64,000 bases of DNA. Origin: Aquila chrysaetos chrysaetos (taxonomy: Eukaryota > Chordata > Aves > Accipitriformes > Accipitridae). The stretch's first letter is position 1. Each line of letters begins with the position of its first letter. Positions 1 to 64,000 of the stretch are shown one piece after another. The stretch is from contig NW_024470413.1 of NCBI RefSeq assembly GCF_900496995.4, positions 1 to 64,000 of the forward strand, written 5' to 3'. The notes under the pieces were generated by a model that saw nothing but the letters and a program-made list of their open reading frames with translations, was not told where the DNA came from and ran no database searches. A program made the position numbers and the translations under genes.

Positions 1-440
1 CGTTGCGCTGGGCTTTAGAAACTGCAAAATCCTTGACTTTAGCCCTAACACTACTTAGCAACAACTGAAAACATCAGGTTTCAACATTTTCTCATCCACT
101 AAATCAAAAAACGTAGCACGCACCAGAACTACTAGGAAGACAATTAACTTAATCCAGCTGAAAACCAGACCCCACCCAGCAAGCAAAGAGGGAGACGGAG
201 CAGGGAGAGAACTGGAGACTTCTGAAGACCCTGCTGCGGTCACCCACCCCAAACGAGCAACCGCACGGGCGCGGGGACTGTGAGGACAGCTCAGCCAAAA
301 GTCACGACCATGCAGCCCGCAGCCCACCGCAGCCGGGTCCTGCTCGGTGCCACACACAAGCCACCTCCTGCCTGCGACGGCGCAGCAGTATCGGTCCCGT
401 CAGACTGCAAAAAAATTGTTCTTTCGACCGGCCAGTGGTT
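1..440. other. no gene recognised
   Basis: This stretch lies outside arm A. Short open frames occur on both strands, but none shows a recognisable domain. It has no counterpart elsewhere in the window. It borders a CR1 3' fragment on its right. Confidence 0.4.
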
Positions 441-655
441 GGATAGGTTGGAATTAGGAAAAATTTCTTTACTGAGGGGTTGTCAGGGACGTTGGAACAG
501 GTTGCCCAGGAAGTGAGTTGAGTCACCATCCCTGCAGGTATTCAAAAAAAGCGCGTAGACGGAGGATTCCATAACATGGTTTTTAGTGGCCGTGGATGAG
601 GTTGCGATCGATGATATTGAAGGTCTGTCCAACCTAAATGATCTATAAATAACCA
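440..655 (+). mobile_element. CR1 LINE 3' fragment
   Basis: On the plus strand the text runs like the 3' part of an avian CR1 element: a Leu-Gly-rich 'gaggggttgtcagggacgttgg' type block, a block matching 'gagtcaccatccctgcaggt', then the stretch that usually encodes or precedes 'DMVLGGRG' in CR1 and the 'ggtctgtccaacctaaatga' tail. It has several substitutions and indels, so it is an old, dead, 5'-truncated copy. It is not shared with the duplicated arms. Confidence 0.7.
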
Positions 656-699
656 TCAAACCATTACCGTGCGGACCACCAGCCCGTGGCTCGGGCTAC

Positions 700-1148
700 A
701 CCAATCGTGGTGGTAACACAGGACAAGAGAGGGAAAGAAAGCAGGAGGGGCACAAAAAGTTGGCACAGGACACAGCCAGGGCAGCTGACCCTAAGTGGCC
801 AACAGGGTATTCCATACCATGTGATGTCACATCTAGTATAGGAACTGGGGGAAAGTGGGGGCGGGGGGAATCGCCACTCGGGGACTAACTGGGTGTCAGT
901 CGGCGGGTGGTGAGCAATTGCACTGCGCATCATTTGTACATTCCAATCCTTTTATTATTACTGTTGTCATTTTATTAGTGGTATCGTTATCATTATTGGT
1001 TTCTCCTTTTCTGTTCTATTAAACCATTCTTATCTCAACCCACGAGTTTTACTTCTTTTCCCGATTTCTTCCCCACCACACTGGGTTTGGGGGGAGTGAG
1101 TGAGCGGCTGCGTGGTGCTTAGTTGCTGGCTGGGCCTAAACCACGACA
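700..1148 (+). mobile_element. avian ERV LTR, 5' end unclear
   Basis: The block 'tccataccatgtgatgtcac' near 811, a T-rich stretch with 'ttattattactgttgtcatt' near 951, the 'atctcaacccacgagtttta' block near 1033 and an end at 'aaaccacgaca' (1138-1148) are the layout of common avian ERVL-type solo LTRs. The same 'ttccatacca' block recurs in the LTRs at 4,2xx-4,768 and 60,651-61,228. The third duplicon copy reads through the matching position (about 46,476) without the LTR, so this insertion either postdates that copy or marks the edge of homology. I could not identify the 5' end or a target duplication. Confidence 0.6.
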
Positions 1149-1345
1149 TCATCCCAGCCGCAAGAGGAGCATGGGGGATGGTGAAGAGGGGTTAACAGTC
1201 ACTAAAGAACAACTCTGCCGCTCCTTCCTCCTCACACTTCTCCCCTGCTCCAGCCTGGATCTTCTCCATGGGATCCCACCATATTTGCAGTCAAGGCTAT
1301 GTGGTGTTCATTCCTTTCTGTCTTACCTTTCTCCTTTATACTCAC

Positions 1346-1990
1346 AGAATCACAGACATGTTGAGATTGGAAGGGACCTCTGGAGATCATCTAGTTCAAC
1401 CCTCTCAGCTGAGGAAGAGTCAGCTAGAGTATGTTGCTCAGCACCTTATCTAGGTGGGTATGGAGTACCCTCATGGATGGGGATTCCACAACCTCTCCGG
1501 GAAGCCTGTTCCAGTGTTTAACCACCCACACAGTCAAACACAGTTTTCTGGGGTTCAGATGGAATTTTACACACATTAATGAGATCCCCCTCAGCCTTTT
1601 CTTCTCCAGGCTGAACAGTCCCACATCTCTCAGCCTTTCCTCCTAGGAAAGATGCTCCAGTCCCTTAAACCAGCTTTGTGGCCCTTTGCTGCACTTGCTT
1701 GAGTAGGTCAACAAGTATGATGCACTGGGCAGCGCAGCACTTGACACAGCACTCCAGCTGTGGCCTCAGCAGTGCTGAGTAGAGGGGAAGGATCACCTCC
1801 CTCCATCTGCCAGCAAGGCTTCTCCTCATGCAGCCCAGGAGGCTGTTGGCCTTTGCCATGAGGGTGCATTGCTCGCTCATGCTCAGCTCCTTGTCCTCTG
1901 GGACCTCAAGGTCCTTCTCTGTGGAGCTGCTATCTTGCTGGTCGACCCCCAGCATGACGTCCACACTGGGGTTGAATCACAGGCTGTCCT
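1346..1990 (-). mobile_element. CR1 LINE ORF2 C-terminus and 3' end (arm A)
   Basis: On the minus strand, translation gives the CR1 ORF2 tail: 'EKDLEVPEDKELSMSEQC', then 'WREVILPLYSALLRPQLE', 'QVQQRATKLV', and in another frame 'RLRDVGLFSLEKKRLRG' and 'HWNRLPGEVVESPS'. The 3' end reads 'ggaccactctg'-like sequence and ends in the 'tctgtgattctgtga' tail typical of CR1. Stops and frame changes show that it is dead. Its counterparts are at 38,122-38,722 (+) in arm B and 45,660-46,290 (+) in copy 3, which makes it a three-way comparison point for the duplicon. Confidence 0.88.
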
Positions 1991-4260
1991 CCCCGAGGGA
2001 CTTGTCCTTCTTGAAGATGAGCTTCACCTCTGGCACAAGTCCCACAGTGCTGCAGAGTCACCTGGGACAGCAAAGCCCTCTCCTGCCAGGGCTGCACAGC
2101 CCAGGCCTCTTTCTCTCTGGCCTTGGGGACTGCAGCTTTTGGTCTCGCTGTGAGAACCTCATTCATCAGGATGTTGCCACCTGCCATCTACTCCAGCATG
2201 CATAGGCTGTGAAGCAAAGCCTTTCTAGACAAGGGCTCCCATCTCTTGGTAGAAGGTTTCTTTGTTACAAGTCTGCCCTTGGCCCTGGAGCCACATCTGA
2301 GGTGCTGCAGTCCTAATGGGCATCAAAGCCCACCGCCTGGGGCACAGACAGCGGGAGCCTTGTGTGCCATAACAGAGCTGTGACATGAGTGGAATAAGCT
2401 GAGGTGAGGAAGGACAGCTCCCACGGGTTATTTGGTGAATGGAGGCACAACATGCTTAGGAGAGACCGACACAGAAGGTGAGAAGTGGAGGATGCCTTGT
2501 GTGATGTCAGGGCAGCTCAGATATATGTGGACATTCTCTATGGGACAGGCAACGGATGAGGTGGGAGCTTGTGTGTGGGTCAGCTTCTGAATAAGCCATC
2601 CAGTCTGATGCTCACCTGGACCTGGAACTCCCAGAAGAGGAAGAGCTGGTCAGGGATGCGAAGGCCAGTGTCAGCCTTGGCCATAGTGACCATGAAATTG
2701 GAGTCTCCCAGATCCCCAGGGATGGGAAGAAGGAGAGTAGCAGAGAGCAGACCCTGCACATCAGGGAATGAGAATTTGGCCAATTGAGGGCACTGGCAGG
2801 TGGGGTCTAAGATGGCAGTGTCAGGGCGCTGAGCAGCATCACCTGCGGCCTCCACCCACACCTCTGTCCATGGGCCCAGGAGATCATTGAAGCCTAGGCC
2901 TGAGTTTCAGCCCCAGCTTGATCTCTGCTGTAGGGCTACTGGTCTCCAGACACAGCCATAGACACAGCCTTGCCTGTCCATGGACCTTGTTGATTCGGAC
3001 TTGCAGGCTCACTTCCCAGCTTGATTCTTCATGCAATGCACAATGGAAGGACTCTGTGGCGCTCCAAGTGCCAGACCCCAGCTGATTCATGGAGGCCTCG
3101 GGCCTTTCTGCTTCCTTTCTTCCTGTCATCACTTGGTCAGGTTTTGGGAGGAGAGGAAGGAAAAGCAGGGGTGGTTTCCAGGTGCCAATGATTGAACTGG
3201 GGGAGCAGAGCCATCACATGTGAAGTGATCTAAAGGCTACGCCAGTTCAAAACTCTTATCTTCTGCTGTTATTTCAGAGACCTTAAATCTTCAGCAGGAA
3301 CCTGGCAGCTCTGAGATCCCTCCATCTCCCTCTCTTGTAGCAATTAAGCTGATAGGACCCCAGTCACAGGCTTGCTTTCAACTCTGTTTGCAGCCTAAAG
3401 CACCCCATTGGTCGGTAGATACGCCAGGAAACTTGCATAAGGAACCCACTCCTGTGGAGAAGAAGGTGGATGTTCCCAGGAATCTCAGGAGGCGTGGCAT
3501 ACCCATAGCTGTGCTCAGGGAGCTGGTCAAATGCCTCGTCTCCATTGCTGTAATGGTGGCCTAGATGCCTGGTTCATGTGTCAGCTCTCTCTGTGGCTGC
3601 TGACATTTACTGAGCAACCTGGTCTGACCTCAAGAGCTGGCCCTGCTTGGAGCTGGGCATTGGACTACAGACCATCTGAGCTCCCTTCCACCCTGAATTA
3701 TCTGATCAGCGTATGATGTAGAGACCCTCGCCTCCAACTCGATCTCTTCTTGTACAGCGTGTGCCAAGGCACAGGCTCCTGGAAGGGCTGGTGGGAGAGA
3801 GACTGTTGGGGAGTGTCTAGTCCAGCCTCCAGGCTGGCTGTGACTTTGAGGAGCAAAGAAGAGCTCCAAAGGTGGAGATCACAACAACACTCCTCCTAGT
3901 CCATTTTATTTTTCCTAAGGCTCAGCCTAAAGCTCCCAAGAGGCAAGTTGTGGCTGTTGCCTCCGTCATATCATTGGCCACTGCAGAAGAGAGCTTGGCT
4001 CCACCATCTCTCCAGGTAGCTGTAGGCTCTTCTTAGGTGGCCCCAGGCCTCCTTCAGCAGGCTGGAGAGGCCCAGTTCCCTCAGACTCTCCTCGCAGCTC
4101 GTGCCTTAAGCCCCTCACTCCACCTTGGCAGACCTCCTCCGGACCTTCTCCAGTTTCTCCACTCTCCTTTTGAAATGGGAGGCCCACTGGCTCATATGGC
4201 ATCATCCTGCTGCCCAGGCCCTTCTCCTCAGAGCACTCCTTAGCTGGCCAGGTCTCTACC
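1991..4260. other. arm A non-coding stretch, part missing from arm B
   Basis: No gene is recognised. The part from 1,991 to about 3,152 is absent from arm B but present, inverted, in copy 3 (44,571-45,650). This shows that arm B lost it rather than arm A gaining it. The remainder (3,153-4,260) matches arm B at about 36,980-38,095. The minus strand at 3,966-4,409 is open for 147 codons and has a CR1 3'UTR-like character ('GVRGLRHELRGESEGTGPL'), so it is not a gene. Confidence 0.6.
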
Positions 4261-4768
4261 CATGCTGCTGCATGGAGTTGTTGGGCAGCTTGTGGGTTGG
4301 GATAAAAACAGATAATAGGTGAATGAAAACAGATTAAAACAAATATAAACCCAACCCAACAGGCAATGCAAAGGCAATCACTTCCCACCTCCCACAAGCA
4401 GAGTGACACCCAGCCAGTCTCCCTTCAACAGACACCTTGAACGACAGGAAACTCCACCGCCTTCTTCCTCTGCCCGAGCTTTTATTGCTGAGCATGATGT
4501 CATATGGTATGGAATATCCCTTTGGTCAGATGGGGTCAGCTGGCCTGGCTGTGTCCCATTGCCCCCCAACTTCTCGCCCACCCCCAGCCTACTCACTGGG
4601 AGGGAGCAGAGTGAGAAACAGAGAAGGCCTTGACGCTGTGCAAACACTCTTCAGCAACAGCCGAAACGCTGGTGTGTTATCAACACTGTTCTAGGCACCA
4701 ATGCAAAACAGAACACCATAGGGGCTGCTACGAAGAAAGTGAACCCCACCCCAGCCAGACCCAGGACA
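4260..4768 (-). mobile_element. ERVL-type LTR (arm A, uninterrupted)
   Basis: Read on the minus strand it starts 'TGTCCTGGGTCTGGCTGGGG' at 4,768. It then runs through a 'gcagcccctatggtgttctg' block, a 'ttccataccatatgacatca' block and an 'aataaaagctcgggcag' segment, and ends in a T-rich part near 4,270. This is the order seen in avian ERVL LTRs. The arm B copy (36,033 onward) is split by a younger LTR, and the empty target of that insertion is preserved here at 4,604-4,609 ('gagcag'). Confidence 0.75.
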
Positions 4769-5039
4769 CTTGAACCAGGGTCCCAAAAAGGGACACAGTA
4801 GTGTACAGGTGGCTGACAAGTGATGGGCAGGGGAGGCAATATTTTCCCTCACTCTTTTGGCAAGGCTCTTCTTTCTACACTCCAGGACACTGCTGGCCAC
4901 CTCTGCTACCAGGTAGCCCTGGATCGTGTGGACCACTGCTGGATCGTGTTTTGCCTTCTGTCCCCCAGCACCACCAGGGCTGTTTCCTCAGAGGTGCTCT
5001 CTGGCCAGGCAGCCCCCTTCCCCTGCCACTGCAGGCTGT

Positions 5040-5543
5040 TAGTCTACCCCAGGCACAGGATCTGGCCTTTGTCTTTCTTGTATCTCACAACGTTCCTGAC
5101 AGGACAGTCCTTCTGCCTGTTAGGTTCCCCTGAATGGCATCCCAAGGCACAGGAATGGTCCTCCCAATATAGTGCCATCAACAAACGTGGTGAGAGTTGC
5201 CTCCTCCGGGTCATGGATACAGGTGTAAAACTGCACAGCGCCCAGGAGAGTCCCCTGTGCAGCCCCACAATGTGCCAATATGTCCCACTGGCCTCCAGGT
5301 ACGGTATGGCCCCTTCACCACTGCTCTCAGCCTCATCATCCAACTGGTGTTTTGCCCATCTCTTTGTCTATCCATCCAGACTGTAATGTCCTAACTTGAG
5401 TAGAAGAATATTGAGGGAGACTGTGCCAAAAGTCTTGCTGAAGTGGAGGTAAACAACATCCACCATGCTCCCCTCATGCACAAATGCACTTCCTTCATCA
5501 TGACGGCAATCAGGTTGGCAAGGCATGATTTACCGTTGGGAAG
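5040..5543 (-). mobile_element. CR1 reverse-transcriptase fragment (arm A)
   Basis: The minus strand encodes 'MVDVVYLHFSKTFGTVSLNI', clearly the CR1 RT palm segment 'VDVVYLDFSKAFDTVS'. Here the acidic residues are His and Gly, so the catalytic motif is destroyed. Upstream on the same strand 'NLIAVMMKEVHLCMRG' fits the preceding 'CLTNLI..YDE' CR1 block. Downstream the frame decays. The arm B counterpart is 35,268-35,770 (+). Confidence 0.8.
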
Positions 5544-5672
5544 TCCATGCTGATGTTGTCCTTTTTTACGTGCCCAGAAATGTCACCCATGAGGAGTCAT
5601 TTAATGGCACGCTCCTCATCAAAGTGACCTTGTACAGCCTGTGGTTCCCTGGGTTGCATTCTTGGCCTCTTT
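5544..5672. other. 129-bp segment missing from arm B at an LTR insertion
   Basis: In arm A this segment joins the CR1 RT fragment to the 'aggagacgggcgcaacttgg' block. In arm B the same two flanks are separated instead by the LTR at 34,304-35,267, and this 129-bp stretch is gone. It has no coding signal of its own. Confidence 0.75.
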
Positions 5673-7800
5673 AGGAGACGGGCGCAACTTGGGTTTGTCT
5701 TCACTCTCAAGAGACCCCTACCAATTCCATGACCCTTTACAGCGGACATTCCAAAGAAATATCAGTCTTTCCCTGTGACTGCGTTACCACTATTCTGCCT
5801 GTTCTTTGGTGTATTTAGTTTCTCTAGTCTTTCATGTAGGTACACCTGTCCTGACAAAATGACCATTTGTGAAAGTCATCTTTTCAGATGCAGACTGCCT
5901 AGGCAAAGGCCCTTTCCATTATGCTCCACTTCTTCCCTTACTCTTTGTTCATCAAGATACCTCTCCCCTATGCAGCTGCTTTGAGCTTCAGGGAGTTAAA
6001 AGCTTGCCTGTCTTCCAGTAGTCTAACTGTCTCTTTAGCCAATTCTTTAATTGTGTTTATATCTAACTTTTTCATATCTATCACAAACATTTCTCATAAC
6101 ATTATCCTCTGTAGACAGGCAGCCTCATTAGGGGCAGCTGGACTTTGCATATGGTTGAGGAGTGTGACTTATTGTTTATGAAACTTGATTATGATTTTCT
6201 TTGCTTTGCTTGCAAACAGGAAAAATTCTTCTGGGCCTGTGTGCAGCCAGTTCTCTAAGGAGAGCAGGGGGGAGATGATGCAATGGAGCTGTAACATCCA
6301 ACTGTAGAGATCAGTGGAGGAAACTGAGGCAAGGAACAGAGATGTAAGCCCCAGGTGGCCAATGTCAGAAGTGGTGAGGTTTGATAGGTGAGGAGCAAGG
6401 TTGTCCATACAGTGTCAGAGCTCAAGGGACTGCTTTTCCTAGCTGTCCAGACCTCCTGAGGAGACACTCTGGATCATTATCACTTGGAGAATGCTTCTAT
6501 CACCTCTTCTCTAAATTGAAGAGTAAGAAAAACTATTCTTTAAAAGGAAAAAAAATCATGGGTATAGGTGCAGTTTGAAATCTTCCTCCTTAACTACACT
6601 ATGAAATTTTTCTAATTAGCTGTACAAGTCTTGAAGACTTGGAGAAAATTGCAGGAAGAAACAAGGCTCGTTAGAGCTTTCTGTATTTTAATGAGCCCCA
6701 TGGTGTGTTTGAGGCTGAGTCCATGGACCTCAGCTACTGAGAGCAGACTGAAAGAAACTTCTCAAGAAGCCAAAGTCAGAAGCAAAGTACCTTGAAGCAT
6801 TAATGGGCCCCACTGAGGTGAGGGCCATTACTGACAAAGCCTCCCCAGGGACTCGTTAGAGCAGATAACTGGAGGCTGTGATTGCAGGTAGGCAAAAGCA
6901 CTGTGAAGGTGGCTCTAATGCTGAGAAAATATTTGGTTTGTTTTATGCAGCAGAAAGGCCAAGCCCTGATCTCCAGGCCTTGGGCAGACAGATTCTGTCC
7001 CTCACAGGTGAGTCAGGGCTCTTCCTGGGGGCAGCAAGATGTGAGGGTGAGCAATGCCAAGAGTAGGAAAACTGTGCAACACCTCTTGGCCACCCCAAGC
7101 AGGGGTGAGGAAGAAACTAAGTCCAGAGCCTCAAAACAAGTTTTACCTGGTAGGCCTCAGTGGCAGAAGCTACTGTCAAATCCAAGATGACAAATCCCTT
7201 GGACCTGTTCTGCCTTTCAGCCTTGCCAGAGCACTTGGCCATCTCTACTGCAGGCTGTCATAACCTGTCCTATGCTTTACCTCCTTCCCTTCAGGCTGTT
7301 GATGTCCATCTTGCTTTCCCAGCTAGCTCTCACCCCAGCATTTCTGTTCCTTCACTGATGTCTCTCCAGCCTGGCTGGATTTTCCTTGCAACACAACACC
7401 ATGTGCTGAACCAAGGCTCTCTCTGGGTGACCTCTTGCACCACAAGGCTACCCTTTGAGTGACATTTCTTTCTCAACACATCCAGTCTGAACCTTTCAAG
7501 CTGCACTTTGCGCAGGTTTCCTTCTCTTCCCACTACCAAGAAAAGCTCCACCATCTCTGAAGCCACCCTTCACGCAGGTGCGCTCTACTGCTATAGTGCC
7601 CCGAGCCTCCACTTCACCAAGCTAAATAAGCCCAAGTCCCTCAGCCTCTCCAAAGAGGCCCCATCCTGGCAGATGTCCTCTGGGACCGCTTCAGTTCTTC
7701 CCCACTCCTCCAGACCAGGGAACCCCACACCCAGACACACTAGTCCAGATGTGGCCACACCAGTGCTGAGGCCAGAGGGATGAGAACAGCCTTGCCTGGG
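5673..7800. other. arm A non-coding stretch
   Basis: Matched in reverse complement by about 32,150-34,303. No gene is recognised. The segment at about 7,380-7,790, read on the minus strand, contains a 'gaggctgagggacttgggct' block followed by UTR-like sequence, suggesting another decayed CR1 3' region. Open frames here differ between the arms and show no domain. Confidence 0.5.
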
Positions 7801-8520
7801 TGGCCACGCCTCTCCTAATACAGCCCTGCTGCTGGCTGTCAGATTCTCAGGCAGAAGTGATGTCATAGTCAACAGACCAGCCATGTGTCTTGCTGATGGC
7901 CAATGACCCCAAAAGTTTGGAGATTCCAATGACCTCACAGTCGCCTTCATGGCCATGTGCCTCCTGCTGGCCTATGAGCTTCTCAGACATAATTGGTGTC
8001 AGAGTGATAGCCCAACCCATCAGCCTTCTTGTGGCATGTCAGCTGACCAGCCAGAAGTAACCTCACCATGATCTTCCAAGCCACATGCCTGCTGCTGTCC
8101 TGTCACGTACTCAGGCAGAAGAGGTGTGAGAACCCATATCCCAGCCCTCGTCCTGGACGAGCCTACCAGGTACTTGGGGAAAGGGATTCTCACAATCAAG
8201 ACACTTTTGCTGGCCTGGCAGATGTGAGCGTAGAAGCACATATGCCAGCCATGAGTCACGGGCTGACCTATCAGCTCCTTCAGAAAGAAGTGACCTCACA
8301 GTCCCTTTCCCAGCCATGGTCCTGCTGCTGGCCTATCAACTCCAAGGACAGAAGGGACCTCCCAGCCACCTTCCCAGCCTTGTGCCTCCTGCTGTCCCAT
8401 GAGATCCTGAGGCACAGCTGACCTCACCATAGCATTCCCACCCATCTCCTCCTTGTGGCCTACGAGCTCATCAGGTGCAGGTCACCTCACATTCCTGTCG
8501 CAATGCCATGTGACCTTTCT
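7800..8520. repeat. diverged tandem repeat, about 75-80 bp period (arm A)
   Basis: The plus strand repeats a loose unit: 'gaagtgacctcacagtccct', then 'cagccatgtgcctcctgctg', then 'gcctatgagctcctcaggca'. I count roughly seven to nine recognisable units with many substitutions and indels. A stray unit sits near 9,245-9,275. The arm B counterpart is about 31,450-32,150. The function is unknown. Confidence 0.6.
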
Positions 8521-8559
8521 GGGACCTCACGATCCCTGCCCCGGTCCCAGGGGGCCAAA

Positions 8560-9040
8560 CAGCTTACGTAAGGTTGAGGAGAGGTGACCAAGATGAGGGC
8601 AGTAGAGCGTGGGAAAGAGAGCTTCAGGGATTCGGTGTTGAGGTTGGAGCTTAGGGATTAGAGCTCACCTTTCAGGGTTGGGGATTAGGCAAAGGCTTAG
8701 GGAGAGAGTTTGGTTCTCCTGCTGAGGTTCCCTGGCTAGTGTTTAAGGTGTGGGCTAGCATGGTGGGTCAGGGTTTTGTTTAGGGCTGAGGTGAGGGCTA
8801 GGATTAAGGCCAACATGTTAATACTAGGGGTAGAGGCTGGGGGCTAGGGTGAGCAACCGGGTAAGTGTAAGGGTAAGGGGTTATGGGTTTGGGATTTGGC
8901 TTAGATGTAAGCTTTGAGGTTAGGGATAGCCTAAGCTCAGTTAGGTTAGTAACGGTGGATTACTGTCAGGGGGAGGAGAAGTATTTAGGGGTAGGGTTAG
9001 GTCTTAAGCTTACTAGTTAGAGATAGTGTAAGGGCTTAAC
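8560..9040 (+). repeat. G/T-rich telomere-like degenerate block (arm A)
   Basis: The plus strand is dominated by variants of TTAGGG and TAGGG, for example 'ggttagggatag' at about 8,921, 'taggggtagggttagg' at about 8,986 and 'ggggattaggc' at about 8,681. They are interspersed with other T/G-rich words and have no strict period. The arm B counterpart (about 30,930-31,400) shows the complementary CCCTAA-rich strand. This could be an ancient interstitial telomere-like tract or a G-rich minisatellite. I cannot decide which. Confidence 0.45.
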
Positions 9041-9619
9041 AGGAATGTTTTCACAGCAATGTCCCCTTAGCTCATTTTACCTCTTCAAAATCTTTTGTGT
9101 CTGTTGGTCAAGGCCCTCTTCCCTCCCCCAAATCCCCCATTTCTTTTGCCCAGGCTCCTCCTGACCTCCCCAAATGTGTCACCTTGTTGAGGGTGGCTTC
9201 CTGATGACATTCACGACCTCAGAGTATCTCTCTCCCTGCTGCTGCTGACCAGTCAGAAGTGACCTCCCAGCCACCATCCAAGGGGACATAGTGTCTGCTG
9301 TGCTTGAGAGGCCTCTTCACAGCCTACCCAGCAGCACTGGAGGAAGGTGATGCCCTGCACCACCCCAGAGGTTCCCTGCCTGCAAACCCACTCGTAGATC
9401 CAAAGGGTTCCTGCATCACTTTTCCCACATGGGTGCTTCAGTTACCACAGGGCAGCTTGGATGCCATGGCCACCTCTGTGCGGGCAACCGAATCAAGACC
9501 AGAATGTAAATTTTAGAAAAATGTGGAAGCCTACGCAGAAAAGGAAATCTATGTAATAGCAGAAAAAGTCTTAATTTCCAGCTTTTAATGATCTTTTATG
9601 AAATTTTGCTGATCACGGA

Positions 9620-10110
9620 GAGATGCTGCTGGGTTCCCAGAGGACTTTGTACCACTGATGGAATTCGTTCCTGATCATCCAGCCAACTTCCCATGCACTG
9701 CATCATCCATGTCTTCAGTCCAGATGTCAACAATCCGCCCTAAGGAGACTATGGGAAACCACATCCAAGGACTTGCAAAAGTCCAGGTACACAGCATGCC
9801 CTTCTTTCCCCTCCCACATGGGTTCAGCAACCCTTTTCTTGTCCTTCAAGCGATGGAGATGGCTGCAAGAGCATTTTCCCTGTCACCTTGCCAGGGACTG
9901 AGGTGAAGGTGGCCAACCTGTCACACTCCCAATCCGCCTTTTTGCCCTTTTTGAAGATGGGTTTGAGATTTGCCTTTTCTGAGGATCTTGGAACCTGCCT
10001 GATCTCTCTGCCCCTTCCAAGATGTTTGAGAGGCCTCGTGATGACACCAGCCAGCTCCACCAGCACCTCTCTGCTGCATTGCACACCAAAAGCCGTCTTC
10101 ATATCCCACA
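9620..10110 (-). mobile_element. CR1 RT N-terminal fragment (arm A)
   Basis: Minus-strand translation gives 'LVELAGVITRPL', 'KANLKPIFKKGKKADW', 'LATFTSVPGKVTGKMLLQ' and, in a shifted frame, 'CKSLDVVSHSLLRADC'. These correspond to the CR1 blocks 'LADVIARPLS', 'KANVTPIFKKGKKEDPGNYRP', 'SVPGKVMEQILL' and 'FSKAFDTVSHNIL'. It is truncated and frameshifted. The arm B counterpart is about 29,800-30,330 (+). Confidence 0.85.
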
Positions 10111-10166
10111 CTTGCAGGGGAGTGCCCAGGACACCGCACGTGCCAGTCCAGGTCCTCTGGACTGGT

Positions 10167-10830
10167 TCAAAAGAGAACCAGAAGCGATCTCCTCCTGCAG
10201 ACCCACAACTCCCATGGGCTCTCCGTGCAGCTCACAGCTTCCCTGAGCATTTTTCTCAGTGTCCCCCTGCCCCAACCTTTCTAGTCCACAGGCTGTAGAT
10301 GAGAGGATTGAACAGGGATGTGAGGATGGTGTAGATAAGGGGCTTTGTCAACCTATCTCAGCAGGGCTCTTCTGGGCATCACACACCCAAGGATGATGGT
10401 GTCGTAGAAAAGAGTGGCACTAGTGAGGCGGGCGGAGCAGGTGGAGAAGTCTTTCTGCCTGCCCGCGCCGGATGGGAGACGTTCCTCAGGGTGGCAGCTC
10501 TGATGCACACAGGATGACCATGTGAACAGGAAGGGGAGGATGGGATCTAAAAAGCAGGTCATGACAGCAAAGAGCATGAGTGTCACAGTGCCAGTGTGTG
10601 AAAGCTCCAGCAATGGGGTGAAATCACAGAAGAAGTGGTCCACTCCACTGGGGCCACAGAACAGTATCTGGGACATGACTGAAATGATTACTGTAGCTGA
10701 CAGAAATCCCCCTAGCGAAGGAGACAGACCTGGCAGTTCCTGAGTCTTGTAGAGAGCAGGGGGTGGCACACAGCCCAGTACTGATCGTAGGATGTAGTCA
10801 CCAGCAGTAAACACTCTGCACATGCAAAAG
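10167..10830 (-). pseudogene. olfactory receptor pseudogene, non-OR14 class II (arm A)
   Basis: Minus-strand translation recovers the second half of a class II olfactory receptor: a TM4/ECL2 region 'VIISVMSQILFCGPSGVDHF' followed by 'FCDFTPLLELSHTGT', TM5 'LFAVMTCFLDPILPFLF', the 'SGAGRQKDFSTC' intracellular loop 3/TM6 motif, and, after a stop and a frame shift, TM7 'LIYTILTSLFNPLIYSLW' with the NPxxY-like motif. A further shift gives 'GTLRKMLREAVSC', ending at a TGA at 10,167-10,169. No convincing TM1-TM3 is visible. The arm B copy shares the stop and both frame shifts, so it was dead before duplication or has been homogenised. The loop sequence differs clearly from the OR14-like genes here, so it belongs to another receptor family, which I cannot name. 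Confidence 0.8.
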
Positions 10831-13800
10831 GACATGAGGTCCTTACAGCTCCAGTGCCTCATCGCCTCCTCACCGACCTTCCACAGTGCCTGCTCATGAA
10901 CCTGGAGACCTCCTGGTGTTGCTGACAAAGACTTTTTCTGTTTCCTCTACCTGAGCAAGCAGTTTGCAACTTCCAACACCAGGTCACTCCTGCTGACTCC
11001 TGCTCTGATCCTAAATGACAAAAGCTGGTCCAACCTGTTGCCTGTCACAGAGAAGACCCCCACAAATCCAAGCTTCCCCTTCATACAGGGGGCATAGTCC
11101 TCGTCCTCCCTGCTGCTCCCTGGGCAGAGCCTGTAGCCCTCCATTGCAGCACCACAGCTCAGCAAGCTGTCCCACCACGTCTCATTTCATCCAAAATCAC
11201 CACAGTTCTGTGACAAGCCACGCGTCTCCAGCTCCTCCTGGCAGTGCACATTAGGGCCACGGCATCTCAGCTGTGGCAGCGTAGTGGAGCACAGACTTCT
11301 CACAGGGAAACCTGAACACTGGTCCTGACCAGAAAAAGATTGAACATCGAGTTCTTAGGGCTGCGCTGCACCCTGCTGCGCATCCAGCACAGCCATCAAA
11401 CCTGTGTAATGCTGCACAGATCCCTGGGCCACAGGACAACCTCAGCAGCATATTATCACACAAGAGCCTGCAGGCAGGTCCCACTCTGTACTGGACATTT
11501 GCTGCCTGTGTGGCCTTGCCTGTACCTAACCGTGCAGCAAAACATTCTCATGAAAACATCATTTCTGTTTGACTGTTGAGACCATGAGTAGAGTTGTTCC
11601 TTGTAAGAAAATCCTATAGTAGCTTGGATGACCAAAAGAGGAGACTGTTTTCTATGGATGGGGTCTGCATGCTTTGCTGCATTCAGGTAGAAGGCCCGTT
11701 CAATGCTACACCACCTGGGGTTCTCACCATCTAAAGGGGCCTAAGATGATCTGCATGGTTCTCTCCTTATAGTGTTAACGATGATGAACATAATTTTAAA
11801 ATGCAGCTCACCGTGTCCCAGTTCCTTTCTTACTGGGGTCATACCAGACCAGCACCTCCTCGAGAACAAAAATCACTCTCTCAGCACCCTTGGATGCAGC
11901 CCCTATGGTTCCCATGGACTGGTAAGGGTGTAGTTTGCTTGAGTAAGCCCGCGCTTGATCCCCATCCACTGCTGGTTGGTCTCCTCCAGAGTCCTGCCTC
12001 ACAGCTCAAAGGCCTGGGAGACCTTGCTGGTATTAACCGAGGCTGTGACGTAGAGTACCTCAGATCTATCTAGAGCTACTCTTCCTCATTTCAGCAGTGG
12101 TCCTACCTTATCTCTTTTGCTTCTGTAACAGTTCCTGAAGTACCAAAAGTTCATCTTGGTGCCCTTGAAACCCTTTTTGAGCTTCCACCGAGTTTTGACA
12201 CGGACCATTGCTGTGCTTGGAGGATGATGTCCTTGAAGACAAGATGTATCCAGGCACACTCTGAAAATTCTTGGTCTTTTCATTGACTGGATCATCAAGG
12301 GAGTGAGTAAAAACCCCTGTGTGACATGCTTCCTGTTCATGCAATGCCTGCAGCTCTTGGGTGGAGAAGGAGCAGACCTTGCCTCATGATGGCATCTGAT
12401 GACTGATGCCTCTGACTGATGCCTTTAGTGTATGGCAAACAGGCACCAAATCGCACTCTCTGTGATGCCGTCTGGGACATCTATGACGCACCCACCCTGA
12501 ATGGGAATTGCTTTCCTGCAGCTCCTGTGAGGTCCCTGCCAGCCTTGGCATCTCGTGTAGCTCTGTGGCCCTGGATTTGGACATGAAACAGAGTACGTGC
12601 CCTGAATTCTGTTAGGCAGTGTGGGGATGAACCTGGGACACATGCCATTACAGTCAGTGGTGGTATAGTAAATTCAGCTGATGGAAAAGAGAGAGACCCA
12701 GCTCTCGCTATGGTACATGACTGCAAGCGTTCATATGAATACCTGTATCAAGTGCCATGAAGATAAGGAGTAGGAAAAGGTCCTTTTGGCCTTTAGTTGG
12801 GCATAAGCTGCCATGTCACTTGGCCAAAGGAATTTCCCACCAGGCTCATACATGATTCCCAAGATGTTGCCCTGTCTCTATGAACTTCTCTGTTACAGTT
12901 TGCTGTTACCTACATGTATCTTGGACCACCTCTGGCCGTTCAAATGTCACCAGGGATTTGCATCTGAACACCTGACTCCTGCCTTTCCTCTCCCTTAATT
13001 CAGATGGGAGCTGAGACAAGGAGCTCACATGCAGGTGTCTATTTTGCTCACACCTGAACTGAGGCAAGAGGAATCCCACCTCCTGTGGCTTTGTGGTGTG
13101 CATGGGAGGCAGCTGAGCCTCCTTCAAATGCCATGAGTAGAAAGGCAGGATGATTTGCCTCCACTGACCCATGGATCCCTTCCCTCAGCAGGGGTAAAGG
13201 AGATCCCTGCTGCCTCTCTCTGGGGATCCTGTCTAACAATATGACCAAAAAACGTGGCATGTAGATGGAAGTTTGTCTCTGAGAGGAGAATTTTATTTCA
13301 GGAAAGAAGTGTCTCTCCCTAGCTGAGGGAGGCAACATCAGTGATTCCTTCAGCCTGTTTCCTGGCAGGTTCCCCTGGAGCCCCAGGGACACCAGGAGGG
13401 AGCCCAGAGGGGGCAGAGAAAGTTCTGCCTTGGGCTGGTCCTCTGCTGCTGAGCTGTGGCTGGGCTCCTGGGCTGGAGGGAGCTCCTGGCAAGCAGGCAG
13501 CATTTCAGAGAGACAGCTCTGCCCAGGAGCAGCTCCTCTGCAAAGCGCAGCAGGGCTGAGGGCACTGCCTGCAGGCACCGAGGGGAAAGGAGTGAGGCAG
13601 AGAGAGAGGTTAAAGGCAGTCTGGGGTGGGAGAAGAGAGAAGAGCTGACTTGGAGATAAATCTTCACAGCCCTTCACAGGGTAAGTCTCTGGCTGCAGGG
13701 CAATTCCTGGAATGACCTCCTAAAGCTGGCACATCCCACAGCCTATGGGATCTGTCAGGAGGACTCTCACAGTTTGTGCAGTGCAGGGAAAAAGGACGCG

Positions 13801-15060
13801 CTTTGGAGCAGAGGTTCCCTGCTGCACCCTCAGAGGGACAGGGCATGTCAGCTGCCTTCACCCGGGGATGGCTGCGGAGTGTGAAGCTGGGTGTGCAGCC
13901 AGGGGTGCCCAGGGCTGTCCTGCTGAGCAGGGTCCCTGCACCCCAGGGGGCTGTGTGCTGGGGCAGGGGCTCTGCCACTGGTCAGGGTAAGTACTCAGCC
14001 TGCCTGGGGAGCTCCAACAGCAGACAAGGGAGAAGCTGTGGGTGGAAGAAGCAACTTGCAGCAGGACAGGGTCCTGCAGCTGACAAGAGGGTGCTGTGTG
14101 GGTCAGGGCTGCTCACAGCTCCCAGTCACCCCCAGAACATTTCCAAGGGCACTTTTCAAGGGCAAGGTCAAAGCAGGGATTGCTAAAAACCTAAGAAGTT
14201 TTCCTGAGTTTGTGTTTTCAGTTTCCTACTCTTGGGGAGGTTTTGGGAGAAATGGAAAAGGAGCTGTCATGCTTGAGCAGCTCACTGAGACTCCTGAGTC
14301 TGACAGGAGCCTCCTGAAGTAGAGCACAGGGACTGAGAACAACTGCCTGGCTGTGCTGGTGTCTGGGAGGTGGCATGTACAGCTGGGGAAGGGTAACTCT
14401 TTCCTGAGACTTCAGCTGCCTCTCCCCTTGCCTCTCTGAGCCAATCTATCTCTGCTTTTTTCCTTGGTTCTCCACTAGTCTGTGTTATTGCTATTGTTAT
14501 CTTGTTGTTGCTGTCAGGCTCTGTGGGGGTGGGAGTTTCAGCTGCAGAGTCACACACTGATCTTGTGGGTCCTCCCATGCAGCTGTGTCCATGGGAACAA
14601 GTGTCCCAGCTTTCCTCTCATCTGAGGGGTTATGCTCAATGCTGTCTGTGGGGCTGGGGAAAAACTCCAGGTGGGATAGTGGAGAGCTCTAACCCCCCAC
14701 CTCTCACTCAAACACTGTTTTGATTGTGTTTTCTTAGCCCTGGGAGTGCAGATCCTGACAAGCACTTTTACATTAGGAGTAGTGTCATCTGACCAATTCA
14801 AACACCAGGACTGACCCCCTGATGGACACCATTCCCAGAAACCCACTGCTGCAGAGCAGGGCTGACTCCTTGGCAGCCAATGGGCAGAGGTCCTGCTCCT
14901 CACGGCACATGCAGCTAGCACCAACCAGAGCTCCAACCACAGAGCTGAACAGAGATCTCTTTGAAATTGAAAAAATGCGGTGAACTTGTATTATGAGAAA
15001 TGGCTTTGATTTTGGTCAGAGAATAATGCCCTAACTTGTCACTGCCCTTGCCTCCCTGTT
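10831..15060. other. arm A non-coding stretch upstream of the OR gene
   Basis: Matched by about 25,260-29,100 in reverse complement up to about 14,590. The portion 14,590-15,030, just upstream of the OR gene, is poorly matched, because arm B has about 0.5 kb more there. A 209-codon open frame on the minus strand (13,048-13,677) is broken in arm B by small indels and has no recognisable domain. I see no exon that I can support. Confidence 0.5.
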
Positions 15061-15063
15061 CAG
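15045..15063 (+). promoter_or_regulatory. candidate splice acceptor of OR coding exon
   Basis: A pyrimidine-rich run ending in 'ccctgttcag' lies 24 bases before the chosen ATG. Vertebrate OR genes commonly have a non-coding 5' exon spliced just upstream of the coding exon, so this is a plausible acceptor. No branch point or upstream exon was identified. Confidence 0.35.
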
Positions 15064-15086
15064 TGCTCCACACCCAGAGGCAGCAG

Positions 15087-16043
15087 ATGTCCAACAGCAG
15101 CTCCACCACCCAGTTCCTCCTCCTGGCGTTTGCAGACACGCGGGAGCTGCAGCTCTTGCACTTCTGGCTCTTCCTGGGCATCTACCTGGCTGCCCTCCTG
15201 GCCAACGGCCTCATCATCACCACCGTAGCCTGTGACCACCACCTCCACACCCCCATGTACTTCTTCCTCCTCAACCTCTCCTTCCTCGACCTGGGCTCCA
15301 TCTCCACCACTGTCCCCAAAGCCATGGCCAACTCCCTCTGGCACACCAGGGCCATCTCCTACCCAGGATGTGCTGCCCAGGTCTTTCTGTTATTCTTTTT
15401 GATCTCAGCAGAGTATTTTCTTCTCACTGTCATGGCCTATGACCGCTACGTTGCCATCTGCAAACCCCTGCACTACGGGACCCTCCTGGGCAGCAGAGCT
15501 TGTGTCCACATGGCAGCAGCTGCCTGGGGCTGTGGGTTTCTCAATGCTGTGCTGCACACTGCCAATACATTTTCACTACCCCTCTGCCAAGGCAATGCTG
15601 TGGACCAGTTCTTCTGCGAAATCCCCCAGATCCTCAAGCTCTCCTGCTCAGATGCCTACCTCAGGGAAGTTGGGGTTCTTGCAGTTGGTGTCTGTTTGGG
15701 ATTTGGGTGTTTTGTTTTCATTGTGCTGTCCTATGGGCAGATCTTCAGGGCTGTGCTGAGGATCCCCTCTGAGCAGGGACGGCACAAAGCCTTTTCCACC
15801 TGCCTCCCTCACCTGGCCGTGGTCTCCTTGTTTATAACTGCTGCCACGTTTGCCTACCTGAAGCCCCCCTCCATCTCCTCCCCATCCCTGGACCTGCTGG
15901 TGGCAGTTCTGTACTCGGTGGTGCCTCCAGCCTTGAACCCCCTCATCTACAGCATGAGAAACCGTGAGATCAAGGATGCCCTGAGAAAACTAATCATTGG
16001 GTGCTTTTCAGAAGGAATAATCTTCCTGTTATCTTTTGCATAA
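15087..16043 (+). CDS. olfactory receptor, OR14-like (arm A)
   Basis: Intact single-exon odorant receptor of 318 residues, the normal length, expected to be a seven-helix Gs/Golf-coupled receptor in the cilia of olfactory neurons. The start is the ATG at 15,087 ('MSNSSSTTQF'). An in-frame ATG 17 codons upstream (15,036) would lie before a likely splice acceptor and is not conserved in arm B. Visible hallmarks are an N-terminal glycosylation site (Asn3-Ser-Ser), '[11 protein letters not shown]' at 55-65 (TM2), Cys95, 'MAYDRYVAICKPLHY' at 116-130 (TM3/ICL2), 'KAFSTCLPHL' at 234-243 (TM6) and 'NPLIYSMRN' at 284-292 (TM7). The wording matches the avian-expanded OR14 (gamma-c) group, though the exact orthologue cannot be named. 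The ligand is unknown. It differs from the arm B receptor at about 30 positions, several of them in TM3-TM6. Confidence 0.95.
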   Translation: MSNSSSTTQFLLLAFADTRELQLLHFWLFLGIYLAALLANGLIITTVACDHHLHTPMYFFLLNLSFLDLGSISTTVPKAMANSLWHTRAISYPGCAAQVFLLFFLISAEYFLLTVMAYDRYVAICKPLHYGTLLGSRACVHMAAAAWGCGFLNAVLHTANTFSLPLCQGNAVDQFFCEIPQILKLSCSDAYLREVGVLAVGVCLGFGCFVFIVLSYGQIFRAVLRIPSEQGRHKAFSTCLPHLAVVSLFITAATFAYLKPPSISSPSLDLLVAVLYSVVPPALNPLIYSMRNREIKDALRKLIIGCFSEGIIFLLSFA

Positions 16044-16272
16044 GACTCATATCTCTTTACAGGCCCAGCCTGTCTTCTGGTGTTTTTTTAATGGTGATTT
16101 TTGGTTTTGAGTGTCATTTTTGGTTGCTCTTTTTCCTTTGTTTTACTTATCTGAATGCTTTGCACAAAGAAATGTCTTTATTCCTCTGGTTTCTAACTCA
16201 CAGTCTATCCAGATTTTGTGTGCCCCACAGGCTGTGCAAATGAGGAGCCATACCCTCTGTGTATTTACCCAA

Positions 16273-16278
16273 AATAAA
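16273..16278 (+). terminator. candidate polyadenylation signal for the arm A OR gene
   Basis: AATAAA lies about 230 bases past the stop codon, followed by 'gggccctgcagtgacttgtt'. The hexamer and its surroundings are conserved at 23,134-23,139 (minus) and 51,874-51,879 (minus), downstream of the other two OR14-like copies. Confidence 0.5.
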
Positions 16279-16279
16279 G

Positions 16280-17266
16280 GGCCCTGCAGTGACTTGTTCT
16301 TCTGAGATCCTTCCTCCAAGACCTTCTCTGCAGCTGCAGGGAGCAGTGCCTGTGTGCAGAGGGGAAGAAGAAAAGAGTCCAGGCACAGCGGCACTGCCAG
16401 GGAGCACCAGCGCTTGGTCTTTCCTGAGCTGCTCTCTTCCCACTTGCATGCTTTCCTTCTGAACCCTCTGGTTGGTGTAAAGCCTGAGTGCTCCTCAAGC
16501 ATGGTTACAGTCCTGCTGTGTGGCAGGCCTGTGGCCGCAGGCAAGGACAGGCAGTGGGCACTTGTGTGACAGAGCTGGCCTCCATTGCTCCATTTCCAAC
16601 AGACAAGGGGATCTCCCCATGCCTTGTGCCACAGATGCCCCCCACCTCTGGGGCTCACCCCTCTCCACCCCCGAGGAGCTGCTGTGCCCTTCAGAGGGTC
16701 TGGGGCTGTGGGGTGAGTGCCCAGAGCTCTGCCGCACCCTGTGGTGGGCACTGCTGTGGGGTCATGCCAGACTGGGCTGTGCTGGGGAGAGGGCAGGGGA
16801 GGTCAGGGGCAGTGGGAAGAGTTTAGGGGGAGCTGTGGGCTGGAAAGTGCCCAAGACAGAAAAATATCATTGCATAGCTTGTGTTGTGTGACCATGCAGG
16901 GCAAGGATTCACACCGGGGGGTTGTGGTGCAGAGGCAGGGCTTGTGGAAAGAATGGAAGACATGCAGGTGCTGGAGAGAGAAGGAGGCCGGTCTGTGCCC
17001 TTGTTGGTGTGGGCAGACAGGGAAGGTGGCTCAGGGTCTTTGTCACTCCCAGTGTCTCTCATTGGCCATTTCCACCTCTTGCTGGTCACCCCATATTTAA
17101 GGGTGAGTTTGCTTGTGAGGCCATCTCCATCTTCCTGCTGGGCCAAGGGCTGGTTTGTGGGAACAGACAGCCCTGCCCAGCCTCTCTCCTTCAGCAGACC
17201 CTGGAGCAGAGCTATCTGCAAAGCCCCATGTGGGACAAGGCTGCAGCAGGGCAGGGGTCGGGACAG
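16280..17266. other. arm A sequence downstream of OR gene
   Basis: Matched by 22,165-23,130 (reverse complement) and by 50,630-51,870 in copy 3. Several frames are open for 100-200 codons because the sequence is GC-rich, but the frames are not conserved between copies and show no domain. By eye the similarity here (about 93%) is lower than in the outer arm. Confidence 0.5.
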
Positions 17267-17739
17267 GTACAAAGCACAAATTTCTGTTGCCTTTGTTGTG
17301 GAGGTATGTGCGTAGGAAAAGAAAAGCTCACCTGGAGATGCTGGTTGCAAGGGAATTCAGAAGCAAACAGAAGACCTTTGGTCACTTCTGAGAGACCAAG
17401 GCTGAACAAGGAAAATGCAGGGCTGCTGCTGAATGGGCAAGGTGATTTAATAACAGCAGACACAGCTGGGGCTGAAGGAATGAATGCCTGCTGTGCCTGA
17501 GTCTTTACTGAAATGGTCTCCAGGTCCCTGTGCTCAGGGAAAGGCTTCAAGGAAGAGGAGAGCATGCACTGCCATGAAAGTCAGGAAATCCTTCAAGGAC
17601 TGATGCCAGTTTCTGCCCCTGCAGGGGACTAACCCTGGCAACAACACAGGCGGGGGGCTGCCTGGCTGGAAGGAGGCCTTTTGGAAAGTTCTTGGTGGAC
17701 AGTGAATTGGACAGGACGCAGCCGTGTGCCTTGGAAGCA

Positions 17740-17975
17740 AGGGAGGAGAGGAGCACCCTGGGCTATATGACCAGGAGCACGGCCAGGTGGTTGGGGGAAG
17801 AGGTTCCACAGAACACTGTGACCAGATTTCAGATCCCAGTACAGGAAAGATGTTAGCAAGCTGGAGCCATTTAGCAAAGGGCCCCCCTAATGGTCTGAGG
17901 CAGGAAGACTCTACCTGTGAGGAGAGGCTGAGGGAACTGGGCTTGTCCAGCCTGGAGAAAGGAAGATCTTGGGTG
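17740..17975 (+). mobile_element. CR1 LINE fragment
   Basis: The blocks 'aggagcacggccaggtggtt' and 'gaggagaggctgagggaact', followed by 'gggcttgtccagcctggaga', are CR1 ORF2 end to 3'UTR sequence on the plus strand ('EERLRELGLSSLEKG'). It is short and truncated at both ends. Confidence 0.7.
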
Positions 17976-20584
17976 AAATATGCAGCAGAATTGCAGTGTT
18001 CCCAGGAAGACTGAGTCAGGCTCGTGTCCATGGCAGAAGACACAAGGACAAGAGTCAATGGGCTGAAACAAGGGAGTTAGTGCACATATACAGAAATACA
18101 TTTCCAACATGAGGATACTCAAATGCCAATCCTTGCTTAACCACAGCTTTGTGTTTAAAACAACATCCAGTAAGGACAGGAGGGCATCAGTATGCCTTGG
18201 GAGATCCCAGGGTCCAAGTGGGGTGGGGAAAAGGGGACGTAGCTAATGTCCGCCGGGAAACCAGCACAGGCATAGGACAGTGTAGGACAGCCTGCAATGG
18301 GGATGACTGAGGGCATTGCAGCAGGTGAGATCACCACCAGCCAACACAACTGAGATCCTTATCCTCTACACCCTGGCTGCTGTCTCTTCCACTGAGGCCC
18401 ATGAGCAGACACCAGGTTCTTATAGTCCCAGGGCATTGTTGCCTCCTCACCCACCCTCTGTATACCCTGTCCTGCACTTGGCATTACACACCCCCACATC
18501 CCACTGCTCCCCAGAAGAGCAACAAGTATCCCGTGAGGTAATGGGACCCCTTTCCCAGAGGATGGGGGTCAGGGTTTGGGTGTCCTGCTTGGTGAAACGC
18601 ATCAAGGGTTTTCACAGCCACATTCCACGCATGATTTTCCACCTCTAAACAGTGCATCTGATTTCCTCCTTCACCAGCCCCCAGGGACGGTCCCTTGTCT
18701 GGTCATTCCCTCCATGGCCTTTTCAGGGATGGCCCTCACTGGAACCCACTAACATGCTCAGAAACTTGGAGGCTTGCTGCTGACTTTGAAGTCTCTAGGG
18801 GCTTCTTCAGTCTTTCAGGATCTACAGTTCAGGAAGTCAGCACCAGAGGGTTCATTAACATGCAAAACACCCTAACAAGTCCAGTCACTGTGCATCATTT
18901 TCCTTTAAGTCTTCAATTCTGATGTGGTTAATTAGAGCAGTTTCAGGTGTGTAATCAACATGAAATGATACGAACACCTAACAGCACCAAAAAGAAAGGG
19001 TTTCTTTTTCTCCACGTTATTTTTCTTCTTATACATGAATTGACGTCAGCAATCTCTAACTGATATTGATCCTGTGCATCTCATAATGCAGTCTGGATAG
19101 ATGTGAAAATCCAGAGCCTTCATGTTCCACAACCTATGGTCAGTCTTCATCCCTACCCCCAACCTACCATCAGCCACCTGGGACTTGGAGCAGCCCTGTT
19201 CCAATCTGACCTTTCACCACTGAAGGCTGTAGCTGCATGTTTCAGCCTGTTGGCACCAATTCCCACCTGTTTTTCTTGGAGATTGAGAGGCACACAGACA
19301 CAGAAGGGTGTTTCTTAATTGCCAACAAGCAAAAACAAAGGCAGGCATAGTTCAGTAAAAAATAGAAGACATTCCTCAGCTAGGTATTAACTCCACATTA
19401 CATCCACTGAAACCTGCTTCCTACAGACGATAATCTTAGACCAAGAAAAAACACGTTTTGTGTTCAGTCACAGATCCCATGATCTCCCAAAATGTTCCCT
19501 GTCCTGGATTTTGTTTGTTTATTTGTCCATACTCACTCTTTTGCAGACAGCATGTCACACACTGAAGTCACAAGCTCCCTCGACTCACAGAGGGATGCAA
19601 AGAGACAAAGGGAAGGAAATGCTCCTTTCTGAATAGCCAAATCTGCACTAACCCCAACATATCTGAGTTGCAGGCACATCTTCAAGCAGACTCTGCATCA
19701 TCTAGACACACTTGTTTTTCATTTGCTGCATGGTAAATTTCTACAGGTGACTCCCTTGTAGGTGAAGACAGGGATGAAAGCAATCACCTCTAACACTAGA
19801 CAGCTTGGGTGCAATTGCCCAGGCTTCCCTTGCTAGTCAAGGGAGAGAAATCACTTGTCTCAGCCAAGAGGCTTTGATGCAACCTGCCTGTCCACCAGCT
19901 CATGCTCCAATAGTTCTGCCATCAGTGTGCATCACACTTCTATGTCCCACATGAGGTCTTCAGCTACCTCAGGGTATCCTGGAGGCAGTGGCCACCCCCG
20001 TATGGGCAACTGAATCAACCCATGAGTGGAGATGATAGATATACGTTGAAACATATGCAGAAAAGAGCTCTGTGTAATCAGTGTGTAAGAAGTCTTCATT
20101 TCCAGAGTTTTGAGGGTTTTCTATAAATCCTCATGATTGCTTTCTCTATTGGTCATTGACATGGAACAGCAAGCTGCTTCCCCTTTCTCTCCCTCTATGT
20201 AAATCTAGATTTATACAGTCATTTCTAAAATGCATTTCCTGTGAACACGTTGAATGGCAAAACTGTTCTCAGGACAAGTTTATATTAAAGCGTTTGACAT
20301 CTGCATTTCATATCTAAACAGAGCTGAGAGCAATGGAGGTTGGAGAGGTTGGACAGAGCCCACTATTATTTCTTTGCTATCAAGCAATGTCCAAAACTGG
20401 TAGCACTTCCCACCTATCATCCCTTTTTTGAGGTGGCCAAATCTTTATGGGCTATACAATGGCATAACTTCGTGGCCCTCCAAGTGCCAGACCCCAGCCG
20501 ATACACCACAGAGGGCCAGAGCACAGCTCATGAAAGGAAATGCCATTCCTATCTGATAACCTGATAAACCTCTCCAATGCAATG

Positions 20585-20800
20585 GCTGCCTTGGTAGATG
20601 AGTAAGGCTTTTGACACTCTCTCCCATAAAATCCTCATAGAGAAGCTGCTGAAGGAGAGGCTGGATGAACAGACAGTGAGGTGGATTGAAAACTGGCTGA
20701 ATGGCCGGCCCACACAATGGTGGTCAGTGGCACGAGGTCTCCCTGGAGGCAGGTCACCAGTGGTGCACTGCAGGGGTCAATACTGGGTCCAGTCCTCTCC
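20585..20800 (+). mobile_element. CR1 RT palm fragment in the spacer
   Basis: The plus strand reads 'SKAFDTLSHKILIEKLL', 'LDEQTVRWIENWLNGR' and then, after a frame change, 'PVTSGALQGSILGPVL'-like sequence. This is the CR1 RT segment around the first catalytic aspartate, here retained as 'AFD'. Both ends are truncated, so it is inactive. Confidence 0.85.
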
Positions 20801-21817
20801 CTTTAAACCTCAACTCTACTGTAATTTTGTGATCCTGTGATACCCTTTCAGGAAAATCAGTGCTGCCGGGCACCTCTCTGAGGTGTCAGTGCCCGTGAAT
20901 CAGCAGGCATTCTCCATCTCCTAGGCATGTACACAACATGGAAAAAAAAAAATCTCTTTCATCCCTGACTTGCAGAAGAGGGGTCTTGCTTCCTGACATC
21001 TTCCCAGGACACACCTCCTCCTCTTCCCCATCCACAGACATCCACTGCTTTCCTTTTCTGGCCTCAGAGAGGGTTTCAGGATTTGCTAAAGCCATCGGCC
21101 ACCTCCTCATTTCTCACTGACATCCCTTGACCCTCTCTCTGAGCCCTACACACGGCCAATCAATGAGTGCTGCTCAGAGCTGCTCGCTCTTCAGAAGAGG
21201 CCTTGAGATTCCTGCATATTCCTGGTGCTTATTAATGATCTTCCTGACTCCCTCCAGAGCTCATGGCAAACATAGTTGTCTACAACAGGGCCTTTATGAC
21301 CATCTTTTATGAAATCATTGTCTTTTTAAGATCTCTGCAGAAAGAGTAGCTACAGAAAAACACCTAATACAGAAAAACAGAGGCTGAATGAAGTGCCAGG
21401 AAGAACCAAGTGAGCAACACCCAAGGCTGCGGCTTCCTGGCAAGGAGTCTTTCCTGTTTGTCACCTTTTCTCATGAAAGAAACAGGAAAACTGTCCATCC
21501 CATGGAGCTCTGCAGAAGGAAGATGGAGCTGTACGTTGTGTGAGGGGATACAAGCAGGATCAGCAGGTAGAAAAGACTTTGGTAGGGAAGGCTTTACGAG
21601 GGAGCACCCTGACTTCACCCAGATAAAAAAGAGACCAGGCAGTGTGCTGACATGATGGTTAGAAGTGTTCCAGGATAAAAGAGTGTGGATGAGAGCAGGT
21701 GGGAGAGATTTGGTTTGCAGAGATTTGAGGTAGCACTTTCCGTGTCTGAGCAGCCTGAGGTTTGGAGCCAGGGGAAAATACTGAGGCTCTCAAGGACCTT
21801 TTGGAATTAGTGGAACT

Positions 21818-21822
21818 ATCAC
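21818..21822 (+). other. preserved empty target site of the 49.76-kb LTR
   Basis: Here 'ggaactatcac' runs straight into 'tactagcagtaacagg'. At 49,753-50,498 the same two flanks surround a 736-bp LTR, with 'atcac' duplicated on each side. Confidence 0.85.
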
Positions 21823-23133
21823 TACTAGCAGTAACAGGACAGCGCTGAAAGGGAACTCCTTAGTATTCTCGATGATGAAGTAAAGCTTTTTAATTTTCTT
21901 GTTACTTGAGAAAATAGCTAGGAGTTCTCAGTGATGAGCCTCTGGTATGCAATTCTGAGAACAAGTGTCCATGACGGCACCTCCTGGCAGGTGCTTCATG
22001 GCCCCTGTCAGCGCCCTGTCCCTGTGCTGGCCCAGCCCTACTGCCCATACACAGTCCCACAGCCCCACTCTGCAGGCACAGCAAGGGAAAGGGGAGAGTC
22101 GGGGTGGGAAAATTTCCCCCATTTGTGATTTATGACCCTCCTACATTTGCAGCTGCCACAGCACCCGACCCCCGCCCTGCCCCAGCCTTGTCCCATGTGG
22201 AGCTTTGCAGACAGCTCTGCGCCAGGGTCTGGGGAAGAAGCAAGGCTGGGCAGGGCTGTCCGTTCCCCCACACCAGCCCTTGGCCCAGCAGGAAGGTGGA
22301 GGTGGCCTCACAGCCAAACTTACCTGTAAACCTGGAATAACTGGCAAGTGCTGGACATGGCCAAAAAGAGATGTTGGGAGTGATGAAGACCCTGAGCCAC
22401 CTTCCCTGTCTGACCACACCGCAAGGGCACCGACCGGCCTCTTCTGTGCTCTGCACCTGTGTGTCTTCCATGCTTGCCGCAAGCCCTGCCTCTGCACCAC
22501 AAACCCCCGGTGTGAGCCCTTGCTCTGCATGGTCACACACTGCAAGCTACACACTGATATTTTTCTCTCCTGGGCGCTTTCCAGCCCAGACCAGCTCCCC
22601 CTAAACTCTTCCCACTTCCCCTGACCTCTCTCCACGTTCCCTGCCCTCTCCCCAGCACAGCCCAGTCTGGCATTGCCCCACACCAGTGCCCACCACAGGG
22701 TGCGGCAGAGCTCTGGGCACTCACCCCACAGCCCCAGACCCTCTGAAGGGCACAGCAGCTCCTCGGGGGTGGAGAGGGCTGAGCCCCAGGGCTGGGGGGC
22801 ATCTGTGGCACAAGGCATGGGGAGATCCCCTTGTACAATGGGAATGCTGCAATGGAGGCCAGCTCTGTCACACAAGTGCCCATTGCCTGTCCTCGCCTGC
22901 GGCCACAGGCCTGCCACACAGCAGGACTGTATTCCACCAACCAAAGGGTTCAGAAGGAAAGCATGGCAGTGGGAAGAGAGCAGCTCAGGAAAAAACAAGC
23001 GCTGGTGCTCCCTGGCACTGCTGCTGTGCCTGGACTCCTTTCTTCTTCCCCTCTGCACACAGGCACTACTCCCTGCAGCTGCAGAGAAGGTCTTGGAGGA
23101 AGGATCTCAGAAGAACAAGTCACTGCAGGGCCC

Positions 23134-23139
23134 TTTATT
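23134..23139 (-). terminator. candidate polyadenylation signal for the arm B OR gene
   Basis: AATAAA on the minus strand about 220 bases past the stop codon, in the same context as the arm A signal at 16,273. Confidence 0.5.
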
Positions 23140-23358
23140 TTGTCTAAACACACAGAGGGCATAGCTCATTTGCACAGCCTCCAGGACACAAAATCTGGAT
23201 CGACTGTGAATTAGAAACCAGAGGAAGACAGACATTTCTTTGTGGAAATCTTTCAGATAAGTAAAAGAAAGTGAAATAGAAGAAATAAAAACCACACCCA
23301 AAATTCACCATAAAAAGACCAGCAAAAGACAGGTTTGGTCTGCAAAGAGATATAAGTA

Positions 23359-24315
23359 CTATGCAGAAGACAAGAGGCAGTTTATTCCTCCTGAAAAGCA
23401 TCCAGTGATTAGTTTTCTCAGGGCATCCTTGACCTCATGGTTTCTCATGCTGTAGATGAGGGGGTTCAAGGATGGAGGCACCACTGAGTACAGAACTGCC
23501 ACCAGCAGGTCCAGGGATGGGGAGGAGATGGAGGGGGGCTTCAGGTAGGCAAAAGTGCCAGTGCTTATAAACAAGGAGACCACAGCCAGGTGAGGGAGGC
23601 AGGTGGAAAAGGCTTTGTGCTGTCCCTGCTCAGAGGGGATCCTCAGCACAGCCCTGAAGATCTGCCCATAGGACAGCACAATGAAAACAAAACAACCAAC
23701 AGCCAAACAGACAGCAACTACAAGTACCCCAACTTCCCTGAGGTAGGCATCTGAGCAGGCGAGCTTGAGGATCTGGGGGATTTCACAGAAGAACTGGTCC
23801 ACAGCATTGCCTTGGCAGAGGGGTACTGAAAATGTATTGGCAGTGTGCAGCACAGCATAGAGGAACCCACTGCCCCAGGCAGCTGCTGCCATGTGGACAC
23901 AAGCTCTGCTGCCCAGGAGGGTCCCGTAGTGCAGGGGTTTGCAGATGGCGACGTAGCGGTCGTAGGCCATGACAGTGAGAATAAAGTACTCTGCTGAGAT
24001 CAAAAAGACTAACAGAAAGACCTGGGCAGCACATCCTGGGTAGGAGATGGCCCTGGTGTCCCAGAGGGAGTTGGCCATGGCTTTGGGGACAGTGGTGGAG
24101 ATGGAGCCTAGGTCAAGCAGGGAGAGGTTGAGGAGGAAGAAGTACATGGGTGTGTGGAGGCGGTGGTCACAGGCTACGGCGGTGATGATGAGGCCGTTGG
24201 CCAGGAGGGCAGCCAGGTAGATGCCCAGGAAGAGCCAGAAGTGCAAGAGCTGCAGCTCCCGCGTGTCTGCAAACGCCAGGAGGAGGAACTCAGCGATGGA
24301 GCTGCCGTTGGACAT
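23359..24315 (-). CDS. olfactory receptor, OR14-like (arm B)
   Basis: Intact single-exon receptor of 318 residues, with the same family and presumed role as the arm A gene: odorant detection through olfactory G protein. The start is the ATG at 24,315 ('MSNGSSIAEF'). An in-frame ATG ten codons upstream (24,345) is not shared with arm A, and a possible splice acceptor ('cctactttgaaag') lies next to it. Hallmarks are Asn3 glycosylation, '[11 protein letters not shown]', 'MAYDRYVAICKPLHY', 'KAFSTCLPHL' and 'NPLIYSMRN'. Compared with arm A, changes cluster in the N-terminus, TM4 ('GSGFLYAV' against 'GCGFLNAV'), TM5 ('VLVVAVCLAVGC' against 'VLAVGVCLGFGC'), TM6/ECL3 ('FISTGTF' against 'FITAATF') and the C-tail. 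Several of these lie in helices that form odorant pockets, which suggests functional divergence, although this was not tested. Confidence 0.95.
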   Translation of the reverse strand: MSNGSSIAEFLLLAFADTRELQLLHFWLFLGIYLAALLANGLIITAVACDHRLHTPMYFFLLNLSLLDLGSISTTVPKAMANSLWDTRAISYPGCAAQVFLLVFLISAEYFILTVMAYDRYVAICKPLHYGTLLGSRACVHMAAAAWGSGFLYAVLHTANTFSVPLCQGNAVDQFFCEIPQILKLACSDAYLREVGVLVVAVCLAVGCFVFIVLSYGQIFRAVLRIPSEQGQHKAFSTCLPHLAVVSLFISTGTFAYLKPPSISSPSLDLLVAVLYSVVPPSLNPLIYSMRNHEVKDALRKLITGCFSGGINCLLSSA

Positions 24316-25260
24316 TTTCTTCCTCTGGGCATGGGGTGCTTTCAAAGTAGGAAAAAGACAAGGAAGAGTCAGGGCATTATTCTCTGAGCAATATCAAAGC
24401 CATTTCCCATAGACCCTCCCACTCTCACACAGGCAGACCCTTTTACTTTTCTTAGGAGACCTTCCTTCAGGCCTGTGGCTGGAGCCCTGCTTGGTGCTGG
24501 CCGAGCGTGCAATGAAGAGCAGGGCCTCTGCCCATGGGCTCTTGAGAAGTCAGCCCTGCTCAGCAGCAGTGGGTTCATGGGATCGGTGCGGGCAGGGGCC
24601 AGTCTGCTGTTTGACTTTGTCAGCTGAATCCACTCCTAATGCAGAAGGGATTGTCAGCATCTGCACTCCCAGTGCTAAGGAACCAGGAGGGTAAAAGTAG
24701 TTTAAGAGTTCTAGGGTTTTTTACAGCTGACCACATCGCCCCTGGGGAGTTTTCTTAGATCTCGGAAGCCTTCAGCATTTCTGCTGCACTCTTGGAGAAC
24801 AGCGTGAGCCAGGCAAGTCAGGAGGATTGCCTGTGGCTTAGTGCAGAGAGAGGGGGAGCTGCTCTGTCCTTCTGTCTAGTTCCCACTTTCACTGTGCTTG
24901 CACCTGTCTGAGGTGGAGGGTGATCACGCTCCCATATTTTACCCTGAAAAGCCACCAGACACTGCTGAGAGCAGAGACATCCACTGCAGACCACCAAATG
25001 TCTCACCCTTTCTCAAAGTCACAGCACCCTGCTTCTAGCCAAGGACACACTGGGCTCATTTCACCAGCCCAAGAGCATTTCCTCAGTCATAGCATTTCTG
25101 TGCTTCTCCATGGGGCTTTCCGATAACAGAAAGCTGCTCTGAGACAGGTTTGCATCCTGCAGGGCAGCTCACAGCTTGACGGACTCTCTGAGGTGACAGC
25201 CAAGTGACCTAATGTGCTGGCATCTCTGTAAGGGAGAATCAGCTTTTTCCCCAGCCCCAC
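24316..25260. other. arm B sequence upstream of OR gene, longer than in arm A
   Basis: About 945 bp separate the OR start from the next well-matched block, against about 440 bp in arm A. The extra part, about 24,700-25,240, has no counterpart in arm A. It has a badly degraded counterpart in copy 3 (about 54,260-54,420), so arm A probably lost it. No gene is recognised. Confidence 0.55.
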
Positions 25261-28200
25261 AGACAGCATTGAGCATAACCCCTCAGATGAGAGGAAAGCT
25301 GGGACACTTCTTCCCATGGACACAGCTGCATGGGAGGACCCACAAGATCAGTGTGTGACTCTGCAGCTGAAACTCCCACCCCCACAGAGCCTGACAGCAG
25401 CAACAAGGTAACAGTAACACAGACAAGTGGAGAACCAAGGAAAAAAGCAGTGATGGTCTGTCTCAGAGAGGCAAAGGGAGAGGCAGCTGAGCACTCAGGA
25501 AAGAGTTACCCTTCCCCAGCTGTGCATGCCACCTCCCAGGCACCAGCACAGCCAGGCAGTTGTTCTCAGTCCCTGTGCTCTACTTCAGGAGGCTCCTGTC
25601 AGACTGACTGATCCCTCAGAGTTACAGCTCCCGAGTCTCAGTGAGCTGTTCAAGCATGACAGCTCCTTTTCCATTTCTCCCAAAAACTCCCCAAGAGAAG
25701 AAAACTGAAAACACAAACTCAGGAAAGGTCCTTATGTTTATAGTAATCCCTGCTTTGAGCTTCCCCTTGAAAAGTATCCTCGGAAATGCCCCGGGGCTGA
25801 TCTGGAGCTGTGAGCAGCCCCGATCCACACAGCACCCTCTTGTCAGCAGAAGGATCCCTGCACTGCTGCGAGTTGCTTCTTCCACCCACAGCTTCTCCCC
25901 TGTCTGCTGTTGGAGCTCCCCAGGCAGGCTGAGTACTTACCTGACCAGCGGCAGAGTCCCCTGCCCCAGCACACAGCCCCCTGGGGTGCAGGGACCCTGC
26001 TCAGCAGGACAGCCCTGGGCACCCCTGGCTGCACACCCAGCTTCACACTCCGCAGCCATCCCCGGGTGAAGGCAGCTGACATGCCCTGTCCCTCTGAGGG
26101 TGCAGCAGGGAACCTCTGCTCCAAAGCGCGTCCTTTTTCTCTACACTGCACAAACTGTGAGAGTCCTCCTGACAGATCCCATAGGCTGTGGGATGTGCCA
26201 GCTTTAGGAGGTCATTCCAGGAATTGCCCTGCAGCCAGAGACTTACCCTGTGAAGGGCTGTGAAGATTTTTCTCCAGGTCAGCTCTTGTCTGTTCTCCCA
26301 CCCCAGACTGCCTTTAACCTCTCTCTCTGCCTCACTCCTCTCCCCTCGGTGCCTGCAGGCAGTGCCCTCAGCCCTGCTGCGCTTTGCAGAGGAGCTGCTC
26401 CTGGGCAGAGCTGTCTCTCTGAAATGCTGCCTGCTTGCCAGGAGCTCCCTCCACCCCAGGAGCCCAGCCCAGCTCAGCAGCAGAGGACCAGCCCAAGGCA
26501 GCACTTTCTCTGCCCCCTCTGGGCTCCCTCCTGGTGTCCCTGGGGCTCAGGGGAACCTGCTGGGAAACAGGCTGAAGCAATCACTGATGTTGCTTCCCTC
26601 AGCTAGGGAGAGACACTTCTTTCCTGAAATAAAATTCTCCTCTCGGAGACAAAGTTACATCTACATGCCACATTTTTTGGTCATATTGTTAGACAGGATC
26701 CCCGTAGAGAGAGGCAGCAGGGATCTCCTTTACCCCTGCTGAGGGAAGGGATCCATGGGTCAATGGAGGCAAATCATCCTGCCTTTCTACTCATGGCATT
26801 GGAAGGAGGCTCAGCTGCCTCCCATGCACACCACAAAGCCACAGGAGGTGGGATTCCTCTTGCCTCAGTTCAGGTGTGAGCAAAATAGACACCTGCATGT
26901 GAGCTCCTTGTCTCAGCTCCCATCTGAATTAAGGGAGAGCAAAGGCAGGAGTCAGGTGTTCAGATGCAAATCCCTGGTGACATTTGAACGGCCAGAGGTG
27001 GTCCAAGATACATGTAGGTAACAGCAACCTGTAACGGAGAAGTTCATAGAGACAGGGCAACATCTTGGGAATCATGTATGAGCCTGGTGGGAAATTCCTT
27101 TGGCCAAGTGACATGGCAGCTTATGCCCAACTAAAGGCCAAAAGAACCTTTTCCTACTCCTTATCTTCATGGCACTTGACACAGGTATTCATATGAACGC
27201 TTGCAGTCATGTACCATAGCGAGAGCTGGGTCTCTCTCTTTTCCATCAGCTGAATTTACTGTACCACCACTGACTGTAATGGCATGTGTCCCAGGTTCGT
27301 CCCCACACTGCCTAACAGAATTCAGGGCACGTACTCTGTTTCATGTCCAAGTCCAGGGCCACAGAGCTACACGAGATGCCAAGGCTGGCAGGGACCTCAC
27401 AGGAGCTGCAGGAAAGCAATTCCCATTCAGGGTGGGTGCATCATAGACGTCCCAGACGGCATCACAGCGAGTGCGATTTGGTGCCTGTTTGCCATACACT
27501 AAAGCCATCAGTCAGAGGCATCAGTCATCAGATGCCATCATGAGGCGAGGTCTGCTCCTTCTCCACCCAAGAGCTGCAGGCATTCCATGAACAGGAAGCA
27601 TGTCACACAGGGGTTTTTACTCACTCCCTTGATGATCCAGTCAATGAAAAGACCAAGAATTTTCAGAGTGTGCCTGGATACATCTTGTCTTCAAGGACAT
27701 CATCCTCCAAGCACAGCAATGGTCCATGTCAAAACTCGGTGGAAGCTCAAAAAGGGTTTCAAGGGCACCAAGATGAACTTTTGGTACTTCAGGAACTGTT
27801 ACAGGAGAAAAAGAGATAAGGTAGGACCACTGCTGAAATGAGGAAGAGTAGCTCTAGATAGATCTGAGGTACTCTACGTCACAGCCTCGGTTAATACCAG
27901 CAAGGTCTCCCAGGCCTTTGAGCTGTGAGGCAGGACTCTGGAGGAGAACAACCAGCAGTGCATGGGGATCAAGCGCGGGGTTACTCAAGCAAACTACACC
28001 CTTACCAGTCCATGGGAACCATAGGGGCTGCATCCAAGGGTGCTGAGAGAGTGATTTTTTTTCTCGAGGAGGCGCTGGTCTGGTATGACCCCAGTAAGAA
28101 AGGAACTCGGACACAGTGAGCTGCATTTGAAAATTATGTTCATCATCGTTAACACTATAAGGAGAGAACCATGCAGATCATCTTAGGCCCCTTTAGATGG

Positions 28201-29099
28201 TGGGAACCCCAGGTGGTGTAGCATTGAACGGGCTTTCTACCTGAATGCAGCAAAGCATGCAGACCCCATCCATAGAAAACAGTCTCCTCTTTTGGTCATC
28301 CAAGCTACTATAGGATTTTCTTACAAGGAACAACTCTACTCATTGTCTCAACAGTCAAACAGAAATGATGTTTTTATGAGAATGTTTTGCTGCACGGTTA
28401 GATACAGGCAAGGCCACGCAGGAGGCATGATGTCCAGTACCGAGTGGGACCTGCCTGCAGGCTCTTGTGTGATAATATGCTGCTGAGGTTGTCCTGTGGC
28501 CCAGGGATCTGTGCAGCATAACACAGGTTTGATGGCCGTGCTGGACGCGCAGCAGGGTGCAGCGCAGCGCAGCCCTAAGAACTCGATGTTCAATCTTTTT
28601 CTGGTCAGGACCAGTGTTCAGGTTTCCCTGTGAGAAGTCTGTGCTCCACTACGCTGCCACAGCTGAGATGCCGTGGCCCAGATGTGCACTGCCAGGAGGA
28701 GCTGGAGACCCGTGGCTTGTCACAGAACTGTGATGGTTTTGGATGAAATGAGACGTGGTGGGACAGCTTGCTGAGCTGTGGTGCTGCAATGGAGGGCTAC
28801 AGGCTCTGCCCAGGGAGCAGCAGGGAGGACGAGGACTATGTCCCCTGTATGAAGGGGAGGCTTGGATTTGTGGGGGTCTTCTCTGTGACAGACAACAGGT
28901 TGGACCAGCTTTTGTCATTTAGGATCAGAGCAGGAGTCAGCAGGAGTGACCTTGTGTTTGCAGATACAAACTGCTTGCTCAGGGAGAGGAAACAGAAAAG
29001 GTCTTTTGTCAGCAACCCCAGGAAGTCTCTAGGTTCATGAGCAGGCACTGTGGAAGGTGAGTGAGGAGGCAATGAGGCACTGGAGCTGTAAGGACCTCA
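25261..29099. other. arm B non-coding stretch
   Basis: High-similarity counterpart of arm A 10,831-14,590 and of noisy copy 3 sequence 54,430-58,988. Open frames of up to about 160 codons (for example 26,260-26,742 on the plus strand) are not conserved in frame in arm A, and I treat them as chance. Confidence 0.5.
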
Positions 29100-29767
29100 T
29101 GTCCCTTTGCATGTGCAGAGTGTTTACTGCTGGTGACTACATCCTACCATCAGTACTGGGCTGTGTGCCACCCCCTGCTCTCTACAAGACTCAGGAACTG
29201 CCAGGTCTGTCTCCTTCGCTAGGGGGATTTCTGTCAGCTACAGTAATCATTTCAGTCATGTCCCAGATACCGTTCTGTGGCCCCAGTGGAGTGGACCACT
29301 TCTTCTGTGATTTCACCCCATTGCTGGAGCTTTCACACACTGGCACTGTGACACTCATGCTCTTTGCTGTCATGACCTGCTTTTTAGATCCCATCCTCCC
29401 CTTCCTGTTCACATGGTCATCCTGTGTGCATCAGAGCTGCCACCCTGAGGAACGTCTCCCATCCGGCGCGGGCAGGCAGAAAGACTTCTCCACCTGCTCC
29501 TCCCGCCTCACTAGTGCCACTCTTTTCTACGACACCCTCATCCTTGGGTGTGTGATGCCCAGAAGAGCCCTCCTGAGATAGGCTGACAGAGCCCCTTATC
29601 TACACCATCCTCACATCCCTGTTCAATCCTCTCATCTACAGCCTGTGGACTAGAAAGGTTGGGGCAGGGGGACACTGAGAAAAATGCTCAGGGAAGCTGT
29701 GAGCTGCACGGAGAGCCCATGGGAGTTGTGGGCCTGCAGGAGGAGATCGCTTCTGGTTCTCTTTTGA
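29100..29767 (+). pseudogene. olfactory receptor pseudogene, non-OR14 class II (arm B)
   Basis: Plus-strand mirror of the arm A pseudogene: 'VIISVMSQIPFCGPSGVDHF' with 'FCDFTPLLELSHTG', then 'GRQKDFSTCSSRLT', a stop after 'MPRRALLR', then in another frame the TM7 block 'LIYTILTSLFNPLIYSLW', and in a third frame 'GTLRKMLREAVSC' ending at the TGA at 29,765-29,767. It carries the same lesions as arm A and only a few substitutions differ. The TM1-TM3 part is not recognisable. A short stretch upstream (29,048-29,110) also matches 61,707-61,770. Confidence 0.8.
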
Positions 29768-29799
29768 ACCAGCCCAGAGGACATGGACTGGCACGTGCG

Positions 29800-30330
29800 G
29801 TGTCCTGGGCACTCCCCTGCAAGTGTGGGATATGAAGACGGCTTTTGGTGTGCGATGCAGCAGAGAGGTGCTGGTGGAGCTGGCTGGTGTCATCACGAGG
29901 CCTCTCTCAAACATCTTGGAAGGGGCAGAGAGATCAGGCAGGTTCCAGGATCCTCAGAAAAGGCAAATCTCAAACCCATCTTCAAAAAGGGCAAAAAGGA
30001 GGATTGGGAGTGTGACAGGTTGGCCACCTTCACCTTGGGAGTGTTACAGGTTGGCCACCTTCACCTCAGTCCCTGGCAAGGTGACAGGGAAAATGCTCTT
30101 GCAGCCATCTCCATCGCTTGAAGGACAAGAAAAGGATTGCTGAACCCATGTGGGAGGGGAAAGAAGGGCATGCTGTGTACCTGGACTTTTGCAAGTCCTT
30201 GGATGTGGTTTCCCATAGTCTCCTTAGGGCGGATTGTTGACATCTGGACTGAAGACGTGGACGATGCAGTGCATGGGAAGTTGGCTGGATGATCAGGAAC
30301 GAATTCCATCAGTGGTAGAAAGTCCTCTGG
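29800..30330 (+). mobile_element. CR1 RT N-terminal fragment (arm B)
   Basis: Counterpart of 9,620-10,110, with 'VLVELAGVITRPLS', 'KANLKPIFKKGKKEDW' and 'TSVPGKVTGKMLLQ'. It differs from arm A by a 30-bp tandem duplication at about 30,010-30,066, where 'gttggccaccttcacc' occurs twice in a row. Confidence 0.83.
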
Positions 30331-30929
30331 GAACCCAGCAGCATCCCTCCGTGATCAGCAAAATTTCATAAAAGATCATTAAAAGCTGGAAATTAAGACT
30401 TTTTCTGCTATTACATAGATTTCCTTTTCTGCATAGGCTTCCACATTTTTCTAAAATTTACATTCTGGTCTTGATTCAGTTGTCCGCACAGAGGTGGCCA
30501 TGGCATCCAAGCTGCCCTGTGGTAACTGAAGCACCCATGTGGGAAAAGTGATGCAGGAACCCTTCGGATCTACGAGTGGGTTTGCAGGCAGGGAACCTCT
30601 GGGGTGGTGCAGGGCATCACCTTCCTCCAGTGCTGCTGGGTAGGCTGTGAAGAGGCCTCTCAAGCACAGCAGACAGTATATCCTCTTGGATGGTGGCTGT
30701 GAGGTCACTTCTGACTGGTCAGCAGGGAGAGAGATACTCTGAGGTCATGAAGGTCATCAGGAAGCCACCCTCAACAAGGTGACACATTTGGGGAGGTCAG
30801 GAGGAGCCTGGGCAAAAGAAATGGGGGATTTGGGGGAGGGAAGAGGGCCTTGACCAACAGACACAAAAGATTTTGAAGAGGTAAAATGAGTTAAGGGGAC
30901 ATTGCTGTGAAAACATTCCTGTTAAGCCC

Positions 30930-31400
30930 TTACACTATCTCTAACTAGTAAGCTCAAGCCCTAACGCTACCCCTAAATACTCCTCCTCCCCCTGACAGTA
31001 GTCCACCGTTACTAAACTAACTGAGCTTAGGCTATCCCTAACCTCAAAGCTTACATCTAAGCCAAATCCCAAACCCATAACCCATTACCCTTACACTTAC
31101 CCGGTTGCTCACCCTAGTCCCTAGCCTCTACCCCTAGTATTAACATGTTGCCCTTAATCCTAGCCCTCACCCCAGCCCTAAACAAAACCCTGACCCACCA
31201 TGCTAGCCCACACCTTAAACACTAGCCAGGGAACCTCAGCAGGAGAACCAAACTCTCTCCCTAAGCCTTTGCCTAATCCCCAACCCTGAAAGGTGAGCTC
31301 TAATCCCTAAGCTCCAACCTCAACACTGAATCCCTGAAGCTCTCTTTCCCACGCTCTACTGCCCTCATCTTGGTCACCTCTCCTCAACCTTACGTAAGCT
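30930..31400 (-). repeat. telomere-like degenerate block (arm B)
   Basis: Complementary copy of 8,560-9,040. The plus strand is rich in CCCTAA-type words such as 'atccctaacctc' and 'ccctagcctctacccct'. Similarity to arm A is very high by eye. Confidence 0.45.
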
Positions 31401-31449
31401 GTTTGGCCCCCTGGGACTGGGGCAGGGATCGTGAGGTCCCAGAAAGGTC

Positions 31450-32150
31450 ACATGGCATTGCGACAGGAATGTGAGGTGACCTGTACCTGATGAGCTCGTA
31501 GGCCACAAGGAGGAGATGGGTGGGAATGCTATGGTGAGGTCAGCTGTGCCTCAGGATCTCATGGGACAGCAGGAGGCACAAGGCTGGGAAGGTGGCTGGG
31601 AGGTCCCTTCTGTCCTTGGAGTTGATAGGCCAGCAGCAGGAAGATGGCTGGGAAAGGGACTGTGAGGTCACTTCTTTCTGAAGGAGCTGATAGGTCAGCC
31701 CTTGACTCATGGCTGGCATATGTGCTTCTATGCTCACATCTGCCACTGTCTCTGACAGGCCAGCAAAAGCGTGTTGATTGTGAGAATCCCTTTCCCCAAG
31801 TACCTGGTAGGCCCGTCCAGGATGAGGGCTCGGATATGGGTTCTCACACCTCTTCTGCCTGAGTACGTGACGGGACAGCAGCAGGCACGTGGCTTGGAAG
31901 ATCATGGTGAGGTTACTTCTGGCTGGTCAGCTGACATGCCACAAGAAGGCTGATGGGTTGGGCTATCACTCTGACACCAATTATGTCTGAGAAGCTCATA
32001 GGCCAGTAGGAGGCACATGCCCATGAAGGCAAGTGTGAGGTCACTGGAATCTCCAGTGTCGTGGGGTCATTGGCCATCAGCAGACACATGGCTGGTCTGT
32101 TGACTATGACATCACTTCTGCCTGAGAATCTGATAGCCAGCAGCAGGGCT
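31450..32150. repeat. diverged tandem repeat, about 75-80 bp period (arm B)
   Basis: Counterpart of 7,800-8,520. It carries a small insertion near 31,748-31,760 relative to arm A. Confidence 0.55.
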
Positions 32151-34303
32151 GTATTCGGAGAGGCGTGGCCACCCAGGCAAGGCTGTTCTCGTCCCTCTGG
32201 CCTCGGCACTGGTGTGGCCACATCTGGACTAGTGTGTCTGGGTGTGGGGTTCCCCGGTCTGGAGGAGTGGGGAAGAACTGGAGCGGTCCGAGAGGACATC
32301 TGCCAGGATGGGGCCTCTTTGGAGAGGCTGAGGGACTTGGGCTTCTTTAGCCTGCTGAAGTGGAGGCTCAGGGCGCTATAGCAGTAGAGCGCACCTGCGT
32401 GAAGGGTGGCTTCAGAGATGGTGGAGCCTTTCTTGGTAGTGGGAAGAGAAGGAAACCTGCGCAAAGTGCAGCTTGGAAGGTTCAGACCGGATGTGTTGAG
32501 AAAGAAATGTCACTCAAAGGGTAGCCTTGTGGTGCAAGAGGTCACCCAGAGAGAGCCCGGATCAGCCCATGGCGTTGTGTTGCAAGGAAAATCCAGCCAC
32601 GCTGGGGAGACATCAGTGAAGGAACAGAAATACTGGGGTGAGAGCTAGGTGGGAAAGCAAGATGGACGTCAACAGCCTGAAGGGAAGGAGGTAAAGCATG
32701 GGACAGGTTATGACAGCCTGCAGTAGAGATGGCCAAGTGCTCTGGCAAGGCTGAAAGGCAGAACAGGTCCAAGGGATTTGTCATCTTGGATTTGACAGTA
32801 GCTTCTGCCACTGAGGCCTAACAGGTAAAACTTGTTTTGAGGCTCTGGACTTAGTTTCTTCCTCACCCCTGCTTGGGGAGGCCAAGAGGTGTTGCACAGT
32901 TTTCCTACTCTTGGCATTGCTCACCCTCACATCTTGCTGCCCCCAGGAAGAGCCCTGACTCACCTGTGAGGGACAGAATCTGTCTGCCCAAGGCCTGGAG
33001 ATCAGGGCTTGGCCTTTCTGCTGCATAAAACAAACCAAATATTTTCTCAGCATTAGAGCCACCTTCACAGTGCTTTTGCCTACCTGCAATCACAGCCTCC
33101 AGTTATCTGCTCTAACGAGTCCCTGGGGAGGCTTTGTCAGTAATGGCCCTCACCTCAGTGGGGCCCATTAATGCTTCAAGGTACTTTGCTTCTGACTTTG
33201 GCTTCTTGAGAAGTTTCTTTCAGTCTGCTCTCAGTAGCTGAGGTCCATGGACTCAGCCTCAAACACACCATGGGGCTCATTAAAATACAGAAAGCTCTAA
33301 CGAGCCTTCTTTCTTCCTGCAATTTTCTCCAAGTCTTCAAGACTTGTACAGCTAATTAGAAAAATTTCATAGTGTAGTTAAGGAGGAAGATTTCAAACTG
33401 CACCTATACCCATGGTTTTTTTTCCTTTTAAAGAATAGTTTTTCTTACTCTTCAGTTTAGAGAAGAGGTGATAGAAGCATTCTCCAAGTGATAATGATCC
33501 AGAGTGTCTCCTCAGGAGGTCTGGACAGCTAGGAAGAGCAGTCCCTTGAGCTCTGACACTGTATGGACAACCTTGCTCCTCACCTCTCAAACCTCACCAC
33601 TTCTGACCTTGGCCACCTGGGGCTTACATCTCTGTTCCTTGCCTCAGTTTCCTCCACTGATCTCTACAGTTGGATGTTACAGCTCCATTGCATCATCTCC
33701 CCCCTGCTCTCCTTAGAGAGCTGGCTGCACACAGGCCCAGAAGAATTTTTCCTCTTTGCAAGCAAAGCAAAGAAAATCATAATTAAGTTTCATAAACAAC
33801 TGTCACACTCCTCAACCATATGCAAAGTCCAGCTGCCCCTAATGAGGCTGCCTGTCTACAAGGGATAATCTTATCAGAAATGTTTCTGATGAATACGAAA
33901 AAGTTAGATACAAACACAATTAAAGAATTGGCTAAAGAGACTATTAGACTACTGGAAGACAGGCAAGCTTTTAACTCCCTGAAGCTCAAAGCAGCTGCAT
34001 AGGGGAGAGGTATCTGAATGAACAAAGAGCAAGGGAAGGAGAGAAGTGGAGCATAATGGAAAGGGCCTTTGCCTAGGCAGCCTGCATCTGAAAAGATGAC
34101 TTTCACAAATGGTCATTTTGTCAGGACAGGTGTAACTACATGAAAGACTAGAGAAACTAAATACACCGAAGAACAGGCAGAACAGTGGTAACGCAATTAC
34201 AGGGAAAGACTGATATTTCTTTCGAATGTCCTCTGTCAAAGGGTCGTGGAATTGGTAGGGGTCTCTTGAGAGTGAAGACAAACCCAAGTTGCGCCCGTCT
34301 CCT
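32151..34303. other. arm B non-coding stretch
   Basis: Counterpart of 5,673-7,800. No gene is recognised on either strand. Confidence 0.5.
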
Positions 34304-35267
34304 TGTGATAAATGAATTTAGTCTCAAACAGGATTCCGATCAAAGTTTACAATTTATTAAATGAATAAAGGCAAGCAAACAGCGCTGCGTGGATCAGCAG
34401 TCTCTGCTCTACCAAGATGCACGCTGTGGAAAACAACCCAGCTTCTTTTATAGTCTAACACTAGTTACATCGTGTCCTTTCGAAGACTCTCCTCATTGGC
34501 TGAGGGGTCTTCAGTTCTCCTAGAAACTTCTCGAACTCTCCTCATTAGCTGAGGGGTCTTCAGTTCTCCTAGAAACTTCTCAAACTCTCCTCATTGGCTG
34601 AGGGGTCTTCAGTTCTCCTAGAAACTTCTCGAACTCTCCTCATTGGCTGAGGGGTCTTCAGTTCTCCTAGAAACTTCACGGACTCTCCTCATTGGCTGAG
34701 GGGTCTTCAGTTCTCCTAGAAACTTCTCAGACTCTCCTTATTGGCTGAGGGGTCTTCAGTTCTCCTAGAAACTTCTCGAACTCCTCCTCATTGGCTGAGG
34801 GGTCTTCTATGCAATGTATCTCCTCACTGCTCCTCGCTGCTCGGGCATGACAGCAGACATCCTGTGCGACAGGCGACACCCTGCACAGCACCAGCTGTGG
34901 CCACCAAACCCCAAGCAAGTTTGCAACAGACACCCCCCCCCCCCAACAAATGCATATAACAAATTGCTTACACACTGCCACTTCAATACACCCTCTATTC
35001 ATACATAGTAAGATCACCCCGTTCATAACCTCACTTAATACTATGATAAATGCCTCAGTTCTCCCCTAGGATCTCTTGTTTAACACTGCGCAGTTAACAA
35101 CAAAACCGGTTTTGGGCTGGCAAAAAAGAACTATATACATATCATCTGTTTCCTCCTGGCCTGTGGTTATACAAGGACCGACCAAATGGTTAAAGTGAGG
35201 GTCACATTTTATTATGCGGCCCTAGCATTGTTTATATTGACACGAATCAGATGAACACATTTCACAC
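34304..35267 (-). mobile_element. solo ERV LTR with internal VNTR (arm B)
   Basis: Bounded by 'TGTGATAAATG' and 'CATTTCACA', a perfect terminal inverted pair (TGTGA...TCACA). Minus-strand orientation is shown by a TATAAAAG box (34,445-34,452) and an AATAAA signal (34,353-34,358) close to the U5 end. It matches the LTR at 49,758-50,493 but is longer because it carries seven copies of a unit of about 49 bp. There is no target duplication: the left flank is 'cgtctcct' and the right flank 'cttcccaa'. Compared with arm A, 129 bp is missing at the site. No internal retroviral genes remain. Confidence 0.88.
34481..34808. repeat. 49-bp VNTR, seven units, inside the LTR
   Basis: The unit runs from 'cgaactctcctcattggctg' through 'aggggtcttcagttctccta' to 'gaaacttct' and is repeated almost perfectly. 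The last unit diverges after 'ggtcttcta'. The related LTR at 49,758 has a single unit (about 49,975-50,022). The expansion is therefore specific to this insertion. Confidence 0.92.
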
Positions 35268-35770
35268 TTCCCAAGGGTAAATCAGGCCTTGCCAACCTGA
35301 TTGCCGTCATGATGAAGGAAGTGCATTTGTGCATGAGGGGAACATGGTGGATGTTGTTTACCTGCACTTCAGCAAGACTTTTGGCACAGTCTCCCTCAAT
35401 ATTCTTCTGCTCAAGTTAGGACAGTACAGTCTGGATGGATAGACAAAGAGATGGGCAAAACACCAGTTGGATGATGAGGCTGAGAGCAGTGGTGACGGGG
35501 CCATACCCTACCTGGAGGCCAATGGGACATATTGGCGCATTGTGGGGCTGCACAGGGGAACTCTCCTGGGCGCTGTGCAGTTTTACACCTGTATCCATGA
35601 CCCGGAGGAGGCAACTCTCACCACGTTTGTTGGTGGCACTATATTGGGAGGACCATTCCTGTGCCTTGGGATGCCATTCAGGGGAACCTAACAGGCAGAA
35701 GGACTGTCCTGTCAGGGACTTTGTTGAGATACAAGAAAGACAAAGGCCAGATCCTGTGCCTGGGATAGAC
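35268..35770 (+). mobile_element. CR1 reverse-transcriptase fragment (arm B)
   Basis: Counterpart of 5,040-5,543. The plus strand encodes a 'VDVVYLHFSKTFGTVSLNIL'-like palm segment with the same lost aspartates, although one residue in 'YLHFS' differs by substitution. It is dead. Confidence 0.78.
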
Positions 35771-36032
35771 TAACAGCCTGCAGTGGCTGGGGAAGGGGGC
35801 TGCCTGGCCAGAGAGCACCTCTGAGGAAACAGCCCTGGTGGTGCTGGGGGACAGAAGGCAAAACACGATCCAGCAGTGATCCACGGCTACCTGGTAGCAG
35901 AGGTGGCCAGCAGTGTCCTGGAGTGTAGAGAGAAGAGCCTCGCCAAAAGACGGGGAAATTATTGTCTCCCCTGCCCATCACTTGTCAGCCACCTGTACAC
36001 TACTGTGTTCCTTTTTGGGACCCTGGTTCAAG

Positions 36033-36970
36033 TGTCCTGGGTCTGGCTGGGGTGGGGTTCACTTCCTTCGTAGCAGCCCCTATGGTGTTCTGTTTTGCAT
36101 TGGTGCCTAGAACAGTGTTGGTAACACACCAGTGTTTTAGCTGTTGCTGAATAGTGTTTGCACAGCATCAAGGCCACCTCTGTTTCTCACTCTGGTCTGT
36201 GGGAACATATATAGCTAATGGTCACAAGAGCATGCCAGACGCCTTTAGAAGACCTTGGACAGAATAAACAAGAAGACAAAAATAAGAAAGATACGAATTA
36301 GAAGAACACAGGTGCGCATTCCACGATAAAGGGAACTTGGCACAAAGAACCTCAATTCGCCAGTTTATCTTGACCAATTAGACTGAGACAAGTTTTGCAT
36401 GTTTTAGTTAGTATAACCTATTATGTCTTATGTTTATGCGTATGTACAGTGTTGATATAAACCAATCATTAAGTGTAACTAGGCACGTGGACAGCACGTG
36501 AATAATGTGTGTAACCAATAATAAAATAGCTAAAGGCATGTACGGATGTAACCAATGTATAAAATTATGTCTGATGCTCTAGTAAAGGGTCTTCAACTAT
36601 GATCATATTGATCTGTCATTGAGTCCATGATTATGCTCCTGCACTGCTCCCTCCCAGCAAGTAGGCTGGGGGTGGGCGAGAAGTTGGGGGGCAATGGGAC
36701 ACAGCCAGGCCAGCTGACCCCATCTGACCAAAGGGATATTCCATACCATATGACATCATGCTCAGCAATAAATGCTCAGGCAGAGGAAGAAGGCGGTGGA
36801 GTTTCCTGTCATTCAAGGTGTCTGTTGAAGGGATACTGGTTGGGTGTCACTCTGCTTGTGGGAGGTGGTAAGTGATTGCCTTTGTATTGCCTGTTGGGTT
36901 GGGTTTATATTTGTTTTAATCTTTTTTCATTCACCTATTATCTGTTTTTATCCCAGCCCACAAGCTGCAC
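36033..36970 (+). mobile_element. ERVL-type LTR (arm B) split by a younger LTR
   Basis: Starts 'TGTCCTGGGTCTGGCTGGGG' at 36,033 and corresponds to the minus-strand LTR ending at 4,768 in arm A. It is interrupted at 36,198-36,643 by another LTR and resumes at 36,650 with 'cctcccagcaagtagg'. Confidence 0.75.
36198..36643 (+). mobile_element. solo LTR, probably class II (ERVK-like), nested
   Basis: Begins 'TGTGGGAACATATATAGC' and ends 'ATTATGCTCCTGCA' (TG...CA). It is flanked by 'ctggtc' (36,192-36,197) and 'ctgctc' (36,644-36,649), a 6-bp target duplication with one change. The empty site in arm A, read on the minus strand, is 'ctgctc' (4,604-4,609). A 6-bp duplication is typical of class II ERVs. 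AATAAA (36,521-36,526) and 'gtataaaatt' (about 36,558) fit promoter/polyA parts. It is absent from arm A, so it inserted after the inverted duplication (or was lost from A by conversion). Confidence 0.85.
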
Positions 36971-36979
36971 AACAACTCC

Positions 36980-38121
36980 ATGCAGCAGCATGGGTAGAGA
37001 CCTGGCTGGCTAAGGAGTGCTCTGAGGAGAAGGGCCTGGGCAGCAGGATGATGCCATATGAGCCAGTGGGCCTCCCATTTCAAAAGGAGAGCAGAGAAAC
37101 TGGAGAAGGTCCGGAGGAGGTCTGCCAAGGTGGAGTGAGGGGCTTAAGGCACGAGCTGCGAGGAGAGTCTGAGGGAACTGGGCCTCTCCAGCCTGCTGAA
37201 GGAGGCCTGGGGCCACCTAAGAAGAGCCTACAGCTACCTGGAGAGATGGTGGAGCCAAACTCTCTTCTGCAGTGGCCAATGATATGACAGAGGCAGCAGC
37301 CACAACTTGCCTCTTGGGAGCTTTAGGCTGAGCCTTAGGAAAAATAAAATGGACTAGGAGGAGTGTTGTTGTGATCTCCACCTTTGGAGCTCTTCTTTGC
37401 TCCTCAAAGTCACAGCCAGCCTGGAGGCTGGACTAGACAATCCCCAACAGTCTCTCTCCCACCAACCCTTCCAGGAGCCTGTGCCTTGGCAGGCACACAC
37501 TGTACAAGAAGAGATCGAGTTGGAGGCGAGGGTCTCTACATCATACGCTCATCGGACAATTCAGGGTGGAAGGGAGCTCAGGTGGTCTATAGTCCAATGC
37601 CCAGCTCCAAGCAGGGCCAGCTCTGAGGTCAGACCAGGTTGCTCACTAAATGTCAGCATCCACAGAGAGAGTTGACACATGAACTAGGCATCTAGGCCAC
37701 CATTACAGCAATGGAGATGAGGCATTTGACCAGGTCCCTGAGCAAAGCTATGGGTATGCCATGCCTCCTGACATTCCTGGGAACATCCACCTTCTTGTCC
37801 ACAGGTATGGGTTCCTTATGCAAGTTTCCTGGCGTATCTGCAGACCAATGGGGTGCTTTAGGCTGCAAACAGTATTGAAAGCAAGCCTGTGACTGGGGTT
37901 CTATCAGCTTAATTGCTACGAGAGAGGGAGATGGAGGGATCTCAGAGCTGCCAGGTTCCTGCTGAAGATTTAAGGCCTCTGAGATAGCAGCAGAAGATAA
38001 CTGTTTTGAACTGGCATAGCCTTTAGATCACTTCACATGTGATGGCTCTGCTCCCCCATTTCAGTCATTGGCACCTGGAAACCACCCTTGCTTTTCAGGA
38101 CAGCCTGTGATCCAACCCCAC
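36980..38121. other. arm B non-coding stretch with deletion junction
   Basis: Counterpart of 3,153-4,260. At about 38,098-38,101 ('gcttttcaggacagcctg') sequence matching arm A 3,152 joins sequence matching arm A 1,990, marking the loss of about 1.16 kb. Confidence 0.65.
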
Positions 38122-38722
38122 TGTGGATGTCATGCTGGGGGTCGACCAGCTAGAGAGCAGCTGCACAGAGAAGGACCTTGAGGTCCCAGAGGACAAGGAG
38201 CTGAGCGTGAGCGAGCAATGCCCCCTCATGGCAAAGGCCACCAGCCTCCTGGGCTGCATGAGGAGAAGCCTTGCTGGCAGATGGAGGGAGGTGATCCTTC
38301 CCCTCTACTCAGCACTGCTGAGGCCACAGCTGGAGTGCTGTGTCAAGTGCTGCGCTGCCCAGTGCATCATACTTGTTGACCTACTCAAGCAAGTGCAGCA
38401 AAGGGCCACAAAGCTGGTTTAAGGGACTGGAGCATCTTTCCTAGGAGGAAAGGCTGAGAGATGTGGGACTGTTCAGCCTGGAGAAGAAAAGGCTGAGGGG
38501 GATCTCATTAATGTGTATAAAATTCCATCTGAACCCCAGAAAACTGTGTTTGACTGTGAGGGTGGTTAAACACTGGAACAGGCTTCCCGGAGAGGTTGTG
38601 GAGTCCCCATCCATGGGGGTACTCCATACCCACTTAGATAAGGTGCTGAGCAACATACTCTAGCTGAGCCTTCCACAGCTGAGGGGGTTGAACTGGTCCC
38701 TTCCAATCTCAACATGTCTGTG
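38122..38722 (+). mobile_element. CR1 LINE ORF2 C-terminus and 3' end (arm B)
   Basis: Counterpart of 1,346-1,990. It reads 'MLGVDQLESSCTEKDLEVPE', 'WREVILPLYSALLRPQLE', 'GLFSLEKKRLRG' and 'HWNRLPGEVVESPSM', with the CR1 3' tail at about 38,710-38,722. It contains frame breaks. Confidence 0.88.
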
Positions 38723-38757
38723 ATTCGGTGAGTATAAAGGAGAAACAAATGAACGGA

Positions 38758-41700
38758 GCAATAGTAGGGACAGAAGGTGTACCCCGGGGTACCAGCAGGG
38801 TTACCACTACTACCCTGGAGTACCAGTAGGGCAAAAGGTGCTACTCGGGAGGATGAGGTCGGGATGCCAGGTCTACCCCACCCCCATGGTTAGGGAGGCC
38901 AGGTCAACCCGGCGCTTGCTGGTAGGGAGGCCAGGTCTACCCCGTAAGCACCACTAGGGAGGCCAGGTCTAACCCACTGGCGCCAGCAGGAAGGCCAGGT
39001 CTACTACGCCCGCGCTGTATGGGAGGCTAGGTCTACCTCGCTAGCGCTGGTAGGGTGGCCATGTCTACCCCATAGCATCAGGCAGGGATACAAAACCTAC
39101 CCCAGAGGGTCAGGCAGGGAGGGTGGGTCTACCACCAGGAGCCAGCAGGGACAGCAGTTGTACCCCAGAGTACAAGTAGGGGTATCGGTACTACCCCCAA
39201 GTAGCCGGGGGGGGGGGTTACCAGTGCTACCCAGGAGTACTAGTGGGGGTATCGGTACTACCCTGGAGTACCAGTAACGGTACCGGTAGTACCCCAGAGG
39301 ATCAGGTAGGGGATGCCAGGTCTACCCCACCCTCATGGGTAGGGAGGCCAGGTCAACAATGCGCTTGCCGGTAGGGACGCCAGGTCTAGCCTGGAGCACA
39401 AGTAGGGACAGCAGGTGTACCCCGGGGTACAAGCAGGCGTACCGCTACTACCCTGGAATACCAGTAAGGGTACTGCTACTACCCCAGAGCGTCTGGAAGG
39501 GATGCCAGGCCTACCCGCGATGGTCAGGTAGGGAGGCCAGGTCTACCCTGTCCATGCGGGTAGGGACGCCAGGCCTACCTGGAACATCAGGTAGGGGTAC
39601 AGGCCGATGCCAGAGGGTAGGTAGGGAGGGCGGGTTGACCCCCGCACGCCCACTGTGATGCCAGGTGTACCCTGGAATACCAGTATGAGCATCGGTACTA
39701 CCCTGGAGCATCAGGTAGGGACGCCAGGCCGAGCCTGGAGCTTCAGGTAGGGAGGCCAGGTCTGGCCCGGAACGCCAGTAGGGACAGCAGCTGTACACTG
39801 GGGTAACATTAGGGGTACTGGTACTACCCTGGAGTACCAGTAGGGGGAACGGTGCAACCTGGGAGGATGAGGTAGGCACGCCAGGTCTACCCCACCGCCA
39901 TGGTTAGGGAGGCCAGGTCTACCCCGCCAGCACCGGTAGGGAGGCCATTTAAACCCCGCGCTTGCAGGTAGGTGGGCCAGGTCTAACCCAGTGCGCCAGT
40001 AGGGAAAGCAGGTGTATCCTGGGGTACCATCAGGGGTACTGCTACTACACTGGAGTACCAGTAGGGGTAACGGTAATACCCAGGAGGGTGAGGCCGGGAT
40101 GCCAGGTCTACCCCACCCCCATGGTTAGGGAGGCCAGGTCAACTCCGTGCTTGCTCTTGGGAGGCCAGGTTTAACCCAGTGTGCCAGTAGAGACAGCAGG
40201 CGAACCCTGGGGTACCAGTAGGGGTAATGGTACTACCCTGGGGTACCAGTAGGGGAAAAGGTGCTACTCGGGAGGATGAGGTCGGGACTCCAGGTCTACC
40301 CCACCCCCTTGGTTAGGGAGGCCAGGTCAACCCCGCGCTTGCTAGTAGGGAGGCCAGGTCTACCCCACAAGCACCGGCAGTGAGGCCAGATGTATCCCAC
40401 CAGTGCCAGCAGGGAGGCCAGGTCTACCATGCCAGCACCGGTAGGGTGGCCAGGTCTACCTTGCCAGCGCCGGTAGGGTGGCCACGTGTACCCCGGAGCA
40501 TCAGGTAGTGATGCGAAGCCTACCACAGAGGGTCGGGTAGGGAGGGCAGGTCTACCCCTACATGCCCATTGTGACTCCAGGTGTACCCCGGAGTACAAGT
40601 CGGGGTACCGGTACTACCCCAGAGCGTCACATAGGGATGCCTGGCCAATCTCGGATCATCAGATAGGCAGGCCAGGTCTAGCCCGGAGTGCCAGTAGGGA
40701 CAGCAGTTGTACCCTGGGGTAACAGCAAGGGTATTGGTACTACCCTGCAGTACCAGTGCTGGTAACGATGCTACCTGGGAGGATGAGGTCGGGACGCCAC
40801 GTCTACCCCACCCCCATGGTTAGGGAGGCCAGGTCAACCTTAAGCTTGCTGATAGGTAGGCCAGATCTATCATGCCCGCACCGGTAGAGAGGCCAGGTCT
40901 ACCTCGCCAGGGCCGGTACGGTGGCCAGGTCTACCCCGGAGCATCAGGTAGGGATATGAGGCCGACGCCAGAGGGTCAGGTAGGGAGGGTGGGTCTACCC
41001 CCTAGCACCCATTGTGACGCCAGGTGTACCCCGGAATACCAGTAGGGGTACCGGTACCACCCCAGAGCATCAGGTAGGGATGCCAGGCCCAGCCTGGAGC
41101 TTCAGGTAGGGAGGCCAATCTAGCCTGGAGCGCCAGTACAGACAGCAGGTGTACCCATGGTACCAGCAGGTGCCCGCGCCTTTAGGGAGGCCAGGTCTAC
41201 CTCGCCAGCAACGGTATAGTGGCCAGGTGTACCCTGGAGCATCAGGTAGGGATACGAGGCTGACGCCAGATGGTCAGGTAGGGAGGGCATGTCTACCGCT
41301 GCACGACAGCAGGGACAGCAGTTGTACCAGTAGGGGTATCGGTACTACCCCCAAGTACTCGGCGGTGGGGTTACCAGTGCTACCCTGGAGTACGAGTGGG
41401 GGTATCGGTACTACCCTTGAGTACCACTAAGGGTACCAGTAGTACCCTGGAGGATCAGGTAGGGGACGCCAGGGTAGGGAGGCCAGGTCTAGCCTGGAGG
41501 ACAATTAGGGACAGCAGGTGTAACCAGGCGTACCAGCAGGGGTACTGTTACTACCCTGGAGTACCAGTAGGGGTAACGGTACTAACCGGGAGGATGAGGT
41601 CGGGACGCCAGGTCTACCCCACCGCCATGGTTACAGAGGCCATTTCTACCCCGCCCACGCCAGTAGGGAGGACAGGTCTACACACCCCACACCGATACGG

Positions 41701-44155
41701 AGGCAAAGACAACCCCGCCCACGTGGGTATGGAGGCAAGTTCTATCCAGCCCGCACGGGTAGGCAGGCCCGGTCTACCCAACCCACGCCGGTAGGGAGGC
41801 CAGGTCTACCCAACCCACGCCGGTAGGGAGGCCAGGTCTACCCTGCCTGTGCCGGTAAGCAGCCCAGGTCTACCCTGCCTGTGCCGGTAGGGAGGCTAGG
41901 TCTACCCGCCTGAGCCAGTAGAGAGGCCTGGTCTACCCCACCGGTGCCAGCAGGGAGGCCTGGTCTACTGCACTGGCACCGGCAGGGAGGCCTGGTCTAG
42001 CCAACCATTGCCAGCTGGGAGGCCAGGTCTACCTCACCCGCGCCAGTAGGGATGCCAAGTCAAATCCTCCTGCGCCGGTAGGGAGGCCAGGTCTACCCTG
42101 CCCACGCTGGTAGGGAGGCCAGGTCTACCTGCCTGTGCCGGTACGGAGGCCAAGTTACCAATCCCTTACTAGTGGGTAGGCCAGGTCTACCACGCCCGCG
42201 CAGGTAGGAAGCCCAATTTTATCCAGTTAGCTCAGGTACGGTGGCCAGGTCTACGCTGCCATGCGGGTAAGGAGTCCAGATCTACACCTCCCTTATTAGT
42301 AGGGAGGCCAGGTCTAGCACGCCCACGCAGGTAGAGAGGCCAGGTCTACCCCTCCCGAGCAGGTATGGAGGCCTGGTCTACCCCTTACTTACGGTTAGAG
42401 AGGCCACATCCACCCTGCCCGCGCTGATAGGGAAGCGAGGTATACCCTGCCCACGCTGATACGGAGGCCAGGTCAACCCCGTCTGCACCGGTGGGTAGGG
42501 AGGTCAGCTCTACCCTGCCCGCGCCAGTAGGGAGGCCAGGTCTACCCTGCCTGTGCCGGTAGGGAGGCGAGGTCTACCAAAACCACACAGATACGGAGGC
42601 CGGAACAACCCCGCCCACGTGGGTATGGAGGTAAGTTCTACCCTGCCCGTGAGTAGGGAGGCCAGGTCTACCCCGCCCACACCGATACAGAGGCCAGGAC
42701 AACCCCGTCCATGCCGGTAGAGACGCCAGGTCTACCCTGCCCTTACCGATAGGGAGGCCAGGTCGACCCCGTCCTTGCCGGAAGGGAGGCCATGTCTACC
42801 CTACCGGCGCCGGTAGCGAGGCCATGTCTACCCCAAAAGCTCGGGCAGGGAGGCCAGGTCTACTCCATCCGCCCAGGTAGTGAGGTCAGGTCTACCCGCC
42901 TGCGCCGGTACGGAGGCCAAGTCTACCTCTCCCTTACTAGTAGTGAGGCCAGGTCTACCACGCCCGCGTGGGTAGGAAGTCCAGCTCTACCCCATTAGCG
43001 CAGGTAGGGAGGCCAGGTCTTCCCCCCCTGCGACATAAGGGAAGCCAGGTCTACGCTGCCGTGCGGGTAGGGAGTCCAGATCTACACCTCCCTTACTAGT
43101 AGGGAGACCAAGTCTACCACACCCACGCAGGTAAGGAGGCCAGGTCTACCACATTAGCATGAGTAAGGAGGCCAGGTCTACCCCATTAGCCCTGGTAGGG
43201 AGGCCAGGACTACACCGCCCGCACCAGTAGGGATGCCAGGTCTACCCACCCCACGCCCGTTGGGAGGCCAGATCTACCCCGCCTGCGCCGGTACACAGGC
43301 CACGTCTACGCCTCCCTTACCAGTAGGGAGGCCATGTCTACCCTGCCTGTGCCGGTAGTAAGCCAAGTCTACACCCCCGTGCATGTAGGAAAGCCAGATC
43401 TACACCTCCCTTACTCATAGGGAGGCCAGGTCTACCCCGCCCGTGCCAGCAAGGAGGCCATTCTACCCCGCCGTTGCCGGCACGGAGGCCTCGCCTACCC
43501 TGTCCGCACAGGTAGGGATGCCAAGCCTACCCTAGAGCAAGAGATAGGGATACCAGGCCGACACCAGAGTTTTAGGTAGGGAGGGCGGGTCTACCCCCAC
43601 GCGCCCATTGTGACACCCGTTGTACCCGGGAGTACCAGTAGTGGTATAGGAACTACCCTGGAGTACCAGTAGGGGTAACAGTAGTGCCCCAGAGAATCAG
43701 GTAGGGACGCCAGGCCTACGCCAGAGGGTCAGGTAGGGAGCGCGGGTCTACCCCCGCGCTCCCATTGTGTCGCCAGGTGTACCCCGGAATACCAGTAGGG
43801 ATACCGGTACTACAACGGAGCATCAGGTAGGGACGCCAGGCCAAGCCTGGATCTTCAGGTAGGGAAGCCAGGTCTAGCCCCGAGCGCCAGTAGGGACAGC
43901 AGTTGTACACCGGGGTAACATTAGGGGTGCTGGTACTACCCTGGAGTACCAGTAGGGGTAACGGTGCAACCCAGGAGGATGAGGTAGGCACGCCAGGTCT
44001 ACCCCACCGCCATGGTTAGGGAGGCCAGGTCAACCCCGAGCTTGTTGGTAGGGGACCAGGTCTAACCCAGTGCACCAGTAGGCACAGCATGTGTACCCCG
44101 GGGTACCAGCAGGGGTACCGCTACTACCCTGGAGTACCAGTAGGGTACCGGTACT
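38758..44155. repeat. 5.4-kb GC-rich minisatellite array
   Basis: Continuous array of units of about 31-32 bp. Family (i) reads roughly 'ggtagggaggccaggtctac' plus 'cccgcccgcgcc' and fills 41,600-43,500. Family (ii) reads roughly 'ggggtaccggtactaccctg' plus 'gagtaccagta' and is mixed with (i) in the flanks 38,758-41,600 and 43,500-44,155. A composite block around 'catggttagggaggccaggt' recurs near 38,885, 39,335, 39,899, 40,120, 40,310, 40,817, 41,626 and 44,012, so there is irregular higher-order structure. The first and last units are alike ('gtaccccggggtaccagcag'). Long open frames on both strands come from the period and lack any protein domain. Confidence 0.95.
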
Positions 44156-44570
44156 ACTGTAAGAGTCGGTCAGAAAATCAGCATTGTCTCAACATTTTCA
44201 TCAGGAACATGAACAGTACATTACCTGACAACGGCCTGTTTGGAGCGCAGCGGCCAATCCCAAGGACAGAATGTGCGGTACAAGGCTCCTGGAAGGTACC
44301 TGGCTAGAGCCGTTAGAGGTAACCGCATAGCTACTGTCAAAAAGGATGGATTGCAACCGTTGCCATAATATTGATGAAGAAATCATGAACTCTAGATGAA
44401 CCTTGCTGCATTATAATACCAAAACACACCTCCTGGTCGAAGGCTACCCGCCTCCAAGACTTACCACGCCTCAGACACTGACCCTGCACCTGCGTGATAG
44501 CCTCGCTCGAGAAGGGCGGAGATATGATAATTGTATTCTGAGAAGGGTGGAGACTCCTGAGGACTCCACA
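44156..44570. other. unassigned stretch, possibly LTR-derived
   Basis: Lies between the minisatellite and the third duplicon copy. 'tgtaagagtcgg' at the start and 'gagaagggcggagatatgat' near 44,511 look like parts of an avian retroviral LTR, but I see neither a matching end nor a target duplication. Confidence 0.3.
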
Positions 44571-46476
44571 GAGTCCTTCCATTGTGCATTGCATAAAGAA
44601 TCAAGCTGGGAAGTGACCCTGCAAGTCCGAATCAACAAGGTCCATGGACAGGCAAGGCTGTGTCTATGGCTGTGTCTGGAGACCAGTAGCCCTACAGCAG
44701 AGATCAAGCTGGGGCTGAAACTCAGGCCTAGGCTTCAATCATCTCCTGGGCCCATGGACAGAGGTGTGGGTGGAGGCCGCAGGTGATGCTGCTCAGCGCC
44801 CTGACACTGCCATCTTAGACCCCACCTGCCAGTGCCTTCAATCGGCCAAATTCTCATTCCCTGATGTACAGGGTCTGTCTGCTCTCTGCTACTCTCCTTC
44901 TTCCCATCCCTGGGGATCTGGGAGACCCCAATTTCAGGGTCATTATGGGCAAGGCTGACACCAGTCTTCACATCCCTGAGCAGCTCTTCCTCTTCTGGGA
45001 GTTCCAGGTCCAGGTGAGCATCAGACTGGATAGCCTATTTAGAAGCTGACTCACACAGAAGCTCCCACCTAATCAGTTGCCAGTCCCATAGAGAGAGTCC
45101 ATATATATCTTAGCTGCGCTGACATCACACACATCATCCCCCATGTCTCATCTGCTGTGTCTGTCTCTCCTAAGCATGTTGTGTCTCCATGCACCAAATA
45201 ACCCGTGGTACCTGTCCTTCCTCACCTCAGCTCTTATTCCACTCATGTCACTGCTCTGTCACGGCACACAGGGCTCCCGCTGTCCACGCCCCAGGTGGTG
45301 GGCATTGATGTCCATTAGGACTGCAGCACCTCAGATGTGGCTCCAGGGCCAAGGGCAGACATGTAACAAGGAAACCTTCTGCCAAGTGATGGGAACCCTT
45401 GCCTAAAAAGGCTTCGCTTCTCAACAGAGGCATGCTGGAGTAGGGGGCAGTTGGCAACATCATGATGAATGAGGTTCCCATAAAGAGCAAAAGCTGCAGT
45501 CCCCAAGCCCAGAGAGAAAGAGGCCTGGGCTGTGCAGCCCTGGCAGGAGAGGGCTTTGCTGTCCCAGGTGGCTCTGCAGCACTGTGGGACCTGTGCCAGA
45601 GGTGAAGCTCATCTTCAAGAAGGACAAGTCCCTGGGGGAGGACAGCCTGTGATCCAGCCACACTGTGGACATCATGCTGGGGGTCAACCAGCTAGATAGC
45701 AGCTCCACAGAGAAGGACCTTGAGGTCCCAAGCGGCTGAGCATGAGCGAGCAATCTCCCCTCATGCCAAAGGCAAACAGCCTCCTGGGCTACATTAGGAG
45801 AAGCCTTGCTGGCAGATGGAGGGAGGTGATCCTTCCCCTCTACTCAGCACTGCTGTGGCCACACAGCCGGAGTGCTGTGTCAAGTGCTGCGCTGCCCAGT
45901 GCATCATACTTGTTGTCCTACTCAAGCAAGTGCAGCAAAGGGCCACAAAGCTGGTTTAAGGGACTGGAGCATCTTTCCTAGGAGGAAAGGCTGAGAGATG
46001 TGGGACTGTTCAGCCTGGAGAAGAAAAGGCTGAGGGAGATCTTATTAATGGGTATAAAATTCCTTCTGACCCCAAGAAAACACTGGTTGACTCTGTGGGT
46101 GGTTAAACACTAGAACAGGCTTCCCAGAGAGGTTGTGGAGTCCCCATCCATGGGGGTACTCCGTACCCACCTAGATAAGGTGCTGAGCAACATACTCCAG
46201 CCGACCCTTCCTCAGCTGAGGGGTTGAAATGGATGATCTCCAGAGGTCCCTTCCTATTGCAACATATCTGTAAGTCTCTGAGTATAAAGGAGAAACGTAA
46301 GACAGAAAGGAATGAACGACACATAGCCTTGACTACAAATATGGTGGGATCCCATGGAGAAGATCCAGGCTGGAGCAGGGGAGAAGTGTGAGGAGGAAGG
46401 AGCAGCAGAGTTGTTCTTTAGTGACTGTTAACCCTCTCTTCACCATCCCCCATGCTCCTCTTGCGGTTGGGACGAG
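44571..46476 (-). repeat. third duplicon copy, outer piece
   Basis: Reverse complement of 1,151-3,062, in the same orientation as arm B. It keeps the approximately 1.1-kb segment lost from arm B and extends about 157 bp beyond the edge of arm B. It ends at about 46,476, opposite the LTR end at 1,148 of arm A. Confidence 0.88.
45660..46290 (+). mobile_element. CR1 LINE ORF2 C-terminus and 3' end (copy 3)
   Basis: Third copy of the fragment at 1,346-1,990. It shows 'RRSLAGRWREVILPLYSALL' and the 'RLRDVGLFSLEKKRLRE' type frame, followed by a 'ggatgatctccagaggtccc' CR1 3' block. That block is retained here and in arm A but deleted in arm B. Confidence 0.87.
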
Positions 46477-46769
46477 TAGAAGAATTTGGAGCAAGGGAGT
46501 AATTTGAGCCTGGGGGAAAGTGTGAGGGCAATGGACTTTAACAATTTTGTCATTGTTTCTCACAGTCCAAACCTTTTTTACTTGGCATAAATTAAACTGG
46601 TCTTCCCCAAGTCAACTCTTCTTTGCCTGTGACAGAAATTAGTAAGTGATCTCCCTGTCTTTATCGTGACCCATGAGCTATTCCATCTTATTTTCTCCCT
46701 TTGTCCTTTTGAGTTGGAGGTGTGACTGGGCAGCTGGGTGGGTGTCTGGGTGTTGGGCAAGGCTAACCC

Positions 46770-47040
46770 ACTGCCGGACGACCACCTCAGGACTGCTGTG
46801 TCCAGTATGGGGCTCACCAGCACAAGGAAGACCCTGACAGACTGGAGAGACAGTTGCAGAGGCCATAAGGATGGTTGGGGCCTGGAGCACATAGTGTACA
46901 AGGAGAGGCTGAGAAAGCCGGGGTTTGGAAAAAAATCCCTCAGAGCCAAACACTGGAGCAAGGACCCAGGCCAGTTGGTGAGATCGCTATCAATGGAAAT
47001 TCTCAAAATCTTTCAAGACAAGCACCTTATCTAGCCAGAG
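46770..47040 (+). mobile_element. CR1 LINE fragment
   Basis: The plus strand shows 'ctgctgtgtccagtatgggg', 'gaccctgacagactggagag', 'gcctggagcacatagtgtac' and 'aggagaggctgagaaag', followed by a degraded 'ILKIFQDKHLI' tail. This is the usual CR1 order (VQFWAPQY.., MDLLERVQ.., LEHLSYEERLR..). It is not part of the arm duplication. Confidence 0.75.
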
Positions 47041-48050
47041 GTGTCTGAGAATGGGCTTGGCTGAGAGTCTGGCTGTGGCAAGAGCTGTGGGACTTGATGT
47101 GTAATGAGTGTTGGTAGGAAGCTGGTTCCCTTTGTATTAGTAATGGCAGTAGAGCTGGGTATCCTAGAGACCTGGAGGAAGACAGGCGTGAGCATGCAGC
47201 AAAGGTCCTTCCTCAGGGTTGGGCTGTATGGCCACTCATCCTCTGGCTCTTCTGTGTTCATATTATAGGTGATCCCCAACACTGACTGCATTTGCCCCTT
47301 CTCTGCCCCCACCAGCCCCACGCCCCAGGGCAGCATGACAGTCCTGGCCCTGGAGCTTCTCAGCCAGTTCTTGCATCTCTCCAGCCCCCTTTCCCTGTGC
47401 CAGCTGGGTCCCACTGCCTGCCCTGTGATTGCAGAGTCCTCCTTTCCCTGTGAATACCTGGAATTAACACTTTTGCGTGATTCCTCCTGGGCAATCTCTC
47501 CCTTTGTGGAGCTCCGGTCACACCCCAGGCACACGCTGCCCACGGAGATCCCCTGGGATATCCAGGCAGCTAGAGATTCCCCTCCTGGAAGTCGTCTTCT
47601 GCCCTGTCACATGTGGGAAACGACTGGGTTTGTATCTCAGTGACCATTCATCATCTCCACTGTCACCAGGCACCAACAGGTGAGTCCTAAATCCACCCCT
47701 CTAGCAGGTCACAAGGTGACAATGAGCTTTTTGCCCTTGAAACCATGGATCAATAGGCCTTTTTATGGGTGCAGTATCTTGGGCCTGTTCCTGACACGAA
47801 TCTTGGAAAAACAGCCCTACCATCAGGCAGTGCACAGGGAAGATCCCTTTTTATTACAGAGATGCTATGAGGGAGTCAGCTTGGCCCCAGTGTTACAAAG
47901 ACACATTTTTATATGGTCCTCCAGGTGAGACAGAGTACGTTCATGCTTCACATGAAGTACGGGAAGTCCAAGTATTGGTCTACGAACATGAGACCCCAAA
48001 TAGCAATAACAACAATGATAATAAAACAAAGCATGGGCCTAGTATGGGAG
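47041..48050. other. no gene recognised
   Basis: A minus-strand frame of 170 codons (47,031-47,543) is open but has no domain and a composition typical of chance frames. The right end leads into the OR fragment at 48,051. Confidence 0.4.
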
Positions 48051-48290
48051 TCACTTGTGGAAAAAGACTGGAAGTTTACTGGTATTGAAAAATGCCCATG
48101 AAATCACTTTCCTTAGGGCATTTTTGAGCTCCCTGTTCCTCATGCTAGAGATGAGAGGGTTCACAACTGGAGGCACCAGTGAGTACAGCACTGCCACCAC
48201 CAGATCCAGGGATGGGGAGCAGATGGAGGGGGCTTCAGATAGGCAATCATGCCAGTGCTGACATACATGGAGACCACTCAGCCCACAAGT
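48051..48290 (-). pseudogene. OR14-like C-terminal fragment
   Basis: The minus strand encodes 'SEAPSICSPSLDLVVAVLYS', 'LVPPVVNPLISSMRNREL' and 'KNALRKVISWAF', which is ECL3, TM7 and the C-tail of an OR14-like receptor. The conserved TM7 tyrosine of NPLIY is replaced by Ser, 'LKPP' is 'LSEAP', and everything upstream of about TM6 is missing. It is a separate, older remnant, not a copy of the two intact genes. Confidence 0.82.
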
Positions 48291-48841
48291 CAGCAGCCCT
48301 AGCCAAGAGAACAAGGACCTCAGTTCTGGGTCCCAGCCCTACCAAAGCCCTTGGCTTTCCCCACCACAGGCTGTCCTATACTGTCCTATGTCAGTGATCG
48401 ATTCTCTGCAGATTTTAACTCTCCCCCCCTGCTTCCCCAACTCACTCTGACCCCATGATATCCCAAGGTTTACTGATAACTCTCTGTCCTCACTGTTGTT
48501 CAAACATAAAGCTGTAGCTTTCTGAGGGTTAGGCAATGTCTCTGAGTTCCCTGCAACCCATCTGGCTTCTTTCAAAGCCTTGTTTATGTTCCTCTAGCAC
48601 CCGAGATGTGCTCCTCTAACCCCAGGCTCCCTTGAATTCTTACATGGACAGCTCTCTCCCTGCACTACAACGTGTCTCACATACACTTCCCTTTTTCCCC
48701 CACAGTGATGAAACTCCACCCCAGGAGGTCTGTGCATCCCCCACACTCATAGGTGTTTCCTGAGGTCCATCCAAGTATCGGAAGTGAAGCAGGAAAAGAG
48801 CAAGGTCAGCTCATCTGGCATGATAGCCACCCTCAGCAGCA
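48291..48841. other. no gene recognised
   Basis: Single-copy stretch between the OR fragment and the start of the direct duplicate. Its right end (about 48,660-48,840) has only vague similarity to the spacer. Confidence 0.35.
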
Positions 48842-49757
48842 GGCCTTCTCCATTTTCTAGGCATGCACATTATCATAGAAAAATCTCTTTCATCCCTGAC
48901 TTGCAGAAGAGGGGTCTTCCTTCCTGACAGCTTCCCAGGACACACCTCCTCCTCTTCCCTATCCACAGACATCCACTGCTTTCCATTTCTGGCCTCAGAG
49001 AGGGTTTCAGGATTTGCTAAAGCCATCAGCCACCTCCTTGTTTCTCACTGACATCCCTCGACCCTCTCTCTGAGCCCTACACATGGCCAATCAATCAGTG
49101 CTGCTCAGAGCTGCTCGCTCTTCAGAAGAGGCCTTGAGATTCCTCCATATTCCTGGTGCTTATTAACTATCTTCCTGGCTCTCTCCAGAGCTCTTAGCAA
49201 ACATTGTTGTCTACAACAGGGCCTTTATGACCATCTTTTATGAAATCATTGTCTTTTTAAGATCTTCTCTGCAGAAAGGGTAGCCACAGAAAAGCACCAA
49301 AGCCAGCACAACAGAGTCTGAGTGAAGCGCCAGTAAGAAGCAGCTGAGCAACACCCAAGGCCCTGGCTTCCTGGCAAGGAGCCTCTCCTGTTTGTCACCT
49401 TTTCTCATGAAAGGAACAGGAAAACTGTCCATCCCATGGAGCTCTGCTGAAGGAAGATGGAGCTGTACATAGTGTGAGGCGATACAAGTGGGATCAGCAG
49501 GTAAAGAAGACTTCTGTAGGGAAGACATTTACGAGGGAGCACCCTGACTTCACCCAGATAAAAAAGAGACCAGGAAGTGTGCTGACATGATGGTTAGAAG
49601 TGTCCTGGGGTAAAAGAATGTGCATGAGAGCGGGTGGGAGAGATTTGGTTTGCAGGGGTTTGAGGTAGTACTTTCCGTGTCTGAGCAGCCTGAGGTTTGG
49701 AACCAAGGAAAAATATAGAAGATCTCAAGGACATTTTGGAATTAATGGAACTATCAC

Positions 49758-50493
49758 TGTGATAAATGAATTTGGTCTCAAACAGGATTCCAATCAAAGT
49801 TTACAATTTATTAAATGAATAAAGGCAAGCAAACAGCGCTGGGTGCATTGGGAGTCTCTGCTCTACCAAGATGCACGCTGTGAAAAACAACCCAGCTTCT
49901 TTTATAGTCTAACAGTAGTTACATCGTGTCCTTCCAAAAACTCTCCACCTCCTGGTTGTGCAGGTGCAGTAGTTCTCCTAGAAACTTCTCGAACTCTCCT
50001 CATTGGCTGAGGGGTCTTCTATACAATGTATCTCCTACCAAGCTCCTCACTGCTCGGGCATGACAGCAGACAACCTGTGCAACAGGCGACACCCTGCACA
50101 ACACCAGCTGTGGGCCATCAAAACCTAAGCAAGTTTGCAACAGACACCCCCCCCCCAACAAATGCATGTAACAAATTGCTTACACCCTGCCACTTCAATA
50201 CACCCTCTATTCATACACACTAAAGATCACCCCGTTCGTAACCTCGCTTAATACTATGATAAATGCCTCAGTTCTCCCCTAGGATCTCTTGTTTAACACT
50301 GTGCAGTTAACAACAAAACCGGTTTTGGGCTGGCAAAAAAGAACTATATACATATCATCTGTTTCCTCCTGGCCTGTGGTTATATGAGAACTGACCAAAT
50401 GATTAAAGATTACATATACAGTGAGGGTCACATTTTATTATGCGGCCCCTAGCATTGTTTATATTGACACGAATCAGATGAACACATTTCACA
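49758..50493 (-). mobile_element. solo ERV LTR with target duplication (copy 3)
   Basis: Same family as 34,304-35,267, with ends TGTGATAAATG and CATTTCACA. It carries TATAAAAG on the minus strand at 49,899-49,906 and AATAAA at 49,807-49,812. It has a 5-bp target duplication 'atcac' at 49,753-49,757 and 50,494-50,498, and the empty site is at 21,818-21,822. It holds a single 49-bp unit instead of seven. No internal genes are present. Confidence 0.93.
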
Positions 50494-52093
50494 ATCACTA
50501 ATAGTAGTAACAGGACAGTGCTGAAAGGGAACTCCTTTGTATTCTCGATGATGAACTAAAGCTCTTTCATTTTTCTTTTTACTTGACAAAATAGCTATGA
50601 GTTGTCAGTGATTAGCCTCTGGTGTACAATTCTTAGAACAAGTGTCCATGATGGCACCTCCTGGCAGCTGCTTCACGGCCCCTGTCAGCGCCCTGTCCCT
50701 GTGCTGGCCCAGCCCCACTGCCCATACGTGGGCCCATGGCCCCACTGTGCAGGCACAGCATGGGAAAGGGGAGAGTCAGGGGTGGGGACCTTCCCCCCGT
50801 TGTGATCCCAAAGACAGCCTTCAGATCACAGTTCCCCCATGACCTTCCTACTTTTGCAGCTTCCCCAGCACCCGACCCATGCCCTGCCGCAGCCTTGTCC
50901 CACATGGGGCTTTGCCAGAAAGCTCGCTCCGGGTCTGCAGGGTCTGGGGAAGGAGAGAAGCTGGGCAGGGCCGTTTGTTCCTCCAAACCAGCCTTTGGAC
51001 CACCGGGACAGTGGAGGTGGCCCTCTACAGCAAAACTGACCCGTAAACCTGGGGTTGACCAGCTGGAAATGGCCAATGAGAGATGCTGGGGGTGACAAAG
51101 GCCCTGAGCCACCTTCCCTGTCTCTCCACACTGCCAAGGGCACACACCAGAATCCTCCTCTCCCCTACACCTGCATGTCTTCCATGCTTGCCGCAAGCCC
51201 TGGCTCTGAACGACAAAACCCCGGTATGAATCCTTGCCCTGCATGGTCACACACTACAAGCTATACACTGATATTTTTCTCTCCTAGGAACTTTCTAGCC
51301 AAGCACTGATACCCCTAAACTCTCCCCACTACCCTTTACCTCCCTCCACATCCCCTGCCCTCTCCCCAGCGCAGCCCAGTCTGGCATGGCCCCACACCAG
51401 TGCCCACCACAGGGTGCTGCAGAGCTCTGGGCACTCACCCCACAGCCCCAGACCCTCTGAAGGGCACAGTAGCTCCTCGGGGGTGGAGAGGGGTGAGCCC
51501 CAGGGCTGGGGCGGCATCTGTGGCACAAGGCCTGAGGAGATCCCCTTGTATGGTGGAAATGCTGCAATGCAGGCCAGCTCTGTCAAACAAGTGCCCACTG
51601 CCTGTCCTTGCCTGTGGTCACAGGCCTGCCACACAGCAGGACTGTAACCATGATTGAAGAGCACTCAGGCCTTACACTAAGCAAAGTGTTCAGAAGGAAA
51701 GCATGGAAATGGGAAGAGAGCAGCTCGGGAAAGACCAAGCACTGGTGCTCCCTGGCACTGCTGCTGTGCTGGGACTCTTTTCTTCTTCCCCTCTGCACAC
51801 AGGCACTGCTCCCTGCAGCTGCAGAGAAGGTCTTGGAGGAAAGATGTTGGAAAAACAAGTCACTGCAGGGCCCTTTATTTTGTTTAAATGCACAGAAGGA
51901 ACAGCTCATTTGCACAGCCTCCAGGGCACACAAAAGCTGGACAGACTGTGAATTAGAAACTGGGGGAATAAAGATATTTCTTTGCGGAAAGCATTCAGAT
52001 AAGTAAAACAAAGGCAAAAAAGACTAAAAAAATAAAATCGACTTTAAAAAAAAACCAAAGAAGACAGAGAGGGCCTGTAATGTGATGTGAGAA
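50494..52093. other. copy 3 sequence downstream of OR pseudogene
   Basis: Counterpart of 21,823-23,358 (arm B/spacer). No gene is recognised. Base-level agreement is good here, unlike the following region. Confidence 0.55.
51874..51879 (-). terminator. candidate polyadenylation signal (copy 3 OR)
   Basis: AATAAA on the minus strand in the same context as at 16,273 and 23,134. Confidence 0.45.
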
Positions 52094-53059
52094 CTATGCA
52101 GAAGACAACAGGCAGTTTCTTGATTCTGAAAAGCATCCAGTGATTAGTTTTCTCAGGGCATCCTTGATCTTATGGTTTCTCATGCTGTAGATAAGGGGGT
52201 TCAAGGCTGGATGGCACCACCGAGTACAGAACTGCCACCGGCAGGTCCAGGGATGTGGAGAAGATAGAGGGGGGCTTCAGGTAGGCAAACATGGCAGTTG
52301 CTTACAAACAAGGGACCACCAGCCAGGTGAGGGAGGCAGGTGGAAAAAGCTTTGTGCCGTCCCTGCTCAGAGGGGATCCTCAGCACAGCCCTGAAGATCT
52401 GCCCATAGGACAGCACAATGAAAACAAAACACCAAATGCCAAACAGACACTCACAAGCAATAGCCCCAACTTCCCCGAGGTAGGCATCTGAGCAGGACGA
52501 GCTTGAGGATCTGGGGGATTTCACAGAAGAACTGGTCCCAACAGCATTGCCTTGGCAGAGGGTAGTGAAAAGGTATTGCCGTGTGAAGCACAGCATAGAG
52601 GGAAACCCACGCCCCAGGCAGCTGCTGCCATGTGGACACTAAGCTCTGCCTGCCCAGGGAGGGTCCTGTAGTGCAGGGGTTTTGCAGATGGACAACGTAG
52701 CGGTCAAGGCCATGACAGGGAGAAGAAAATACTCTGCTGAGATCATAAAAGAATACAGAAAGACCTGTGCAGCACATCCTGGGTAGGAGATGGCCCTGTG
52801 GTCCCAGAGGGAGTTGGCCATGGCTTTGGGGACAGTGGTGGAGATGAGCCCAGGTCGAGGAAGGAGAGGTTGAGGAGGAAGAAGTACATGGGTGTGTGGA
52901 GGTGGTGGTCACAGGCTACGGCGGTGATGATGAGGCCGTTGGCCAGGAGGGCAGCCAGGTATATGCCCAGGAAAGAGCCAGAAGTGCCAAGAGATGAAGC
53001 TAAAACGTATATGAGAATGCCAAGAGGAGGGAACTGTGGATGGAGATGAGGTTGGACAG
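52094..53059 (-). pseudogene. OR14-like receptor, disrupted (copy 3)
   Basis: Third OR14-like copy. All regions are recognisable but spread over three frames: '[20 protein letters not shown]' (TM1), '[16 protein letters not shown]' (TM2), '[20 protein letters not shown]' (TM3 approach), 'CFVFIVLSYGQIFRAVLRIP' (TM5/ICL3), 'GRHKAFSTCLPHLA' (TM6), and 'LNPLIYSMRN' up to the stop at 52,094-52,096. I see roughly a dozen 1-2 base insertions or deletions, and the start codon position reads CTG (53,057-53,059). The type and density of these errors match the surrounding noisy sequence, so the true gene may be intact. The pseudogene call therefore applies to the sequence as given. Confidence 0.85.
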
Positions 53060-56000
53060 TCTGTGCCTCTGGTTGTGGAGCAATGAAAAAGGAGGACAGG
53101 GCAGTGACCAAATTAGGGCATATTCATGACCAAAATCAAAGCCATTTCTCATACTACTTGTTCACCCCATTGTTTCCATTCTAACGAGATCTCTGTTCAG
53201 TCTCTGTGGTTGGAGCCTGTTGGTGCTGGCTGCGTGAGTAGTGAGGGCAGGAACTCTGACTACTGGCTTCTCGCGACTATCGCATCGCCGGCAGCGTCTC
53301 GCTGGATCACGTGGGAGGCTTTCTGTGTGAGAGTCGCTGTGATTTGTGACTATGACAGCGGGGTCAGTACTGGTGCCTTGCCACTGATTATGGTTCCAGA
53401 TGAGAACACGTCCTTCCCCCATAATGTAAAATGTGAAGGACGCACTGGGACAATGCTGAGTCTAGGCCATTAACACTGTCACTCGTGGATAGGTACAGCT
53501 ATAGAAATATCCAGACAGAATGGATGATATGATTTGTTATTTTTGCAGACATATTCTTATTGTTGAGTCGCTTACTGTGTAGCATGGATGGGTGCCAGGG
53601 TCGTTCATAGCACTCTATTCCCTGCATGAAGCACCTGTAGTAAAGTCTGTTCTCATGTAAAGAATAAGGAGTAGTGAGATGTATATGGTTCTTTTGTCCT
53701 TTAGTGTGTGGCCATTTAAGCTGCCATTGTCACTGGCCAAAGGAATTTCCCATCCAGGCTCTATACCTGAGATGATTGACCAAGATGTATTTTATACCTT
53801 CTGTCATTCGAGAGTGCTACTATCTGAACTTCTCCGTTGAGACAAGTAAAGTGTTGCTGTGTACGCGATGGAACAGATGTATCTCTGTGACCACTGCATC
53901 TGCAGCCGTGTCAAGATGTCGTGACAGAGCGAGATGGTCTTCTACTCTGTCATTGCTTGACACACCTGACTCCGTGCTTTTGCTCTCCTAATGTCGTGGG
54001 CGCTGAGAGACTAGACGACCCTCGACGATGTCAGGTAATCTAATTTTGTTGCATGCACCTGATGGAGGGATGAATCACAGAGCGCAACTCCCACAGCGCT
54101 CTAGTGGGACCTATTAGATAGACTCGATAGGCACACTACTGAAAGGCACGAGCATGAGCGCATCCCACTGTCCAATGCCATCGCGAAGTAGTACTACCAC
54201 TTTGCGTTCAAGGATTGCTAGTCTATCGCCCACCTCATTGTACCACATGGATCCACTATCAATCGGTTCATTTGCACAGAACCAACAGCATTTCCACTCA
54301 GCTCATGGTGTCTCGTGACTCTCCAGGGAACAGTCAGAAACACCAAGACGCTAGACAGACCTGCGTCATGGAGGGCAGCTCAGAGTTGGAGGTCACCCCA
54401 AGAAAATAGCCAAGTGCCCTGATGATGGTATCTCAGGAAGGGAGAGTCAGATCTTTGATAGGGATGACACAGCTGCATTGCCCAAAGCCCCCCCAGCTTG
54501 AAAACGAAGCTTGTCCCTGGACACAATGCATGGGAGGACCCACAAGATCATGTGTGACTCTGCAGTGAAAACTCCCACCCCAGAGAGCCTGACAGCAGGA
54601 AACAAGGTAATACAGAAATACCACAGACTAGTGGAGAAGAAACAAGTCAAAACGAGTGAGGGCTGGTCGAGAGGCAAAAGGCAGAGCAGCCGGGCACTCA
54701 GGAAAAGTTACACTTACCAGCGGCATGCCACTCCAGCACCAGCACAGCCAGGCAGTTGTCTCAGTCCGGTGCTCTACTTCAGGAGGCTGCTGTCAGGACT
54801 TACTGATCCTTGCGAGTTACAGCTCAGGGGTCTCAAGTGAGCTGTTCAACCATGACAGCTCTTTACCATTCTCTGAAATTCCCCAAGAGTAGGAACAGAA
54901 AACCACAACTCAGGAAGGTCCTTATTTTTAAGCCAATCCCGGCTTGGACGTTGCTTGCAAAGTGCCCTCAGATATCGCGAACCTGGGGATGATGGGAGCT
55001 GTGAGCCGACCTGGGACCCCCTCCGCAGCAGCCAACTCTTATAATTATCAGCTGCAGCACACCAAACACACCACCTTGCTGACGAGTACTGCTGCCGTGC
55101 TCTACTCTCGGGGATCACCGCTCTCTCCCCACTCTGCAGTTAGAGTTACCTAAACAGGCAGGCAGAGAATTACCTGACACGACAATGGGACGCGCATGGC
55201 CTGCACCCGACTAGTCAACAGTGACCCCCTGGTGAGTGCAGGAGCCATAAGTCTCTTCATATTGCAGGAACAGCCCCAGCGTGTCTCTATACCCTCCCCC
55301 TGCGACTGGCAGACGAGCACCCCACGACTTGCACGCTTCGTCGCAGTCCATGCCCCGTGGTTTCCGGCAGCAGTTGCGCATAGGCAGCGCTGACATGGCG
55401 CACTAGTCCACGTCAGGGAGGGCGCCCAGCGGGGCCAGCGATAGCAGTCGCTGCGCATGGGACCTGAGGGGTCCTCTCGCTGCTGAAGCGCGTCAGCGTT
55501 TGCTGTGGCTCTCATGGCGGCTGCACGAAGGCGTGCTGCTAGAGTCACTACCATGCACGGGATCCCAGCTAGGTCTTGTGGAGAAGACAGCTCTGCCTAT
55601 GGCCACGTTTCAGGCACTCACGTCTACTTGCCAGGAAATGCATGCACGCCTGCAGAGCCAGACTGACTTAGCCTGGGAAGGGCCCTGACTGCGCTAGCAG
55701 ATTTTTGCTCCAACGTCAGCTGCCGGGAGATGTCGATCTGTGTTCTCACGAGGCCCCAGACAGACTTAACCTCGAGTCTGCTATAATGCACTACTCCTCT
55801 CCTTTCCGCCTCTTAGGTGACACTGCGAGGGGCAGCAGGTGGAGGGGGAAGGGGGAAGGCGAGTGAGAGGGGGAGGTGAGGTAGTTATATAATAATTTAT
55901 TGAATATATTTTGGAGTTTGAAACTAAGAAATGATCTCGCTTGCTTGCTGTGTGATTTGGACGTTGAGTGAGGCGGCTTGCTGTGCTGTTGTTGCTGAGC

Positions 56001-56450
56001 GTTTTTGATTTTGCAGAGGCTGACTTGGTTTGTGTGAAGAACGAAAAAGGAGATACAGATGGGAGATGGTGTGAGAGAGATGAAGGATGGAGCTAGGAAA
56101 TTTTCTTCATCTTGATGCGCTCTGGTCCATTTTGTTTTTGGTAAAAAAGAGGAGAGAAAGCTGGAAGGATGCAGAGGAGCTGCTTGCTATGTGCTTGAGG
56201 AGCGGCCCTCCTGGGTCGCACAGCTCCTGGGCAAGAGCGTGGTCGTCTCTGAAATATGCGTTTGCGCTGCTGCCAGTCTTGATGGACAAGCTTATCCACA
56301 GTCCAGTCCCCCTGACCAGTGTTAGTCGATTCGATACATCCATCTGATCTACCTTTATATTGTTTCCCTTTTCTTCTCTTATTGTAATGCCCACAGCCCT
56401 GGACCTCCTCTCATACGACCTACATTTTCGCCCCCTTTTCCTTTGTTGCT
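53060..56450. other. severely degraded or low-quality sequence
   Basis: Expected to match arm B 24,316-26,490, but only islands do: 54,430-54,950 matches 25,230-25,690, and faint matches occur near 54,260-54,420 and 55,300-55,420. A segment at about 53,640-54,020 instead matches 12,762-13,000 of arm A in plus orientation, at roughly 80% by eye. No gene is supported. See the findings for the assembly-error interpretation. Confidence 0.6.
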
Positions 56451-58988
56451 TTTTTTAGCAACTTCTCTGCCCCCTCTGGGCTCCCCCCTGGTGTCCCTGG
56501 GGCTCCAGGGGAACCTGCTGGGAAACAGGCTGAGGCAATCACTGATGTTGCCTTCCCTCAGCTAGGGAGAGACACTTCTTTCTGAAATAAAATTCTCCTC
56601 TCAGAGACAAATTTACATCTACATGCCACATATTTTTGGTCATACTGTTAGACAGGATCCCCACAGTAGAGGCAGCAGGGATCTCCTTACCCCTGTGAGG
56701 GAAGGGATCCATGGGACAATGGAGGCAAATCATCCTGCCTTTCTACTCATGGAATTGGAAGAGGCTCAGCTGCCTCCCATGCAACACCACAAAGCCACAG
56801 GAGGTGGGATTCCCTCTTGATCTCTTCAGGTGTGACAAAATAGCACCTGCATGGTGAGCCCTTCTCAGCTCCCATCTGAATTAAGGAGAGCAAAAGCAGG
56901 AGTAGGTGTTCAGATGCAAATCCCTGGTGACATTTGAACGGCCAGAGGTGGTCCAAATACATGTAGGTACAGCAAACTGTAACGAGAAGTTCATAGAGAC
57001 AGGGGAACATCTTGGAATCATGTATAGCCTGGTGGGAAATTCCTTTGGCCAAGTGACATGGACAGCTTATGCCCAACTAAAGACCAAAGAACCTTTGCTA
57101 CTCCTTATCTTCATGGCACTTGACAAGGTATTAATATGAACGATGGCAGTCAATGTACCATAGCGAGAGCTGGGTCTCTCTCTGTTTCCATCAAGCTGAA
57201 TTTACTGTACCAACACTGACTGTAATGGCATGTGTCCCAGGTTCGTCCCCACAGCCTAACAGAATTCAGGGCAGTACTCTGTTCATGTCCAAATCCAGGG
57301 CCACAGAGCTACACGAGATTTGCCAAGGCTGGCAGGGAACCCTCACAGGACTGCAGGAAAGCAATTCCCCATTCAGGTGGGGTGCGTCATAGATTCCCAG
57401 ACGGCATCACAGAGAGTGCGATTTGGTGCCTGTTTGCCATACACTAACGCATCAGTCAGAGGACATCACTCATCAGAGAGGCAAGGTCTGCTCCTTCTCC
57501 ACCCAGAGCTGCAGGCATTGCGATGAACAGGAAGCATGTCACACAGGGGGTTTTTACTCACTCCTAGATCCGTCAATGAAAAGACCAAGATTTTTCAGAG
57601 TGTTGCCTGGATAACATCTTGTCTTCAAGGACATCATCCTCAAGACACAGCAATGGTCCATGTCCAAAACTCGGTGGGAACTTCAAAAAGATGTTTCAAG
57701 GCACAAGATGAACTTTTTGGTACTTCACGGAACTGTTACAGAAGCAAAAGAGATAAGGTAGGACCACTGCTGAAATGGAGGAAGAGTAGCTCTAGATAGA
57801 TCCTGAGGTACTCTACGTCACAGCCTCGGTTAATACCAGCAAGGTCTCCCAGGCTTTGAGCTTGTGAGGCAGGACTTCTGGAGGAGAACAACCAGCAGTG
57901 CATGGGGATCAAGCGGCGGGGTTACTCAAGCAAACTACACCCTTAACCAGTCCATGGGAACCATAGGGGCTGCATCCAAGGGTGCTGAGAGAGTGATTTT
58001 TGTTTCTCGAGGGGTGTTGGTCTGGTATGACCCCAAAAAGAACTCGGGACACGTGAGCTGCATTCTATAATTAGGTTACATCATCGTTAACACTATAAGG
58101 AGAGATAATGACAGATCATCTTAGGCCCCTTTAGATGGGGGAACCCCAGGGGGTGTAGCATTGAACGGGGCCTTTCTACCTAATGCAGCAAACAATGCAG
58201 ACCCATCCATAGAAAAGAAGTACTCCTCTTTTGGTCATCCAAGCTACTATAGGATTTTCTTACAAGGAACCACTCTACTCATCGTCTAAACAGTCAAACA
58301 GAAATGATTGTTTTTATGAGAATGTTTTGCTGCACGGTTAGATACAGGCAAGGCCAGGCATGGAGGCCATATGTCCAGTTATAGAGTGGGACCTGCCTGC
58401 AGGCTCTGGTGGTGATATAGCCTGTGAGGTTGTCCTGTGGCCAGGAGATATCTGTCAGCATAACCAGGTTTGAATGGCCGTGCTGGACCCGCAGCAGGTG
58501 CAGCGCAGCGCAGCCCTAAGGACTTGATGTTCAACATTTTCTAGTAGGACCAGTGTTCAGGTTTCCGTGAGAAGTCTGCGGTCCACTACGCTGCCACAGC
58601 TGATGCCGTGGCCCAAATGTGCACTGCCAGGAGGAGCTGGAGACCCTTGGCTTTGTCACAGAACTGTGATGGTTTTTGGATGAAATGAGAAGTGGTGTGG
58701 ACAGACTTGCTGACTGGTGGTGCTGCAATGGAGGGATACAGGACTCTGCCCAGGGAAGCAGCAGGGGAGGACGAGGACTATGTCCCCCGTATGAAGGGGA
58801 AGCTTGGATTTGTGGGGTTCCTCTATGTGACAGACAACAGGTTGGGTTATCTTTTGTCATTTAGGATGAGAGCAGGAGTCAGCAGGAGTGACCTGGTGTT
58901 GCAGTTACAAATCTTGCTCAGGGAGAGGAAACAGAAAAGGTCTTTTGTCAGCAACCCCATGGAAAGTCTCCAGGTTCATGAGCAGGTT
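56451..58988. other. copy 3 non-coding stretch with many small indels
   Basis: Matches arm B 26,490-29,045 throughout, but with frequent single-base insertions and deletions and comparatively few substitutions. No gene is recognised. The OR pseudogene of the arms (29,100 onward) is not reached. Confidence 0.6.
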
Positions 58989-60650
58989 CCTGTGGTGAAC
59001 AACTTTAAGTGCCCTGGCATTCCATGGCAAGGCAAAGCACAGGTGCCAACAGCCTGAAGTTGGCTATTGGGACAACTTCTCACCAGGTGCACAGGTGGGC
59101 CACCAAGGGTGATTCTCACCTGGACCGATTCCTGGCCACAAGGAACAGCTGGTTAGGGATGCAAATGATTATCAGTGTCAGTACTTGGCTGTCATGGCCA
59201 TGAATGACGGGTTATCACACTAAAGGCAGTGAGTAGCGCCAGCAGAGAGAGCACAGACCTGGGACTCCAGAGGAGAAGACTTGGACAAACTCAGGAGAGC
59301 TGAGACAAGTGGTTGCCATGGGAAGCGAGCTCTGAAGATGAAGGAGCAGGGAAATCTGTAGGCCTTACAGACAGCCTCTTCCAAGCACAGGAATGATCGC
59401 CCCAAATACCTTGAAGAGAAGCAAACCATCTCCGAGGCTGCTTGTGTGAACTGACTGAGCTTCCAGGGCAAAAGAAGGCAGCAGGCAGGAGGTGGAATCA
59501 GGGAAAGCTGCAGACAGCAATGTCGAAACCTTGTCCCAGGATTGTAGGGATGATGCCAAGCCAAAGGTCCCATTTGTCTTGAGAGATGCAGGGCAGGATA
59601 TAGGCAGAAGATGACTGTTACTGGTCCTTAACAGTAAAAGAATAGACACGGGATCATGTGGGCCTGCTGCTGAGCTCCCCTAAGTTAAGGAGCAGGTAAG
59701 GCTGAGGAACTTATGACTTCTTTGGCTGTGATTCTGCCAGGCCTTTGTGACTGGCAACAGCAGGACCCTGGAGGAAAGCAACCAGCAGTAAGTGGGGATC
59801 AAGTCAGAGGTTACTTGAGCAATGTCAGCCTTGAACAGCCCCTGGGAGCGAGCAGAGGGAATCATCCAAGGCTGGAGAGGGAGCAAGCCAATTTTGTGCG
59901 AGCGCACTCTGGCATCACTTTTGACAGATCATTGGAGATACAGGACAAGTGCTTGAGGCTTCCAAAAAGTTGACAGCTCTCTTCCAACACAGGCCAGAGA
60001 TGACCAGGGGAGAAAAAAAAGGCTGTTGACCTCATATTGCAGCAGAGCAGTGTGGTCCCAGCATGTCCTCCTGGATGATATTTCTGGGGAAGATGTAGGG
60101 TGACTGGGCAGGCCAGGTGGATTTATCCAGGGTGGACCAGAGAGACCAACCTCATGCTTTCCAGGATGAAAGGACTGGATTCTGGATGAGGTGGATGATC
60201 AGTGGGTGTTCTTTTATTATATTATTGCATACAGGACATCTGGAAGGATGAGGGAGGAAGGAGGTCGATGGATGTTGATGGAGGAAGGAAGAGATGGGCG
60301 GAACTGAGATTGATGGTTCAGCCTCAGGGGTCAGGAAATATTGGTCCCGCTCTGCCCTGGAGGCCTGTAAGAAGTTGGGCATTGCAGACGTTTGCATCTT
60401 GACTGCGTGCCTCAGCCTGGGAGATGGGGCTTCCCCCGCTGCGGGTGGCCTGCCAGGCCGACCACATGGGTGTAGGTGGTGCAGACTTACTGAAGACATT
60501 CCTGTAACCCAAATACAATTGGGATTATGCAGGAATTGGCTATTCAAAATCAAAGATTTCATTCACTTGGTCTCTTTGCTTTTTGACATCTTCGCACTTT
60601 GACCACACTCCCTGAAATGTCTCTATTCAACCACAGAAAATTGAAGCCTT
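58989..60650. other. no gene recognised; faint old paralogy
   Basis: About 59,745-59,885 resembles 27,930-28,070 at low identity ('caggaccctggaggaaagca' against 'caggactctggaggagaaca'). A minus-strand frame of 136 codons at 60,152-60,562 has no domain. The rest is unrecognised. Confidence 0.4.
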
Positions 60651-61228
60651 TGTCAATTGGGTCTGGCTTGAGATGGAGTTAATATCCCCATAGCAGCCCC
60701 TCGTAGTGCTGTGCTCTGCACTGGTAGCTAGAAAGGTTGTTAAAAACACCAGTGTTGTTTGGCTACTGCTGAGCAGCGCTGGACAGCATCAAGGCGTTCT
60801 CCCCAACATTTTTGCCCCCTCCACGGCAGGCTGGGGAGGCAAGATCTTGGAGAGGGGACATAGCCAGACAGCTGACAAAACTAACCAAACATATATTCCA
60901 TACCATATGACGTTAGCGTCAGCTATAAAAGCTAGTAAAGGGAGATGGAAGGGAGCATTTTCGTCTTCTGGAGGAACCACTACACGTACTGAAGCCCTGC
61001 TTCCCAGGAAGTGGCTAGACATTGCCTGCTGATTGGAAGTAGAGAATAATATAATTTGATTTTCTTTGCTTTGCGCGCGTGACCTTGCTTTCACTTTGTT
61101 AAACTGTCCTTATCTTGACCCACGAGGCTTTTGTTATATTTTCTTCTCCCCTGTCCAGCTGAGGAGGGAGGATGATAGAGTGGCTTTGTGGGCCAGCTGG
61201 CAACCCAGCCAGGGTCCAGCCTACCACA
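60651..61228 (+). mobile_element. ERVL-type LTR
   Basis: Starts near 'TGTCAATTGGGTCTGGC', then 'catagcagcccctcgtagtg', 'ttccataccatatgacgtta', a TATA-like 'gctataaaagctag' (about 60,922), 'cttgacccacgaggcttttg' and the typical 3' part 'gcaacccagccagggtccag', ending 'cctaccaca'. It is the same family as the LTR ending at 4,768 but is the most complete copy in the window. No target duplication is seen. Confidence 0.75.
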
Positions 61229-64000
61229 AGACTAAAGGCAAATTATGCCCAGGCTTGGCACTTGGGGGTTTTGCATGCAAATGAGCCCTCTGGTGCTGAA
61301 GCTCCTGAATTGCAAGCTCCTTATGAGACTGACCCAAGCCTTAGAGAAGTCCCAAGTCAGAAGCAAACCTCCAGGTTTGTGTTTGTGAGGGTGTTAGAAG
61401 GCCTCTGCTGAAGCCCGTCACTGAAGAGACCATGCAGGGAATGAGCAAACCAAGTTCCTGTCCCTGGGGCTGGTGAAGCAGGAAGTTGGAGGCACTGGGT
61501 ACAGAGGAAATTTAAATGTGGCAGTCACTGTGAAAGCCCTGATGTTGCGTCAGCAAGCATGGAGGCCAACCCACCCTGACCCCCATCCCCTGGGGAGGGG
61601 GCACCGATTCTCTTGGGATGCTCAGGGCTTTTCCTGGGGGCAATGTCGAATTGGGAGTGGGAGTGGTGATGCTGCCAGGCACAGGTCACCAGTACAACAC
61701 CTTGCAGGTTCCGTGGAGGGTGAGTGAAGAGGCAACACAGCACTGGAGCTGTAAGGACCTATGTCCTCTAGTGGGGCTCAGTTGAAGAGACAGAAGCCAT
61801 AGCCATGAGAACAAGGGTCTCTGCCTGTGGGGTGTCAAAAGGCCCACCAAGGCCCTGGCATCTCCACCACAGCTACAACTGGCCTGGCTGTGCCTGCTTT
61901 CCTTGCTTTCCAACACCAAGCTGTGGTTTTGAGGATTTGCCAATGCTGTGAGCTCCCCACAAGTCATCCCTTTTCTTTTAAAGCCTTACTAATGCTCATT
62001 TACACCCAAGATTTCCAAGGCCCAGACTGCTATAGAATCCTCTATTGAGCACCACAACCCAGCATGAACTGCACATCCTCCTTCTTCTGCGTTGCCTGCA
62101 AATTACAACACTCAACCTGTTTCACTTCAGCATGACGGCCCCGCCCCGATATTTCCAAGTCTTTTTTCCCTGCCTTATACTCACTCACTGATACACCTAC
62201 ATGTCTCTCTCCGTGCACACTACATGGAAATGTCGATATCAGACCCTCATTTTCCCAGGAGGGGCCTTGGTACCTGCCATCTCCAGACAACTCCTCTCTC
62301 CCAACCTCAAGCACAGAACATCAAAGTGCCTTCCATCCTGTTTTTCAGACATGTTTGTAAGGAATTTTGCTTAACGCCATTGCAATACCCTGGCAAGGGT
62401 GTTTTCTCTGATAACATTCCTCAACCTCCTCGCAGACCTACACAATGGCCACGCTGTGATGATCCAGCCAACCCTCCAAGCTCAGAAAGGTCTTTGAGCA
62501 TTTGGATCTTACCCCTGGTGTCTTTTTTTAATAAGCCTTCCTCCCGCTCCCTCCAGAGCTCCTGGAACGAGCTTTCTTTGGCCATAACAGGGGCTTGATT
62601 GGTACACCACCGTGTTTATGAAAGGTTATTTTGTTTTCTTTTTCGGATCGTCTCGGCAAGAAAGAGTCGTCCCTGACAACAAGTACCCAAAAATCTATTG
62701 AAATGGGGTTGCAGTGAAGTGAGTTCAGTTAAGGACATGTGGAAGCCACCCCCCCAATGCTGTGTGCTTCATGGAAAGGCATTTGTCCCGGAGAATCAGA
62801 TCCAGCTCCTGCATCTGGCCACTCTCCTGGAGAGGAAAACACCAGCATGTCCAGGCCCACCTGGGGAAACATACAGGGCCAACCCTTTGCAGACACCACC
62901 CTCATCAATGAAGTGCTTTTGATGTGTACCCTCTTTGAGGATGGGCTATAATGGCCCCTTATATGCAGACATTGATTGTGCCACTGTGGGAGCGCCAGAG
63001 TACGCGCGGCACAATGTCTAGCTCCTATTCTCTTACTAAAGCGAAGCGTCTGATATGTCCTCCTGTTAGGCGGCTTTAATGCTTTTCCCTGGAGTCGTAC
63101 TTTTGTTTTCTCCCTGAGACGCCCTAGAGGATATCACACAAAAACATGAAGGATTATTGAAGGACACCAATGCCCCAACATGGCAATCCATCCATAACAC
63201 CCCCATGTGACCTTCCCCCCAGGGCAACCTCCTCACACATGGCACCTGTCACAGCACACTTCCCACCCCATGCACGCACGGTTTATATCTGACCCATGGG
63301 CAAAACCTGGTCCCCTGTTGCCTTGTAAAAACTCCTTGGAGTTTTCTTTGGCAAGTCCACCGTGTCCCTCAAGGGTCCTCCTCTGGGCCTTGAAAATATA
63401 CCAACCCCCCATTTTTTTAAAGGTCGTGTGGGGCGCCCACTGCCTCAGAAGCAGGGATTGAATATGGAGAACTTACCGGACACTGGCAAGGTAATTGAAG
63501 AGGAGAAATGATCGCTCCATGGAGTTGCCTAACAAGGTGGAAAATTCCACAGGAACCCCTTCTCAAAAACAAACCAGAAGAGAGGTACAAAGGCAAGATA
63601 TGCATGCCAAGCCAGGGACAAAAGCAGTAACAGCGGGTAATTTCTGTTTTTTCTTGGTTATTTGGTGATTATGATAGTAAACAGCAATCCCCTTTCCTGT
63701 AGTTTAGGAGGAAGTACATGGAGCAAAGAATTGGTGGTCCAGGGCTGTCTTGTGGGGTCACCTGCAAAGCAGCCCAGCCAACCTGAATGTGAAGACTTTC
63801 TTGCACAGGGAACAACCCCTGAAGAGCTTTCCCCTAATGGGAAAAGACATGAAGGTGAAGAAAGGACAGCATCATTCATTCCACTCTGGGCAAGTGACCT
63901 GGCGCAGTTGTCTGACGACCACCCTCACTTCCCACCCAACACTCGTCAGTACAAGTTTTATTCAGGTCTTTTATTTAAACTATTCATCCAGGTTCAAGGA
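61229..64000. other. mostly unrecognised; old paralogue of the duplicon near 61.7-62.65 kb
   Basis: 61,707-61,770 resembles 29,048-29,110. 61,920-61,975 ('gaggatttgccaatgctgtg') resembles 21,075-21,115. 62,470-62,640 ('ccctccagagctcctgg') resembles 21,190-21,320. The order fits a diverged relative of the duplicon with an insertion at about 62.0-62.45 kb. A plus-strand frame of 168 codons (62,092-62,598) overlaps this and has no domain. Nothing is recognised from 62,700 to 64,000. Confidence 0.4.

What the first reader, a model, noticed from the sequence alone, without database searches (positions are those of the whole stretch)
1308..38757. Approximately 37-kb inverted duplication with an intact OR14-like gene in each arm
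Seen directly: all landmarks of 1,308-17,266 recur in reverse complement in 22,165-38,757 around a 4.9-kb unique spacer. Large palindromes with genes in the arms are best known from sex chromosomes and ampliconic clusters, where arm-to-arm gene conversion maintains copies. In birds the OR14 group is strongly amplified, and a palindrome would be a concrete mechanism for that expansion. A misassembled haplotype pair is less likely because arm B has private LTR insertions and a unique spacer.
Basis: partly seen in the sequence, partly recalled or inferred. Interest (0 to 1): 0.78.

Follow-up and report, generated by a model that had tools for sequence, protein, structure and literature searches.

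The report
Inverted smell-receptor gene pair, amplified repeatedly
A golden eagle scaffold carries two smell-receptor genes facing each other in mirror-image DNA blocks; the same mirrored arrangement recurs in a large receptor-gene cluster, and the genes there seem to swap their protein-coding part while keeping different upstream regions.

Summary
The inverted duplication is real: arm A 1,328-17,262, arm B 22,164-38,746, each with one intact OR14-like gene, convergent. Identity is 95.0% over 14,765 aligned bases: about 97% in the outer arms, a 68-97% mosaic around the ORs. A haplotype pair or foldback is very unlikely: the A-spacer-B core recurs at two places on another scaffold of the same, apparently golden eagle, assembly.

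The spacer is not unique: four other near full-length copies at 96-98%. The main LTR insert is not private to arm B. The arms are ordinary members of a star-like duplication family. In the three A/B palindromes tested, partner genes are no more alike than unpaired ones.

Instead, the palindrome is one module of an amplified OR14 cluster. Its genes carry two old 5'-flank types, about 30% different, yet interchangeable coding exons: 86 fixed A/B differences in 372 flank sites, 1 in 855 coding-core sites, with excess shared polymorphism in the coding core and a 3' patch but not in the 5' flank. This points to cluster-wide gene conversion with an edge near the start codon: a known process, clearly displayed.

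The parts
1328..17262 (+). arm A of the inverted duplication
   Evidence: self-BLAST; alignment
22164..38746 (-). arm B of the inverted duplication (reverse complement of A)
   Evidence: self-BLAST; alignment
15087..16043 (+). intact OR14-like gene A (coding exon, 318 codons plus stop), A-type 5' flank
   Evidence: close named relatives are OR14C36/14A16-like proteins of Aquila, best 93-95%
23359..24315 (-). intact OR14-like gene B (coding exon, 318 codons plus stop), B-type 5' flank
14708..15086 (+). A-type 5' flank; about 30% different from the B-type flank, the divergence ending near the start codon
24316..24700 (-). B-type 5' flank
15109..15963 (+). core of the coding exon with 1 fixed A/B difference in 855 sites and excess shared polymorphism (inferred exchange tract)
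16229..16809 (+). second stretch with excess shared polymorphism, 3' of the gene
17263..22163 (.). spacer; recurs with the module elsewhere in the genome (not unique)
34304..35266 (.). LTR-like insert in arm B (TGTGA...TCACA ends); shared with C33 arms, absent from arm A; described only
10353..10928 (-). remnant of a second OR (7tm_4 fragment, just below Pfam's cut-off), arm A
29057..29581 (+). remnant of a second OR (7tm_4 fragment), arm B
38757..44157 (.). degenerate minisatellite, 31-32-bp units, abutting the outer edge of arm B; also next to an arm on C33 (about 27-36 kb)
44566..61000 (.). third, rearranged copy C in arm B's orientation, with an OR14-like gene near 52-53 kb; sequence from about 52 kb onward is of raw-read quality

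Best explanation
The palindrome is one copy of an inverted module (OR gene, spacer, OR gene, convergent) that has been amplified by segmental duplication through a golden eagle OR14 (gamma-c) cluster. Its arms look alike because they belong to a cluster-wide duplication family, not because these two arms correct each other. On top of this, short ectopic gene-conversion tracts move the OR coding exon (and a patch 3' of it) between genes of two old 5'-flank types, so coding exons are shared across the cluster while upstream regions stay distinct. Shown: recurrence of the module, star-like arms, two flank types, near absence of fixed differences and excess shared polymorphism in the coding core. 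Inferred: the species name, that the exchange is gene conversion, that it has gone on after amplification, and that the flanks carry the promoters.
For: Window 14,659-26,665 matches C33:363306-351236 (96.1%, 12,079 columns) and 14,659-26,623 matches C33:548254-560260 (95.7%, 12,020 columns), each in one piece. Six convergent neighbouring OR loci 6.5-10.5 kb apart among 37 C33 loci; strand-shuffle mean 1.76, P=0.00115 (the distance range was chosen after I had looked at the list); spacer copies lie inside five of the six. OR-block tree: 4 A-type and 6 B-type blocks are separated by splits of 100%. Clean set of 4 A and 3 B: 5' flank 86 fixed of 372 sites, sites variable in both types 2 against 1.9 expected; coding core 1 fixed of 855, 16 against 2.8, P=8e-10; without CpG sites 10 against 1.5, P=3.5e-7; 3' patch 4 fixed of 535, 15 against 3.6. 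Fourfold sites: within A 0.033, within B 0.063, A-B 0.057. With ten sequences the flank rejects the coding-core tree (AU 7e-8) and the coding core rejects the flank tree (AU 0.006). Of 21 genes compared with the window's two flanks and two coding exons, 20 fall 10-21 points closer to one flank type (least clear 339k, 93 against 83%; the 21st, 111k, has only short flank matches), while coding exons differ by at most about 2.5 points between the two references.
Against: The coding core alone does not reject separate A and B clades (AU 0.49), nor does the whole CDS (AU 0.82 for the constrained tree). The site test treats sites as independent although the sequences are related. Only 7 clean sequences; three indel-bearing B copies (353k, 558k, 110k) were dropped (with all 10: 87 fixed in the flank against 6 in the CDS, 1 shared against 27). 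In the clean set 8 fixed differences remain in the whole CDS, seven of them at its two ends (15096, 15108, 15964-16043). Not every pair is A/B: three of seven convergent pairs, the window's included, are B/B. One cis pair has a nearly identical coding end (0.005).
Confidence: 0.78

Rival explanations
1. A classical palindrome: the two arms are kept alike by arm-to-arm gene conversion within this inverted pair.
For: Inverted arms, about 97% in the outer part; winB is the nearest or tied-nearest relative of winA in four of five arm segments, by at most 0.001; one other pair (716k/725k) has almost identical coding ends.
Against: winA is the nearest relative of winB in none of the five segments, and the three trees do not join the two arms as sisters; three cis OR pairs no closer than trans; 86-87 fixed flank differences between the two genes' types survive inside the arms; arms far from the >99.9% of human Y palindromes.
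Confidence: 0.07
2. One-time chimera: B-type genes arose once when an A-family coding exon was joined to a foreign, much older 5' flank; the module then amplified, with no continuing exchange.
For: A-like flanks also occur in three genes of scaffold C32 (86-89% to A, 71-74% to B), so the B flank is the odd one; sharp edge near the start codon; coding core does not reject separate clades.
Against: A-B silent distance is no larger than within B, and sites variable in both types exceed chance in the coding core and 3' patch but not in the 5' flank.
Confidence: 0.15
3. Assembly artefact: a foldback or two haplotypes joined head to head.
For: Small 65.7-kb scaffold from long reads of N50 19 kb (PMC8499043), shorter than the palindrome; the right end is of raw-read quality. 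No reads could be examined.
Against: Outer arms about 3% apart against 0.248% heterozygosity (PMC13326411, another subspecies); the same A-spacer-B core stands at two other places, one in each orientation; the scored 1-kb pieces of 1-51 kb are clean. No other scored spacer copy is above 98%.
Confidence: 0.04
4. Purifying selection alone keeps the coding exons alike while the flanks drift.
For: dN 0.043-0.045 against dS 0.084-0.089 between the two genes, so some constraint.
Against: A-B fourfold distance is no higher than within B; shared polymorphism; between C32 and A genes fourfold (0.096) and 5'-flank (0.089-0.144) distances agree, so silent sites are not intrinsically slow.
Confidence: 0.04

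Closest known systems
Avian gamma-c (OR14) olfactory receptor clusters
   Same: Species-specific expansion; sequences of one species cluster together, for which independent expansion or concerted evolution was proposed (PMC2758906, passages; PMC6969042, passages including the abstract).
   Different: In the passages seen, this rests on trees of OR sequences; here flanks and modules are compared base by base. No inverted module appears in the passages seen.
Sex-chromosome palindromes (human Y P6)
   Same: Inverted arms with a spacer (PMC3723533, passages).
   Different: Arms about 97%, not >99.9%; arms not clearly each other's closest relatives; spacer itself repeated; linkage unknown.
Interlocus gene conversion in segmental duplications
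   Same: Exchange between paralogues in duplicated blocks (PMC3790853, PMC4467073, PMC10172114; search listing only).
   Different: Here the tract is nearly coextensive with one coding exon, with flank types kept apart.
Chicken chromosome 16 OR/SRCR region with the PO41 repeat array
   Same: OR14J1-type genes, linked to MHC-Y; a GC-rich tandem repeat lies on the same chromosome (PMC4988538, passages).
   Different: Here a 31-32-bp repeat directly abuts the arm; SRCR linkage could not be tested.

Membership tests
OR14 / avian gamma-c olfactory receptors | seven-helix olfactory receptor domain over the full length | tested here: met
   PF13853 and PF00001 in both genes, E from 1e-37 to 8.6e-50
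OR14 / avian gamma-c olfactory receptors | closest named relatives are bird OR14 proteins | tested here: met
   the listed 120 of 7,996 scored hits are mostly named OR14A16/C36/J1/K1-like from birds, some only 'olfactory receptor' or 'hypothetical', one without a name (gene A only)
OR14 / avian gamma-c olfactory receptors | expression in olfactory neurons | not testable with these tools
   no expression data
Gene-converted sex-chromosome-type palindrome | arms nearly identical (>99%) | tested here: not met
   95.0% overall, about 97% in outer arms
Gene-converted sex-chromosome-type palindrome | arms are each other's closest relatives | tested here: not met
   winB nearest or tied for winA in 4 of 5 segments, winA nearest for winB in 0 of 5; cis genes no closer than trans
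Gene-converted sex-chromosome-type palindrome | sex-chromosome linkage | not tested
Segmental duplication array | several copies longer than 1 kb at 90% identity or more | tested here: met
Concerted evolution by ectopic gene conversion | tract with lost fixed differences and excess shared variants, flanked by divergent sequence | tested here: met
Concerted evolution by ectopic gene conversion | coding tree mixes the types with statistical support | tested here: inconclusive
   coding core does not reject separate clades, AU 0.49

The most novel reading that the evidence does not exclude
The cluster works as a coding-exon cassette system: OR coding exons are moved by gene conversion among loci that keep two (or more) old, distinct upstream regions, so receptor sequence and regulatory identity are uncoupled. 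The conversion edge would be set by the near-abrupt loss of homology at the exon's 5' border (possibly a splice acceptor), and the inverted module supplies many partners in both orientations.
Probability: 0.3. Interest if true: 0.62.

Novelty: new member of a known kind. Interest (0 to 1): 0.42.

Why it matters
Whether the species-specific clustering of bird OR14 genes reflects independent expansion or concerted evolution was left open in PMC2758906 (passages). Flank types that are fixed while coding exons are shared give a direct handle on that question: coding-exon trees alone would mislead about gene age, and gene conversion can flaw tests of positive selection. It also suggests that module copy number, rather than arm-to-arm repair, explains this palindrome.

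Tried and rejected
Rejected: A-type genes intact and B-type genes decayed. Searches suggested it, but two B copies (49k, 240k) only stop 11 codons early, and the mostly 1-bp indels of others (353k, 558k, 110k) may be read errors. Rejected: copy C as a proven pseudogene; it has 17 indels in its CDS (15 of 1 bp), in a stretch with raw-read-like indel rates. Rejected: 'each palindrome pairs an A with a B gene'; 3 of 7 convergent pairs are B/B. Not used for dating: the 87-93% arms of the C33 341-375 kb palindrome, because one arm carries many gaps. Rfam: no match at gathering scores. No molecular-clock date is given. The literature searches listed no paper that, by title or start of abstract, describes inverted OR14 modules; beyond the listings I saw only the passages or parts named.

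Left open: counts of the outer arms, flank types and SRCR genes genome-wide; the tool that answers this was busy almost throughout.
Full report
What is there. Self-BLAST confirms two inverted arms, A 1,328-17,262 and B 22,164-38,746, 14,765 aligned bases at 95.0%. Identity is uneven: about 97% across the outer arms, but between 68 and 97% in 150-column steps around the OR genes. Each arm has one full-length OR14-like gene, A 15087-16043 (+) and B 24315-23359 (-), pointing towards each other, and a remnant of a second OR. Copy C, in arm B's orientation, lies to the right beyond a 5.4-kb minisatellite.

Where it comes from. The window is G000:C121, a scaffold of 65,656 bases. Scaffolds C33 (894,992) and C32 (1,231,163) have exactly the contig lengths listed for Aquila chrysaetos chrysaetos OR proteins, and the assembly size fits bAquChr1.4 (PMC8499043, first of two parts of the text read). 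So the species is taken as the golden eagle; this is an inference from lengths.

Artefact very unlikely. The outer arms differ by about 3%, against 0.248% heterozygosity in the North American subspecies (PMC13326411, passages). The core A-spacer-B recurs in one piece on C33, once in each orientation, at 96.1% (window 14,659-26,665) and 95.7% (14,659-26,623). The closest other spacer copy is 98% (40 of 1851 candidates scored), so C121 is not an allelic copy of a scored place. The ratio of 1-bp gaps to mismatches against the best partner is 0.10 or more in 7 of the 46 scored 1-kb pieces up to 52 kb (largest 0.33; 1-1,000 and the minisatellite not scored) and 0.27-2.5 in the 12 scored pieces from 52 kb on; the palindrome is in the clean part. 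No reads were available to me.

A module, not a lone palindrome. The 3.58-kb spacer query has 66 listed matches, itself included; four others cover at least 95% of it at 96-98%, and four C33 places hold its last 2.75 kb at 92%. Among 37 merged OR loci on C33 (41 of the 126 matches), six neighbouring pairs 6.5-10.5 kb apart are convergent, none divergent and one same-strand; with strands shuffled the mean of convergent pairs is 1.76 and P is 0.00115. The distance range was set after I had looked at the list. A palindrome also spans C33 about 341.5-374.7 kb, arms 87-93%, one arm being rich in gaps. About 197 of C33's 895 kb were fetched in stretches of 8-10 kb, so module counts are lower bounds.

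Arms are not a pair. In three outer-arm segments winA-winB distance is 0.019-0.028, while other clean arms lie 0.015-0.033 from one or the other (exceptions: D289k 0.035-0.041 and the gap-rich B353k arm above 0.1). Against this reading, winB is the nearest or tied-nearest relative of winA in four of five segments, by at most 0.001; but winA is the nearest relative of winB in none, and the three trees do not join them as sisters. Best matches of 1-kb pieces alternate between the partner arm and C33. For three A/B palindromes, partner genes are no closer than others in CDS, 5' flank or 3' flank; of three B/B pairs, one (716k/725k) is closest to itself in the first 430 coding bases (0.005), the other two are not.

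Two upstream types, one coding pool. In an alignment of 13 OR blocks, 4 A-type and 6 B-type blocks are separated by splits of 100%. The types differ by 27-34% in the 380 bases before the ATG, within-type 2-6%. At the start codon the difference collapses: with 4 A and 3 B clean sequences there are 86 fixed differences in 372 flank sites and 1 in 855 sites of the coding core. Sites variable in both types number 2 against 1.9 expected in the flank, but 16 against 2.8 in the coding core and 15 against 3.6 in a patch 3' of the gene (16229-16809); removing CpG sites leaves 10 against 1.5 and 11 against 2.7. The two other 3' stretches were counted but not put to this test. Fourfold distance A-B (0.057) is like within B (0.063). 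With all ten sequences the picture is the same: 87 fixed and 1 shared in the flank, 6 fixed and 27 shared in the CDS. Two D blocks have A-like 5' and B-like 3' flanks, as recombinants would. Three genes on C32 have A-like flanks.

Reading. The simplest account is cluster-wide amplification of an inverted module with short ectopic conversions centred on the coding exon. The coding core by itself does not reject separate A and B clades (AU 0.49), though it rejects the flank tree (0.006) and the flank rejects the coding tree (7e-8); a one-time chimera followed by amplification is the main rival. In the A-type flank a pyrimidine-rich tract ending in CAG lies about 30 bases before the ATG; that it is a splice acceptor is a guess.

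Verdict. Observation essentially right; mechanism not supported; an ordinary kind of gene-family evolution with one notably sharp conversion boundary.

Noticed in passing
window 52000-64000 and C121 64001-65656: The right end of the scaffold has raw-read-like 1-bp indel rates; gene calls there (copy C) are unreliable.
   Followed up: yes
window 38757-44157; L028 6-6543: GC-rich degenerate minisatellite of 31-32-bp units abuts the outer edge of the arm in the window and, longer than 6.5 kb, on C33.
   Followed up: partly
window 49758-50493: Solo-LTR-like element in copy C with a 5-bp target duplication (ATCAC); the empty site is visible in the spacer at about 21,818-21,822.
   Followed up: partly
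window 5545-5672: At the place of arm B's LTR-like insert, arm A has 128 bases of other sequence, so it is not a simple empty site.
   Followed up: no
C33 about 166/175, 518/527 and 716/725 kb: Three further convergent OR pairs are B/B by flank type; the 716/725 pair differs by 0.5% over the first 430 coding bases.
   Followed up: partly
window 1328-1400 and 38690-38746: The outer arm edges lie in sequence that looks like the 3' end of a CR1 element (label recalled, no call).
   Followed up: no
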